NCBI GenBank assembly: GCA_031213475.1
Contig: JARUPZ010000009.1
Span: forward strand, 8,961,601-9,025,600
Source: Nereocystis luetkeana
Taxonomy: Eukaryota > Sar > Phaeophyceae > Laminariales > Laminariaceae
DNA length: 64,000 nt
Direction of reading: 5' to 3'
Shown here in pieces: positions 1-64,000 of this stretch. Position 1 is the first letter of the stretch. Every line of letters begins with the position of its first letter. Made by a program: the position numbers and the translations under genes. The notes below the pieces were generated by a model. The model was given only the letters and a program-made list of their open reading frames with translations. It was not told the origin of the DNA and did not search any database.

Positions 1-1100
1 GACAAGGCGGTCGACTTCTATAGCATGAAACAGCCTGAAGCGGAGAAAGAAACATCACGAGCCGATCGAACGGTGCTTGGCACGGTTTAGGAAGCGTCAA
101 AGCACATGACACCGGAACAGGCTTAGAAAAGTGCTGCATGTCATCTACACGGGCCTGTTTACTCTAAGACAGCCCTGGACACCACGGCCCCCGACGTAAC
201 CCACCGCAAGCCAAACCAACCTAACCCGACCCAACGAAAGATGTTGCACGTTTGCTACACCTTACGCAACGCCAATCAATGCAATGCAGAGAGGCGGATG
301 GGGCGAAACGAATCCGATTAGAAACGCGCTGCATCTAAACCACGTGGGCCCTGTTTTTTTTATTTCCCCGCCTGACATAATAAGGAGACCTAACGGTCGG
401 GGGTGCAGCCGCGTTCACGACAGACCCCGCGCCCGGGATCAAACCACTGTCCTTCGCGCCAACCGGTGAACTCGTCATCTTCGCGCTTGAGACCGAAACC
501 GAAATTGCGCTCGCGTTTGAAACCGCGCGTGTGGCCGAAACCGATATCGCGGGGTGAAACACAGGTTGCAGGCAACCCCACCGTGCTGCTTGATCTGTTT
601 GGCGAACCAGCGCTCGCGCTAGCGGGAGGCCAAACCTTGCTGTATGCCCCGTTTGGCGAACAAACGCTCGCACTTGCGCTCTGAAGCGTGGATCGCGTGC
701 GGACGCGCCACCCCTGTTCTGTTGAGAGGACAGCTAGCACAGCGGACGACGTCCTCCCTCTGCGCATAGGAGCAATAATATTCGAATACGCAGAACTCTG
801 TCCCACCTCGACCCGACAGGTCAAAGGCAGCTGAAGGTTGCCATTATAGCACTCGAACCGGGTGGTGTCGGTTATGGTAGGAGGTCGGCAAGCCTCTCCA
901 TCAAAGTGAAAGAACTCCCGTCAACCACGCCCGAAGAATTGTCACACGCCAAGGCAGGAGCTGTCTTGACAATGGCAGACCAATTTACGACGACTCCTGC
1001 AACACCTGCAGTAGAAAATATAAGAAGCCAGGAGACGGGCGAAACCCATCGTAATCGTACGAGGGCTTATAAATTAATATTCATCGAACCAAAACAATGA
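1..1100. other. No gene recognised; short direct repeats
   Basis: I see no supported coding region here. Between about 590 and 690 a short GTTTGGCGAAC-containing segment occurs twice, followed each time by a GC-rich CTCGC-type tail. This produces overlapping open frames on both strands that look like low-complexity artefacts rather than genes. Confidence 0.4.
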
Positions 1101-1104
1101 AAAT

Positions 1105-1670
1105 AGTGCAGCAGGAAGCGTCGGAACGTGGCGTAGAAGTGGTTGTACTACTAGTACGCCAAGAACCATCAGGACGTCGGTGGATTAGTTGGCGGTTTGG
1201 GGGTGTTGGTGGTTTGGGTCGATAGGTGAGTAGGGTTTTCGCTAAATAATAGCGTTGTATCATGGATTTGTGGTCAGCAAACACAAATCGAAGCATGAGT
1301 AGGCATCTGAACGTCGGGGGTGTGGGTATTGGCGTACGCCGCCCCCCCTGGCGTGGCGGCTATCGTACCCCTAGTATAGCAGTAAGCATCGCAACGTCGG
1401 TGGAGAAGTGGGCGCATTAGTTCCAAGTAAAACTCGGTGAGGGTATGGGTGGTTCGAGTGGATGGTTGGGTTGGCTGTTTGCTACATAGCGTTGCAGCAA
1501 GGGCCCGAGGTCAACGAGCATAGTCTAAAGCATGAGAAAATGTCGGAGCGTCGGTGGTGTGGGTATGTACGTACACCGGCCCCGCCGGCGTGCGAGCTGT
1601 CGACTGTCGCACCACTAGTACAACAGAATGCATCGGCACGTCGGTGGATTAGTGGGTGGATTATTTTTAA
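1105..1670. repeat. Degenerate tandem repeat, period about 240 bp
   Basis: Two kinds of segment alternate. One contains CGTCGGTGGATTAGTGGG-like sequence (near 1170, 1400 and 1638). The other contains CGTCGGxGGTGTGGGTAT followed by a GC-rich GTACGC/ACACCGGCCCC stretch (near 1303 and 1549). Spacing between like segments is 230-246 bp, which indicates an old, diverged tandem array. No coding potential is apparent. Confidence 0.6.
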
Positions 1671-1957
1671 AGCAAACGGCTGTTACACCCTCAGTCTGCA
1701 TATATCATGACAAGATAAAAAAGCGAGATTAATGTAGTAAATATGATTGGTTTGGGAGGAGAGATATATTGGGGTTTCGCCACAGAGTGCGGCAGCATGA
1801 GCGGTCGGCCAGCACCCACAACGCAAAGCACGGGTAACGGAGCGTCTGCCACGCGTTTTTGCAGCAGCAGCGCTCAACGCACACGGCACCAATGCCAGTC
1901 CCGGCGGGCTCTGTGATGTCACGGCAACCTCCACGGGACCAATGTACACAGCACCTA

Positions 1958-1977
1958 GCTTAGGGTTAGGGTTAGTG
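1958..1977 (+). repeat. Short telomere-like TTAGGG run
   Basis: The sequence shows about two and a half TTAGGG units (TTAGGGTTAGGGTTAG). TTAGGG is the usual brown-algal and animal telomere unit. This is an interstitial copy too short to be a chromosome end. A second, slightly longer run lies near 61.53 kb. Confidence 0.6.
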
Positions 1978-2124
1978 CCCCATGGTATGCCGTGGAGGTC
2001 GGTGGAAGGTTCCGCGGTATGCCGCCGTTGAAGATGGCGTGGACGGTTTTGCTCCAGGTGATGCCTCGGCACGTCGCCTCAAAATATCAAACGGTTCGTG
2101 TGTTTATAGTTCTCCCTAACGACA

Positions 2125-2790
2125 CTCAACTCTACGAGAACTCATAGGCAGAGTGCCTGCCCACAGCAACGTTCAACCCGTGTCCCTATTATATTCCTGC
2201 AGGTGGTGTTGTCAGGCCCACCCTCCTGCTGAGAAGGGGATGGAGAAGCAGGAGGTTACCTGCTGTAGATGTCGTACAGCAGTAGTAGTAGTGGTATCAC
2301 CTGTCATTATGTTTTTTTTTGTTCAGATCTACGTAACGAAACCCAACTCTGCTTGTACTCGTAGGCAGACAGGCAGACTGTACTTGTACAAAGGATCGTT
2401 CGATCCGTGTCCCTGAGTCATGGTGGTATTGACAGGCCCACCCTCCTTCGGATGAGGGGACGTAGAAGGAGGAGAAGCTCTGCTGGGAATGTGCTACAGC
2501 GGTACTAATGGCGGTGGCTGCATTTGCTACGAGAAGACCTGTTGGACATGTCTACACAAACCAAAAACACTTCTCGTGCGGGTACGTTTGTCAAAGCAAG
2601 TCGAACAGTTTTGTTTTTCTGAGTTTCTACCAAACGAAACCCAACTCTACGAGTGCTCGTAGGCAGACTGCCTGTCCACAACAACGTTCGGTTGTGTCCC
2701 TAAGACATGCTGAAGATGGTGTTGGCAGGCCCACCGCTCCTACTGACCAGGGGGCGGAGAAGCAGGAGAAGCAAAATATTGTTGACCTAA
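2125..2790 (+). repeat. Three diverged copies of a ~160-bp unit
   Basis: Three segments (about 2125-2285, 2340-2500 and 2637-2785) share the same order of blocks: ACCCAACTCTRCGAG, GTAGGCAGACTGCCTG, CAACGTTCG..CGTGTCCCT, a GTGTTGRCAGGCCCACC block, and a GGGGxxGGAGAAGCAGGAG block. They are diverged direct duplications. None keeps a long open frame in common, so I do not call them coding. Confidence 0.6.
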
Positions 2791-2799
2791 CACTATAGC

Positions 2800-4580
2800 C
2801 GGGGGCGGTTGGCACACCTTCTCGCAGCAGCAGTCTCCTGCCGATCCTTGCTGCGCGCGGCGTGTTCCCGAAACGAAATTTGTGCCCGTGCGTCCGTAAC
2901 GCTTGGTGCGCGGGCGTTTCATGCTGGCGAGTCTTTTCTATCGAGCATCAATCGCTCTGGGACCTTGCGCGGCGTCAAGAACTTCCGAAATAAATGCTGC
3001 TGCTGTTGTCTGTTTGATAGACGAAAGGGCGTCGATTTACAGTGACATTCTGCCATCAAACGCCACAGAATACATATCAAACCCCATGAGCTCCAGACCC
3101 TGCCGCCAGAAGGGGCCTCGCACGGCCGTTTGGGTGCGGCGAGCAACGACCTCATTAACGCCGTCAACAATAGGTCTGACCGAGCCCCGGTTCTACAAGA
3201 CGATCTCACTTTCGTTACGATCAATACGCTGCCGCCAACTTGCGAACTATTTCAGTGCTCGTACCGACTGTGGAACCAGCGATTGCCTACATACAAGCGA
3301 TCGTCCTGCGGGTAGGACAGGGTCGCGTATCTCAAGGCGCAGGGCTCCGCTGAAACTGAAAGATGCCCAGGCCTGCTTGTATGTGTGTCCGTTTATCGAT
3401 TCGCACGGTTTACACATCTACGTCGGGGGCGGTTAGGGACCTGAATTTGCGAAGGTTGGAGTTTGTGTTCGAGAGGGGACAGACAGACAAGTTTCGAATT
3501 TCCGTTATAGAACCCCTATTATTATGTCAACCGAGTCAATTTGCGAGTCCTCTGCAGGAAACAACGGGCTAAAAACGATGGTCAGTCGGGATGTCCGTGG
3601 GCAGAGGCTGACGTCACTACAGACCAAACCACGGCACTTACTTGCTAAGCGCCTCGGAACTAGGCTGGGTTCGACCAGAAAGAGGGAGGGAGACAGAACT
3701 TCGACGAGAGGAGAAGCAAAATAATAATAGAAATCAACCTGCGCCAGAAAAACTAGAAGATGTGTTTCAGATCATAACCTCAAAACTAAGTGTGAGAAGC
3801 GTTTTGGTTTAAGGGCGGGGGCGAAGCGAAACCAACTCGAGGGGAGTGGTAACGAGAGTACCTGTGAAGGATCCGGCCATTAGCGCTAAGGCGATGAAAT
3901 TACCATGACCAACGGCAGCAGGACGGCACAAAGATACTTACGACCAACGCGCAAACAGTCACAGGAGCAGCAGTTATTTATGCGCTTTCTTCTGTGTTTT
4001 GTTTGGTGCGCGGGGCGGTTGATTTTTCGTTCATCGCCTTCACTTTCCAGTTAAATTCCTAAGAGGTTTTACTCTTCTTGGCCATGTTCTGGACAAGCCG
4101 TTGACACAGGCGTCTTCTCTGCCCCCCCCCCGTACGGTTTTTTCCCGCATAGGATTCTGCAATCTCCCTGATAGTCGACTTTAATATTTAATCGATTCTT
4201 ACGAACTCACGCTCTCGTCCTTTCCACAAATAAATATTGTTTTTGCCTGACAATGTCTCGTATGCCCTAGGTGAGACTCGAGCGCACGAACTTGTGCTTA
4301 TATTACTAGGAACGCGAACCACCTACCCAGCTACCAGGGACGTCGTTGTATGTACATGATATTCACATCACTCGCCTAGTTGGTGTTGGCGGGGTATACA
4401 TCATGTTCAGGGAATGAACCCCGCTACTATCAGGGACGTGGCCTCATAGATAGGTGTGCCGCATTTTTTGTCTGGGAAGGCATTGCGATCGTTGATTTTT
4501 CTATAGGGTGGTTGGCTTCGATTGCTCCATTATTACTGCATGTATGTCCACGAGGCGTGACGTTCACATCACCCCAGGCA
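2800..4580. other. No gene or repeat recognised
   Basis: Several overlapping open frames of 60-180 codons occur on both strands, but none shows a recognisable domain, transmembrane or signal segment, or splice-consistent boundaries. I see no repeat shared with the rest of the window. Confidence 0.3.
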
Positions 4581-4584
4581 GCAG

Positions 4585-4965
4585 GCGTGTTATCTCTGTG
4601 TTCACGACTACAGTGTGTTTGGTACGGTGCAGGCAGCACTCCTGAAAGCACCCGCTGTAGTCAGCGGCCACGAGTTGGGAAGCACTTTAATTTTGGGTGA
4701 GTGGATACCCGCGGCCATGTTGGTCCTCAGTTTCCACGTTGATTTCAGTTCGTGTACGCCTTCCTCGTCGTGCTTCCTAATTATTTGTTGCAATTCATTT
4801 TTATTTTTTAGGGATTTTCGGGTCGTCCGATGTAGCGCTTCAGCACCTTTGTGTGACCACGGACTCCTTGATTTGGTATTTAATAGGAGAACAATTACAA
4901 CTCTACCGTCACGCTGGATGCCGACAGAGAGAAATAATCGCTTCATGTTAGTTACGGACACGCCT
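4585..4965 (+). repeat. Dispersed repeat, copy 1 (partner at 62.05-62.63 kb)
   Basis: The blocks CTCTGTGTTCACGACTAC, GGTGCAGGCAGCACTCC, GCTGTAGTCAGCRGCCAC, CGCGGCCAT, GCCTTCYTCGTC, a T-rich tract with GGGTTTTCGG-like sequence, and CCACGGACTCCTT recur in the same order at 62.05-62.63 kb. I saw no coding sequence or terminal inverted repeats. It is probably a non-autonomous transposable-element relic of about 400-600 bp. Confidence 0.6.
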
Positions 4966-4989
4966 CACTTTTAATAACTGTATTCCATA

Positions 4990-5338
4990 CCGGTCGCCCC
5001 GGTGGTTCAAGTGGTTAACCTCGAATTCTACTTGGTTGAGTCCTGGGTTCGAGCCCCAGGTGGGTCGGACTTTGCCATTATTTGCAAAAAAAAAAAAAAA
5101 AAAAAAGGATTCAATTGTTGAGAGCGCCTTGCAGCGTGGGTAGGCACAATTCGATGCGAGTCGACGAGGGAAAGAAAAGGCTGAAATCTTCTCGCGATAA
5201 AAATGAAGGCACGTACCGTAGCGGGAAGGGGGGAGAAGAGCCTTCTATGTGACCCCGGATCTGAGTTGCGAGTGGGAAGGAGAGAGAGAAGAAGAAGATG
5301 TTTGAAGATAATGAATGGGATGAGCAAAAACAAAAAAA
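4990..5338 (+). mobile_element. tRNA-derived SINE, copy 1
   Basis: The 5' part looks like a tRNA with an internal RNA polymerase III promoter: a GGTTCAAGTGGTTAACC A-box-like segment, then GGTTCGAGCCCC matching the B box, inside a GGG-TTCGA-CCC stem-loop. A unique ~230-bp body follows (GGATTCAATTGTTGAGAGCGC ... GATCTGAGTTGCGAGT) and it ends in GGGATGAGC plus an A-rich tail. Near-identical copies lie at 52.48 and 53.39 kb, with a minus-strand copy at the window end. This copy also has an internal A run at about 5086-5106 that the others lack. Confidence 0.85.
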
Positions 5339-5719
5339 ACGTATATTGTTTGTCGGTACCAACCTCATTCTAGTTCACCTTCGACCCACCCACGCAGGCA
5401 CTGCAACTGTATTCATAATACGTACGGGTACATACCGAATACACTTCTTCTGTGTATCAATGCCCACTTGTATTTAACCTCCAGACATAGCAAGGTAGAT
5501 GCAACTGCCCAATATTCCACTGTAGTTTAAGTTTAAGTGTCCTCTATCTCACCCACTTTTTACTTGATAAAATGGTGCTAATTCACTCGAGAAAAATGGT
5601 CGGCTAACGAGACGAGGGGGCTAGTGGAGAGTTTTGCTAGGAATTCGTCTTGTACTCACAATCATTTTTTCGGATAAGTCGTCAATTCTCGCCGTCGAAG
5701 TTTCAGTGTTCCGACTTGT

Positions 5720-6205
5720 GCACGTGTTCTTTCTGCTCGTCGACATCCAGCACCACCAACGTCGGAGTCAAACTACGTCAGAACGCCTATATAGGTACGT
5801 CTATTTGGACCAAGCAGAGATAACAACACAAGTCCATGTATCACACTGGATGCGACGGGTACGACATACAGCACGCATTCTATGAAAGAGAAGAAGAGAA
5901 GGACCTCTTGATAAAAAATAAATAAAAATCGAAAGATAGAAAGAAGGAGAAACATTGAAGAAAAAACCGTCTTGCCTCCGGCAGGGGATGTGGCAGACAC
6001 TATTGATTAAAAAACGAGCTGACGGAACAATACCACCAACAACATCTGATTTTAATCGTAAGATTAAGATCGAGGGAAATAACGAAATAACAGGAAACTC
6101 GAAACAGATTTGAATATATATATATATATATATTATATATGTACGTGGCCGCAGCTGTTTGTTGCACGAGTAGCATACTGTTAACAAATCCAATACCTGG
6201 TACAT
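5720..6205 (-). mobile_element. LINE-tail-like dispersed repeat, copy at 5.7-6.2 kb
   Basis: Blocks here match those in the 53.2-54.1 and 56-57 kb cluster: TCGTCGACATCCAGCAC, TACGACATACA..TTCTATGAAA, GGATGTGGCAGACAC, and GTGGCCGCAG..GCACGAGTAGCATA. In the cluster these blocks follow the C-terminal codons of LINE ORF fragments, so this looks like a solo, diverged 3' end of the same element. There is no ORF. An (AT)n run lies at about 6114-6138. Confidence 0.55.
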
Positions 6206-6209
6206 AACT

Positions 6210-7685
6210 AAAAACGTACGTCAGCTGTGCGTTCAACCGGTCGGCAGATCGGTAGATAGATACTCGCCGTTGAAAGCTGCGGAAACCGTTCGCGCGTTTT
6301 CAAACATTTCCCTCGCGATTGCCTCGCGATTGACCAGAGGCTCCCCTGGACGCTACGAGGGTCGACGAGACGATAACAGGATAGTACCTACAGCAGGATC
6401 TACTTCCAATTGGTGTCGGCCTGTACCATTTCGTACACTGAAACAGCAGTTCAACACGCGCGGAGGGTGAGGGTACACAAGACAATCGAAAGTTGGTTTG
6501 CAACAACAGTTTAAACGTGACAGGTACGCCAACGCACTGAACAATGTTTGAAATACTCCCTGTCAATGTTGCAGCAGTGTCACAGAGTCGAGCGATGCGC
6601 GTGTCATGTACATGGCGTAGTATCGTCGCGCTCTCCCGCCGATATAGCTCTTGTTCCTCGATAGGATGCTCAGATATATTGCCGTTCTAAACCCATAATG
6701 TATTACTTCGTTTAGGCCGTCTGGCACTCATTCACACGTTCAAGCTCTTTCAATTCGCTTCGAAGACTGCTACCTGCATTCCCGTGGTTCCACCCAGCTT
6801 TCAGAACGTCCGCCTGATCCATCTTACAGTTGTCTCAGTCGTTAATCGTTAGGTGCAGCGGGACATTGCCGGCCATGGGACGCACTATAAGAACCTGAAG
6901 GAGTGGAGAAAGGTTATGACCGTGCTCACATTCCGGGTTCAACTCGCATTATCCCCTTTGCCTACATGCCGTGCCCACTTTTGGAAACCCCTCGAATCCT
7001 TGGATTACCACCGTAACATCCTCCTCAGCTGGGGTAGCTTGACAAGGAAAGCCACGCCATGTCCCAGATGGTGGACCCTAGGTAATCTATGTTAGCCAAA
7101 CGGAGGGAAGAAACCCCGGCCCATTATTCTTCAGAAAGGAACGCCTACCCCTAGTGTGCACACTACATGCGTCGCCTTGCTCACTAACGCGGTGTAAACT
7201 GTTAAGCCCCCACCAATTACGTCTCCGAATGCTTGCTGGCCCCTAAACGCGCTACGGTTTCCCCGAGATACAGTCCCGGTACCACCTAAAACCATAGTGC
7301 CAATCGATAGGAAATATCACAATCGTCGTGCCTCCAAGATGAAAACCAGTCAAAACCAGAATGTCAAAGATCGCAAGGAGCCCCGTTCCTTCGGACAATA
7401 GTCTCCTATTGCCCCATTCTCCTCCTGCCATAGATACACAGATCGCGACGGTAATGTGAGATGACAGGGTCGTTTTTTTCATGATTTAAACATAGTAATC
7501 ATCTGGCGCCTACTAAAGAAATGAACTTGTGCAAATTCGCAGTGCCGCTGCCGAGCTGAGCGGGTTAGTTTTTTCAGGTGCCGCTGGCCTAGAACAACGC
7601 ACCCAGTGGCATCCCGCTCATCCTCCCCAGCTTAGAACAAGCGCTTCGAGAATCGCCACCCCGGATCAATAGCCGTAGGCACTCC
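6210..7685. other. No gene recognised; one short dispersed repeat
   Basis: About 6520-6575 (GTTTGAAATACTCCC and flanks, then GTxGCAGCAG) recurs with changes at 41340-41403. Otherwise no supported gene is visible. The open frame near 6853-7095 has no recognisable domain. Confidence 0.35.
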
Positions 7686-7689
7686 TCGC

Positions 7690-9320
7690 CCATCAATCCC
7701 CCCCGAAGTAAAAGCCATAGACCTGCCTGGGCCGCCCCGCGTGCCCCTCGCCGCCCTCGACCGGCTTGATGACGTTCGTGCGGATTGGAAACCTTCTCAG
7801 CACCTTCTTTCTACTCGGCGCGGGGTGTCTCCTCGTCGGAATGGCTGCGGTGTGGCTTTGCTCGCTATTCGGATCGTACAAGGCGCACAACGCGCGCAAC
7901 GTGACCAACCGCAGCGGAATCAAGCCGTTCAATAACTCCGCCTCTGAGACCCAGTCCGACGCCACCCCGTCGATGTACCGGCAGCGGTATTCCCATCTCG
8001 CAACCCGGTCGCGTTGACCACCCGCCTCATGTCCAGGAGCGCGTACGTTGGTGCTGCTGTAGTCGAGTGCCCTCCGAGCCCAAGTGTGCTCCCCACGCCC
8101 TCTGCGCGAACTCATCCTCCATGGAGTGGCGAAGATCGGACAGCCCCATGTAGAATGGTTTCAGCGACGCAGTGGAGACCGTCCTGGAGAGCGTCGTCCT
8201 GCCTACCATTTCGATGACGACGCTCAGGCCCTCGATCACCACCTCTACTACCTTCCGCGAACCATTCTACTTTTTATGAACCAATTAAGGCCCCGTACCC
8301 TCCCGGTTGAGCGAGCTGTTTTTCTCCCTCGCCAGGAGGAGATCGCCCGTCACGACCCGAGTGCCCGCCGACGGCCGCTGAATCGATGCGTTGCGACGTT
8401 GTCGCGCCTTCTCCCCGCCCTCGAGTGCATCCGGAGTCCTCCGTGTCATCTATCAGAGGCATTAACTCATCGAGGGGCGTACGCAGGCTGCCTCGGACGT
8501 GTTGGGGATCCTCAGCAAGTCCACCTGCAGAACTTCCCACGGCTCGAGGTATCTGCCCTGCAGCATAGCTATACGCTGGCTACGCGTTCGCTTCCCACGC
8601 CGGCACCCGCACGACAAGACATACTCTCTCGCGTCTCAACACCTCCCTGGCCAATGGAAGCGGTCGCCCAGTAGCAAAAGGGTCCTGCCAACCCCTGGGT
8701 TTCCGTGCTGGCAGTGTCCTGCCGTCTCACCGTGTCCGGCACGTCTCGCAATACGTCGATATTCCGCTCCACCACCGCTCGTTCCGACGGGTGCTCGCTA
8801 TGCGGCAAACCTCCCCCCGTCTGGTGGGGTACACCCGAGCTACCCCCGGGTACCGCCGAGGTCACCCCACGACTCGTTGGCACCACCACGGACGAGATAT
8901 GCTTTTCTGCACCGCCGCATCTCCTTGGGCACTGCCCGGCCACCCCCCATCGGCGATGAACGCGCCGACCCCGTGCGGAAAGGGGGGGGCGGGGCCGCCC
9001 GAGGTGCCCGCGTCGCTCGAGCCACCGGGTTTGGGAGCGGACGCAGCCGCATGGACGGCGTGGACGCACGCGTTGATTGCCGAAGCGCCACCGCCGGCAT
9101 GTCCACCCCTACTGAGGCAAGCCTGTCGTGAAAAGCGAGGGTGCCAAGCTGCCTGTCAGTCAAGTCCCTTTTCCCCGATGTCTGCAGAGAGCCGGCGCCG
9201 TGATGAGTCTGAGGGGTCCTGTCAACCACGGCTCCAACCAGCGAGGGCGCAGGGGGCGGGTGTGGTCTCAGCGTGCGTGGTTTCGGAGAGCAGAGGTCGG
9301 TGGTGTGGGGCGTGATGATG
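7690..9320 (-). pseudogene. Decayed LTR-retrotransposon polyprotein fragment (integrase)
   Basis: Read on the minus strand across frameshifts, about 8770-8660 encodes an integrase zinc-binding-like region: a GHCQHGNPGVG segment, then RTLLLLGDRFHWPG. A stop follows, then LSCGCRRGK with two cysteines. About 8585-8480 gives LEPWEVLQVDLL, the usual start of the integrase catalytic core including its first Asp. Further downstream (about 7960-7850) a stretch reading WEYRCRYIDG then WVSEAELL resembles the C-terminal chromodomain-like tail of such elements. Several stops and frame changes interrupt it, so it is not functional. The overlapping plus-strand open frames here are shadows. No LTRs were identified. 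The order is compatible with the Ty3/gypsy group, but this is inferred from motifs only. Confidence 0.7.
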
Positions 9321-9324
9321 GCTC

Positions 9325-9960
9325 TCTAAATTGAGCGGGACAAGGAACGGCGACGTGGTCAGTCGTACCATGACTAAGAACAAAGCGTAGTCATTGACTG
9401 TTAGCGCTCGACCCCAAAGCGTACACACTGACTGCTGGCGCTTGGCCCACAAGTTACTCGACGGTTGAGTCAGGAAAGAGTTAGGCGATCCGCGTCCTGA
9501 AACGTCTTGGGTGCTGTGGCTGCCATCAGCGTGTGTCCCGGCTGCATGCACTTAGACTCGCTAATTTAGCCATACTCACCCCCTCCCCCTTTGTACGCTA
9601 CCTACGCAGGGGAAAGCACGAATATGCTGTACCTGTTATAAGATATCTACGTACAGTTATGTTTATAACATCCCTACCATAATTTTTTCTAGGCCAACTA
9701 CTATTTTCTCGACCGTGAAGGCCAACCCTAAACCGGAGTTAACCAGCCCACATAAGCGCACTATAATAATACCAAAACCTACGTACGGGTTAGTACATAT
9801 GTAGGGATCTGCACATCATGCAGGCACCGTGTTGAAAGTAGTACCAAGACTAACATCGCGCACTACAGGGGAACAGCATGATTATCGTGCCATGTGCAGT
9901 TTCTTTGGAAGTAGGGCAACGCTGCATCGCAACCGTGGCTGCCACGTTTGCAATCTGACC
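9325..9960. other. No gene recognised
   Basis: This AT-richer stretch between the integrase relic and the 330-bp array has no coding features that I can support. It includes two similar segments around 9383-9395 and 9418-9430 (GCGTA plus GACTGTTAGCGCT / GACTGCTGGCGCT). Confidence 0.3.
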
Positions 9961-9966
9961 CACAGC

Positions 9967-11175
9967 GAAATATGGCTGTGGCTACTAGCAAAACTATCAT
10001 GGTTGATCACAAGAAACGTTGGACTCGATTGCGAAGAACCAGCGTGCCATGGTCACACGGGATCATGGCGTTTATTTGACCTCGGGTGAAAATAGGCGTG
10101 ATCGCTTGCGGCCGCCTCCAGCTTGATCACAAGCAAGCACGGAGTCGATAGCGGAACGCAGGCGTGCGATAGTCACACGGGATCAGGGATTGAAGCTAAT
10201 CACGTAAACGCATAGGTTCGCTTACTACTTGAACGCCTCCAGCTTGATCACAGGCAAGCGCATAATCTAGTAGACCTCGACAAAACATGGCTGCGGCAAC
10301 TAGAAAGCACTCCTGGTTAATCACAAGCAACTCTGGACTCGATTGCAAAGAACGGCGCGCCATGGTCATCCAGGAACATGGCGTTTATTTGTCTACGGGT
10401 AAACATGGGTGTGATCACTAGCAATCGTCTCCAGCTTGACCACAAGCAAGCATGGGGTCTATGGCAAATCGCAGGCATCCGATAATCACACAGGATCAGG
10501 GATTGAAGCTGACCACGGATAAGTTGACTACGTAAACGCATAGGTGCGCTCACTACTTGAATGCCTCCTGCTTGATCACAGGCAAGCGTGCAGTCGATTA
10601 AACCCCGACCAAACATGTCTTTGGCTACTGGCAGACGCCTCCAGGTTGATCACAAGCAACTCGGGACTCGATTGCAAAGAACCGCCGCACCATGGTCACC
10701 CAGGAACATGGTGTTTATTTGCCTACGCGTTAACATGGGTTTGACCCCTAGCAATCGTCTCCAGCTTGATCACAAGCAAGCATGAGGTCGATGGCAAATC
10801 GCAGGCGTGCGATAATCACACAGGATCAGGGATTGAAGCTGACCACGGATACGTTGACTACGTAAACGCATAGGTGCGCTCACTACTTGAATGCCTCCTG
10901 CTTGATCACAGGCAAGCGTGGAGTCGATTAAACCCCGACCAAACATGTCTTTGGCTACTGGCAGACGCCTCCAGGTTGATCACAAGCAACTCGATACTCG
11001 ATTGCAAAGAACCGCCGCGCCATGGTCACCCAGGAACATGGTGTTTATTTGCCTACGCGTTAACATGGGCTTGACCCCTAGCAATCGCCTCCAGCTTGAT
11101 CACAAGCAAGCTTGAGGTCGATGGCAAATCGCAGGCGTGCGATAATCACACGGGGATAGGGATTGAAGCTGACCA
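9967..11175 (+). repeat. 330-bp higher-order tandem array (~3.7 copies)
   Basis: The anchor CTACTTGAAYGCCTCC occurs at about 10222, 10552 and 10882, exactly 330 bp apart. Each unit contains three versions of the submotif TTGATCACARGCAA, spaced about 74, 120 and 136 bp. Units 2 and 3 are nearly identical and unit 1 is more diverged, so the array grew recently at its right-hand part. Open frames within the units repeat with the array and are not genes. It lies 1.6 kb upstream of the LRR gene start. Confidence 0.9.
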
Positions 11176-11577
11176 TATAAGGTGTACTATCGCCGTACCT
11201 GGTAGGTATATAATAATGCCAATATAACCGTATAAATGAGCAGGCACAGTGAATATTGTGCTAGGCACGACGAGCGTCGCGCCTCCGTTCATGTATTTCA
11301 ACACCCCTACTGTAGTACCCTGACTCTACCTGCCTGTCTGTATTACTACAGTCTGTACCAGAAAATAAAAGCGCTGAGTTCGCGGGACCACGATAAATTG
11401 ATATGAACTCCATTCAGTACAAGAGAGTTAACAATGAAATCAAACCCAAAGATATAATGCCACATACAACGAACAAGGAAACAACACGACGACATACGTC
11501 CGGGATGGGGAGGCACAGCAGACACGACAGCACTTCGAACGGGCAGTGCTGGGTATTGATGGCAATGGGTGCGTGTA

Positions 11578-12190
11578 CACCAAACGAAAACAAAATGTGC
11601 AGCACACCGGTGCGTAAATGAACGTTCGTACTGCATGCCGGTATAGTTGAAACAGTGCAGCCCTACGTACTCTCACTCCCGTGCAACATGCCGGTATAGC
11701 TCAGAGGAACGTACAACACCAGTCATTGTGAAACAAATGCGCAGCCTACGCCAAACGAAAACAAAATGTGCAGCACACCGGTGCGTAAATGTACGTTCGT
11801 ACGGCATGCCGGTATAGTTGGAGCAGTGCAGCCCTACGTCCTCTCAATTCCGTGCAACATGCCGGTATAGCTCAGAGGAACGTACAACACCAGTCATTGT
11901 GAAACAAATGCGCAGCCTACGCCAAACGAAAACAAAATGTGCAGCACACCGGTGCGTAAATGAACGTTCGTACGGCATGCCGGTATAGTTGGAGCAGTGC
12001 AGCCCTACGTCCTCTCAATTCCGTGCAACATGCCGGTATAGCTCAGAGGAACGTACAACACCAGTGATGGTAAAACAATTTCGCAGCCTACTGTAGTGCA
12101 GCACATTGGTGCGTAGTTGAACGTTCGTACAGCATGCCGGTATAGTTGACGCCTTGTAGCTCTACGTACTCTCAATTCCGTGCAGAATGC
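11578..12190 (+). repeat. 171-bp tandem array (~3.6 copies)
   Basis: CAAACGAAAACAAAATGTG starts at 11581 and 11752 and recurs near 11923. GCCGGTATAGCTCAGAGGAA recurs near 11690, 11861 and 12032. Both give a period of 171 bp. The fourth unit is partial and diverged. Each unit carries two CATGCCGGTATAG sites. It is unrelated in sequence to the neighbouring 330-bp array. Confidence 0.9.
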
Positions 12191-12194
12191 CGCA

Positions 12195-12767
12195 CTTAAG
12201 TTGGGACACTCAAAGTTCCAAGATTGGAGACGTCATATACGCAGCGACATATTCTTCATCACTGAGGAAACATATAGAATTTCATATGTTCTGTTGGAGC
12301 ACTGTGGTACCGGCCAGTAAATCAAATGTAGTTATGTTGTCGTGAACGATTGTGTCGATTGGAGGCTCGTTTGTACGAAGTATACTGTTATTTGACCGCG
12401 GTACGGACTATTAAAAGAAGCGACTTAACAGCCTAGCCAAATAATTGGACAACGAAACGATGTGGCCCTCGTGTTGACCAAGTTCGGCGTACTCCGTGAG
12501 TACACTAAAGGTATGTGCCTGCTGGCGCAGAAACGGCGAATACCTACAGCGGTTGCATGCGGGGTCTCGATTGGCTATCGAAAGGCCTACAACAGACCCC
12601 GCTTGATGGTGACGAGAGTAGCAACGCTATGAAACATGTGTCTCATTAACGTGTGTGCGCTGCGTGTGTGCGCTGCGCGTGCGCGCGTTGGACCTGCCAT
12701 GCTATTTCTGTCGCGCACAACACCCTGCAGAAACAAAGCAAGATTCCCGTCCACGACCGGGCTCAAG
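12195..12767 (+). other. Presumed upstream/5' leader region of the LRR gene
   Basis: No separate gene is visible. If the proposed start at 12768 is right, this should hold the promoter and 5' leader, but I cannot recognise a TATA box or initiator with confidence. An open frame in phase with the proposed start extends upstream from about 12636, so a longer N-terminus cannot be excluded. Confidence 0.3.
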
Positions 12768-12831
12768 ATGGCGTGGTTGGCCAGACGGCTTGCCGTCATA
12801 CTGGGGGTGTCACTCTCTAGCGGGGTACGTG
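12768..12831 (+). CDS. Exon 1: start codon and signal peptide
   Basis: The ATG has a favourable context (CAAGATGG). It reads MAWLARRLAVILGVSLSSGV followed by R and one extra G, with a basic n-region and a hydrophobic core as in a secretory signal peptide. The donor is G|GTGAGA, leaving phase 1. Exon 2 begins with two nt plus codons, so the junction makes GAT (Asp). The start was chosen for the signal peptide and phase match; an in-frame upstream extension is possible. No transcript evidence is available. Confidence 0.5.
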
Positions 12832-15800
12832 GTGAGAGAAACCGTCGAAAAATGTGGTGTCCCTTGTTCGCAAGGCCTGCCCAAGCTATGCACCACCAGC
12901 GCGACAAGAGGCTAGCTCTTTCCTAAAGAGTACCCTGCCATTGCCTGGTCTGGCGAGTCGTTCCCGACGAACATATCCATCACCTGACGTCAACAGATTA
13001 TATAGAAACCGGATTCGGAATATGAAAACGACGCCGTAGGTGTCGTGATCCACACGCGGTGTGTTCTCGCTAAAAACACCCCTCCGTCGGGGAACATCAT
13101 CGAGTAGTTTATCAACCGACCAGCTACTGAATAAATCACCTGTCCCCACACATTCGTATGTGCCTCTCTCCATCCGATTTCGAGTCAGGCGAATTTTCGT
13201 GCCTCCTAAGTGATTGTTCGCGATGCACCCCAGGCGTCTCAGACTTGTGAGTGAGATGTTCCCGTGTTTCCGTACAGTCAAAATATTGTATGTCGGGGAT
13301 CAATCGTGAACAGTAGGGTATATGGCACTACTGTTAGAGGGCATTGTTTAGCATTTCGTTTACATTCTGAGTTCGATACGAGTATCCTCGCGCGGCTGCT
13401 GTGTGCGTGCGTCTAGATTTGACTCAAGCACTGCGTTTATTCTTCCCTCCGGGGGGGGGGAAGGGGGGGGGGGGTAACTTTTTAGTGATACGGGCGTGTT
13501 ACATCCCACCTACTCTATGTAGCTTTCCCATCGACACATCGACCACCTTGAACGGATAGAAAGATACGGTAACACAAAAACATATGCTGGCGTGATCCAA
13601 ATGGCCGGTGGCGCCACCCACCTGGGTTACTCTATGAGTAGCTAGACATGCGTAAAGAGTAGCGATAGTTGAACGGTTGGCGCGATACACCTCCCCCAGT
13701 ACCCCTCACATCAACCGCACCGTGTGTAGCAACCTCATGTACTCCCCCTTCCCTCTTGCTGACATCACAGGGATTTGTCTGAGTGTTCTCTTACAGATTT
13801 TGACGTCACAGATCTTCTGAGCTGCTTCAACACCGTCGGGCCCGACAGAATCACAAAGTTGTAAGTTTCGTCCATATATTGTAAGGGAAAGCGGGAATAC
13901 CGTAACGCTTCAGTTACCGCTCGATCTTATTAGTGTGCGTACGCCAACTGACGCCGTTAACTCGAATAGTTTAACGCAACCCGGTATTTAGACGTACTGT
14001 AGCGTACATTTTACAGCCAAAGGAGACTCCTCGGGATTACACGTCGTAATGCAACACTTTTGGTCGGGTAGGTAAACGTTACCTGTTCTCAAGAAGTTAT
14101 GCTGGACTTGTCGACCAAGCCTATTCCGGGGGACCACGGTAAGTAGGGCCTACGGCACAGACAATAACGTACATAATCCACAATGTTTACTAACAATATT
14201 TGTTACGATTTACTATGGTCCACTGCTGTAATAGACTTCTCCAAGACGGCGGCAGCATACCTCCCGCTTCACCTCAAAACCAACCACTGCGGTGGTGTTA
14301 CCGTGCTGCTCAGGCCCTAGTTCATACGGACCAGCGGTATAAGCGTTTGAAAAAGGTATTTGTGGCTGAGGCCGACTCGCCGGATCTCCGCAAGGGGTTT
14401 TGCCATACCTAGTGTGGATGCTAGCAGGCGACGACACAGTACAAGTGAGTGTGGCGACAGCAATGGTGCGTTAAGCATGGTGTGCAGAAAACAGACGTGG
14501 AACAAAGAACGGGGCGTGACGGCATACGATCGTATGTTGGGCGCGTCATTCCTAGCCCTGCGTCCACGGCGAGTATGCACCGGCATGCGTAGGTCCACCA
14601 TGCCAACACCTTACTGGCCAGCTTTTAGCCGGTGTAGCCAAGGACAGCAGCAGGTGATGAACACAATTCAGTGCCGTTGGTATTCGCGCCCAAACATCTG
14701 CGACATCGAGGCGAGGATACACATAGTCCTTGAGCCCGTCTTCGCGTGATGTTCAGAGCTGCTAAGGAGAGGAGCGTCGGAAACAAATTGATGTATTCGT
14801 GCACACTTCTACAATATCACGTGTCGGTATGGGCTGCAGGTTATGAGTCCAAGCATGGATTTACCCATGGGGCTCCTCCCCCGAGGAACTAAGAAAAATG
14901 TTCTAAGGACACCGTGTGTTTTCACCATACATTGGCGTAAGACAGATAGATGCTACCGGGTTAGATATGGATAACATTAACTATTTTAGGGCTTGCGCTA
15001 GTGTGGATCAATTTGTCTTGGCAAAAGAGGGAAACGTTAATTTTTCGCCTTCACCTACGAGGCACCTCAATAGGAATAGAGGTTGATAAAAATTAATACA
15101 TCATACTTTCCTCCATGTCCTCGAGCTATAACGGGGGGCCATACTCGTAGTTAATAGGACCTATGGTCTACATAAAAACCTATATATTTAACCATTTTTA
15201 CTGACCAATTTTGGTTCTATTAACTATGGTCCCCCGTAATAGTGTGGATTCATTAGTTTTGCCAGACGACATCAACGATATTTCATATATATATGCACAC
15301 GTATGTCCTTCCTCTGGGGTTGTGCTTCTGGCCTTTTCTATCAATGTTTTTTTTTCTGACTGCGCTGCTTGGTTTACGTATGGTGCCCAGCATGCGGGGA
15401 GCCTCAGAGGTGTTCGATGGTAATGAAGAAACCGTAGTTTGCGTCCGAAAAAGCTCCTCACCACGCCACCATTGGCGCAGAAGCTGTCAACAATTATACG
15501 GTCTGCGAAGAGCAATGTTTACAGTTAACCCATGGACAGCAAAAAACCAAAGCTCGGTCCTCTGAACGATGCCTTTCACGAACGTCCCGGCCGACAAACT
15601 AATTTCCCTAAAAAATAGCATAGTAGTACATGGTTGTCAAGAAGAAGTACACGCCGCTCGTCAAAACTGAACCAGGGGCCTGCCCCTAGATCGCCCGAAA
15701 CTCCAGATCGCGTATACTTTCTACTTCAGTTTGGAGAGTTTTCCACCGTAGTCGCAGTGGTGTCTCGTGTCTCGCACGGGAACGGGTACGCATGGAATAT

Positions 15801-18800
15801 GCGTGAGCCATAGTAGCGCTTCACCAGGTCAAAACGCTTGTACGCGCTTAATCTCGAAGCGTTCACGTGGGAGGTGAAGCAGTATCCAAGATATTGGCAC
15901 GGCGTTTGACCTACCCAAATGCGAGGTTAAGGCCTGAAACGCATACTAGAACCTGTAACGAGCATTGTCCGGGCCTTTTCCTGCGATATTAATAGTACAA
16001 CAAGCGATCACGAGCATAGCTGGGCTGCTGTAGTCTACCCCCTTTGGTGCATGTAATAGGGAGATATGTCCTGCGAAGGGTACCTCCGCAGACCCCCGGC
16101 TCTACAGCCCTCGACGGATGGGCGATACGGGTACGTTTTACGATGGAACTACAGTATCGACAACGAGCTATAGGTGAATATTCCCCCAGACAGGGCGATA
16201 TTCTGCTTATTTTGAACCTGTATATCAGTACTTTCCCGGGGGATCATAGTTAATAGGACCTATGATATACATAAAAACCTATATATTTAACCATTTTTAC
16301 TACCAAACGTTGGTCCTATTAACTATGGTCCCCCGTAATAGTGTTGTTTTCCCTTTCGTCACACCCGCACGCTCCCTCACACAAAACGACCACAACAACG
16401 AAAAGCCCGAAAGGAAATGGGCCGGAAGAATGCGACCACGGAAAAGCGAGCAGGCGTGGGACATGTTTTGCCGGCAAACCCCTGACATAAGTGACCATGG
16501 CACTAACGTTGTGTTTAGTTTTTGTTTGCGTATAGTAAGGGTTCGGTTGCCACGAAATTACGAACCCTGAAGAAAGGGTATCGAAAGGCAGAAGAAGTAT
16601 ACTACAAAGGCAAACCGAGACAAGCGGCGGCCGTAGCTTATTACCATTGACTCGGTTATAGGACAGTATCGGTAATCTTTCACTGCGATGGGCGCATGTG
16701 TTTTGCGCAGGAAACTCCGAGGCAATGCTTTTACCACGATACCAGCGGGTCTCTTCGACAATATGGCGTCTCTCCTGGAATTGTGAGTGGAGACCATGAC
16801 GTTCCCTCTGATACGTCGCCACAACTGCTATTAAGGATACATTAGGTACATTTTGCACTCACTCGTGGTGCGGCACATCCTTGGTGACAATCAATCTCGT
16901 GCGTGTTGCCACAAACAAACGAGTAATTTCCTTCAGGTGTATTCTCTCGCCAGCTAAATAAAGAATGTGGTCTGAGTATTGGTAACGCACACGTACCACA
17001 AGACAGCTTCCTTCCCCCCTCTCAGTCACTAATGTCTTCACACACGCACGCGTTCCGTTTCAATGCACGTTGCTCTGGTGACGGTATGAAATCGTGGTAA
17101 CAGGCAGCTGCAGTTTAATGACATCACAACCATCGACGTTGACGTCTTCACGGGTTTGACGTCTCTTCAAACGTTGTGAGTGGGCGCACGGGGATATGTT
17201 GCCGTCTCAGCTAAAGAAGATTGGTACCAGGGGTACGGAGTTTCGTTCGCTGCTGGTTCTGCTACAACACTTGATCGCCGACAAGGTTGATTCGTCATCA
17301 TGCCTGTTGTGCAACAACCGCCTGTATTTTAGGCCACCGATCTCCAACCCCTGCCTACAGGGGTGTGTGAACCGGTACAGGGAGGAAGCTTGTTACCCGC
17401 AGCAACAAATACATACGCTTGAAGAACAAATTATTGGGAACCTTCCTTTTTCCCGAGGTATCGAGGTCCACAGTGTGCACAAGCCTTTCTGACCCCACCC
17501 CGACAATATGTTTCTACACGGTGCGGATATATTACTATACATGATGCGAGTATGTCCAAACCTTTTGCCCTTGGTGCAATCATTCGGGTCTCCTAAGCAC
17601 CAAGCGCGAGACGAGCTCACCACCCTGCAAGCGGGCCTCTTGGGCAGTTTGACGCCTCTTCAAGGTTTCTGAGTGGGCGCATCATCTACTTGGTTGTCTC
17701 TGCATCGTTGCGAGAACGTGTTGAAATCTAGAGCATGGTCATCATTCGGCATAGACGCGTGATACCATAGATAGGAGGTGGACGGCACGTTTCGCCTATA
17801 TTTGTTTATGAACTTCGGGTCTCCTCTCCAACAAAAAATCGTCTCAATGTCATCCTTTTTTCACTTCGAGAATTGTATTGTACCTACGCTATGCCAGTGT
17901 TCGTCGTGATGTTTCCTTCAAATTATTGTTGTCTCAGAATCAATGTCGTAGAGCTCTAGAGGGTGATGTCAGGAACGTTCAAAACATTTGGAGTGCGGCA
18001 GACTGATATACATTTGATACACGCACTCCCTAGCGGCTTGACATGAAAGTACCCGCCTGTCTCTTGTTAAATTTGTTATATACCTGAGTTCCGAGTAGGA
18101 TTCGAGTAGTTATTTTCCTCAGGGAATACTGTTTTAAAGCATTTCAAATGTTTATATACCTGAGTTCCGAGTAGGATTTCAGTAGTTCTTTTCCTCAGGG
18201 TATGCTGTTTAAGAGCATTTGAGCAAACGTTGGCCAACGGCCGACTGCTTCGGCGGAAGGCGTCATCACACCTGCAACAGCGGGAGTACCTTTTTTTACA
18301 CCGAGGGTGCAGCAACAACTGCGCCAGATACGCCGCATCTCATACCTGAGGAAATAATACATGAGCAGTAGCTAATAGTCCAGAGTTAATGTGGTGCATG
18401 CGTGACCTCGCCCGGGCTCACGGCCCCAAAAATGGCGCCGCAACTATCGTATGGCCACTGCACACATTGATAATTTTATTTTGACGGTGTATCTAATATT
18501 GTCTCGACTTCCTCCCTTCTGCTCATCTTCACGACGATAGACTCTACAACATAATCCAGGTAAATTCTCCCCACACACTGCGTTACACGATACCGGTATG
18601 CTGCTCAAATTTAACTGCGCTCGTTTCAGATACATTCACGAGAATAAGCTGACGACGATTCCGGCGGGTCTCTTCTCCGGCTTGGCGGCTCTTGAGACAT
18701 TGTGAGCAGCTTCTTCTACAGTATTGCCGTGAATTGCCGGTTATGGCTGTTTTGCGTAAAATTCATGATAATACTTCGTGGAGTCTGTGCTCATGTGCCT

Positions 18801-21800
18801 CATGTGTGACCTTTCGATCCTGCGCATGCTCGCCAGTTTTGACGCTGCGATGATACCATTTCGAGATGTACACGCACAACGGCACGGCGCAGTGTCGCCC
18901 TCCTTCGGGTGAATGACGCAGTTTCGTCTTCTTGTCAGCGCAGGTGGCTGGAGCGAAACGACATCGGGGGCCTCAGCAATGACGCTTTTGCGAATTTGCC
19001 ATCTCTCATGCAATTGTGAGTGAGCCTAATTAGGGAGGAGAATGGTCCTCCCGAGTCTCGGTGATACGTTTTATTTTACCAAACGGTATTGCTCGGCGCT
19101 CCGGCAGTGCTACTGTGCAAACTACGTTCCCGGTATATTCACGATCGGTGATTCGTCATCATTAAAAACTGGCACGGCGTACCTTTACGTCGCGAAAACC
19201 GGATCCTTCGTCCTTGACGTGTGGAACGCAACTTGCTCGCCTGCGTTATCGTCGTTCCCGTCGAATATCGTGTCGATAGTATGGGCAAACGAGAGTCGAA
19301 ATCCGCAACGACGGTCAGTAGTAGTCAACTACACTGGGACATTGGAGAGCTCCCGTGAGGCCGTGTGGTGAAATACGACCCTGTAGAGGACAACAAAGAC
19401 GATGTAGGGGCAGGTCAAACATATTCACCACAGGAAGGTAACACACGAAGAAAGATCGACGAACGTGAAGTATCAGTTCCGTGTGTAACGAGATTAGCAA
19501 TGTATCTGTGCATTTGTCTTTTGGACGACCGGTGGCTATCATCGGTATGCTAACACGAAGACAGGCAGGACCGTGTGAAATCATCCCACGGTAGGGGTTG
19601 CACTATTGGGCCAAAGGCTTCTCACCAATTGAGTTTCTTAAGTGAGGAACTACCAGTTAGGCTGAACATTTTACGCGTATGTTCGTGTTTAGGACTAGCG
19701 CATACAAGTGCCGGTCGGGTGACACGAACGAATTTCTTCCTAGTATTGTATCGGGTGAGATATTGAGCCCCTAACGTGAGGTGCTCAGGAACGTCTGGTT
19801 CACCCCTACCATGGGCTCGTGTATACGCACCATCCACATCTACAGCGCAAACTTACGCTAGCTTACGTGTTCCCCAGACCTTCCACTAAAAGTAGTTTTT
19901 GTCGGGAAATATGAACTACGATGCACGTATTTAATTTTCCTCAGGTGCGTTCACGAGAATCAGCTTACCACAATACAAGCCGGGGTCTTCGACGGTACGA
20001 CGTCTCTTCTGGAATTGTGAGTGGAGTCGGTACTTGGTGTTCTATGTCTACTTTGAGATCACGACTAAGGTGTATACACGAAAATTCGGCCGTTCCGCAT
20101 ATATATGTATCCCCACTACGTTTGTCATGGGAATTAATTTGTCGAGTGACGCACTTCGGTCCCGTGCGAGTTGAGGCGTTTGACGCTATCGTGAGGGTGT
20201 TGAAGACTTATCCGTAGTACGATCAACCGGCGACCTCCACGGTGGGGTGGCCGCTATCCTCATGAGTCTCATTATTTCGACGCGCGTCGCTCCGCTGCCG
20301 TTGTTGGGTCAATGCAACAGGCGGCTCGACCAGAACGAGATCACGACCATCGACAAAGACGCATTTATGGGTATGACTTCTCTTGAAACCTTGTGAGTGA
20401 GCGAGTGAGCAACCTTTTCCTCCTGATCGAACGAATATGACATGAAGACCACGGGTACAATACGGTGCAAAACGTTACAATGACTGGGTATCATGATGTT
20501 GGTAACAGCGCGTTTTCACGCCACCAGAGTATCCAACTATATTTCGAGGCGTAAGCGAGGCGTGGGAGGACATGTAACCGCCCCCGATGATTACCAACGA
20601 GTGGAGAAGTAGTGGTCGCAAACGTTAGGTTCCCCCGGTGGATCGGGTGCCGGAATGAAATCGAACTCGCCAAAGTCTAAATTGCGGATGCTTCCGCGGG
20701 GGATGGGGGTGGCCATGTTGTACGGACTTCGTGTATAATTCGGCATCACCGGCTGATTCCGCGGATGGCGTGATCACATAGGAACAGCAGGGAGGCGTCC
20801 TCTTCCACTTACAATATGGCTGAAGAGGAGTCACGGGGGATAAAAGTAATGTTGGCGTGTTAGTGTATAAGCTCATCACACAAAGAGAAGCTCAATATAT
20901 CATTCAACAAATGCCTTTTTCTGGGAATGTCTGTTCGCACAACCCGGCCAACGCTTACGTCTTCTGCAGTAGTCCTAAACAAAAGGTGTTAATTTTGCAG
21001 TACAAGTATCATACCATATACCCAATATTCCCTCACTTGAGGATCTCAGACAGTCAAACCCCATTGAGTTAAAGAAGGGTATGCTCCTGCCGTCGGATGC
21101 GTCGTGAGTAGTGCCAGCACCACTCGGTACACTTATGGTGTGGGCGAGATGAAGACGCCGTACTAATATTACCAGTACAACGATCGTTGTCAGCGGTGGA
21201 CGGTAGGGACATTAAATATCTCCTACCAGTACGTACAAGGCATCATAGTACAGGTGGGAGTACGTACCTATACTCTGAATGCCCGTACACGTTAGACACA
21301 GTGCTCGACATCGACCAAGGCGTGTACCGTGCTACCCAGGTGGCGGGCGGGCCCGGGTTCCATCGGAGGAGACTGCACATGTCAACCGATAGTCCCGTTG
21401 AGAACCAACACGAGACCAGACCACTCGAGTACTCACATAACCATGCACCACCCACAACCAACGCAGTTTCAATCCCCACGTACACCAACACAGTGTCAAT
21501 CGGCAACGTCAACAACGACAGCTACTCGTCGGCGTCGGCTTGGCCATTCGGGTCGGCAGAACCGGTACGTCGATGTTCTGTTCGAGGTATTCGTACACTC
21601 ATCGTGAGACCCAGTGTCGGTAACAATGATATTGTCGGTAGCATAAACCAACGCGGCTGTGGTACCTACCCGATGCTTATCCACGTAGTAACCAAGAAGA
21701 TGGAAAAAGAGGGAAATATGTACCAGGTATGTATGGTTTCCGTTTCTGGAATATCATCGACAGGCGCGTTCGGCATCTCAATTATATCTGCTCTTGAGGT

Positions 21801-24800
21801 GCGCGAAGTTAGGTGTACGACGTTTTAGTTCAATGGTCCTGACTGGTTGAGTTCCGCAAGTGAGCAAGTGTCAGATCACCTACAGTTGAATTATACATGG
21901 ACTAGAGCATACGAAGGTATATATAATGGGGCTACGGGGTTTACGTAAAATGTTGATCGGGCTGCACAGACAAACGCACCTTCGAAATATCGTGTCGGGA
22001 ATGACATTGAGCTCCTCCTATGAGAAGCTCGGAGAAAAAGGCAACCCCTCTATGGTGGTCTTCCTGTCTTAGCTATGCCTGCTTTATACGAATGGCGGGA
22101 GTCCTTCCGAAGAAGAGGACGAGCCCACAGAGACACAGTACCCGCAAAAATTGACTCCACAATGTTTCCCTTGTGACTTCACGCCTTACACTCCGCTAGG
22201 AAAGTAAACTAGGGATTAGAAGTGGCCTCTCCGCCTCAAAGACAGATCGGCCAGAACTTGGAGGCATAGTTGTAGCAGTTTGTCTTGTCCGAACGAATAA
22301 CGAAACAGTTTTTAACGTATGAGGTGCAGTCATAAGAATCACATACGAACACGTCGGCAATATCCCCTGGGTAAAGCCCTTCAAAGAACCGCTCGAAATA
22401 CCAGCAATATTGTGCGATATCCTACTGATAGCTGGCCGCACATCTTACTCCTTCGGCTGTCCAGGCGCCTGGACAACAATGAGCTCACCGTGATACAAAC
22501 CGGTCTCTTCGACGGTTCGCTCTCTCTTCTTCAATTGTAAGTGGTGCCTGTGATTTTGTCTCTTACTGTTGTTACGAGTTCGACATATTTCGTGCACATC
22601 GAATTTGATGGGTGCGTGAGTCGACCTTTGCAGTGCCGCTAACCGTTGGTGAACACAATGTCGACCATTGCTTCCTTGAGCGAGGCGTATCGGCATACGA
22701 TATAATTGCTGCAGTTCGTCAGTTTGATGCTGTCGTGGGGGCGTGCGAGAAGCAAGCCAAAGACGAGACGGCGTAGCCTCTTCACTCGGAGGAAATTTTA
22801 CTTTTTTACATGCGTTGCACTTTGGTGCACATCGCTCTGTTCGCACTGTTGCGCCCTTTTGGAGCAGGAGGCTCGGCGACAACCTCATCGGGATCATCGA
22901 CGATGACGCTTTCGGCGCCTTGACGTCTCTTCAGTTGCTGTGAGTCGATGAACTCAACGGAAATATGGTGTCCCGTTCGGCCTAAGGCCATGTCAACGGA
23001 AACAAAACTGTTTCATACCTCCTAGCGCCGGTTTAAATACAACATGTCGACATGTTACGAGAGAGGATTCGTAGTTCCAGATTGTGTCACAGCGGAGCTT
23101 GACGCCAACGAAACCCATGTCTTCGCCCGAAAGGTTTCTGGAATTTCGTGGGTTTTTGGTACCACCAGACGCGAAACTCCGAGATGTCGCTGCCGAAAGC
23201 GATGGTCCCCCCCCCCCCCCCCGTGGATCGTGTGTCCTAAACAGTGTTAACGAAGCACGCCTCATAAAGGGTAAACCTACCGTTTCCGAACGCTCGTCAC
23301 TCGAGGAGCCCCATACCCGACCAACAACTTGATGCTTTGATTAATATACCTAAACAGGCAAGCCGATGAACCATCCCAAAGGCTTGGCATATCACGGACA
23401 ATATGGCTTAACGCTGAAGATCATTGCGACGATATTGGTTGAAGGGTCTCGAGCAGTTCCAGCGACATGTTTTGGTCGACATATGCTACAGTACACCTCT
23501 TGTAGCACCGCCCGGGCCCCGAGAAGAACACATCCGTGACGTACGTTGTGAGGGCTAGCGGTAGCAACCTCAGCGTCCAACAGCATATGGCGACGTTGCA
23601 TTGGAACAAACCGTTACCCCGAAAAGGATCTCACAATGCGTGCCTCATATTGTTCATGCTACCACCAGTTAACCAGTCAAGCGCGTCGCCTGCAGACTCC
23701 GATGAATGCGAATGCGCCAAATCTGCAAAGAAGTCCGCGCATCTGCAGGTTTGCTTTCCCCTGGTTCCCTTGAAAACCTCCTCGTTTTTGTCCTGATAGG
23801 CACCATAAGACAGGGCAAACCGCTGCCATCAGTTGGATTGTCCAATGGGTTGTCGTTGGTCTGACAGCACTCGATGTTGCGGCAAGACTAGCCGAGCTGT
23901 TGCTTCAATTCACCCCCAGCAGAATTTAATCGCGATACATTCGGCGTTCTGCGGGAAGGCGTTCCTCCTACGTTGCCACGAAGACTCGCGTACTCTCCGT
24001 GGCCTTCATCACGTTAGGATAAGAGTTGCCGCAGCGCTGTCGACAGCTCTTCTGGTTCAAGCTACATGCACGCGAAGCCCTATTGTTGAGCGGCCGACAA
24101 CACGGCCACCACACGCAGCGTTGAAAATATATACTGCTGGCAGGAACACAAAATGGGTGCGATAAGTGCAGCCGACCCAATTTGTTACAATCATCGAGCC
24201 GAGAACACACACGAAATTCGGCGAAACGATCGAAACCCCCACGTGCATGGGCTGTCATCACGTCATCACGTTTGCTGTCGTTGTTAACCAAGCGAGCTTC
24301 AGCAACAACCAACTAGCGAGCCTTCTCGAAACCGTTTCACTGCTTCGGCGTCGTTGCTAGATATGCGAGTGACTTCAATTCATGTCTATTTCGTTCGGTT
24401 GAGCACGCTAGGGGTATGACGTGCTTGCTTTTCAAGCATAATATATCTTACTGGCTACTAGTAGGCTTGTCAACAAAGGAATTACTCGGCATCCTACCCG
24501 TTTTTTGTTGGCCAATCAGCAGCTTTCACTACCGTATAGGTCATAGGATTGTTCGTCCGGTTGAGGTGTACATTTTCGTCAAAGTTCTATGGTTGAGGAA
24601 GGGATAGAGCCTTCCTCAAGCGAAGAGCCTCATAAAATAGCCGGTGCACCTTTGCTGGTAGCATGCTTTCTAGCGTCTCATCCGAGCAACCATGAAAGGC
24701 AAACGGCGCCTGGCGCCAACCAGTCCGTTGTCTCTGGTGTCGTTTGTAACCTCCGGGCCATGGTTTTCGTTTGAAGCTCACGCCCGGGGGAAATCGCACT

Positions 24801-27800
24801 GCCACACCGACTATCCGAGTTGCAAAACCTTACATGGCCTACAGCAGCTTGCGCACCGTAGATGGCGCTGCTGTGACTGTACCAGTACCCGGGAGAACTA
24901 AGAAAATTCAATGCTCTCCGGTTGGTGTATTCCGTGAGTATGTGCTCTATATAATCGCTGGTGGCGGCCGTCGCTCGAAGTGAATATTATATAGACCCGT
25001 TCTACGATAGAGGTAGCACATCTCCGCTATTTTGTTTCTGAAAGACGGGGTTTCTTGACCCCACGTCGTCGGTATTTCAATCTTGATTTCGAAAAAAAAC
25101 GTTTTGTAGACTCGGGTCATGGGGATTATTCGCCGCGATGCATTTTGATTTTTACTGAAAATCATTTTCGGGATGAGGTATCAAGCTCGTCAAGTGAGGA
25201 GCCTCAGAAAAATCAGGGTGAACCTCTATCGTAGAACGCGTCTGTACCCAGTTTCTACCGTGTCCATGGTCCACCACGTATAGCGGACACCCAGTTTCTA
25301 CCGTGTCCATTGTACACCACGTGCCACGGGCGCTGACTAGAAGAGGGAAATAGAGGTGTGACACGGTGCACCCCTCAGTACACCGGTAGACACATACATG
25401 GGCCGAGTTATACCAAGACCACGCAACGTGAATAGGTTGCTACAGTATGTGATCGCGGTTCAAATGCAACCTCTCACTCCGGCAAGCAACAGGGCATCCT
25501 TTATCGTAGTTTTTCGTGTGCAAAGGGGGCATTAGTTGAGTGGGTGGCACAGATTGACTTCAATGCTGCTGTGGTTACGGGTATGCAATACCGAACTCAA
25601 CGACGAAGATCGAGTAGCTTCTCCTGTTAACGTACCTATTTTACTAAGCGTAGGTAGCGCCCAACCCTAGGTGGGACCTCCGCCGCTCGATGTTCCTCTC
25701 CGACCATCGCCTTTTCCTACCGTTGCGAAACAGGAAGGTCAACGATAACGAGTCAGCCACCATTCCAACGAGTGTGTTTTACTCGTCGGTGTTGCTGATA
25801 GAAGTGTGGGCATCACGCACAGTTTTACGTGTGCCTTGGTTTTAGGTAGTCCCCGGTCGCGGCGAGCTATGTCCAGAGCACTGCTTCCATGAATCATTTG
25901 GACGCGTGTACTAGACCGACCATCATGAGAACACCGCTCGTTTACCTTTCGGCCCTTTGTCCGTACCGAGATTTTAAGGAGTGGTTTTCTGAGTTTCTTG
26001 GTTGCAGTGCTTTCCAACAGGCCGGACAATACGAATCCATATGCACGTAGCGTCAACTTCGCCATTTGGGGTTCGGTAGTAGGGCCGTGCCTACTGGAGG
26101 CGGCTGTTCTCATGAGCGCTGGCATACCTCACGCTAAGGGGGTTCTTACTCGACTGTTAGCGGAGAGCTAACCAACATTTATTTACCGTGCATCGGATTC
26201 GTACTGACCTGTGTTCTTCGTTAGACTGCTACACCTAGCTCCTGCCACTGTGAATCTGTCGTTTGATGGGTCATAGAGCTGCTCCACGTGGGTACATAAT
26301 AGAGCTGTTTCACGTCAGTACCGTCTAGCCCGGTACCGGTTGATGTCATGCCGGCCATAGCGCCCACCATCTAACAACCCAAACCACCTCACCCAAAGCG
26401 CCTCAACGTACCTGTGGATCGCGATGAAGCACGCACCACTCGAGCACCTCATCAACACATCAACCCTTACCCTCCTGTCTCGTCCAGATACACACGCTTA
26501 AGGCCACTTTCGGTGGGTCGCACGTGCACAGCAAAGGTCGATATCGCCTTGGAGGCGAACGTGGTCAACCAAACACCACTAATTTTTGAGGAGAAGATTG
26601 TAGCAACCCAACGTTTCTCGGGTCACTCAGGCAACCTCGTGGGTCTGACACTGGAAGTATGGTAGTAATCGTATTTATAAACACGTTGATCAACATGTCA
26701 CCTTTTATGTGCGACATGCTGTCGAACGTCATATATATGTGGATGTTGCTCGAGGCATGGTTCACGTCCCCATGAAGGATACATAGATGGTGTATACTAG
26801 CAAGAGAGCTTTCGTACGGAGTTCCGGAGACGTTGCGCCTGCAGCTAACCCCCCCCCCCCCCCAATGATGTGTCCATATTGCATGCCCAGGTATCCCTAA
26901 CCCCCCTTTATGAAAACGGCTCCTGAACTGCCGTTATGTTCCCGTCAACGATTTTGTCCGCTGGTAATCAAACAAGGGAGATCAACGACAACCAGCTGAC
27001 GACCCTTCCGGAAAACATATTTGCTAGTTTGAGCTCGCTGGAAGAACTGTGAGTATCTCTGGGCGACAATCGTGTAAGTTGTTACAAGCGATCTTCGGAG
27101 GCGTGGTATCATACCAAAAGGGTGGTAGTTCTTCGGGGAAAGAAAGTTTGGACTTTACCGGCCTCCCCAAAATCGATGGGAAACCTTTTCGAGATATATA
27201 TATTACAAAAGTATAGTATACATTTTACAACAGCTCCCGTTGCACCCCTTTGCTTGGGTTGCACAGTCAGTTCAGAACAATATCTTGAGTGAATTTGGTG
27301 GTAACATAGAGCTGTTCAAGTGAGAAAGTGTGGAGGCTCATAGATGTTAAGTGCTCCACCCCCGCCATGGAAGGCGTTCTCAGTCGCTTTCAAGGTAACT
27401 GTGTCAAGTTCGAGTAACCAATCACGTGTTAACATTGAGTTTCGCTGAACCCCTGAGTGGTTTCCGGATAGATAGGGCGACTATTCCGTTTGTTTGGGAA
27501 ATCACGAACGGTCAAAAACCACCACCATACTCACTATCCGAATGGACAGCAAAACGCATGGACTTCTGATCTCTCGTTCGTAGTTTTATTCACAACGACG
27601 ATGCATCGACACTTACCCACAATCGTGGTCACAATGTTTAGTTTGGCGGTGATTAGGGTAGACACTTTCGGCCGTCTCCACTCCCCACCTTTTTGAGCGA
27701 AAGGGGCGTCCGGCATACACATGTGGCATTTGTATGCGACGCAGTACGCCGGTAAGACTCAGATAATTCGGCCAAATATCGAGACCTCGCGATCAAATTC

Positions 27801-30800
27801 GGTAGCAAGTTATCGTTGACCGTGTACGAGCACAACGCTTCACTGCCCCAAGCCGTCGAGCATGCTCAAGTTTCCCTGAGGTATGTTGACATTGTGAACA
27901 TTCGTCGCATCGACCCTGCACACAGGGTGTAACTGTTGTTTCCCGGGAAAGTTTGCAAGCGAAAGCTCCCCTCATGAAGCAGCATCGGCATACATACCAT
28001 GCCAAGATATCCCTCGCAACAACTTCTTCGCGAAGCTGCAATTTGAATTCCGTTTGCAGTCCTCGGTTTACCCGTCTTAATATAGCAGTGACATCCACAG
28101 CAATTTTCTGGAAACCCTCTCCTTGAACATGTTTTCTGCTTTGGGCTCGCTGGAGAAACTTTGAGTACCCCCACGAAGGCGTGCGTGTAAGTTAGTCTCA
28201 GCGGACCTCCGTTGCAGTCGGCTGTGTAAAAGCCTGGCAAAAAAAGGTCGAATGTGGCTGAACGACTCGGATGTCTTTGGAGTCGCTCAGTGCTAGACCG
28301 GCAGTAATTGCTTTCGGAGTCTAGCAATGCGCATAGTCGTGGGCGTATCCTTCAGCCGAGTGGCCACCACCTGCCATGGATTTCAGGCTCAGTCTGTACC
28401 TGGGATGGCCTTGGCGTATTCGTGCTTACCTCAAACCGGGGGGACCAAGTCTTCGGTCGAAGGAGTTATTTTAGTGGATGCATGTGTGGTGCACACTATC
28501 TCCATATATATTATATACCAGGTATATATATATATATATATATATATATGCAGTGGTTACAGTTGATCTGGACTGAACTTTCGTATCCAGGTTCCACCTG
28601 GTGGTCTGCCCGCCATGTCTACCCGACGGGAACATGTAGCATACAAACGTGGAGAAGACCCCTCCCTCGTACTCCCAGATAACGTGGACGCCCGCACATA
28701 AAAAAACGACCTCGCGACAAAAATCGGTACCAAGACCCTGTGGGTGGTGGTTGACAATAACATGTTTGCTTCCGTCGTGCTCCAAATTGACGCGCTTCTT
28801 CTTACGGAACAAAAACTATCGAAAAATATACTTATCTCGTACTGCTGCAGAGATGTCACCTTATAGACCATGCACAGGGCATATCTCGTACTACAGTATC
28901 CCTACTACTATGGATCATCCGGCGGTATGAGTATACCTTTTATGTTTTGTCATGTACTGACAGGTCGACCCCCGCAAGTGAACACTTACAGTAGGTTACC
29001 ATGATATCATTACTGTTTAAATTTTGGGGGGACGATATTGAATAGGACCTACGGTACACCCAAAAACCTACCGGTATATGTTTACCTATTATTATTTCCA
29101 ACAATCAATATTCGGTCCTCATTTACTGTGGTCCCCCGTACTAATATACTTGATTCAGGACTACCCCAAAGAATAATCGGCCGGGTTGAGCGAACAAACG
29201 TCTTCGAAATGAAGTTTCAGGAGACGTGCTAAGCTCCTGATACGACGAGCGTAGAAAATAAGACACCAACCACCGCTCGCGGGTGGCATTTCTCTTTCCC
29301 CAAGCCTATCGCTCGCTTTTCCTCACTGTTTGTTCGACTTCTCAGGGCACTGAATGACAACGCGCTGTTCCGCTTACCGGTAAACGCCTTCACGAGTCTC
29401 CCAGCTTTGGCAACCCTGTGAGTGACCCGAACGGTAGATGTATTGATCATATGCTCCAATCGAGAGAGGGCGCATCTTCACTGTTCGGTTGCTGCCTGTC
29501 TCCGCTTCCTGCGTTGCCCCATGGTTAGTGCTACCATGTTTGGCGTTAGCCCTTCAAGGACTGCAGTGAACACAAAACACTTAGAATTCGAGTTGTTCCT
29601 CCCTTAACCGGGACGGCGGTTCTGAAAGAGTTCACGTACGTACGTACATATCTGCATGTTACTCATTCGTAATGTCATCGGGGGGTGACGAATATTTATC
29701 GCACGCCCGTAAGCCTCGTACGGGGTATGACTTTCCACACTGCGAAATATAAGAGGAGGTGGGGGGTGAACGACGTCAATTCGCTGGGATCAGATGACAA
29801 GGGTTTCATCAGCGGGAAAATACCATATTTTCTACTTACTTCGACTTCTAGTGAGTGGAAGACCTCTATAATAGAGAAAATCGCTCATTGCAGAAGCGAT
29901 TCGCCACTACACATTATATGGGTGTTTACGGTGTGAAAACGGATATATTAATGCTGTATTTCTTGCATATATATCCGTCTTGTTAGTGGAAACACTGAAG
30001 GGATAACCTCACTCAGGCTAGAACCCATCATTTGCTATTCGTAGTCGAGTTCGTAAACTGAATCCATTTGGTGCGGCAAACCCTCCAGCAATCAGATTGA
30101 ACAGGTATGATGACCACACGAAACAATAAATGTTACCCTTCACGAACAGCTCGCTGAATAGGATTTACGCCAACATGTTGCTTGCTGTAGCGTACACTCA
30201 TCCGGGTTCGAGGGAAATATGTACCGTTGGGTTCACCCCAATGGTAGGGGGGTGAGGCGTTCTGCGGTGGTAGGGGATGAGGAATGTTTGTGGCCAAATA
30301 TTTCACTTGGACCGACAGAGCAATTCAATCCCTTATCGTTCGAATACTCTTCTTGCCATTTTACGATATTATTGCGGGTGAAACCCCTTGGCTTTGAGAG
30401 GGCTCAGCAGGTGAGGCGTTCTACGATAAAAGTTCACCCTAATCTTTCCAAGGCTCCTCACTTAAGGAGCTCCATACATACCTCACCTGAAAACTGACTT
30501 CAGCAAAAAAACTTAAATTGCATCGCGGCGAATAATCCTTGGCCCGAGTCTAGAAAACGTTTTTTTTCGAAACCAAGATTGGCATTCCGACGATTTGGGC
30601 TCAAGGAACCCGTCTTTCAGAAACAACATAGCGGAAATGTGCTACCTCTATCGTAGAACGGGTCAGGTAGCACTTTCAGCTTTTTGTCAAACTCAATTTT
30701 TTGGGTGGCTTACTTTTGACCTGTTGGTACTATCGAGCTCCTCGAGTGAAGAACCTCAGAGGGCAACGTAGTGCTACAACGGGGAACCATAGTAAATAGG

Positions 30801-33800
30801 GCAAAATCATGCTAGCAAAAATGGGAAAGGTCATAGGTTTTTGTGTGTACCGTAGGTCCTGTTTAGTATGGTCTCCCGTGATACCTCTTCCGTAGCCGGC
30901 GTTCAAGGTGCGTCACAGGGGCATCGTCCTACAGTTTGGGTGGTCTAAATAAGCATTTAAGATGCCAGTTCGAGCAAGCAGAGCCTCGCTTCATGTGTGT
31001 GGAGAGGATGAAGCACGCACATACATACCCAATTCTGCCCTGCCAATATGCGTCGCTTCTTTCCCAATACGCCTCATCAGGAGACTTGACAACAACGATC
31101 TGACGACGCTTCCTGCCGGGATTTTCGAAGATGTCGGGTCTGCTGCGTTGGAAGTACAAGCTTTGTAAGTGGACGCTTGCCACAACCTGGGCATATCAAT
31201 TTTGCTGGGTAAATAGTTCCGACCGACGACCTCGTCCCTTAACGAGCTACCCAAAATCGCTAGTAAATACACCATCTTTCCGTCTGTTTTCCCCTTAAAT
31301 CCCCCTAAGGCATGGGGTGGGTTCCACCGGGTTAAACGTTTCGGTTTTGCTTGTCGAGAAAGGAAGGCTGTTCAGAGAACACAACGGCAAGTGCGCCTCC
31401 ATCGGAGCATGCATCAGTGCCCCTGACTGTGCACTACAGACGCCGCGTGGCCGTCATTGTACCCATCATAGGGGTCTACTTGGCAGGGCCCCGGGATAGA
31501 CCCTTTCCTTTCGGGTAGGGCCTTCTAGCGTGTTCATAATTGCGCGGGCTACGGAGCACTTCGTGGTGTAATCGACGCACGGGCATATATATGCCCAGTC
31601 CGACGCTTAACCTGAACTCTGACCTAAACACGGAAGTAATGCGGGCCAGAAACGGATACAACATCAGACGAAACGCGTTTCTGGCTTTCGTTTAAATGTT
31701 GTTGTTCCGCACAGCAGGTCATGATGACCCTTCTTTGTTCGAAAATTGAGAGATTCTGTTTCCCGCAATATTTTGGTGTCAGACCTACTGCGTCACAACG
31801 TCGACTGCCAACTACGTAAAAAGCATCCACGGTCTGGAGACACTCATACATGTGTTTTTGTGGTCCGCAATCAAGTATCGCGCTTCTCCGTCACACACCA
31901 GCGGTGAAAACTAAACATGGATGAACGCAGCGGCTCTCAACCAGCACCTCCAGCCGTTACCTCTGCATATCACAATACACTGCAAGTAAAGTGGTCGGCT
32001 TGCCCTCCGCGTTTCAGTGTATACCAGTTGTCATCAGCGCGTTTAGGTTATAGCTCACGGCCCTTCCCTCGCTGCGTGCCCAAACCGTCGCCTGCTCGTT
32101 CAGGGATCTGGATGGCAACCCGAACCTACAATGTGTCCCCACGGTTGTGTAAGTAGTCTGTGTGAGAGTTTTTATCTGTGTTCGTATTGCGCGAGTCTTT
32201 TGCCGGCGGACCGCCAGGTTTGGCTTTTGTTTTCTTGGTGTGCATGACGGGGGGAATTGCAGAGGCGTTTCGAATCCGTGTGTTTTCGGCGCCGGGGTGC
32301 GGGAGATACCAAAAACGCATGCTACCGTAGAAAGGTGTTCCCAAAAATTCAGTTGAAATTATCTGAGGCTTCTCGCACGAGGAGCAATGTGTACACCACC
32401 GGAAGCGACGGGTTTAAGACAAAGTGTAGGCATATCACCGACGCGCAGTCCCATGCCCTAGCCCCGTAGGAAAATCATATGGTCAAAACGAAAACGATAC
32501 AGGGGAGTTCCACGTTTAAGAAGCCTCAGCCGTCCCCACTATTTTGACCGAAAAAACGATACTTCTGTCATAGCAAGAGTCCAATGCGCTGTGCATTCTA
32601 CATGTCGGCATGGAGCAATTGTTCCCCCGTAACCTCGCCACCCCCCCTTCCCTCCGTACCCACCGTTGACTTGCTTCAGTCACGCTTCCGATGCTGTGAA
32701 CGCGGGTCTCCCATCTACCGATGGCCTGTGCGGTAAGAGTATGCGCGGTCCAACAGTGTGCATAGGTCTCGTTCCAAAGAAATTGGTCACCACGACCGCA
32801 GATTCGTCCTTCCAACAAAAAGATCGACAGTATGCTCCCACCACTCATCCCGCGGTAGGGTACGTATATTTTTGGCTCATTGCATTCCGACCGGTAGAGG
32901 TCCTCAGACGTACAACAGAAACTACCGTTAGATATATATGCTAACGTTACTGCTGTGTTATGTGTTGTACTCAGGACTAGCGCAAAGAGCCGGTGATCGG
33001 GCTGCGCGTTATATATTGTGTTTCAAGTCAGAATCCGGGTGGGGTGAGGAATTTCTAAAGTAAGTAGTCCAGGTAATCAGGCACTGCCTCTATGGTTGGG
33101 CATAGCTTCTACCTCCGCTTCAGCGTGCCTGAGAAGGAAACACGCGACTACCAGTTGTGAAAGTAGATCTCGGACGCCCATTTCGTGCATCTAAGTCAAG
33201 GACGCGAGGGAACACAACGTATTTTACATAAGTGTTTCGGGTGGTCGGGGGTCTGACGTCGCGCGACTGCCGGATCAGGCCAATAAACCGTTGTATCGAT
33301 AGTGTAGGTTGGTTTAACGGTCGATTGGTGACGATGTAACCACGCCCAATATAATAGGAATTTGGTTTGCCATTTCCTTCATGTTTGCACCCTCCGGTCC
33401 TCGACAAACCCGTGTACTGCTCAACAGTTTGTACCCCAGTTGCCGCGGTTTCGTGCGGTGCAGATGAAGTGTGTACATCTGGAGATGTGGGCTACACCTG
33501 CGTTCTGGGTGAGAAGAGATTTGATGAAGTTTAGGTGGAACACCTCGCTATTGTCTCGATGGTGAAGCACCGTCACATAACGCTAGACAAACGTACGCTT
33601 TATATAGCACGAGCTTGACATATTCGTTTGGGTTGTACTCAGATTACTCGGCTCGGGCCTGGACGGGCAATCTACATACGGTACACCCCCCACAAGGTCA
33701 AGATGGGGCATACAACAATGTAACCGTGTACCCCTGCGGAACGTCCAACAAGCCCGGCTTATCGCCGGACATAGTGGACGTACCGTGCAGCTGGTTTTCC

Positions 33801-36665
33801 CTTGGACATATATGGCCACACGAAATGTATCGGTCGGAAGTACTTCAACAGCGGTATTAGTGGGGTGCTGTTCCTCCTGGCTCCTCGTCAAATGGGTACT
33901 ATTTACGTCTGAGACTGCTACATAAGACCCAACAGCTCGAAGGTTTGAACAGAGTAGATACTGCGGTTACGACAAATATATGTCCAGCAGACCCAAGTAT
34001 ACCGAACCCACGACCTGCTGTCAAAATGGTTGAAACGAGAGCACGTACCCCGCAACCATGATTTTTTACCCAAAATCTCAACCTTGACATATTTCCTGCG
34101 CCGGCACCTTGATGTCCATGAATTGCATTCGAGGTCGAGCAAACAAAACTGTTCGTGTCCAGGTGAGGGAAATAACGTTTCCGCAACGGAAGAAGCCCAT
34201 ATATTCAAGGTGGTCTGTATGTTGTCTGCCACGTCAAGCAGAGTCTTGTACCCAACGACACCAGAAAACACACATCCGGAGTCAGGGAGATACGGTATAA
34301 ACAGTCTGTGTTTGTAAATGAAAACAGATCGACGAAAGTGATGCTGAGAACTGGATTGAGGTACGAATAAAAATGCAGCTCCATCGTCCCGGGTATGACA
34401 ACAGAAAGAAATGTGCGGAAACGAAAGTAAACCATAATACGGCCAACCATAGTGTCTGCAGAAATTATTCAGGGAAAATATGCTCAGATAGATGTGTCAT
34501 CCGGAAACTCCCGCCCAACGCCTCTACGCCCGTCGAAGTTACCCTCGTCGACCGATCTGCGCCAGGACCATTGAAGTTGTCGACACGACTTTTTAGTCCA
34601 GCGCGTATCGCAGGAGGGTAGGTAGCCGTGTTCTACCGACCACCACGAACGCTTGACCTAGAAGCTGCACTGTTGTGCCCCCGAGGTACCTGATCGCATC
34701 ATTGAAGACGGAGAGTGCACCAAAGGCCGCAAGGGACTCGTGATTCCGTATTCAACCCTGGTCCGTCTATGACCACTAACGTGGCCTTGACACGCGCCAG
34801 TTCAGTGGATGTCCTTGTACATCCACGCTGTGAAGTTCTTCCGTCTCGTTGGTAATCAATCGTCGATAGCCTTCATCAATGGAGAAATGGCCGCCGCGGT
34901 AAACACTTACACGGCATACGTGCGTTTATCAGTTTGCTTTCTTGTCGTGTGGGCAAGCTTAGACCCCAGCATTACATTATCAAACATGCCATCTCCACAC
35001 TGTTCACGCTCTATCTGCTCGTTCTGGGAATATTCGACCTTGCGTCGCAATGGGTACAGACCATTCACTGTACGTGCGAACCTCTAGGCTGTAGCGCAGG
35101 TATTCCCCATTTTAAAAGCTACGGCAGGCGCTCATGTATTATTCACATCTGATGTACCCGTCGCTAGGTTGATATCAACTCATGCTCTGTCACAGTTCAC
35201 TCCCTATTGATCGCGCAGCTTGCACGGACGACAACGAATGCGATACGCTCGTTGGCGAAGTTTGCTGCCCGCTGAAGAACGTCTGCGAAATTCGCGAGGT
35301 CGACCCTGGCGCTTGCGGTGAGTAAAACTAAACCTGTAAAAACATTCGCACAAAGTATGTATACACTATGACATAAGTTTATAAACAACTCGCAGGCGTC
35401 TTAGCCGTGACCAAGAAAGACGAGAAGGCCATACGTAGCACCTTTGAATTTCGCTGGGTTAGGATGTAGCACGGGGCTGATCCTATTAGTCTAGAGGAGT
35501 AGGATCTCCGTAGATCGTATTGTGGTGCTGACGCCTGCGTGACCCCGTCCTAACCATTCACGAAGCGAGGAGGATGGAAAACGACAACCAGATAGAAACA
35601 TGGATGATAGGGAGGTAATGTTGGATAGGCAGCTTAATAATGGGTATACCAGCGCAAACTCGAAATCGTGTCGCGGCTTCATGCTCCTAATCCCGGACGC
35701 GCCACTTTCGTACATCCCTCGTTTCAAGGTGACCCGCACATGACGAGCTTCCGCGGACAGAAGTTCGACTTCACGGGCGAAGACAACGGGTGGTACGCAG
35801 TCGTCTCGGACCTTCCGTATATGCACCTCAACATGCGCGTTACCTCTCCTGTCCCTTCTCTACCCAACATCACCTATATCACCGGAATATCCATCATGAT
35901 CAAGGACGCCGACGGCCTCGACCGCAGCATCGTCATCTCTGTCGCCGACCCTCACAATATGGATAGCTCGTGTCCCGTCGGGATGTCACAATGCCTCGCC
36001 AACGGTGCCCTGCGGGCTGTTGTCGACGGGGAAGAGCTATTTCGTGCGCCCGGCCAGGTTACGGTGGCCCCAGGTGTCGCCATCGCTGCTGTCAACCTTC
36101 CCGGGCCGTGCCGGAGCTTCGGGTTCGAGAAGTACTGGGAGCGGAAGAAGCTCGAGCCTCGCCCTCAATCGATTCGAACGCTCAGCACGATTAGTACCCT
36201 GCAGGACATGTCTGACTGGGTTCTCGCCGACCCCACGGCGACCAACATGGTGGAGTGCACCGAGTACGTGGCTCGGGCAACGGCAGTGGACGAAGGTGGT
36301 ATGTTCACCCATCAGTCAGAACACGCCTCGTTCCAAATCGTGACCCCTACAGCTAAGATTCGCTTGAGCCATGGCAGACTGCACCAGCTCCCCACGCGCG
36401 ACCCCACCGACCAGTTCGACCTGCCGGACCACCTGACTTGGCAAATGAACATGGCCATCGACCACCACGACTTGGGCCTAGACGCCGCGGGAATCCTTGG
36501 CGAGACGCTGGTTCCTACCGTCGACGACAACGGCATCCGCATCATGCACGGCATCGACGCCATTCGTGGGACGCAGGAAGATTGTGAGTGCCACGAATGA
36601 TCAACTATTGGCACCGGCAAGCGCTATCTTTTCCTACAGTCGGCAGTGATACATCGGCGACGTAA
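12768..36665 (+). CDS. Secreted LRR / Cys-rich / vWFD-like protein gene (21 exons, spliced)
   Basis: Whole-gene entry; exons are listed separately. Spliced length is 2,235 nt, about 744 residues. Domain order: signal peptide (residues 1 to about 20), N-cap with one Cys, thirteen LRRs of 24 residues (one of 28) with consensus xLxxNxLTTIxxGxFxxLxSLxxL, an LRR C-cap (NPNLQCVP), a linker, two Cys-rich modules, and a large C-terminal domain starting GDPHMTSFRGQKFDF like a vWF type D domain. Introns are GT-AG except one GC-AG. Phases are 1, then 2 for every LRR exon through the C-cap, then 1 to the end, and every junction is consistent. The likely role is extracellular binding or recognition; LRR and vWFD modules usually mediate protein contacts. 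No kinase, ROCO GTPase or membrane segment was found. The least certain parts are exons 1, 2 and 21 and whether diverged exons 11 and 12 are spliced in. It could be a degenerating gene, because two internal LRR exons have broken splice sites. Confidence 0.7.
13797..13860 (+). CDS. Exon 2: N-terminal cap before the LRRs
   Basis: The acceptor is TTCTCTTACAG and the donor is TT|GTAAGT. It is the only exon found that converts phase 1 to phase 2, which the LRR series needs. It reads FDVTDLLSCF then NTVGPDRITKL, ending in the split Leu codon TT|G used by every LRR exon. A single Cys and the ITKL ending are consistent with an N-cap leading into the first LRR. Confidence 0.6.
15129..15239 (+). mobile_element. 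TA-flanked MITE, copy A (intron 2)
   Basis: The 111-bp element runs from TAACGGGGGGCCAT to ATGGTCCCCCGTAA with terminal inverted repeats of about 28 bp (also GTTAATAGGACC / GGTTCTATTAAC). It is flanked by TA on both sides, and the core reads CATAAAAACCTATATATTTA. It has no coding capacity. The TA duplication points to mobilisation by a Tc1/mariner-type transposase, which is not in this window. Confidence 0.85.
16231..16338 (+). mobile_element. TA-flanked MITE, copy B (intron 2)
   Basis: This has the same core and orientation as the copy 1.1 kb upstream (GTTAATAGGACCTATG ... CTATTAACTATGGTCCCCCGTAA), with TA on both sides. The left terminus is altered (CTTTCCCGGGGG). Confidence 0.8.
16711..16782 (+). 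CDS. Exon 3: LRR 1
   Basis: This 72-nt exon sits between TTTTGCGCAG and GTGAGT, phase 2 to 2. It reads KLRGNAFTTIPAGLF then DNMASLLE plus the split Leu. The Asn, the TTIP run and the GLF match the LRR consensus. Confidence 0.9.
17104..17175 (+). CDS. Exon 4: LRR 2
   Basis: 72 nt, acceptor AACAG, donor GTGAGT, phase 2 to 2. It reads QLQFNDITTIDVDVF then TGLTSLQT plus Leu. The first intron bases (GTGAGTGGGCGCA) are shared with the sequence after the broken LRR exon at 17597, which shows exon plus intron-flank duplication. Confidence 0.9.
17597..17668 (+). pseudogene. LRR pseudo-exon with both splice sites lost
   Basis: The stretch keeps the exact 72-nt length and an open LRR frame (HQARDELTTLQAGLL then GSLTPLQG). 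Its left edge is TCCTAA|G instead of AG|G, and its right edge is CTGAGTGGGCGCA instead of GTGAGTGGGCGCA. Position-2 Leu is Gln. It is probably skipped in the mRNA. Because LRR exons are symmetric, skipping does not disturb the frame. Confidence 0.75.
18075..18222 (+). repeat. 76-bp tandem duplication in intron
   Basis: TATACCTGAGTTCCGAGTAGG recurs at a 76-bp interval (TACCTG at 18081 and 18157). Each copy continues into AGTAGTTxTTTTCCTCAGGG and a CTGTTTxAxAGCATTT block. There is no coding content. Confidence 0.8.
18630..18701 (+). CDS. Exon 5: LRR 3
   Basis: 72 nt, acceptor CTCGTTTCAG, donor GTGAGC, phase 2 to 2. It reads YIHENKLTTIPAGLF then SGLAALET plus Leu, one of the best matches to the repeat consensus. 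Confidence 0.92.
18944..19015 (+). CDS. Exon 6: LRR 4
   Basis: 72 nt, acceptor AGCGCAG, donor GTGAGT, phase 2 to 2. It reads WLERNDIGGLSNDAF then ANLPSLMQ plus Leu. The intron before it is only 242 bp, among the shortest between LRR exons here. Confidence 0.9.
19680..19830 (+). repeat. Intronic dispersed repeat (GAGCTCC family), copy 1
   Basis: Shared blocks are GGACTAGCGCA, a CCGGTxGGG block, ACGAAxxxxTTC, a TCGGGTGA block, then the partly palindromic ATTGAGCxCCTxxxxTGAGGxGCTCAG followed by ACCCCTACCATGG. Related copies lie near 21893-22060, 27240-27370, 29148-29260 and 32970-33105, all in introns of this gene. The palindromic end alone recurs elsewhere (25175, 30728, 44125). Confidence 0.55.
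19945..20016 (+). CDS. Exon 7: LRR 5
   Basis: 72 nt, acceptor TTTTCCTCAG, donor GTGAGT, phase 2 to 2. It reads CVHENQLTTIQAGVF then DGTTSLLE plus Leu. Confidence 0.92.
20321..20392 (+). CDS. Exon 8: LRR 6
   Basis: 72 nt, acceptor TGCAACAG, donor GTGAGT, phase 2 to 2. It reads RLDQNEITTIDKDAF then MGMTSLET plus Leu. Confidence 0.92.
21893..22060 (+). repeat. Intronic dispersed repeat (GAGCTCC family), copy 2
   Basis: This copy starts at GGACTAGAGCATAC, contains TGATCGGGCTGCACAGACAAACG and TTCGAAATATCGTGTCGGGAA (given in pieces), and ends in ATTGAGCTCCTCC..GAAGCTCGG plus CAACCCCTCTATGG. It shares block order with the copy at 19.68 kb. Confidence 0.55.
22465..22536 (+). CDS. Exon 9: LRR 7
   Basis: 72 nt, acceptor GGCTGTCCAG, donor GTAAGT, phase 2 to 2. 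It reads RLDNNELTVIQTGLF then DGSLSLLQ plus Leu. Confidence 0.93.
22868..22939 (+). CDS. Exon 10: LRR 8
   Basis: 72 nt, acceptor TTTTGGAGCAG, donor CT|GTGAGT, phase 2 to 2. It reads RLGDNLIGIIDDDAF then GALTSLQL plus Leu. It ends in CT rather than TT but still gives Leu with the next exon's first base. Confidence 0.92.
24293..24364 (+). CDS. Exon 11: LRR 9, frame-scrambled, GC donor
   Basis: This is exactly 72 nt between AACCAAG and GCGAGT (a GC-AG intron donor) and is open in phase 2 to 2. In that frame only the ends look like an LRR: EL at the start and FTASASLLD at the end. The middle reads as LRR one frame away (SFSNNQLASLLET). The simplest explanation is a 1-nt gain near the start balanced by a 1-nt loss in the middle, keeping the total at 72. 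It may be a functional oddity or a decaying exon. Confidence 0.6.
24985..25160 (-). repeat. Intronic repeat, inverted partner of 30.52-30.68 kb
   Basis: The reverse complement matches 30515-30680: CGGCGAATAATCC, CGAGTCTAxAAAACG, a T run then CGAAAxCAAGATTG, CCGTCTTTCAGAAACAA, TAGCGGAxATGTGCTACC and TCTATCGTAGAACGGGTC occur in the same order. The element is about 165 bp and sits in two different introns in opposite orientation. Confidence 0.8.
25237..25322 (+). repeat. 41-bp tandem duplication
   Basis: ACCCAGTTTCTACCGTGTCC occurs twice, 41 bp apart, each followed by ATxGTxCACCACGT. Confidence 0.8.
25734..25805 (+). CDS. Exon 12: LRR 10, diverged
   Basis: 72 nt, acceptor GCGAAACAG, donor GTGGGC (weak), phase 2 to 2. 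It reads KVNDNESATIPTSVF then YSSVLLIE plus a Val codon start. The Asn and ATIP positions are kept, but Leu-2 is Val, Leu-7 is Ser, and the exon ends GT instead of TT. It is a real member of the series, but splicing may be inefficient. Confidence 0.7.
26977..27048 (+). CDS. Exon 13: LRR 11
   Basis: 72 nt, acceptor CAAACAAG, donor CT|GTGAGT, phase 2 to 2. It reads EINDNQLTTLPENIF then ASLSSLEE plus Leu. It closely resembles the broken exon at 28089 (both end in a ..SLE.L segment and continue with GAGTA). Confidence 0.92.
28089..28160 (+). pseudogene. LRR pseudo-exon with mutated donor (TTGAGT)
   Basis: The 72-nt open LRR frame is intact (DIHSNFLETLSLNMF then SALGSLEK plus Leu) and the acceptor TATAGCAG is usable. 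The donor reads TTGAGTA where exon 13 has GTGAGTA, a single G-to-T change at +1. It is probably skipped or only rarely used; symmetric phase keeps the frame either way. Confidence 0.75.
28516..28549 (+). repeat. TACCAGGTA motif followed by (TA)n microsatellite
   Basis: TACCAGGTA runs directly into about 13 TA units. Confidence 0.85.
29020..29141 (+). mobile_element. TA-flanked MITE, copy C (diverged)
   Basis: This is the same family as the 15.1-kb element: a GGGGGGACGATATTGAATAGGACC-type left end (given in pieces: GGGGGGACG, ATAGGACC), an AAAACCTA core, and the right end GTGGTCCCCCGTAC then TA. It lies in the intron before exon 14. Confidence 0.7.
29346..29417 (+). CDS. Exon 14: LRR 12
   Basis: 72 nt, acceptor GACTTCTCAG, donor CT|GTGAGT, phase 2 to 2. 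It reads ALNDNALFRLPVNAF then TSLPALAT plus Leu. Confidence 0.9.
30515..30680 (+). repeat. Intronic repeat, inverted partner of 24.99-25.16 kb
   Basis: See the minus-strand copy for shared blocks. This copy reads from CGGCGAATAATCC to CGTAGAACGGGTC on the plus strand. Confidence 0.8.
30777..30881 (-). mobile_element. TA-flanked MITE, copy D (opposite orientation)
   Basis: Ends are CAACGGGGAACCATAG and ATGGTCTCCCGTGA with TA on both sides. The core (GGTCATAGGTTTTTGTGTG) is the reverse complement of the orientation seen at 15.1 kb. It lies in the intron before exon 15. Confidence 0.75.
31081..31164 (+). CDS. Exon 15: LRR 13, 84 nt
   Basis: Acceptor CGCCTCATCAG, donor GTAAGT, phase 2 to 2. It reads RLDNNDLTTLPAGIF then EDVGSAALEVQA plus Leu. 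It is 12 nt (four residues) longer than the others, with the extra residues in the convex-side segment after the Phe. It is the last LRR before the C-cap. Confidence 0.9.
32104..32148 (+). CDS. Exon 16: LRR C-terminal cap
   Basis: 45 nt, acceptor TGCTCGTTCAG, donor GTAAGT, phase 2 to 2. It reads DLDGNPNLQCVPTV plus a split Val. The NPxLxC pattern is the usual opening of an LRR C-terminal cap and gives the array a clean end. Confidence 0.8.
32680..32732 (+). CDS. Exon 17: linker, converts phase 2 to phase 1
   Basis: 53 nt, acceptor GACTTGCTTCAG, donor G|GTAAGA. It reads HASDAVNAGLPSTDGLC. This exon changes the reading phase from 2 to 1, exactly what is needed between the C-cap exon and the Cys-rich exons. 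It was chosen on phase and splice sites; the sequence itself has no recognisable motif beyond one Cys. Confidence 0.65.
32970..33105 (+). repeat. Intronic dispersed repeat (GAGCTCC family), copy 5
   Basis: This copy starts at AGGACTAGCGCA, contains GCCGGTGATCGGGCTGCGC, and continues to a degenerate end around GTAAGTAGTCCAGG and CTCTATGGTTGGG. It matches the 19.68- and 21.89-kb copies in order. Similar remains are at 27240-27370 and 29148-29260. Confidence 0.5.
33428..33508 (+). CDS. Exon 18: Cys-rich (EGF-like) module 1
   Basis: 81 nt, acceptor CTGCTCAACAG, donor G|GTGAGA, symmetric phase 1 to 1. It reads CTPVAAVSCGADEVC then TSGDVGYTCVL. The four Cys with the ECx..GYxC-like ending resemble part of an EGF-like module. 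The assignment is by pattern only. Confidence 0.75.
35219..35317 (+). CDS. Exon 19: Cys-rich module 2
   Basis: 99 nt, acceptor TATTGATCGCGCAG, donor G|GTGAGT, symmetric phase 1 to 1. It reads CTDDNECDTLVGEVCCPLK then NVCEIREVDPGAC. Six Cys include one CC pair. Its last base joins the next exon to make GGT, giving ..GACGDPHM.., so the Cys sits directly before the GDPH motif as in many vWFD domains. Confidence 0.85.
35729..36583 (+). CDS. Exon 20: C-terminal vWF type D-like domain
   Basis: The acceptor is CCCTCGTTTCAAG with phase 1, so the exon opens GT GAC CCG and completes GDPHMTSFRGQKFDFTGEDN, the characteristic start of vWFD-type domains. Further features are a WYAVVSDL strand, a Cys pair (SCPVGMSQC), CRSFGFEKYW, a single Cys in MVECTEY, and near the end AAGILGETLVPTVD, which resembles the GxLGxT segment closing such domains. 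Codon use is GC-rich and clearly coding. The open frame extends upstream to 35653, but phase and the GDPH motif favour 35729. If the last short intron is not removed, translation would end at the TGA at 36598-36600. vWFD-like domains act in extracellular assembly and adhesion; the exact role here is unknown. Confidence 0.85.
36640..36665 (+). CDS. Exon 21: terminal mini-exon
   Basis: At 36584 GTGAGT follows GAAGATT. At 36639 a strong acceptor (GCTATCTTTTCCTACAG) ends a 56-nt intron. Splicing in phase 1 gives FGSDTSAT and a stop. Without splicing the protein ends DCECHE at 36600. Both forms are possible; the good donor and pyrimidine tract favour splicing. Confidence 0.5.
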
Positions 36666-38938
36666 ACATTGACCGCCTCTCTTTCCGTACGTTGTGCTCG
36701 ATGTTTCTGAAAATGTGTAGGATATTGTTTTGTTTTCTTTGTTGAGGGAATGCATTGGGTACTAGAAGTGGTTATGAGAGTAATCGCTTTCGGTCGAAAT
36801 TTATGTACAGGTGACACCCTCAACTCTCCCCTTGTCTCGAGGAAAAGCGAATAGGTTCCAGTGAGTCGCTACAGCCAGGGCCAACGGCGGAAACGTTGTC
36901 TATATATTCTTCACTTAGTAGGATGCAGCGGTATTGCGTCACCTCTCCAAGAACGCATGTAGTGCTGTGTACATACGACGGGATGTTCAAACTTTACTTG
37001 TTTTATTAATTGCGCATGCTGTAGGTTGCCACTAACTTAGGAGTCCCACTATATATGTGTATATTCCCGTACCTCAGGAGCCGCGCGCCGCACAGTGCCA
37101 GTCAAGAAACTATTTGAACGGAATTGGCGCCGTCTGTCTCGCCAACTCCGTGCCCCTCCCCCGATTTCAACCTTATTACAGATCGCGTGCACGGCCCCCT
37201 CGGAGAAATCTTTATCCAAGGGCAGCGTCACCTGTAGGTACATATGCTTGCTCTGAACCCCACCGAATATAGTTGGTTTTAACCGGACCAGTAAATCAAC
37301 TGTCGACCAAGTTTGGGCAGCGCCATCGTTAGTCCATTGAGTTCATCCCATGCAGTTCGTCGTTGGGTTTCGGGTGGCTTACAGTATAATACGGTGTATA
37401 CCGCACGCCCGAGGGAAAAAATTTTGGCTCTGACAATGTTATCACCCGGTGTGTTACATTCGGGGAGGGTTATTTGCTGCGTATCCCGCTCACTATGTGG
37501 GTTTGTAACCTAGAGAAGCTTATCACCGGGGTGGTATACTTTAGGGAGGGGGGGAGAGGGGGGTGTACTCTATAGGAGATACGTACTCAATATGATGCGT
37601 GGCCGTTGCCGTGTATGACCAATGAACCTCGCATCCCTTCAATACCGGGACGGAGCATGTCGGGTTTTCACCGACCAGGCAGATATTGCTTGCACCAAGC
37701 GCGAAGCGCCGTGAGGTGTATGGCGAGTGGCATGAAGGGTGAGATGTATCCTACTAAAAACCGCGTATCAGGCGGACTTGCCTATGGATGACAGCTTCAA
37801 TGAGATGATTCAATGTCCGGTGTAGTCATTTCCAGAGACAGCGAAGCGGAAGGGGGGGTGATAAAATGGGTGTGGGAGTAGTAGTGATTTCGAAGGACTT
37901 TGCCTGTTGTTGTTACACTCGAACCAGTTGGGTGCTAACCCAGTTAGTTGTAGAAAAATGGAGTTGGTTTTCTGGCCCGCTCCAAGAAGGCGGCAAGGAA
38001 GGGGTGTGATAGCAGGGGTCAGAGCTTTCGTACGTATTGTTGGGTCCTCAGCGGCAGATGCAAAGCCTGGCTTGTCGACATGTTCTGCTGTGTGGCAGAC
38101 CAGTGGCAGACCTTCGCGCTGGCTTTTGGGTTTAGCTACGTCGTGGGGGGGCTTCGCAGCAGCCGGGGGCGCAGGTATGGGGCGTCGCGAAAACCACGCG
38201 ATCGAGCCTGGGGTATCGGTAGAAGAAGCAGTCAGCGGCGCGGCAGAAGAGCTTTTCCCACCACGGTGTGTCACGCGTTTGCAGGGCCCTGGCGCCTCCT
38301 CTACCTTTATCCTGTTGGTCTCCACACACGGCGATACACTCGCAAACCTTTGGATCGATACTGCGTGCTTTCTCTCTTATTTCCTCACACCACGGTATCA
38401 TCCAGGAGGTATCATGGAGGTGTCATAGATAGCCATAAAGAGGCATGACACCGCAGGGAGTGTGGGAAACAACGTAACCCGGTGAGATCGTTTTCGTATT
38501 ATCACTATGTTGATTTCATCACCCTAGCGTGTACTCAAGCGGGGTGTGGTATACAACTTGTACGATTATATACACCGTCGTATACGGTACTATTGACTTC
38601 CGTTTAGTTTAGAGCTTGTTCCGGGCGAAACATCTGAAAGTTCAGGGCCACCCCTACCACACTTGACAATGTGAACAGGGTCGTTTCCCCGCTTGACTCC
38701 TTCATGTTTACGGCCGACATTCAATCCTGTCTAATTAGTACCAGGTATACCATCACAATGTTGCACATACATGTCTGCGGTTGGTTGGCATATTATGTCT
38801 TGTTGGCTCCAGCAGCAACGGTAGGAGTCAACAGTTTGAGCCCAACCAGATTTTCTCGCTGGTCCATCAGAGGAGTACCTGGTAGGTACGTATATTATAC
38901 ACAAACGATTTTTATCCGGCACCCGACTCGCCGGGCAG
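36666..38938. other. No gene recognised
   Basis: Overlapping open frames on both strands around 37.8-38.4 kb (up to about 170 codons) have no domain, membrane segment or splice structure I can support. TACCWGGTA sites occur at 38739 and 38876. Confidence 0.3.
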
Positions 38939-39058
38939 CTCAACCGTCGATGCTTCGAGTTGAGGCCCATCAACTCCCAGCCACCCTACACCCGCTTGAA
39001 GAAGCTCAAGTGGAATGGTGTCGTCATGAAAAACGCCGCTGTCTTCTGGGCACGCTGA
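38939..39058 (+). other. Exon-like coding stretch of unknown origin
   Basis: After a pyrimidine-containing ATTTTTATCCGGCACCC..GGGCAG acceptor, a 40-codon open frame in phase 0 reads, in part, ELRPINSQPPYTRLKKLKWN then GVVMKNAAVFWAR and ends in TGA. Composition and codon pattern look protein-coding, but I do not recognise a family and found no partner exons. It could be a terminal exon, a processed fragment or chance. Confidence 0.25.
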
Positions 39059-41620
39059 CAGCCCGTAGTAGCTCGGCAACGCCGTTTACCAAGTGTCTAC
39101 ACTTGATAAAAAACAGCGCTGGAACAAAATGAGTCTCTACCACGAAACATATCAGTCTTGGTTGTTCTTGCCCACGAGCCTGGGGAGATGCGTTTTTTGC
39201 CTACCACGAGTCAATAAATAAGCGAAACAATAAATTCATCGCATCACGTGGCGTTGGCCGTTGGCGGTGCAGCCCCCACGATACACCTAAACGTTGTGTA
39301 ACATGAGTATACACCGCAGTACGTACAACATGCTTACGTGTAATTCTAAGAAAATGGGCAACCATGAAAACGGCAGTGGCTCGCATTTCACGGACCAATC
39401 AATGAGAAATTCGAGGGGTAGTTACACTGAAGAACTTGATCACTGTGATGATAGGGAAGACCCATTTCTGGGCCAGAAATCCAGCCTAGCCCCTCCTGGA
39501 GAAAACGTTCGGAGCGCTAACCCACTCGGTGCAGGGATGGATGCATACGTGTAGGGATATTTGGTGGTTCCACCCAGGAACTATACGTTTTGCTGCGTGG
39601 GGCATTCAACGTTGTGCTTTTCTTTTTCGTCATTTATTTGGAGGTGCTTGGCGAGGAGAAGCCCACCACTCACTGGTGATTGGTCTGATCGTGAATTAAT
39701 TGGTAGCAGCGTTTGTTGCGGCTTTTCTTGCCCGACGAGACCTGACGTCTCGAAGGCCAGGAGGTCGGTCGCGAGATACCTACATGCCCCCAACCTCAAG
39801 CGCTGACTGACAACGACGAGAGAGTTCGAGTTTTCGAAGGCGACAAGAAGATACCTGGTACAACATTACGGTTAAGAGGGGCAGTGCCTTAGAGTTGTTC
39901 ATTTATGCAGACGCAGTGTTTGCCCCCTGGACAACAAGGAGGGTATCTGTTTCGGGTCGAACCGTGACGTACGTGTCTGTGTGCGGCCATCCAATAGGTT
40001 TCTAGGGCGCTTAAGACTTCCACCCTTTCCACGAGTGAGGCAGAGTACGTTGCTGTGGTAGAGGAATTCGAGGAGGCCCTCTTCCTGGGGCCCGCGTGGC
40101 GTCTTCTCTTGCTTGGATCTGGGGATCCGTGTATCCAGATATTATTTAAGAACAAGGGTGTGATCCGGATTGATTGGGATCAACCCTATGACGAACTCCG
40201 TCCGGGACAAAACAGATATCCGCCGCCACTTCCTCCGATAGCTAGACCAGCAAGGAGAGTTCTAGATCTCGCATGCCGAAATCGGAATACCAGCGTGCCG
40301 TCTTCGGGACGAAATGTCTGCCGAAAATGCTTTCTGATTCCATAGGGACTGTTCAGCTTTTTTTTTCTGAGACATGATGTCTAATTTAGTATATTTCTGA
40401 CCTCGACATTGGTATTGTCGTGATTACAGAGGAGCTGATTTTTACATTCCTGTGGTTTGTGATTTTCGAATTATGAATTCGACACCCCACTGTATTTTTG
40501 GATGGTATACACTATGATTGAGCAAGAGAGACCTTTATTGGAATTGGTGTTCCAATTGGGAAATTGTTCTGGTTGACACAAGTAAGGTATACAATAGGGA
40601 ACTCATAGCATGGGAGGTTTCTCGAGTATGGTAGCTTGGATTTGGATGTTTGGTGTTATCGGCTCCTCACCATGATATTTGATCCTGAGCGATGTTTTAT
40701 TGTCACATTCACCTATCTATGCACATGCACCAGGTATTTTCTTGGAGCGTCCTGTGATCCCGGGGCTCCGGTTAGGTATTTTTACAATAATCTTTGGCTG
40801 ATGCGACGGTAGAGGGAGCGCTGATCGGTCCTAAATTATGGTCGATGAGAGCCTCTCGGTCCAGTGGCTATCTCATTTCTTCGTATTCGTGAGTGATCGT
40901 GGGCTTAATGTTCGATTGGTGTCGCCTTCGATGAAATGTATTCGAGCGCTGTTCTCAGTTTGCTTGTATTGTTTTGTGACGCCGCAGTTGGAGTTGGAGC
41001 GAGTGTGGAGAGAGACCAGTCGGCACCGGTACAGACGGCACCTTGGCTCTCAGACTGAACGTCAGCTTTTCTTCCTTGGAACCAAGTACAATAGGCTCGC
41101 GCTTGGCGCTCGCGCGCCTCATAGTAAAATACGGTTACTATATTACGGGGCAGAGTGGTATGGCAGTACAGCAGCAGTACGATAGCACGGCAAGAGCAGG
41201 ACGCCCTACCCCCCAACAACCATCAAGGGGTTGTGGTTTGCCTGTTCCATACAACGGTGATGTATACGGGAGAGCACGTCCTCAGCCGATATCTGTTTAA
41301 TATCGCAGAATGTCCCCCCTCGCCTCTAAGAAAAGCCCATACTATAAGCACACCAAGACACTGAAAATTGTTTGAAATACTCCCCGTAAATGTCGCAGCA
41401 GAATCTAGATGTTGAAGTACCAGCACATCATGATGAGTACGTGCGTACGTGTTTGTTGGTGAGTCTCACTATTTATTATGATATTCGTACATACATGCGC
41501 TTGGCCTCTCTTCTGCTCTTGATATATATATTATATTATGAAAAATGCAGTATGCACAGACCGGTAAGATTGCAAGAGTGAGTGATGGTCCAACAGCGCA
41601 GGAGACAGTAGGAGGAGGTG
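39059..41620. other. No gene recognised
   Basis: No supported coding sequence. 40.35-40.75 kb is AT-rich with no open frame of note. 41340-41403 carries a short repeat shared with 6520-6575. Confidence 0.3.
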
Positions 41621-41626
41621 ATGTTA

Positions 41627-41848
41627 TTACGGGGGACACTGTGGTAAAAAGGACCAAATATTGTTATTACGGGGGGCCATAGTTAACAGGACCTATGGTA
41701 TACATAAAAACCTATATGTTTAACCATTTTTACCTAACAATATTGGGTCCTGTTAACTATGGACCCCCGTAATAGTAAAAAGAGGTAAATATATACCAGG
41801 TAGGCTTTTGTACTCAGTGTAGGTCCTACTTAATATGATCCCCCGGAA
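41627..41848 (-). mobile_element. Outer MITE copy split by a nested MITE
   Basis: The left part (TTACGGGGGACACTGTGG .. GGACCAAATATTGT) and the right part (GTAAAAAGAGGTAAATATAT .. GTAGGTCCTACTTAATATG then ATCCCCCGGAA) together form one ~114-bp element flanked by TA. It is interrupted at 41667-41772 by another member of the same family. The uninterrupted relative at 47.1 kb shows the original junction (ATTGTTAGTAAAAAAGGTC). Confidence 0.85.
41667..41772 (+). mobile_element. Inner, nested MITE (106 bp)
   Basis: It runs TTACGGGGGGCCATAGTTAA .. ATGGACCCCCGTAA with TA at both 41665-41666 and 41773-41774. Since the 47.1-kb copy has a single TA at this point, the TA is a target-site duplication. This fixes the element boundaries for the whole family. 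Terminal inverted repeats are about 30 bp. Confidence 0.92.
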
Positions 41849-41854
41849 TAATAT

Positions 41855-44800
41855 CATACCAAAAGAAGAGTGGAATGACGAAAGTGACAGATAGATGTAT
41901 CTACCGTGGTTGTCATTCCCATTATTATTGGTGACAAACCAGCAGCGGTGGTCTGCGGCGGGGTTTGTTGACATGTATTTATTATTGTGAGTGCACGCAC
42001 GACGGTTACAAAGTAATCAACACTATACTCGTCGTACTCGTGGTCGTACTACAACAAATAATACCTGGTAACCGACAGCCTCTCGTGTTGTTAATAGTAA
42101 CAAGAAAGGCTCATTCTTATCCGTTTTTTTCAATAATTTCCAAACAAATTGGAAATAATTGGAGATATGAATTAATGTACGGAGGCGTTCTGTGACTAGT
42201 CGTGAAATTATGAAAATGCAAAAAAACACAAGTTTGTGAATTTCACACATTTATTTGGGAAATAAATCAGGAAAAATGGAAGAGTGAAAAATAGCACGAA
42301 AACAGTGTCATTTTTTTTAAATAGAGCCCTCCGATATGAATGACCCTAAGCGAATTACTTTTGATCGTGTTGAAGTTGATGCGAATTAGACTTTAGAGTT
42401 GACCAGTGAAAAACACGTACGATGTATGTGGTGGGTTGTTCACTGTTCACACATCATTTGGCAGATTGACATGTTTTTTTAACTGCCGGATTATTTACCA
42501 ATCAATACCGAAACATACGACAAGGATCACAAGACATTGACATATAGGCGAAGTAAAAAGCTATTAATTCACTGCTGCTGCTGTCCGCGGACCACCGCTG
42601 TTTTCGGCTGCAGGCGGCGCAATTTGTTTTTTCTCGTCGCAAAGTAAGTGTCAACAGGTTTCTGGTAAAGATCAGCTCACGCGACGATAGACGCTTGATC
42701 TCGACATAGCCTCAGCCCACGGCCAACTCGCTTCGTGGCGGGAAAGGGCAACTAGTATAGATGACGGGCCCGAAGGAATCAGGTGGATCAATGCTCTAGG
42801 GGGCAAGAGCTTGCCGGCGGCGTCCTACGGTATCCTCCCAAACCTGAAAAAAATATATTCTTCGCCATTCGAGACGGATACGTATTTACTTTTCGTACGC
42901 CTGACCGGAGCCCGCCACACGCCACCGGCCATTGTGTGTTGTTGTTGCTGCTCAAACTCACTTGGCGCGTACCGACGCGAGAAAACGCCGAAACCAACTC
43001 TCCTGTTGTTGTGATCTGGTGCCGCGAAGAGACGGGCTGGGTGCGCTGTACTGTGCGTAGGAGAGACTGCCTTTCTTTGGTCTCGGGCGGCGGCGAGACG
43101 TTCCGAGTCAACTCGTCTTGGTATATGGTACTTCACACTATTATTATGACTGACTGTTGCTGCTACAGCTGCTGGGGTTTGCTGCTATGCCGCTGCTGCT
43201 GCAGTCTACGAGTGCGTATCCACCGAGAGGTGCCCGCCGCGTGCGCTTCTCTTGGTACCCGAACCCGCGCCAGCCGACTGTTGTAGTGGCCACGGGAGAG
43301 ATGCACACCCCGCTGACCGCGCGTCGGGCGCGAAGCAACGACGCTAGTTAGCGTAAAGTTGTGTCACCATCCAACTCATCGATCGTTCTGCTGCTGCTCG
43401 ATGTCGTGGAGATCATCTTGGATTCAGAGAGCATGATTTTCTCGTGTACCAGGTACCATGGTATGTACCTAACTGGTGTGATATCATAATATATATGTTG
43501 GTACATGGTATGATGGTACTACGCGACTTGATATTATATTCTATATCGAACAAACACGGCATAGGATATTATGGGATATATATATGGGAATATATATGGG
43601 AAAACCACCGTATGTGATATGATATGTGTTGGCGGTATGGGACGGGAAAAACACAGTATATGGCAATGTACGTTTGCGGTATGGTACCATGGTACGATGT
43701 CGTGGATGTATTATACGGCCAAATTTGCCTGGTGGTATAGTATGCTTCAGTATAAAGTCCGTAAGGAAGGGTCGAATAGGTCGTACGAATATCATCTGGA
43801 ACGAGCTTATATATCGGCCATTGGAAAGTGTTCGAAAATACAAGCGTTGCGGACGGACGGCCAGACAGACAGACAGTCAGACAAACAGACAAATTTGCAT
43901 TTTTTTACCGAAACAGAGACGCGGTTCTACAAACTGAGAATAAGCGATGACCACCGAGAGGTAGGTGGTCGTTTAGTTACTCCGCGACAACAAACTTTGT
44001 TTGCGATCTATTACGAACGAAATACGAAGCCCACTCGTCCAAGCAGCGGTAAACGCGGTGGTTATAATGGGGGGTCTCCGCCCTGCCGTACTCGTAGCAC
44101 CAGTATTTTTGTTTTAAGCGGGTGGGGTACGGAGCTCCTCAAATAAGGAGGCTCAGCAATGGTTGGGTGCACCCCGACCGCGGTAACATGCGTCGCAAGG
44201 TCCCCCTCCCGCTTCCCCCGTCAGTATGATACGTGCGTTCTTGTTCAAGGGCGCTAAGGCCCCATTGATTGGGCATTCTGACGTGACCTCTCGTCGATTC
44301 TTTTTGCAGTGTGTTCGTGCACTAGAAGAGCTGTTTTGCGCTCCTTCGGCGATGTCCTTAGGGCCCATCTCAAGGGGAATTCTATGTGGGAAAAAAAAAA
44401 TTTGATTTCAATGAATTTTAATTTGATTTCGAAAAATAAACGTGTTTGTGTCCTAAGAAGGGGTAATAATGGCGCATTAATTGCCAATCAAAAATAATTT
44501 GGAATAAACCCACCGCGTCACACAACGCCCAGCCGACAAACAGCGACGAGCGTAGACGAGAGCGAAGGTTTGCGTTGCCGTGTGCGCGCCGCCGCCAGCC
44601 TCTTTTCCTTTTTGGTCGCGCACGATAGGAAGCTATCACTCTCGGGGTGTCTTGGGTGGGCGGAGGGAGCCCTCAAGCGCCACGTGCGGAACAGCTGCGG
44701 TGATACAGCTATCGAGGTCTCGAGCGTATCCTTTGTTTTTTTTGCTCGTTTGCTCGGTTTTCTTGATTTATTTGTTGGCCGATCGGGCAGGCCGAAAAAT

Positions 44801-45690
44801 TGGGTTTGCGGCTGCCATGATTACTGTTGAGGCGCCACCGACGGGGTACGAAATGCTATGTATGGTCTACGGGGTGTGGGCGCGGCTATTTCTCCGGTCC
44901 CCCCTCGTTGAGGTTCACGTTTTATCGCCACAATCGTGGTCACCGAAACAACCAAGAATTACCCCAGACAACATCGGAGGGGTTGACCCACCGTGTACAT
45001 GCCGCATCAAGGGTGATGAAGTCCCAAATAAATTTGAAATTGAAATAAATACAAATCACACAACAAAAAAAAAAACGTTTTTTGCTCAAATAAATTGAAA
45101 AATATTTTTTTTGTCTTGAGCATGACTGCTTGGTAATTCACACTCACTCTTCGGCTAATCAGATGCAATTTAAACTGGAAAATAACATCAAATCCATTTG
45201 AAAAAAAAAGGGGCCTCCATGATGATAAGATGGGCCCTTACGGAAGAAAACAAACAATTTCCAGGGGAAATACCTCGTAATAACATCACGTACTACAACT
45301 GAAGTGCACCATTCTAATACATGTATATACTATTGATAGTTAGTGCACTTCGTAACAGAGATTCAAAGTCCATTGCATTACACCAGCAGGTCATGGCACA
45401 GACTACTAATAATAGTCCACCGCTTACCCATGCTCGCAGTGACAGAAAATCACGACGCACGCTACGACGAGGGGGGATGCATACCAGGGAGTTCATAAAT
45501 GTTATATGAGGCGTCACACGTTTGAGGAACTCTCCACCGTCACCACCGAAACAAAGCCCGACGAGGTCGAATTCAATATGAACAATCAAGGGAAGGGGGG
45601 GGGGGGGGGGTAAGTGACTGCAGCATTCACTTGGTACTTCATTATTATTAGTAAAGCGTGTACGTTTGTTTTCGGTCAAGTGTACTTTCA
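41855..45690. other. No gene recognised; low-complexity and microsatellite tracts
   Basis: There are AT-rich stretches at 42.1-42.5 and 44.9-45.1 kb, a CAGA/GACA-rich tract at 43.86-43.90 kb, and GTAC/ATGGTA palindrome-rich DNA at 43.43-43.75 kb. Overlapping frames at 42.8-43.35 kb are GC-rich but domain-less on both strands. Confidence 0.3.
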
Positions 45691-45694
45691 TTAA

Positions 45695-45785
45695 CCATTT
45701 AAGGGCTGCAGTCCCGTTTCGGGGGCAAACTACCTGGAATTGGAGCAGTTTGTCCCCAAATTGGGACAGCGGTTTTAAATGTTCG
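45695..45785 (+). repeat. ~95-bp inverted-repeat element, copy 1
   Basis: AAGGGCTGCAGTCCCGTTTC near the left end pairs with CCAAATTGGGACAGCGGTTTTAA-type sequence (in pieces: AAATTGGGACAGC, GTTTTAA) at the right end. The spacer contains ACCTGGAATTGGAG. A second copy is at 63552-63648 and a fragment at 61612-61655. It is probably another small non-autonomous element. Confidence 0.65.
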
Positions 45786-45789
45786 ATTG

Positions 45790-47110
45790 GTGAAACGCCT
45801 ACCATGGTGTGTCTGACGCCATTGGACTCCCTTCTTCGATTGTGACACGGTGACGTCATTCAAACAACCACCATTACTTTAATCATTCTATATATCGCCA
45901 AACGGCAAACAAAATAACAAAGATAGTATGCGCAATCCCGTATTGGCTTTGGTGTTGTGCAACGCATGACGCTGCTGAAACATGGATGAGATCCAACCAA
46001 CATTGACTGGGTATTCGTACTGCTGTAGTTCCTCTGTTCAGGAGTACATTAATATATTAGTTTAGGCAGTCAGTCACGAATTTTCAAGCAAGAATAGACC
46101 TACCTACCTACCGCTGCTGCTGTTGTTGTAGCACGCGCCTTCACATTTTCTCGATGGGAGAGTGGTCGACGATTTTTTTCAGGTGAATAGTGTTGTCCTG
46201 TAAATAAATATAATGTCGGAAGCATGACAAAATTTAATGCCTATTTGCGCAGTTAGGGTTGGACAATTCACACCTACCTGCCGGTCGTATACGTCATGAT
46301 TGATTTCTTGCCCCGTCGCGAAGCAGCCGTGAGACCTACCAGTATGATGCAGCAGTAAAAAGAAGGGGGGGTCTTGCGGACACGAAAATCATATCACATT
46401 ACTACTGCGGTTGAATGACTGCGAGACGCTTTTTGTTTTGGATTGTCAAATAGAGGGTGGCGTTAGCTGCAAATTAAAGGCTGAGGGATAACCAAAAGAA
46501 ATAGTACGTACCTGTATTGGCACGAGGTGAGTTTGTACCAGCCCGGTTCCTACAGCATCATACAAGTAAGTGCTATTAATAAGCATTAATATAATACCAA
46601 ACTACGAACCTGGGGTGGCGGGGTTACGGTGCACGACAAGGCGGATATCCATAGTAGTAGTACTTTTTTTGCGCATACGGATGACAAACCAAGCCATGAG
46701 TATATAGTACTACTGTGATGTACTCGCGAACATATCAGTTCGAATGTCAGGGACACAACGAATGTCAACATATTTTGCCAACCAGCCGTAAGGCTTGGGC
46801 GTTTACACGACGACACATTCTATGGACTACTACTGTAAAAGAGAGACTTCGGCACGCAAGGGGTATCCTTTAGCGGTATACATCATAACCACTGACCGGG
46901 CAGTCCGCTCTTGGTCTTGCCCCTCAAATAAAAAATGCTGACTCGTACGTGGATTCAATCTCAAAAATAGCACGATGGGTTTGTTTGTGCCATACGAGTG
47001 CCAGATCGAACCGCAATGATCCATTAATGCAAGCATGATGTAGGAACGACATATTATATATATTGACAAACACCGGCCGGTTGTACATCGGCTCGGATAT
47101 TAAGCCGGCT
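45790..47110. other. No gene recognised
   Basis: No supported coding sequence or shared repeat; a short (CCTA)n tract lies near 46100. Confidence 0.3.
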
Positions 47111-47111
47111 A

Positions 47112-47215
47112 TTACTGGGGGCCATAGTACATAGGACCAATTATTGTTAGTAAAAAAGGTCAAATATACTGGTTTTTGTCTGTACCGTAGGTCCTATTTT
47201 TAGTATGATCTCCTG
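47112..47215 (-). mobile_element. TA-flanked MITE, copy at 47.1 kb
   Basis: TTACTGGGGGCCATAGTACA starts the element. The core is AGTAAAAAAGGTCAAATATAC and GGTTTTTGTCTGTACCGTAG (given separately), and the right end is degraded (GTATGATCTCCTG). It serves as the empty-site reference for the nested insertion at 41.7 kb. Confidence 0.75.
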
Positions 47216-48149
47216 TTTGTTGTAACAGTACCTTACCCAATCGAAGACGTTGCAGCACAGACAGGATGTAGGTTCAATCGTCGTGTACTTCACCGACCCT
47301 CTCAACATTCGGAAACATTTTTTTAATCTGCCTCCGTTGCTTTGTTTTACCATATATATTCAAAGGTCCCAACCTCAACCCCTGAGACACGAACGAACGT
47401 ACGCTCACTATCTATGCGTGCTCGTCACTGCCACGAACTCTTTGTCGGCGATGGGGCGTACGGTAGAACAAAATTTGACATACAGACGGCAAACGATATA
47501 GACAGCACACCCAGCACATTCTACGGCTGGCTGCTGTTGTGTTTTGTGTTCGCATCTGTATGGGCTACAACACCCTCTCAAACAATGTACGGCCGTGTTA
47601 CCATTAGAGTTCGATTTTACACCCTTCGACATTGTTCCATATATATGAACTAGTCGTACTTTTGATGCCTGGCATCACTTAGGCGATGACTGATATCCGC
47701 CTTTTGTATGCCTGTCGGTGTTCAAGCTGAGATGATTTTGCCCGTCCGTATGGTCTAGTTCGTATAGGATATTTTGGTAGCCCGCAGGAAAAGCGCTCAA
47801 CAAGAAACAAAAGACCATATCATACCAGATATATATCGCACATGAAATACAGACGTGAATACAACAATTTATCAGGTAGGTGTCCACACTAAGGAGTAGT
47901 CTATACGTTCCATACACACACGATGAGTATGCCATCATACGTTCATGCATTCCCCGCACCCCGATGTAGTATTTAGTGGCTGCGACGCGCTTCCATCCAG
48001 AAACCACACCAGCCCCCCATACCACCACAAACAGGGAAGGCGCTGTACCATCATCACCACGCGACTCGTCCCGCCTCTTCCGCTGCCAGCGCCTATCAGC
48101 TCAGCCGATCGCCCGGGCCTGAATCACCCGCTCTTCGTCACAACCTCTT

Positions 48150-48275
48150 CATGTACTACAACAGCTACCACTACTACTAGTACCAAAATATCTACTCGTA
48201 CTACTACCACTGCTAGTGCTGCTACTATTAATACTACAACTACTAGTACAGTAGTACTACTGCTGTTGTTACTGC
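48150..48275 (+). repeat. (TAC/ACT)n-rich microsatellite
   Basis: Repeated ACTACTAC, ACTACTAGTAC and CTGCTACTA tracts. The open frame crossing it (runs of Thr and Leu) is a product of the repeat rather than a gene. Confidence 0.75.
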
Positions 48276-48289
48276 AGCTGGCTACATGG

Positions 48290-49980
48290 TGGTCTCTGGC
48301 TTCCGTGCATCATCTCATCAAATACAGATCATCATACGACCTAGCTGCCGCTCGTCCTGGAGGGCTAACTCCCGTGGACTCGAGATTACACGTTCGCCTC
48401 GAGAACACCGGCTCTGCAAAGGATTCCGTGCGTAGTTCTTCCTTGGTCTGGGGCTGATAGCGCAACCCCTCCGGCTGTATCCAGCAGGTGAGTTCGAACG
48501 CCATCCATCCGTGTATGTATATACAGTAGATACCAGGCATATATATATATCATGCTTTGGAACATAACTGCACGTGCATACCTGTACCAAATAATATGTG
48601 TATACCATAGGCACATTAGATGTGTGCTTGTATGTACCTGCTACAACACCAGTGTACATCGTATGTTTTAACCGTAATAAGTAACAGTGTTGTGTCGGAA
48701 GGGCTGGCCGACATTGAATGCGCGGGACTCACTCGGCCCCACCTACAAGTAGTCCTGCGTACTACTACAGTGAGGCCCCCAACCGAGATATATATCCCCT
48801 ACCAGGTACTTAGCAATAATAGACTCTTTTCGGGAGGCGCGCCAAGAAAATTGGATTAACAACAGGTAGGTGCCCAGCGGCCGACGCCACACTAACTATC
48901 CTACCGGGTGAGCATTAGTTTATGCCAAATAAATGACAAACAAGGATAGTGTTGCAGTAAGGATATTAGGCCTGCTCAGATTAAAAGGTTGTTGGCTGTC
49001 GGCCCAAAGTACGTCTACAACTACTGAGAATGCTACTACTGCGGTACCAATAATGCTATTGTCACTGCCACCAAAGCACTGACGTTACTCCGAGAGCAAT
49101 ACACTACAAAACGTGTGGCCACACAGGCGTTTTGCTTTCGGTCGTGCGACCCTCACTGCATTTCCTGAAAGCAATACAGACGACAGACAGCAGTAGTACC
49201 GGTTTCCTAACGTATGATTATAATGTGTCTGATGCCAGGTACCTGGCTTACTGGTATCGAGCAACCTGTCGGTGGATACGAAATGTAAATGTCAAAGTTT
49301 TTGGCATGTATGTCGCGTCGGACGTTAACGTTCCCCTCCATGCCCGGCCTGGCATCTCCGTTTAGTAAATATACTGATCTCATAATATAAGGCTTGGTGC
49401 TGTGTGGGGAGACATCGAATTAGAAGTAGCCCAACACCACAGCAGCACAGAAATACCTTACTTACTTATCAGATAACAACGACGGGAATACATGGAGTTT
49501 TGGCGGGGGCATCAAATTGTGCAATCGTACGGGGGGCGGGGTATGGCTGTTCGTTGTCCTGGGGCAGTGGCCCAGACGTCCTCAAACCCAACCGAATGAT
49601 AAATGGGAGTCGGCACAAAGGGCCCCAAAGCAAACGAGCATGTAGACAGACTTGAAAGACAAAACGCAACCATTCTCGTCTTTACGTATAGGGAATCATC
49701 CTGTAAAGGGTAGGCTGGGAAGCCTATACGAAGTCAACGTTTAGTACACGTACTCGCGGCATGCAGTAGCAGCCATGGTGGATTCCCAGAACTGCGGTGA
49801 GTTCAAGAAGACAGCTTCTGGATGTATGCTATGAATAAAAGGGTATGATGCTGTGGACTAGTAGGGATGTGGAGGAGGGGATTGATAGCTTCTTTTTTTT
49901 TTACGAATCGAAGCGTAGGGGCCGCATCTTCTGGCTGGACATTTTCCGACCGGTTAAGCTCCTCGAGTGTTGAAACTACT
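48290..49980. other. No gene recognised
   Basis: No supported coding sequence. One TACCWGGTA at 48800 and a perfect GCCAGGTACCTGGC palindrome near 49234. Confidence 0.3.
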
Positions 49981-49987
49981 GGTTATT

Positions 49988-50108
49988 AATATCACGGGGC
50001 GTCGTACCTGGTATTAAACAGGGCCTACGGTAAGCACAAAAACATTCATGATTTCCTGTTTTTACCAACGATATTAATTAGGCCCTAGTTGCTACGGTCC
50101 CCCGTTAT
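49988..50108 (+). mobile_element. MITE, copy at 50.0 kb (diverged)
   Basis: ATCACGGGGCGTCGTACC at the left, GGCCTACGGTAAGCACAAAA internally, and GCTACGGTCCCCCGTTATCG at the right match the TA-MITE family. A TACCTGGTA lies inside its left arm. Confidence 0.65.
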
Positions 50109-50109
50109 C

Positions 50110-52475
50110 GTACGATGGATACCCGAATATATGGGTGTTATCGTACTATTAACAGCGTAACATTATTACACAGATATGTATAAGTCTGGTTGCGCGAAAA
50201 AGCCTCTCGGAAAAAGCGCACCGCCCTTGTCGTGGCATTGGTCTCTTCTCTTGGTACCCTTCGTCTGGTGTTAGTTGTTGTACTAAACGCCGATAGCTGG
50301 AGTAGCATGGATAGCCTTTCTGTGGCTATGTCGAGGGCCCTCCCTTGGGAGGCCCTACGGTGATATATATAGAGAGCACCACCACCCACCAACCGATTGT
50401 GGGGGGGGAAAGTAAGCTGCGCGAGCAAGACAGACAGAAACCTATGGTCTCGTTTACAAAAAAAATACCTGGTATGCCATTAATGCTCACGATTGGTTGA
50501 TGGTGTGACATACTATACGCATCGAGTAATACATTTTTTTATGCGGTGCGTATGTCCTCAGATCAGATGGGGGGCGCCGTCAGCCAGACACCGTTCGAAA
50601 GAAGTGCAAACCCTTCCTCCGTGGCATGTCTTAATGAATGGGTGTTACAAAGACGTATGGAGAGCGCAGGGGTCATTGGTCTCCGGGCGGTTGGTTCCTA
50701 CGAGCCTAATCCTACGCGAACAGGCTGCCCGCCCTACCCAACACTATCACCAGCAAGCGATATATATATTATAGAACTACATACTAAGATCACAACCCCT
50801 GAGCGTGGGTGCATCCCTGGTCTCTCAGAGCTCCCACTTCCAAACCGCCTCCTTCCATTACTTGCCGGACCTTTCCCAAACAGGTCTTTGTTTTCTCGGT
50901 CCTTTCTTCCTTTTTTCTTCTTTCGTTTCGTGTGCGTGCGTGTTCTCCGAGCACGGCGGCATCGCGGGAGGACCCGGCATTGTCGCGGGTATCAGCGGGT
51001 GCTGGCGGGTAGAGGGGGGGTTGCAAGGAGCGCGGTCGCCGCTTATGAGGCAGACACAAAAGTGAAGCTGCAGAATTTGGTGTGGATACACTCTACGGTG
51101 GTGAGGGTTCGCTATTGATGTGATTTATACCTGGTACCTGGTAACACTGATGTGGGTCGAAATCTGAAGGCCGATTAACATTCAACGTTTTAGTCTAAAC
51201 GCGCCTTTTCAGTCCATTCAGAAGCCTTAGGGTGGGATATGTTCCCACGCACTCATTAATTAGAGGGCAGATAAACAATTCCCACTTCTTCTGCCATAAT
51301 CTGACCATTACAGGGCGGCTACCTTGCTCATCTGCACGACGCCGGCTGCATGACGCCGGCTAATGTTACCGGGTGGGACGACACGTAGAGACTCCGTGAT
51401 CTAGCGCCATATTGGATTTACATGCCATGGGTTGTATCTGTACAACAGGTATAGACCGGGATATATATGTCTGACGCGTAGGAAAGACATACTGCCCTCC
51501 CTGGAATATATATATCACCGATGATGCGAAGAATTTCCGGGTATGTTTGGGCTACTTTACTGTCTGTCGTGTGAAAGAGTAAGTGGGCCGTTTTATGTGC
51601 TGGGAGATCCAAACCCAACAAAAGAGGGTCGCGTTTTCTGTGTGAATGCTGTATACACGACGAGGTATACCATCAATTAATTACATGCCCGTTAACCGTA
51701 CGTATTGCTTTATGATCTTACGTGTTTTGTCTTGCCGGTGCCGAGGCTTGAATCCTACCTTTTCTCAGTAGTAGCCTGCAGGAGCAACCTGGAATTTTAG
51801 TGGCATTATTCTTGCAGTAGTATATTGCACGGGGGGATTAAGCCGTAAAAAACGAAGCTCTTGATGCCAAGTAGAAGCGGCGCCTTCTTGTTCCGTTACG
51901 GGGGAGAGGGGGGATCAAAAGTACTTTCTATAGCCCTCCGGCGGCCAAAGCGGAAATTTTAAGTAGAATAGAATAGAGATGCACCCGTCTGACTGAGAAC
52001 CGGGTACCCGGTCGCGGGTACCCGGAACCGCCGGAACCGGAATCTCCCCGGTCCAAGTCACGGAATCGCGGGTGTTATTATACCCCGGGTACCCAGGAAC
52101 CCGGGTTCCCGTCGATCGCTCTATACGGGGCCCCCAAACCTGAGGTATACGTTGATTTACACAACATACACTGCAGCGGCTGTGCCCCTAGGCTCTTGCC
52201 TGGCGACCCTGCAGACTACAGACCGACAGTAGATAATACCACTATTTATACCTGCCTTTGCACAACACCCTACACACACGATACCCCTACCACAGCGTAA
52301 ATAAGCTTCGATACTTTACCATGAACCAGGAGATAGACCAACTACACGAGGTATCAACATTTCGATGTGTGTTGCTATTCACCGTGGTTCCCGCACGGGA
52401 TTGATAAATTGGAAGTTTGATGTACCAGGTATAAAATAAATGAGATGATTCAGGATATCGATCTGAGTTCTCATG
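50110..52475. other. No gene recognised; palindrome-rich patch near 52.0 kb
   Basis: No supported gene. At 52000-52115 GGGTACCC/CCGGGTACCC and GGAACCGG palindromes repeat (about 52001, 52015 and 52085). Two overlapping TACCTGGTA motifs lie at 51128-51143. Confidence 0.35.
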
Positions 52476-52478
52476 TTC

Positions 52479-52822
52479 CATCGCCGCGGTGGTTCAAGTG
52501 GCTAACCTCGAATTCTACTTGTGTTTGAGTCCTGGGTTCGAGCCCCAGGTGGGTCGGACATTTGACTTTATTTGCAAAAATAAAATCCAAAGGATCCAAT
52601 TGTTGAGAGCGCCTTGCAGCGTGGGTAGGCACAATTCGATGCGAGTCGACGAGGGAAGAAAAGGCTGAAATCTTCTCGCGATAAAAATGAAGGTACGTAC
52701 AGTAGCGGGAAGGGGGTAGAAGAGCCTGCTATGTGACCCCGGATCTGAGTTACGAGTTGGAAGGAGAGAGAGAAGAAGATGTGCGAAGATAATAAATAGG
52801 ATGAGCAAAAAAAACAAAAGGC
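52479..52822 (+). mobile_element. tRNA-derived SINE, copy 2
   Basis: Near-identical to the 4.99-kb copy: CCGCGGTGGTTCAAGTGG, GGTTCGAGCCCCAGGTGG, CAAAAATAAAATCC, body, then GGATGAGC and an A-rich tail. Confidence 0.88.
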
Positions 52823-53029
52823 TATTAATAGTTCCATGTTCCATTCTTTTATTTAACATCCACGCGCGCACGGTTATCATGGCGTACGTTGCAAAGGTAT
52901 CCTGTAACACCACACCCCACCCGCTCGTTCCCCGCTTTCCCCCTGATTCAAAGCTCCCCCCGCCTCCTTTCCCCTCTCCCCGTCACTCTGCCTGAGACAA
53001 TAATTACACTATTATTGTCATTTTTTCGT

Positions 53030-53185
53030 GACATGCCGTGGTATGCCGCGGGGGTTGCCATGGTACAACCCATGGCATGCCACGGCACCCCCCACGGCGC
53101 CTGGGAATCCCGTGCCACGCCATGGAATGCCGGGAATATGCCATGGTATGACGTGGGTGGTGGCATGGCCGTGCCACGAAAAACG
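53030..53185. repeat. CCATGG/GCATGCC palindrome-rich patch
   Basis: ATGCCGTGGTATGCCGCGG, CCCATGGCATGCCACGG and GTGCCACGCCATGGAATGCC recur in direct and inverted form over about 150 bp. The stretch could fold extensively. Confidence 0.6.
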
Positions 53186-53233
53186 CAAATAATAGTGTAG
53201 GACCTTCCCACCCCACGACGAGAGGTGCGAACA

Positions 53234-54155
53234 TCATGTTCTTCACTTTAAACAGTTATTTCTACCGGTCGACATCCAGCACACAACCAGTGTCCGTGCC
53301 GATTCTTCAATCCTTGAAAACAATACCTGGTAGAAGTTCTGTGGTCACAGCATGCTGCAGTGGGCAATGTTATGCCATGCATGTCATCACACTGGTCGCT
53401 CCGGTGGTTCAAGTGGTTAACCTCGAATCTTCTTGTGTTTGAGTCCTGGGTTCGAGCCCCAGGTGGGTCGGACATTTGACTTTATTTGCAAAAATAAAAT
53501 CCAAAGGATTCAATTGTTGAGAGCGCCTTGCAGCGTGGGTAGGCACAATTCGATGCGAGTCGACGAGGGAAGAAAAGGCTGAAATCTTCTCGCGATAAAA
53601 ATGAAGGCACGTACCGTAGCGGGAAGGGGGTAGAAGAGCCTGATATGTGACTCCGGATCGGAGTTACGAGTTGGAAGGAGAAAGAGAAGAAGATGTGCGA
53701 AGATGATATATATATGGGATGAACAAAAAAAAAAAAACGACAGGCACGACACACACACTCTATGAAATAGAGAAACGAAAAGAAACATAGAAAAAACAAA
53801 AACAAACAAGACAAATCGAAAGAGGAAAAGAAAAAGAAAATAATGTTAGATTAGTAAAAGAAACAAACTGGCGTGCCCCCCACCCAGGGGGTGTGGCAGA
53901 CACTTGAAAATATTGAGCTGGAAAAAAATATTGGAAAAATAAGAAAAACACCATTACTTGTAAACAGAGTAGGACAAAAAACAAGGGAAAATAACAAGCG
54001 GCCGCAGGGTGTGGTGCGAGTAGCATAGCCAGGTTCTCCCTGCTAGTCGACCTGGTACCTTGCTACCCAGACTGCCGTCTCCGTCCTGTGTGCGTCAACA
54101 ATGCCCAGCCCCTTGGCGTCGGACAATATGAAACAAGCAAAGCAGGCTCGTCATC
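53234..54155 (-). mobile_element. LINE 3'-tail element, left inverted arm, with SINE inserted
   Basis: On the minus strand, about 54110-54050 encodes the LINE ORF C-terminus ([16 protein letters not shown] then stop), followed by a tail with GTGTGGCAGACAC-type sequence, A/T-rich tracts and TTCTATGAAATAGAG-type sequence. It is interrupted by SINE copy 3. On the far side it resumes as GGGCAATG..ATGCCATG, GTGTCCGTGCCGATTCTTCAA and GTCGACATCCAGCAC. From about 53757 to 54155 it is an inverted repeat of 56035-56480. Confidence 0.7.
53391..53740 (+). mobile_element. tRNA-derived SINE, copy 3, inserted in a LINE tail
   Basis: CGCTCCGGTGGTTCAAGTGG and GGTTCGAGCCCCAGGTGG form the promoter part. The end is GGGATGAAC plus an A run at about 53738. 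The flanks (GGGCAATG..GTCATCAC before, ACGACAGGCACGAC after) are contiguous in the related segment at 56770-56822, so this SINE inserted into that repeat. Confidence 0.88.
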
Positions 54156-54934
54156 TGCCCAGGCCGAACTGCAATAACTACAGAGGAATTTCGCTCGTCG
54201 CCCACGCAGGCAAAGTGTTGTTGAAAATCGTCGCGTCCCGCCTCAGCAACTACTGCGAGACCGAGGAACCACTCCCTGAGGAACAGTGCGGCTTCCGCCC
54301 CGCACGATCAAAGATTGATTTGTTGTTTGTCGTGCGCCGGTTGCAAGAGCTCGGACGACAGAGGAAAATCCCCTTGTACGCGTGCTTCATCGATCTGCAG
54401 AAAGCGTACGACTCTGTCGACCGAGAGCTGTTATGGAAGGTACTCACACGCTTTGGCGTACCAACCAAGATGCTGAGAATTATCCGTAATCCCCACGATG
54501 GCATGCGGGCTCGCGTTCGTACTGATGACGGCGAGCTCTCGGAATGGTTTGATGTCACGCAGGGGCTGCGGCAAGGCTGTGTACTATCACCGTTACTGTT
54601 CAACGTGTTCTTCGCTGCTGCGTTACACGTCTTACTGGTACGCTTCAGCCAAGACGAAGCCATCGTAAGGGATTTGGTCCATCTCAGTGATGCTGGAGTA
54701 GTTCGAACAGGGAAGCAGGAGCCGTTGGCGTGCGTGCGAAGGGCTGTATGGGGCATGTTGTACACCGATGATGCAGGAATTGTCTCGAAGTCGGCTGAAG
54801 GGCTCGCGAAAATGATGACAGTCAACGTGACTGTCTTCGAAGCAGCAGGCCTCACGGTATCGGAAAAGAAGACAGAGACAATGCTCCTACAAACACCAGA
54901 CCAGACAACCCTCGCACCACCGCTCGTCATCTAA
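54101..54934 (+). CDS. LINE reverse transcriptase fragment, 5'-truncated, premature stop
   Basis: Non-LTR retrotransposon RT blocks occur in order: [15 protein letters not shown] (block 1), [15 protein letters not shown] (block 2), [18 protein letters not shown] (A, with catalytic Asp), [15 protein letters not shown] (B), and [12 protein letters not shown] (C; YTDD, with the common Ala replaced by Thr). The N-terminal endonuclease is missing. The TAA at 54932 follows ..APPLVI; the minus-strand relative at 58.6 kb has GAA (Glu) at this point and continues, so it is a nonsense change. The frame continues to 55293 (QKYKQTTQLLYLGG .. HHRVLLRVIGFQRR). It would have acted in target-primed reverse transcription. 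Inactive as it stands. Confidence 0.88.
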
Positions 54935-55833
54935 GCGGCAGGCCAGAAGTATAAGCAGACGACCCAGTTATTATACCTAGGCGGCATTGTCCACGAAAAC
55001 GCCGACCTCTCGCTCGATATCGACCGACGGATCCGCCTCATACGGGCATGCCTCAAACGGTTCGGCCCGGAGTTGTATGATAGGACGACCGCCCCCCTCA
55101 GCCTTAAAGTCCGAATGCTGAAGGCCGAGGTGATTGAGACCCTGCTGTGCGGGTGTGTGACGTGGACCCTCAGAGCGGAACACTTTACCAAGCTTCCAAC
55201 GGCTCACCACCGTGTCCTGTTGCGAGTCATTGGTTTCCAGCGCCGACTTCGTACTGATCATGCCACCCTCTCGTACGCAAAGGCGTCAGGATGATACTCT
55301 GCGAGAGCATCGAAATGATTATTCGTAAAGGGTGGCTCTTCTTTGCGGGGGGTGTGGCACGGCAACGCAAAAAACGATTACCCAGTCGGGTAATGTTCGG
55401 GACGATAGCTGGTGGGGAGAACCCGAGACCAGGCGGGCAGTGTAAGCCTTGGCATAGATGCATAGTCGAAGACCTTCGGGGGTTCCGAGCCTCCGAAGAG
55501 TCAACGGAAGTTGCCCCCTTGGTGTTTGGAGTTGAGACCGCGTTGTGGTCCACTGCAGCCAAAAAGGCGGGGACGTGGTACTGGGGGACCCTTGAAGCCG
55601 CCGAACGGTTCATGGTGTGGTGGCACGAGGCCGAGGCTGAGATGAGTAGGCAGCGCCGTGCATCCGCCACTATCCGAGGGAATGGAGGGGGAGGGGGCAA
55701 CAGGAGGAGTGGCAGAAAACCCGACCAAGGGAATGTGGAGAGGGGGGGGAACAGGAGGAGTAGAAGGGAAACTGCGGTAGACGAACGTAGGAAGGAGATG
55801 GCAGACAGGGTAGCAAGGCACCAGGCCGACTAG
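54935..55833 (+). pseudogene. Continuation of the LINE ORF to its C-terminus (broken)
   Basis: After the premature stop the same frame runs to a TGA at about 55292. A frame change then leads into the C-terminal region: GWLFFAGGVARQRK, LPSRVMFGTIAGGENPRPGG, FGVETALWSTAAKKAGTWYW, VWWHEAEAEMSRQRR, then Gly/Arg-rich repeats ending VARHQAD and stop at 55833. The same C-terminal region recurs in fragments at 57.74, 58.86 and 60.2 kb, which defines the element's 3' end. Confidence 0.8.
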
Positions 55834-55989
55834 GAAGTAGAAAAAGACCATCATACTACTGATAGTGCCACCAACTGGTGCAACTGGTTCGGGACCTGGT
55901 CTATCTTCTCTTTTTGTTTTGTTTTTTCTTTCTTGCGCTGATTCTCCGTGATTTTCATTTTGTTTCCGTATCTTAATTTTTCTGATTGA

Positions 55990-56500
55990 TAAGCCGTACT
56001 GAAGGAGTCCTGGAGGGAGTGTGGCGTGGTTGGATGACGAACCTGCTCTGCTCGTTTCGTATTGTCTGACGCCAAGGGGCTGGGCATAGTTGACGAACGC
56101 AGGGCGGAGACGGCAGTCTGGGTAGCAAGGTACCAGGCGGATTAGCAGGGAGAACCTGGCTATACTACTCGTACCACAAACTGCTGCCGCCACCTGGAGG
56201 GTGCTTTGGGTTTGGTCTGCCTGTTATTTTCCCTTTGTTGTTTTTTCCTTGGTTCTTGGTATTTACTCCGTTTACAAGCAGAGGTGTTTTTTGTTGTATA
56301 TATATATATATATTTCCCAGCTCGTTATTCTTCAAATGTTGGCCACCTGGCCTGCGGGGGGGGGGGGCACGACAGATTGTTTCTTCTAGTTTTTGCTTTC
56401 ATTTTTTTTCTTCTTCTCGATCGATTTTTCTTCTTATTTTTTTCTCTTTGATTTTCTTTGTTTCTCTATTTAATAGAATGTGTATGTTGTGTCGTACCTG
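55990..56500 (+). mobile_element. LINE 3'-tail fragment, right inverted arm
   Basis: About 56090-56145 encodes a second copy of the LINE C-terminus ([18 protein letters not shown] stop). The tail follows: CACAAACTGCTGCCGCC, TTTTCCCTTTGTTG, a (TA)n run at 56299-56320, a G run, and TTTCTCTATTTAATAGAATG. Segment 56035-56480 is the reverse complement of 53757-54155 with indels. The two LINE tails therefore point outward on either side of the RT fragment. Confidence 0.7.
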
Positions 56501-56850
56501 GTATCCATTAATATCAATAGTATGATGACATGGCATTGCATTGCCCACTGCTGCTGTGCTTACTGCATACCTGGTACGTGGCAACGTAGTATCTCTGTGT
56601 GTGTTCTTCACATTAAGCCGTTCTTTCTACCCGTCGACATCCAGCACAACCAGTGTCCGTGCCGATTCTTCAATCCCTGAAGAGATACAAGTTCTGAGGT
56701 CACAAAGCTACGCCACAGAGATACCAGGTACTACGTTGCCACGTACGTACCAGGTATGCCGTAAGCACTGCAGTGGGCAATGCAATGCCATGTCATAATA
56801 CTAGATACGACAGGCACGACATACACAATCTATGAAATAGAGAAACGAAA
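56455..56850. repeat. Inverted repeat (arms ~140 bp, spacer ~115 bp)
   Basis: The left arm 56455-56600 and right arm 56716-56850 are reverse complements with small indels. Shared blocks are TTTCTCTATTTxATAGA, GACATGGCATTGCATTGCCC, CATACCTGGTACGT, GGCAACGTAGTA and ATCTCTGTG. The spacer holds GTCGACATCCAGCACAACC and GTGTCCGTGCCGATTCTTCA. Each arm carries two TACCWGGTA sites. A transcript would form a long hairpin. Confidence 0.8.
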
Positions 56851-56883
56851 AGTATCTTTGTGGCGTTGCTTTGTGACCACAGA

Positions 56884-57385
56884 TCTTGTATCTCTTCTAG
56901 GATTGAAGAATCGGCACGGACACTGGTTGTGCTGGATGTCGACGGGTAGAAATTACGGTTTTATGTGAAGAACACACACGCCACACCAATCCTTCTATCT
57001 GGCTTACCAATCGAAAAAAGGAAACGGGAGAAACACAATGAAAACCACAGAGGATCAGCGCAAGAAAAAAAGGAAAAAAATATCGAACTTCAAGGTAGAC
57101 CTGGGTAGACCACGTACGAACCAGCTGCACCAGTTAGTTGTTGGTGCCACGAGAGGCGTTCTAAGTGAGCTACCGCGAACGGGGCGCCTCATTTTTCACA
57201 CCTCCGTAGACCCTGGCTTTTGATTGTTGGGCAGCATGCGCACGTACACGTACAAGATGCAGGTACGCTTCACGAGGAGTTGTTGTTGTCTTCTGTTGTT
57301 GTCTTCACATTAAATCGTCCTTTCTACCCAGCTTCATCAGCACACCCAGTGTCCGTCCTGATTCCCTATCCAAGAGATATACTGA
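56884..57385. repeat. Two more copies of the GTCGACATCCAGCAC repeat
   Basis: About 56884-56980 is an inverted copy (TTGAAGAATCGGCACGGACA, GTTGTGCTGGATGTCGAC). About 57295-57385 is a diverged direct copy (CTTCACATTAAATCG, CAGTGTCCGTCCTGATTCCC). Other copies lie at 53239-53320, 56601-56690 and 59558-59632. Confidence 0.65.
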
Positions 57386-57741
57386 TTCTTTTGTCACAGA
57401 CTGTGAGACAGAGGAAGACCAAAAAAATAAAAAATAAAAGTCTCAAATTCAAGTGTCAAGCAAGTGAAGTGTCAGCGTACCGCGTACGAGAACACAACAA
57501 CACAAGCAAGACCGGAAAAATAAGAGCAAAAATAAAGGAAAAAAGGTATCTAAAAAGAAAAAAAGAAGAAAGAGAAAAAGAAAAAAACTGGATGCAAACG
57601 ACGTAAGTAAGGACTTCAGAAAGCCTGCTAGACGGACAACATACGTGCTCAGGAAGGGCAGGTATCTGCTGCACGAAGGAAGCAACACGAAAGAGAGGGA
57701 GATACAGGCAAAAGTCTGTAAAGAGCTAGTCGAACCGATAC

Positions 57742-58795
57742 CTAGCCACCCAATCTATCATTTCGTTTCTGCATTCGTCGACAGCTATTATATATCAGAA
57801 CAGCTGCCCCTCCCCCCTCCCCCCCTCCCCCCCTCCCCTTGTCGCCATTCTTGGCGTCCTCTGCTGCGTGGCACAGCCGGCTCTTCTGTGCTTCGTCCCT
57901 GTGCCACCTCGTCATGAAGCAGTCCGCCGCTTCGACGACCCCCCGGTACCACTTCCCGCTCTTCTTAGCCGCCCTCGGCCATAACAACGTCTCTACTCCG
58001 AACAACAGGGGGGAGCTTTCCGTGGACCCCTCGGTGGCTTGAAAAACCCTGAGGTCGTCTGCTAGGCATTGGGCCCAGTTCTTTTCCGGTCGGCCTCGTC
58101 TCGGGTTCTCCCCACCAGCCATCGTCCCAAACATCACCCGGTGGGTCAGCCGCTCATTGGTCGTCCGCTGTACGCCCCCCGCAAAGAGGAGGCATCGTTT
58201 GCGGATGGTCGCCTCAACGCTCTCGCATTGTGCCTTTTTGAGGGCCTTGGCGTACGACATGAGGTGGTCAGTGCGTTGCCGGCGCTGGAAGCCAATGGTC
58301 CGTAGGAAGAGTTTGTGGTGTGCCGTTCTGAGCTCAGCGAAGTGCTCCTGACCAAGAGTCCACGTCACGCACCCGTACAGCAGGGTCGCCATCACCTCGG
58401 CTTTTAGCATGCCCACTTTCAGAGTGAGCGGGGCATCCTCCATATCGTACAGCTACCGTTTAAACCGATTGTAGCATGCCCATCATGCCAGTCGGATCCG
58501 TCGCATGATATCTGGTATAATGTCAGCGCTTGCGACGACAAGGCCGCCCAGGTACAGAAACTGCGTCGTCTGTCTATATCTCTGTCCCGCTGCTTCAATG
58601 ACGAGCGGTGGGGTCCGGGGTGCCTGATTCGGTGTCCGCAGCAGCATGGTCTCCGTCCTCTTTCGGATACGGTGAGACCTGCTGCTTCGAAAACGGTCAC
58701 AATCACGGTCATCATCTTCGCAAGGCCTTCCGCCGACTTGGACACAATGCCTGCATCGTCCGCGTACAGCATACCCCACACTGCCCTCCGTACGT
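57742..58795 (-). pseudogene. LINE fragment 2 (RT block C to C-terminus), minus strand
   Basis: The minus strand starts inside the RT at [20 protein letters not shown] (the intact YADD form). It changes frame at about 58690 (RKRTETMLLRTPNQ .. LVIEAAGQRYRQTTQFLYLG) and again near 58470, then has a 234-codon open run (LTLKVGMLKAEVMATLLYGC, FQRRQRTDHLMSYAKALK, LTHRVMFGTMAGGENPRRGR, FGVETLLWPRAAKKSGKWY, TRWHRDEAQKSRLC). The 5' part is absent, as expected from incomplete reverse transcription. A polypyrimidine/Gly-coding CCCCTCC run lies at 57806-57838. Confidence 0.85.
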
Positions 58796-58849
58796 AAGTT
58801 AGTGGGTCTACTTGTATTAACAGTCGTGTTTTACTTCCTAAAATAGTCG

Positions 58850-59075
58850 TTGTGGTGCCTTGCTACCCTGCCGGTGCCATATCCTCCTTACTTTCGTCCA
58901 CCGCAGTGTTTCTTCTACTCGTCCTGTCCCCCCCCCTCTCCGCGTTCCCTTGGTTTGGTTTGCATCTCCTCCTGTCGCCCCCGCCCCCCCCGCTCCCTGG
59001 GACACCACCCACGGTGAATGCGCGGTACTGCCTACTCATCTCAGCCTCAGCTTCGTGCCACCTCACCATGCACCG
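58850..59075 (-). pseudogene. LINE fragment 3 (C-terminal tail only)
   Basis: The minus strand reads MVRWHEAEAEMSRQYR, a Gly/Arg-rich stretch, then AERGGDRTSRRNTAVDESKE, matching the C-terminus of the 54-55.8 kb element (WWHEAEAEMSRQRR .. RRETAVDERRKE). Confidence 0.75.
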
Positions 59076-59079
59076 TCTG

Positions 59080-60200
59080 GGAGACGGTCCGTCGTGTTTT
59101 TACGTACCAGAATGAATCCCGAACTATTTTTACTAAAAAAAAGGGCAAATGCCAAAATCAGGCATCCTGATCCGTTTGTGCAAAGATCAGTTACATACTA
59201 AAATCAAGTAAAAATGCCCGCCTCGAGCGGTGTTCTGTACATGAAAAAGTCCTGGAGAAATAATGAGTAAAGCATAAAGCGTGCCACATGGCGTCCAAAA
59301 TCTGCATTGTTTTGTTTGGTTTAGGGAGTACACTACTAATAGGCTTCGTCCGTTACAACGGCGGGGGCGCCAAGAGTATCTGCCGCCGCCCCCCCGTTGA
59401 CAACTCTAAATCTTCTAGACCGTCGTCGCGGAACCGCCTGCTCGGCACGAAATTATCTTGTCCTACCAAACATGAGACCACCTCGACGCGGGGTGGTGTA
59501 GACAAAGACCATGCTGTATCGACTGCTGTGGCCAAAGAAAAAAACACACAGAGTGTGTGTGTTCTTCGCATTAAACCGTTCTTTTTTCCCGTCTACATCC
59601 AGCACAACCAGTGTCCGTGCCGATTCCACATCACGACAACTACTACTGTTAAAAAACTAAAACGCACACCCCAAAGAAAAAAAAGTGAAACCAGCGCACG
59701 CATGCATGCATGTTGTGTAAATACGTACTTTTGCGTACGACGTATGGGTACAGAGTTTATACGTTGATACTGAAGAATTTCAACCGAGGGAGGGCAGACG
59801 CATATACGCAGAGAAATAGCAGTGGACGTATGGCCTGTTTGATTGGTTCAAACTTGGCCAAAATCTGCTGAAAGCTAGACAGAGAAGGAAAAAACAGGTA
59901 TAAACTTGGCATTTTCGTGCCAAAATCAGTTACAACGCCAGCTTGGCCAATAGCAGGGCTCCTGGTGTGTGTTTGGTACTTGTTTTTAGACTGTAACTGA
60001 TTTTGGCCGAAAAGTGGCCAGGTATACCTGATTTTGGCAAAAAAAAACAAAAGAAACAGATCTCTGATCTGGGTATACAAGCCCCACAGCATATTATCTT
60101 CATTTGTGTGGAAATTGCAAGTACAGACAGCACTATTAATATTAACAATTAATTAAAACATCAGTCTTCATGTCTCGATAATTGAAAGTACCTACGAGTA
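59080..60200. other. No gene recognised; one dispersed-repeat copy
   Basis: 59558-59632 is a copy of the GTCGACATCCAGCAC repeat. Around 59140-59175 and 59900-60060 the phrases CCAAAATCAG and TGATTTTGGC recur in both orientations, probably a diverged small inverted repeat. No coding sequence. Confidence 0.35.
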
Positions 60201-60204
60201 CAGC

Positions 60205-60705
60205 GTGTATACGTACTACTTCTGGAAGGGGTCCGAGAAAACCATCCGCAATCTGTTTATTCCCCATATTATGAAGAAGCATCGTATCATCTGTGCGCCA
60301 CATTTCGTAGCGCGCGTGATGTTTGGGGAGATGGTTGGGGGTAAGGGTTACTCCGGAGGACAGGAGTGGGACTGGATGAGGTACCTTGAGGAGGACCTCA
60401 AGGAGTTCGGCATCAAGCTCGAAGGGTGGCGCGAGGCAGCACAGAAAGCCGGCAGATGGTTCCGACGGGTCGAGGAAGGGGCGGAGGCCTTCATGCGGAA
60501 ATGGCATACAGATGAGAAGGAGGCATCGGCAGAACGGCATAGAATAGCTGCAACCACGACCACAGCCGTTGACGCCAACGCGAGTGTGCAGAATGGCAGG
60601 GAAGAGGGGGGGGGCGAAAGGGGGACGAGGGGGAATGGCGGGGGGGGGGAGGGGAGGCGGTCTGCCCAACAGACTGAAGCCTGGTTATGGCCATCATCGT
60701 CATGA
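60205..60705 (+). pseudogene. LINE fragment 4 (C-terminal region, divergent subfamily)
   Basis: The plus-strand frame reads SEKTIRNLFIPHIMKKHRII, VARVMFGEMVGGKGYSGGQE, YLEEDLKEFGI, AAQKAGRWFRRVEEGAEAFM and RKWHTDEKEASAERHR, then a Gly-rich tail. The order and spacing match the C-terminal region of the other LINE fragments (RVMFGTIAGGENPR .. AAKKxGxWYxxxxEAAxxFM), but identity is clearly lower, so it is a separate subfamily. It is truncated at its 5' end. Confidence 0.75.
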
Positions 60706-60709
60706 TGCA

Positions 60710-61157
60710 CTCCTTTCTTTGGGACCCAAGTAACTAGCATGGTGCCATCTGGGCAACTTTGCGTGTCTGTATGCTCCAGTGCCTGCCTTTGGTATTTTCT
60801 TTCCCCCCCGCCCGTGAGTATCGCTTTTTTGTCCCTTTCATTTTTCTTTCATTCCCGTTTGTACCTCTTTGTGTCTTTGTTAGTATGGTCCGTTTTGCCT
60901 TTTTTTTGCGTTTTGCTATCTGCGTCTGTTTTAGTTTAGTTTTTGTTTTTCTTTTGCTTAGCTTCATCTTCTTTTTTTAGGTTTTTGTCTGCTATTAATA
61001 GTCTCCTTTTTGCTTCCCTGGTGTCCGCAGTGGTGGAGTGCGTATGCTTGTTTTTTGTTTTTTGCCTCTGTTTTTACTTGAGGTATTTCTTCCACTCCAG
61101 AGTTATTGGAGCCTGTCCTGCGACCACGGACTGCATTGAATTGTGAGTTAATGTGAG

Positions 61158-61198
<41 letters not shown>

Positions 61199-61605
61199 GA
61201 CATGACCTGACACGATGACGCCATCTCTCTCCCTGTGGAGTTTCATTGCGGACTTCCAGAAATGTAATTCGGCGGTGCTTGTTGTATCGCAGTGTTTTAT
61301 GCGAGGGACAAACTACATACCAGGTACCAGGTACCTGGTAGAAGAGTAGGTTTAGCAATCTGGGAGAAGGGATCTTTGGGGATGTTTTTGACTTGAATAA
61401 TGGGTAGCGTGGTCTGCACTTCGGAATCGTCGTCCGGAATTGAGAAATTTCCTGGTTCGATGCAAACGCGGCGCAGCCGCGTTTATGGCGAATTTTGGCC
61501 CGTGTTGGCTGCGATCTGGGGTCGGGGTTAGGATTAGGGTTAGGGTTAGGGATAGAGTCAGGGGTTGGGTTGGGTCTTCGCCCGATTGTTAAAGGTCCTC
61601 ACATA
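60710..61605. other. No gene recognised; T-rich tract, (AAC)n and telomere-like run
   Basis: 60.79-61.08 kb is strongly T-rich. 61158-61198 is an (AAC)n microsatellite. 61318-61340 holds three overlapping TACCWGGTA motifs. Confidence 0.5.
61522..61552 (+). repeat. Interstitial telomere-like repeat
   Basis: Several consecutive TTAGGG-type units (GGTTAGGATTAGGG then TTAGGGTTAGGG) with single changes. It may be a relic of telomeric repair or fusion. Confidence 0.7.
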
Positions 61606-61611
61606 GAGTTT

Positions 61612-61655
61612 GACTGGATTGTCGCTAAAACGGGACTGCAGTTCTAAAAAGGTTA
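61612..61655 (-). repeat. Fragment of the ~95-bp inverted-repeat element
   Basis: TGGATTGTCGCTAAAACGGG and GACTGCAGTTCTAAAAAGG match the right end of the 63.6-kb copy. Confidence 0.5.
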
Positions 61656-62047
61656 TTCTATTATTAACACGGCAGTCTTTTTTCAGCACAAATTCGACGG
61701 CAGGCGTATACCCTCCTCTGTACATTTTGGTCGAAGCCGGCAACCATCGGAACCCTGCTTGCTCTGGTGGTAGTGCTGTGGCACAAACCTACAGCAACAG
61801 CGACGAAGCACACGCGGAGGAAGACAGAACGCACGAACGGCATCTTCTGCTTGATCAGCTCGACGGGGCTGCATCCTGCTGCTGCCTGTGCTTTGCCTGC
61901 TGTGCTGCTGCTGGTGTATAGTTGCTGCTACCGGCATCGCCCAAGAAAGCGAACCACAGCACGCGATACACCAGCCCGTCGGTGCAGCAGCACGGACAAC
62001 AATAACGAATGGTGTGCTCATAACAGGCCGTAGGCAGCACGCAGTGT

Positions 62048-62630
62048 TTCTCTCTGTGTTCACGACTACCGTACGTTTCGTACGGTGCAGGCAGCACTCC
62101 AGACAGCAGCCGCTGTAGTCAGCAGCCACAACTGGTTAATGGTGGGAACGGGGGGAACTCGATGTTGTGTTGTAGTTGGGAGGATATTTTTTTACGCGCG
62201 GCCATTTTGTTATTGTGATAGTTCAGTTTGCACGTTGGTTCATCTTTTGTGCGCCTTCTTCGTCTTTTCTGAACTCAAACTATAAACAGTCTGTATCACA
62301 CCTTGGACCTGCATATAGCTTTGCCTCTGCTTCCCTGCGCTGTTACATGCAGGTTGCGGCCACGTACCAGACACGGTGTGTGTACCACGGGCTGCGATTC
62401 ATGCATGCTACCATGCTACCGTAAAACACACTGCATTCATCTGATTGGCTAAACTTCTTACGTACGTACACAACTCACACATACCTCGTACTCGTTTTCC
62501 CCAGAATACTCTGCCTTGTATTTTTTTAGGCAGCCGAATTTCGTTTTTTTATGGGTTTTCGGATCTTCGTAGGGCTCCAGCCCCTTTCTGTTACCACCAC
62601 GGACTCCTTCGTCTGAGAATTAATGTAAGA
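62048..62630 (+). repeat. Dispersed repeat, copy 2 (partner at 4.59-4.97 kb)
   Basis: CTCTGTGTTCACGACTACCG, CGTACGGTGCAGGCAGCACT, GCCGCTGTAGTCAGCAGCCA, GCGCGGCCATTTTG, CGCCTTCTTCGTC, GGGTTTTCGGATCTTCG and CCACGGACTCCTTC follow the same order as at 4.6 kb. This copy carries extra internal sequence. Confidence 0.6.
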
Positions 62631-62639
62631 ACAACAACT

Positions 62640-63545
62640 ATTAATACCACACTATAATATCATTATTCCTTAAGTATTGGCCGCCTATGGACTCCGGATG
62701 CGAACAAAAAAGTCTACTACAAGTACCTGCTTCTGCCTTCTTCTTTTTGTCCGTGGCGTAGGCATCGTTCACCGACTGGCACCACTACATACTGCACAGC
62801 AGTTGTGTGCATACTGTGCTGCGACAGCAGTAGTAACAGATACTGGTATGCAACACAGCGGCAGCTACAGCACAGTGAAGTAGCAGTACATATCCCAGGG
62901 ACGCAAGAGTGTGCGACGGGGCGGGGGGACAGCCTAAACGTTCTTGGGGCACTTTGCGGAGGCATCAAACCTTCCACGACAACACGAACAGAGGACGAGG
63001 AGGTGAGAGACACACAAAAAATTACTACGTATACGTATACAAGTATTCTATCAGCAGTGTGCCCTGTTGTTGTCGTAAGCCCCGCAATGCCTGAGGCTAC
63101 AATTCTGCTCGGCGCTGCTGCTGCCTGTTGCACCGTTTCGCACAACAAGCTTATTTTGGTTCGCGGGTGGACGAACAACGAGACAAGCACAGGTCAACGA
63201 TGCTGCAGCTATGCTACTATATATTTATACTATCAATAACAATAATAAGTAATGCCTGGCGATTTGTTGCTGTTATTTATTATTATTATTATTATTGTTA
63301 TTGATAAAATACTTTATGTAACTAACTTCAGTCAGCCAGAGAGTCAGCCGGGTTTTCCTGTGTTCATTGCTCTGGGAGCCCTTGGGCTTGTTGTGTGTAT
63401 TTTATAAAATTATGCAATACGTCAGCTGTGAATTCGACTGTTTATATATTCATACCACGACCAGGGTAGTTGATACTCAACTTTGCAAGCTGCGTAATAT
63501 CTCTCGTCTATATCCCATTTTTACTGAATTTCCAAATTTTATGAT
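62640..63545. other. No gene recognised
   Basis: Overlapping frames without recognisable domains. A (TTA)n run lies at about 63274-63304. Confidence 0.3.
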
Positions 63546-63551
63546 AATTAT

Positions 63552-63648
63552 TAACCCTTTTAGGACCGCAGTCTCGTTTTGAGGACAATTGGGGAAAAAA
63601 TACTTGGAATTTGAGTGGACTGTCCCCAAAACGGGACTGGAGTTCTAA
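63552..63648 (+). repeat. ~95-bp inverted-repeat element, copy 2
   Basis: TAACCCTTTTAGGACCGCAG near the left end and CCCCAAAACGGGACTGGAG then TTCTAA at the right end form imperfect terminal inverted repeats. The spacer contains ACTTGGAATTTGAGTGG. It is related to 45695-45785. Confidence 0.65.
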
Positions 63649-63846
63649 CGTTCGCGCGTATATTCTTTAGGTACCTGGTATGTGTATTTCCTTGTCAAGG
63701 GTGTCCAGTGACTCCCCTTATTATTTGTACAACGACAAAAATACCGAATACCAGGTACCAGACACGGACACTGACTGGTAAACGTGTCAATAGCTTTATT
63801 ATTATGGCGTACGAACGTATCCTAAAAGCGCTGCAATTTCATACCT

Positions 63847-64000
63847 TTTTTTTTTTTTTTTTTTTTTTTTGCTCATCCCATTTATTATCTTCGCCCATCT
63901 TCTTCTCTCTCTCCTTCCTACTCGTAACTCAGATCCGGGGTCACATAGCAGGCTCTTCTACCCCCTTCCCGCTACGGTACGTGCCTTCATTTTTTATCGC
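63847..64000 (-). mobile_element. tRNA-derived SINE, copy 4, cut by window end
   Basis: A T run (the A tail in reverse) is followed by GCTCATCCCATTTATTATC and ACTCAGATCCGGGGTCACA, and the element runs off the window at GTGCCTTCATTTTTTATCGC. It is the reverse complement of the 3' half of the 52.48-kb SINE. Confidence 0.88.

Follow-up and report, generated by a model that had tools for sequence, protein, structure and literature searches.

A 19-exon gene of Nereocystis luetkeana with separate 72-nt LRR exons, Cys-rich modules and a GDPH domain, and its possible role in extracellular recognition or adhesion

The window analysed here, the whole 64-kb stretch of Nereocystis luetkeana DNA at C9:8961601-9025600 in genome coordinates, contains a real gene of a real family, and a corrected model is given for it: 19 exons between 12768 and 36600 on the + strand, comprising 2121 nt and 706 aa without an internal stop. 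We infer, with a probability of about 0.55, that this is a protein-coding gene whose product is secreted and unanchored and serves in recognition or adhesion. Support for this reading is drawn from LRR exons beyond chance expectation, collinear paralogues, dN/dS values, an excess of change on the concave face of the repeats and the decay of individual exons.

Two close paralogues, P2 (C9:8925147) and P3 (C9:8558763, other strand), were used to help build the exon model of the window gene; both lie on the same contig and are collinear with it, including parts of introns. The exons follow the order signal peptide-like start, 13-nt microexon, N-cap, 11 LRR exons (ten of 72 nt and one of 84 nt), C-cap, linker, two Cys-rich modules and 'GDPH' exon, as listed below.

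12768..12831, + strand: exon 1, with the start codon and a beginning that resembles a signal peptide, MAWLARRLAVILGVSLSSGVR; GTGAGA donor in phase 1
13234..13246, + strand: exon 2, 13-nt microexon, phase 1 to 2; required by the frame
13771..13860, + strand: exon 3, LRR N-cap with two Cys; 90 nt, open in the window gene, P2 and P3
16711..16782, + strand: LRR exon 1, 72 nt, phase 2; exon scan and nucleotide profile
17104..17175, + strand: LRR exon 2, 72 nt; exon scan and nucleotide profile
18630..18701, + strand: LRR exon 3, 72 nt; exon scan and nucleotide profile
18944..19015, + strand: LRR exon 4, 72 nt; exon scan and nucleotide profile
19945..20016, + strand: LRR exon 5, 72 nt; exon scan and nucleotide profile
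20321..20392, + strand: LRR exon 6, 72 nt; exon scan and nucleotide profile
22465..22536, + strand: LRR exon 7, 72 nt; exon scan and nucleotide profile
22868..22939, + strand: LRR exon 8, 72 nt; exon scan and nucleotide profile
26977..27048, + strand: LRR exon 9, 72 nt; exon scan and nucleotide profile
29346..29417, + strand: LRR exon 10, 72 nt; weakest of the ten in leave-one-out (E 5.5e-4)
31081..31164, + strand: LRR exon 11, the last LRR, 84 nt (81 nt in P2 and P3)
32104..32148, + strand: LRR C-cap exon DLDGNPNLQCVPTV; exon and splice sites conserved in P2 and P3
32680..32732, + strand: linker exon, phase 2 to 1; length, phases and splice sites as in P2 and P3, the sequence itself poorly conserved
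33428..33508, + strand: Cys-rich module 1, four Cys, phase 1-1; a conservation island in the window gene, P2 and P3
35219..35317, + strand: Cys-rich module 2, C-x5-C-x7-CC-x5-C-x9-C, phase 1-1; conserved
35729..36600, + strand: last exon, 'GDPH' domain, with the stop codon at 36598-36600

All 18 introns have GT-AG borders with donors of the GTGAG or GTAAG type, and the phase changes from 1 to 2, remains at 2 across the LRRs and the C-cap, and is 1 again from the linker to the end. Exon 1 can be aligned to the beginning of both P3 (MAWLAKWFMVVLAVSITSGAHG) and P2 (MARWAKWLMAVLAVSFTSGVHG), and its hydrophobic character is kept in the three paralogues, as judged by eye and by hydropathy. The microexon, which shifts the phase from 1 to 2, has identical flanking splice sites in the window gene, P2 and P3 (CACCCCAG acceptor and GTGAGTGA donor). 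A direct joining of exon 1 to the N-cap at 13797 is in frame, yet it was rejected because this microexon is conserved and because the coding sequence shared by the paralogues reaches upstream to 13771. The Cys-containing N-cap and the NPNLQC C-cap are present in all three genes. Cys-rich module 2 carries an in-frame 15-nt insertion in P2, and more distant copies have a similar module upstream of the GDPH domain. Downstream of the start, the highest 19-residue hydropathy mean was 1.32, that is, no strongly hydrophobic segment; this was computed on an 18-exon version of the model, also employed for the Pfam scan, which differs from the 19-exon model only near the N-terminus. The strand, extent and domain order given for this gene in a preliminary description were borne out by the exon model and the paralogues, its phase series was reproduced and its frame free of in-frame stops holds in the 19-exon model. 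Its counts of 21 exons, 2,235 nt and 744 residues were not reproduced and are replaced by the 19 exons, 2121 nt and 706 aa given above.

Several repeated elements were observed in the window. Intronic elements of ~105 bp with inverted ends of the GGGGGAYCATAGTTAATAGGACC type occur at 14121-14221, 15140-15245, 16237-16341, 29027-29149 and 30780-30883; they are up to 92% alike to copies in the paralogue regions and look like a MITE family. Two copies of a ~250-bp element with TTCTACGAT-type inverted ends (24994-25242 and 30413-30664), 68-84% alike to several places in the paralogue regions, probably represent another mobile element. The intron between LRR exons 2 and 3 contains a 76-bp unit in 1.9 tandem copies with 89% matches (18076-18220), and a reverse transcriptase ORF at 54050-54934 (Pfam RVT_1, 1.9e-30) is likely part of a retrotransposon. 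At the level of the genome, the EsV-1-7 Cys motif, which is typical of brown algae, gave, from 1713 candidates, 150 scored matches, all over the cut-off. This result, with no match in the 14 control genomes, points to a brown alga.

The LRR exons of the window gene lie beyond chance. Open 72-nt exons flanked by AG..GT and bearing LRR-like residues were sought in an exon scan, with a hand-made scoring that was set after one exon had been seen; the + strand had ten strong candidates (score 9-10), against a single candidate, of score 9, at 13167 on the - strand. Across the 64-kb window, a nucleotide profile derived from the ten LRR exons gave 15 matches at E <= 1, which all fall in the interval 16.7-31.1 kb of the + strand, and eight further matches at E <= 10, on both strands and each below 5 bits; 20 dinucleotide-shuffled windows, used as a control, gave seven matches at E <= 10, the best with an E of 0.22. 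In a leave-one-out procedure every one of the ten 72-nt exons was still found after its removal from the profile, with E values from 3e-17 to 5.5e-4. Simple LRR motif searches in translated frames yielded nothing useful because every repeat is a separate 72-nt exon, and a single LRR exon as DNA query matched nothing except itself. The array consists of 11 tandem LxxLxLxxNxL repeats of ~24 residues, typical of LRRs. A Pfam scan of the protein (18-exon version) returned LRR_8 at 1e-58 in six stretches and no kinase, ROC or COR match; LRR families alone passed the cut-offs, in agreement with the preliminary statement that the gene is neither a ROCO nor an LRR kinase gene.

P2 reads as 23 exons and 806 residues with 15 LRR exons, P3 as 18 exons and 681 residues with 10, and both keep the exon order and phases of the window gene despite these differing LRR-exon numbers. 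A second, broken GDPH exon (C9:8932434-8933301; L005) lies ~6.4 kb downstream of that of P2 and, with no LRR exon found between, is a tandem remnant. When used as a DNA query, the GDPH exon of the window gene gave 48 matches in the 465-Mb genome, and as a protein query it gave 124; among the latter, 82 cover 280 or more of the 290 residues uninterrupted by a stop, as counted from the match list, and one of these 82, on the short contig C339, resembles a duplicate of a C39 copy. Twenty-seven GDPH copies were fetched, 22 of them uninterrupted and five interrupted. P4 and P5 are broken copies, and no LRR exon was seen in the stretch of P4 that was read. P6 (C13:8610001-8640000) and P7 (C13:8253001-8283000) are GDPH loci separated by ~330 kb and oppositely oriented. 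Their LRR exons upstream of the GDPH exon are very similar, and each locus has, still further upstream, another LRR array whose last exon is 81 nt long; the two stretches end at different points and their LRR-exon counts are therefore not comparable. In two more distant copies, one on C26 and one on C17, the GDPH exon is preceded by Cys modules, with no such LRR exon within 9 kb (2/2 examined). The locus at C26:8688301-8697300 (L049) has several small Cys modules, by eye of the D-x-D-C-x-n-CC type, upstream of its GDPH exon and, without LRR exons, is a differently equipped branch of the GDPH family. Pattern-based scans of viral and prokaryote contigs with the GDPH alignments A1 and A3 confirmed no relative.

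The GDPH domain starts with the motif GDPH-x-(T/S)-F-x-G-x-x-(F/Y)-D-F-x-G. GDPHM is invariant in 20/20 aligned copies, together with many other residues, and eight more distant copies, at 27-41% identity, can be aligned along most of their length. Neither Pfam nor NCBIfam assigned the GDPH exon to a family, the Pfam VWD family (PF00094) had no match among the 20 and the 12 members scanned, and a genome search with the VWD profile matched nowhere, as did its control. The plant root-cap family (Root_cap, PF06830), the general layout of which we take to be similar to that of the GDPH protein, was followed as a lead and did not match the domain: the Pfam scans gave no match, and the sole match of its profile in the genome (E 3.99, on C2) was not at a GDPH copy. 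A profile of close GDPH copies found FCGBP, whose vWD domains are repeated, with a whole-chain value of 1.5e-5; this value adds up matches of the first 18-20 residues in five places, each of them non-significant by itself. With a broader profile FCGBP scored 0.0043 in one ~104-position alignment and the unrelated DEPTOR 0.0047, so that this profile adds little to the vWD likeness. Matches to RTT106, DEPTOR and MBT were taken as chance, as were the weak matches to Cupin_2 (2/20 members, best 0.035), Bac_rhamnosid-like_N (1/20 members, 0.2) and R2K_2 (1/12 members, 0.18). Single-sequence structure prediction of the GDPH exon gave an unusable model (mean pLDDT 31.6). At the level of sequence profiles the likeness to vWD can be called firm for no more than the first ~20 residues with the GDPH motif. 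The label 'vWFD-like' in the preliminary description is thus apt for the start motif and finds no backing in a Pfam VWD match or in any single significant stretch of FCGBP; likewise, the profile search of the predicted protein that it had proposed returned LRR families above the cut-offs and no VWD.

Pairwise comparison of the GDPH exon gave dN/dS values of 0.24 between the window gene and P2, 0.26 between the window gene and P3 and 0.18 between P2 and P3, and the exon is judged from these sequences to be under purifying selection. For the shared 72-nt LRR exons, in the same order, the values were 0.60, 0.69 and 0.49, counted over 10 exons for the first pair and 8 for each pair with P3, with the 84/81-nt exon left out. 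Amino-acid change was about twice as frequent at LRR positions 22, 23, 1, 3 and 4, which on known LRR structure we take to be exposed on the concave strand, as elsewhere (pN of 0.39, 0.35 and 0.39 vs 0.17, 0.19 and 0.15), and an equal or higher value was obtained in 28, 819 and 120, respectively, of 33649 five-position sets. Scaffold positions (Leu, Asn, Phe) hardly change among the three genes. The concave-face dN/dS was 0.68, 0.91 and 1.36, in comparisons that share sequences and are not independent; as, in addition, the LRR dN/dS is below 1 overall (0.49-0.69), positive selection is therefore not shown. The excess of change on the concave face fits altered binding surfaces, an excess over neutral not being proven.

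In the proposed mechanism, the product would be secreted, the LRR horseshoe would bind a ligand via its concave face, the Cys-rich modules may form a disulfide stalk and the GDPH domain could fix the protein in the wall or make it multimeric. The same observations were weighed against a second reading, in which the gene codes for a structural wall or mucilage protein with LRRs that bind a fixed wall polymer or partner, the differences between copies being relaxed constraint after duplication. We regard this as possible, though on balance somewhat unlikely: the family is large with the GDPH exon as its constrained part, the LRR dN/dS is compatible with relaxation, and the C26 and C17 relatives pair Cys modules with GDPH where no LRR exon was seen within 9 kb; however, the change is uneven, being concentrated at the concave-face positions with the scaffold nearly unchanged.

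The ten 72-nt exons and the 84-nt exon of the window gene start and end in phase 2 and have lengths that are multiples of 3, and the gain or loss of one therefore keeps the frame. Four LRR-like stretches, apparently decayed, were excluded from the model.

17605..17664 (approximate ends), + strand: decayed LRR exon, donor lost and 5' part scrambled; P2 counterpart (P2_5:5274) intact
24293..24364 (approximate ends), + strand: decayed LRR exon, broken; P2 and P3 counterparts intact
25734..25805, + strand: doubtful LRR-like stretch, probably decayed; open, with a weak donor; counterpart broken in P2, none seen in P3
28089..28160, + strand: decayed LRR exon without its donor dinucleotide; P2 counterpart intact, frame of the P3 counterpart broken

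Three LRR exons are hence intact in P2 but decayed in the window gene, one of the three being broken in P3 as well. By eye, the LRR exons tend to alternate between two types, ~LTTIxAGxF and ~ITTIDxDAF, an alternation that suggests duplication in pairs. To judge from these exon comparisons, repeat number most likely evolves through symmetric exon gain and loss in a secreted recognition or adhesion protein; new binding surfaces would arise through duplication, perhaps of exon pairs, through loss and through point change of LRR exons with the frame unbroken, and alternative splicing could add variants. That the gene is instead dying, with several exons decayed and possibly no protein made any longer, is unlikely: the four decayed or doubtful exons and the clearly broken relatives, including the five interrupted GDPH copies among those fetched, speak for it, but the 19 remaining exons are open, in phase and bounded by canonical splice sites, the GDPH exon retains its low dN/dS against P2 and P3, and the loss of a 72-nt exon leaves the frame unchanged.

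The preliminary description had also placed LRRs, Cys-rich modules and GDPH domain in one gene, as did the present analysis, in which order, splice sites and phases are common to the paralogues; because paralogues with 15 and 10 LRR exons have the same order and phases, it is very likely that the LRR exons and the GDPH exon are parts of a single gene. Two adjacent genes sharing a strand by chance would accord with the ~4.6 kb between the last LRR exon and the GDPH exon, with a model built from sequence alone and with the two distant copies in which no LRR exon lies within 9 kb, but this is highly improbable given the C-cap, linker and two Cys exons in between, with splice sites and phases common to P2 and P3, and the LRR-then-GDPH order that recurs on one strand in the window gene, P2, P3, P6, P7, P11 and N48.

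Beyond the single gene, the reading as a recognition or adhesion protein could be extended, in a speculative and rather doubtful form, to the whole family: the alga would have a secreted, germline-diversifying recognition repertoire of dozens of GDPH genes, some with exchangeable 72-nt LRR cassettes and some with Cys modules only, in which the symmetry of the exons would allow free change of repeat number and binding face, alternative splicing possibly contributing as well. If true, this would be a secreted counterpart to the LRR-ROCO proteins. LRR-ROCO and NB-TPR proteins are the leading candidates in brown algae, and a secreted family assembled from exon cassettes of the same type would provide candidates for microbe, gamete or wall recognition that are open to expression and testing. 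For the annotation of algal genomes a caution follows, in that what is annotated as a lone GDPH exon or as 72-nt LRR exons may belong, in fragments, to a single gene that also contains a 13-nt microexon.

In the literature no LRR-Cys-GDPH family was found; subscription papers were mostly outside the scope of this search, which is thus weak evidence of novelty. With vWD proteins (PF00094; FCGBP) the family shares a GDPH-type start motif, but GILGET occupies the place of what we presume to be the vWD sequence CGLCG, and Pfam VWD does not match. A PDB sequence search with the LRR-to-stalk part gave 120 sequences at E up to 1e-20, and among the best 60 of the 120 the top matches were extracellular LRR proteins (IGF-ALS 6.7e-53, LRIG1 5e-52), followed by cytosolic ones such as SHOC-2. 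Animal extracellular LRR proteins (IGF-ALS, LRIG1, LGR4, TLR, lamprey VLR) resemble the window gene product in their typical 24-residue LRRs and caps and differ from it at the C-terminus. The product is predicted most likely to work as other secreted LRR proteins do, a capped LRR horseshoe binding and the C-terminal part anchoring or assembling. LRR receptor kinases differ by the kinase match and the strongly hydrophobic segment after the start that the window gene product (18-exon version) lacks. ROCO proteins are usually taken as intracellular, whereas the window gene product is probably secreted and has, instead of ROC or COR, a hydrophobic start, Cys modules and GDPH. Ectocarpus is described in the available part of PMC8307928 as having no clear orthologues of plant or animal receptors. 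According to the available sections of Teng (2024; PMC11378527), in which Zambounis 2012 is cited, the ROCO genes of four brown algae have 72-bp phase-2 LRR exons, with splice variants in Ectocarpus, shuffled repeats and positively selected concave sites; separate 72-bp phase-2 LRR exons, repeat shuffling and variable concave sites are thus features in common with the window gene. A COR-A profile search of the genome gave no match, which does not show that ROCO genes are absent, because InterProScan missed the COR domain in brown-algal ROCO proteins in that study (PMC11378527, same sections). From Saccharina japonica the same sections report 15 sequences that carry such LRR exons but are not ROCO genes, mostly LRR motifs alone and a possible reservoir; they resemble the window gene, as far as description allows comparison, in having 72-bp LRR exons outside ROCO genes and differ from it in that the window gene is complete. 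A secreted LRR-Cys-GDPH family might explain part of these reported 'LRR-only' sequences, and the window gene places 72-bp phase-2 LRR exons in a complete gene whose product, from the predicted protein, would be secreted.
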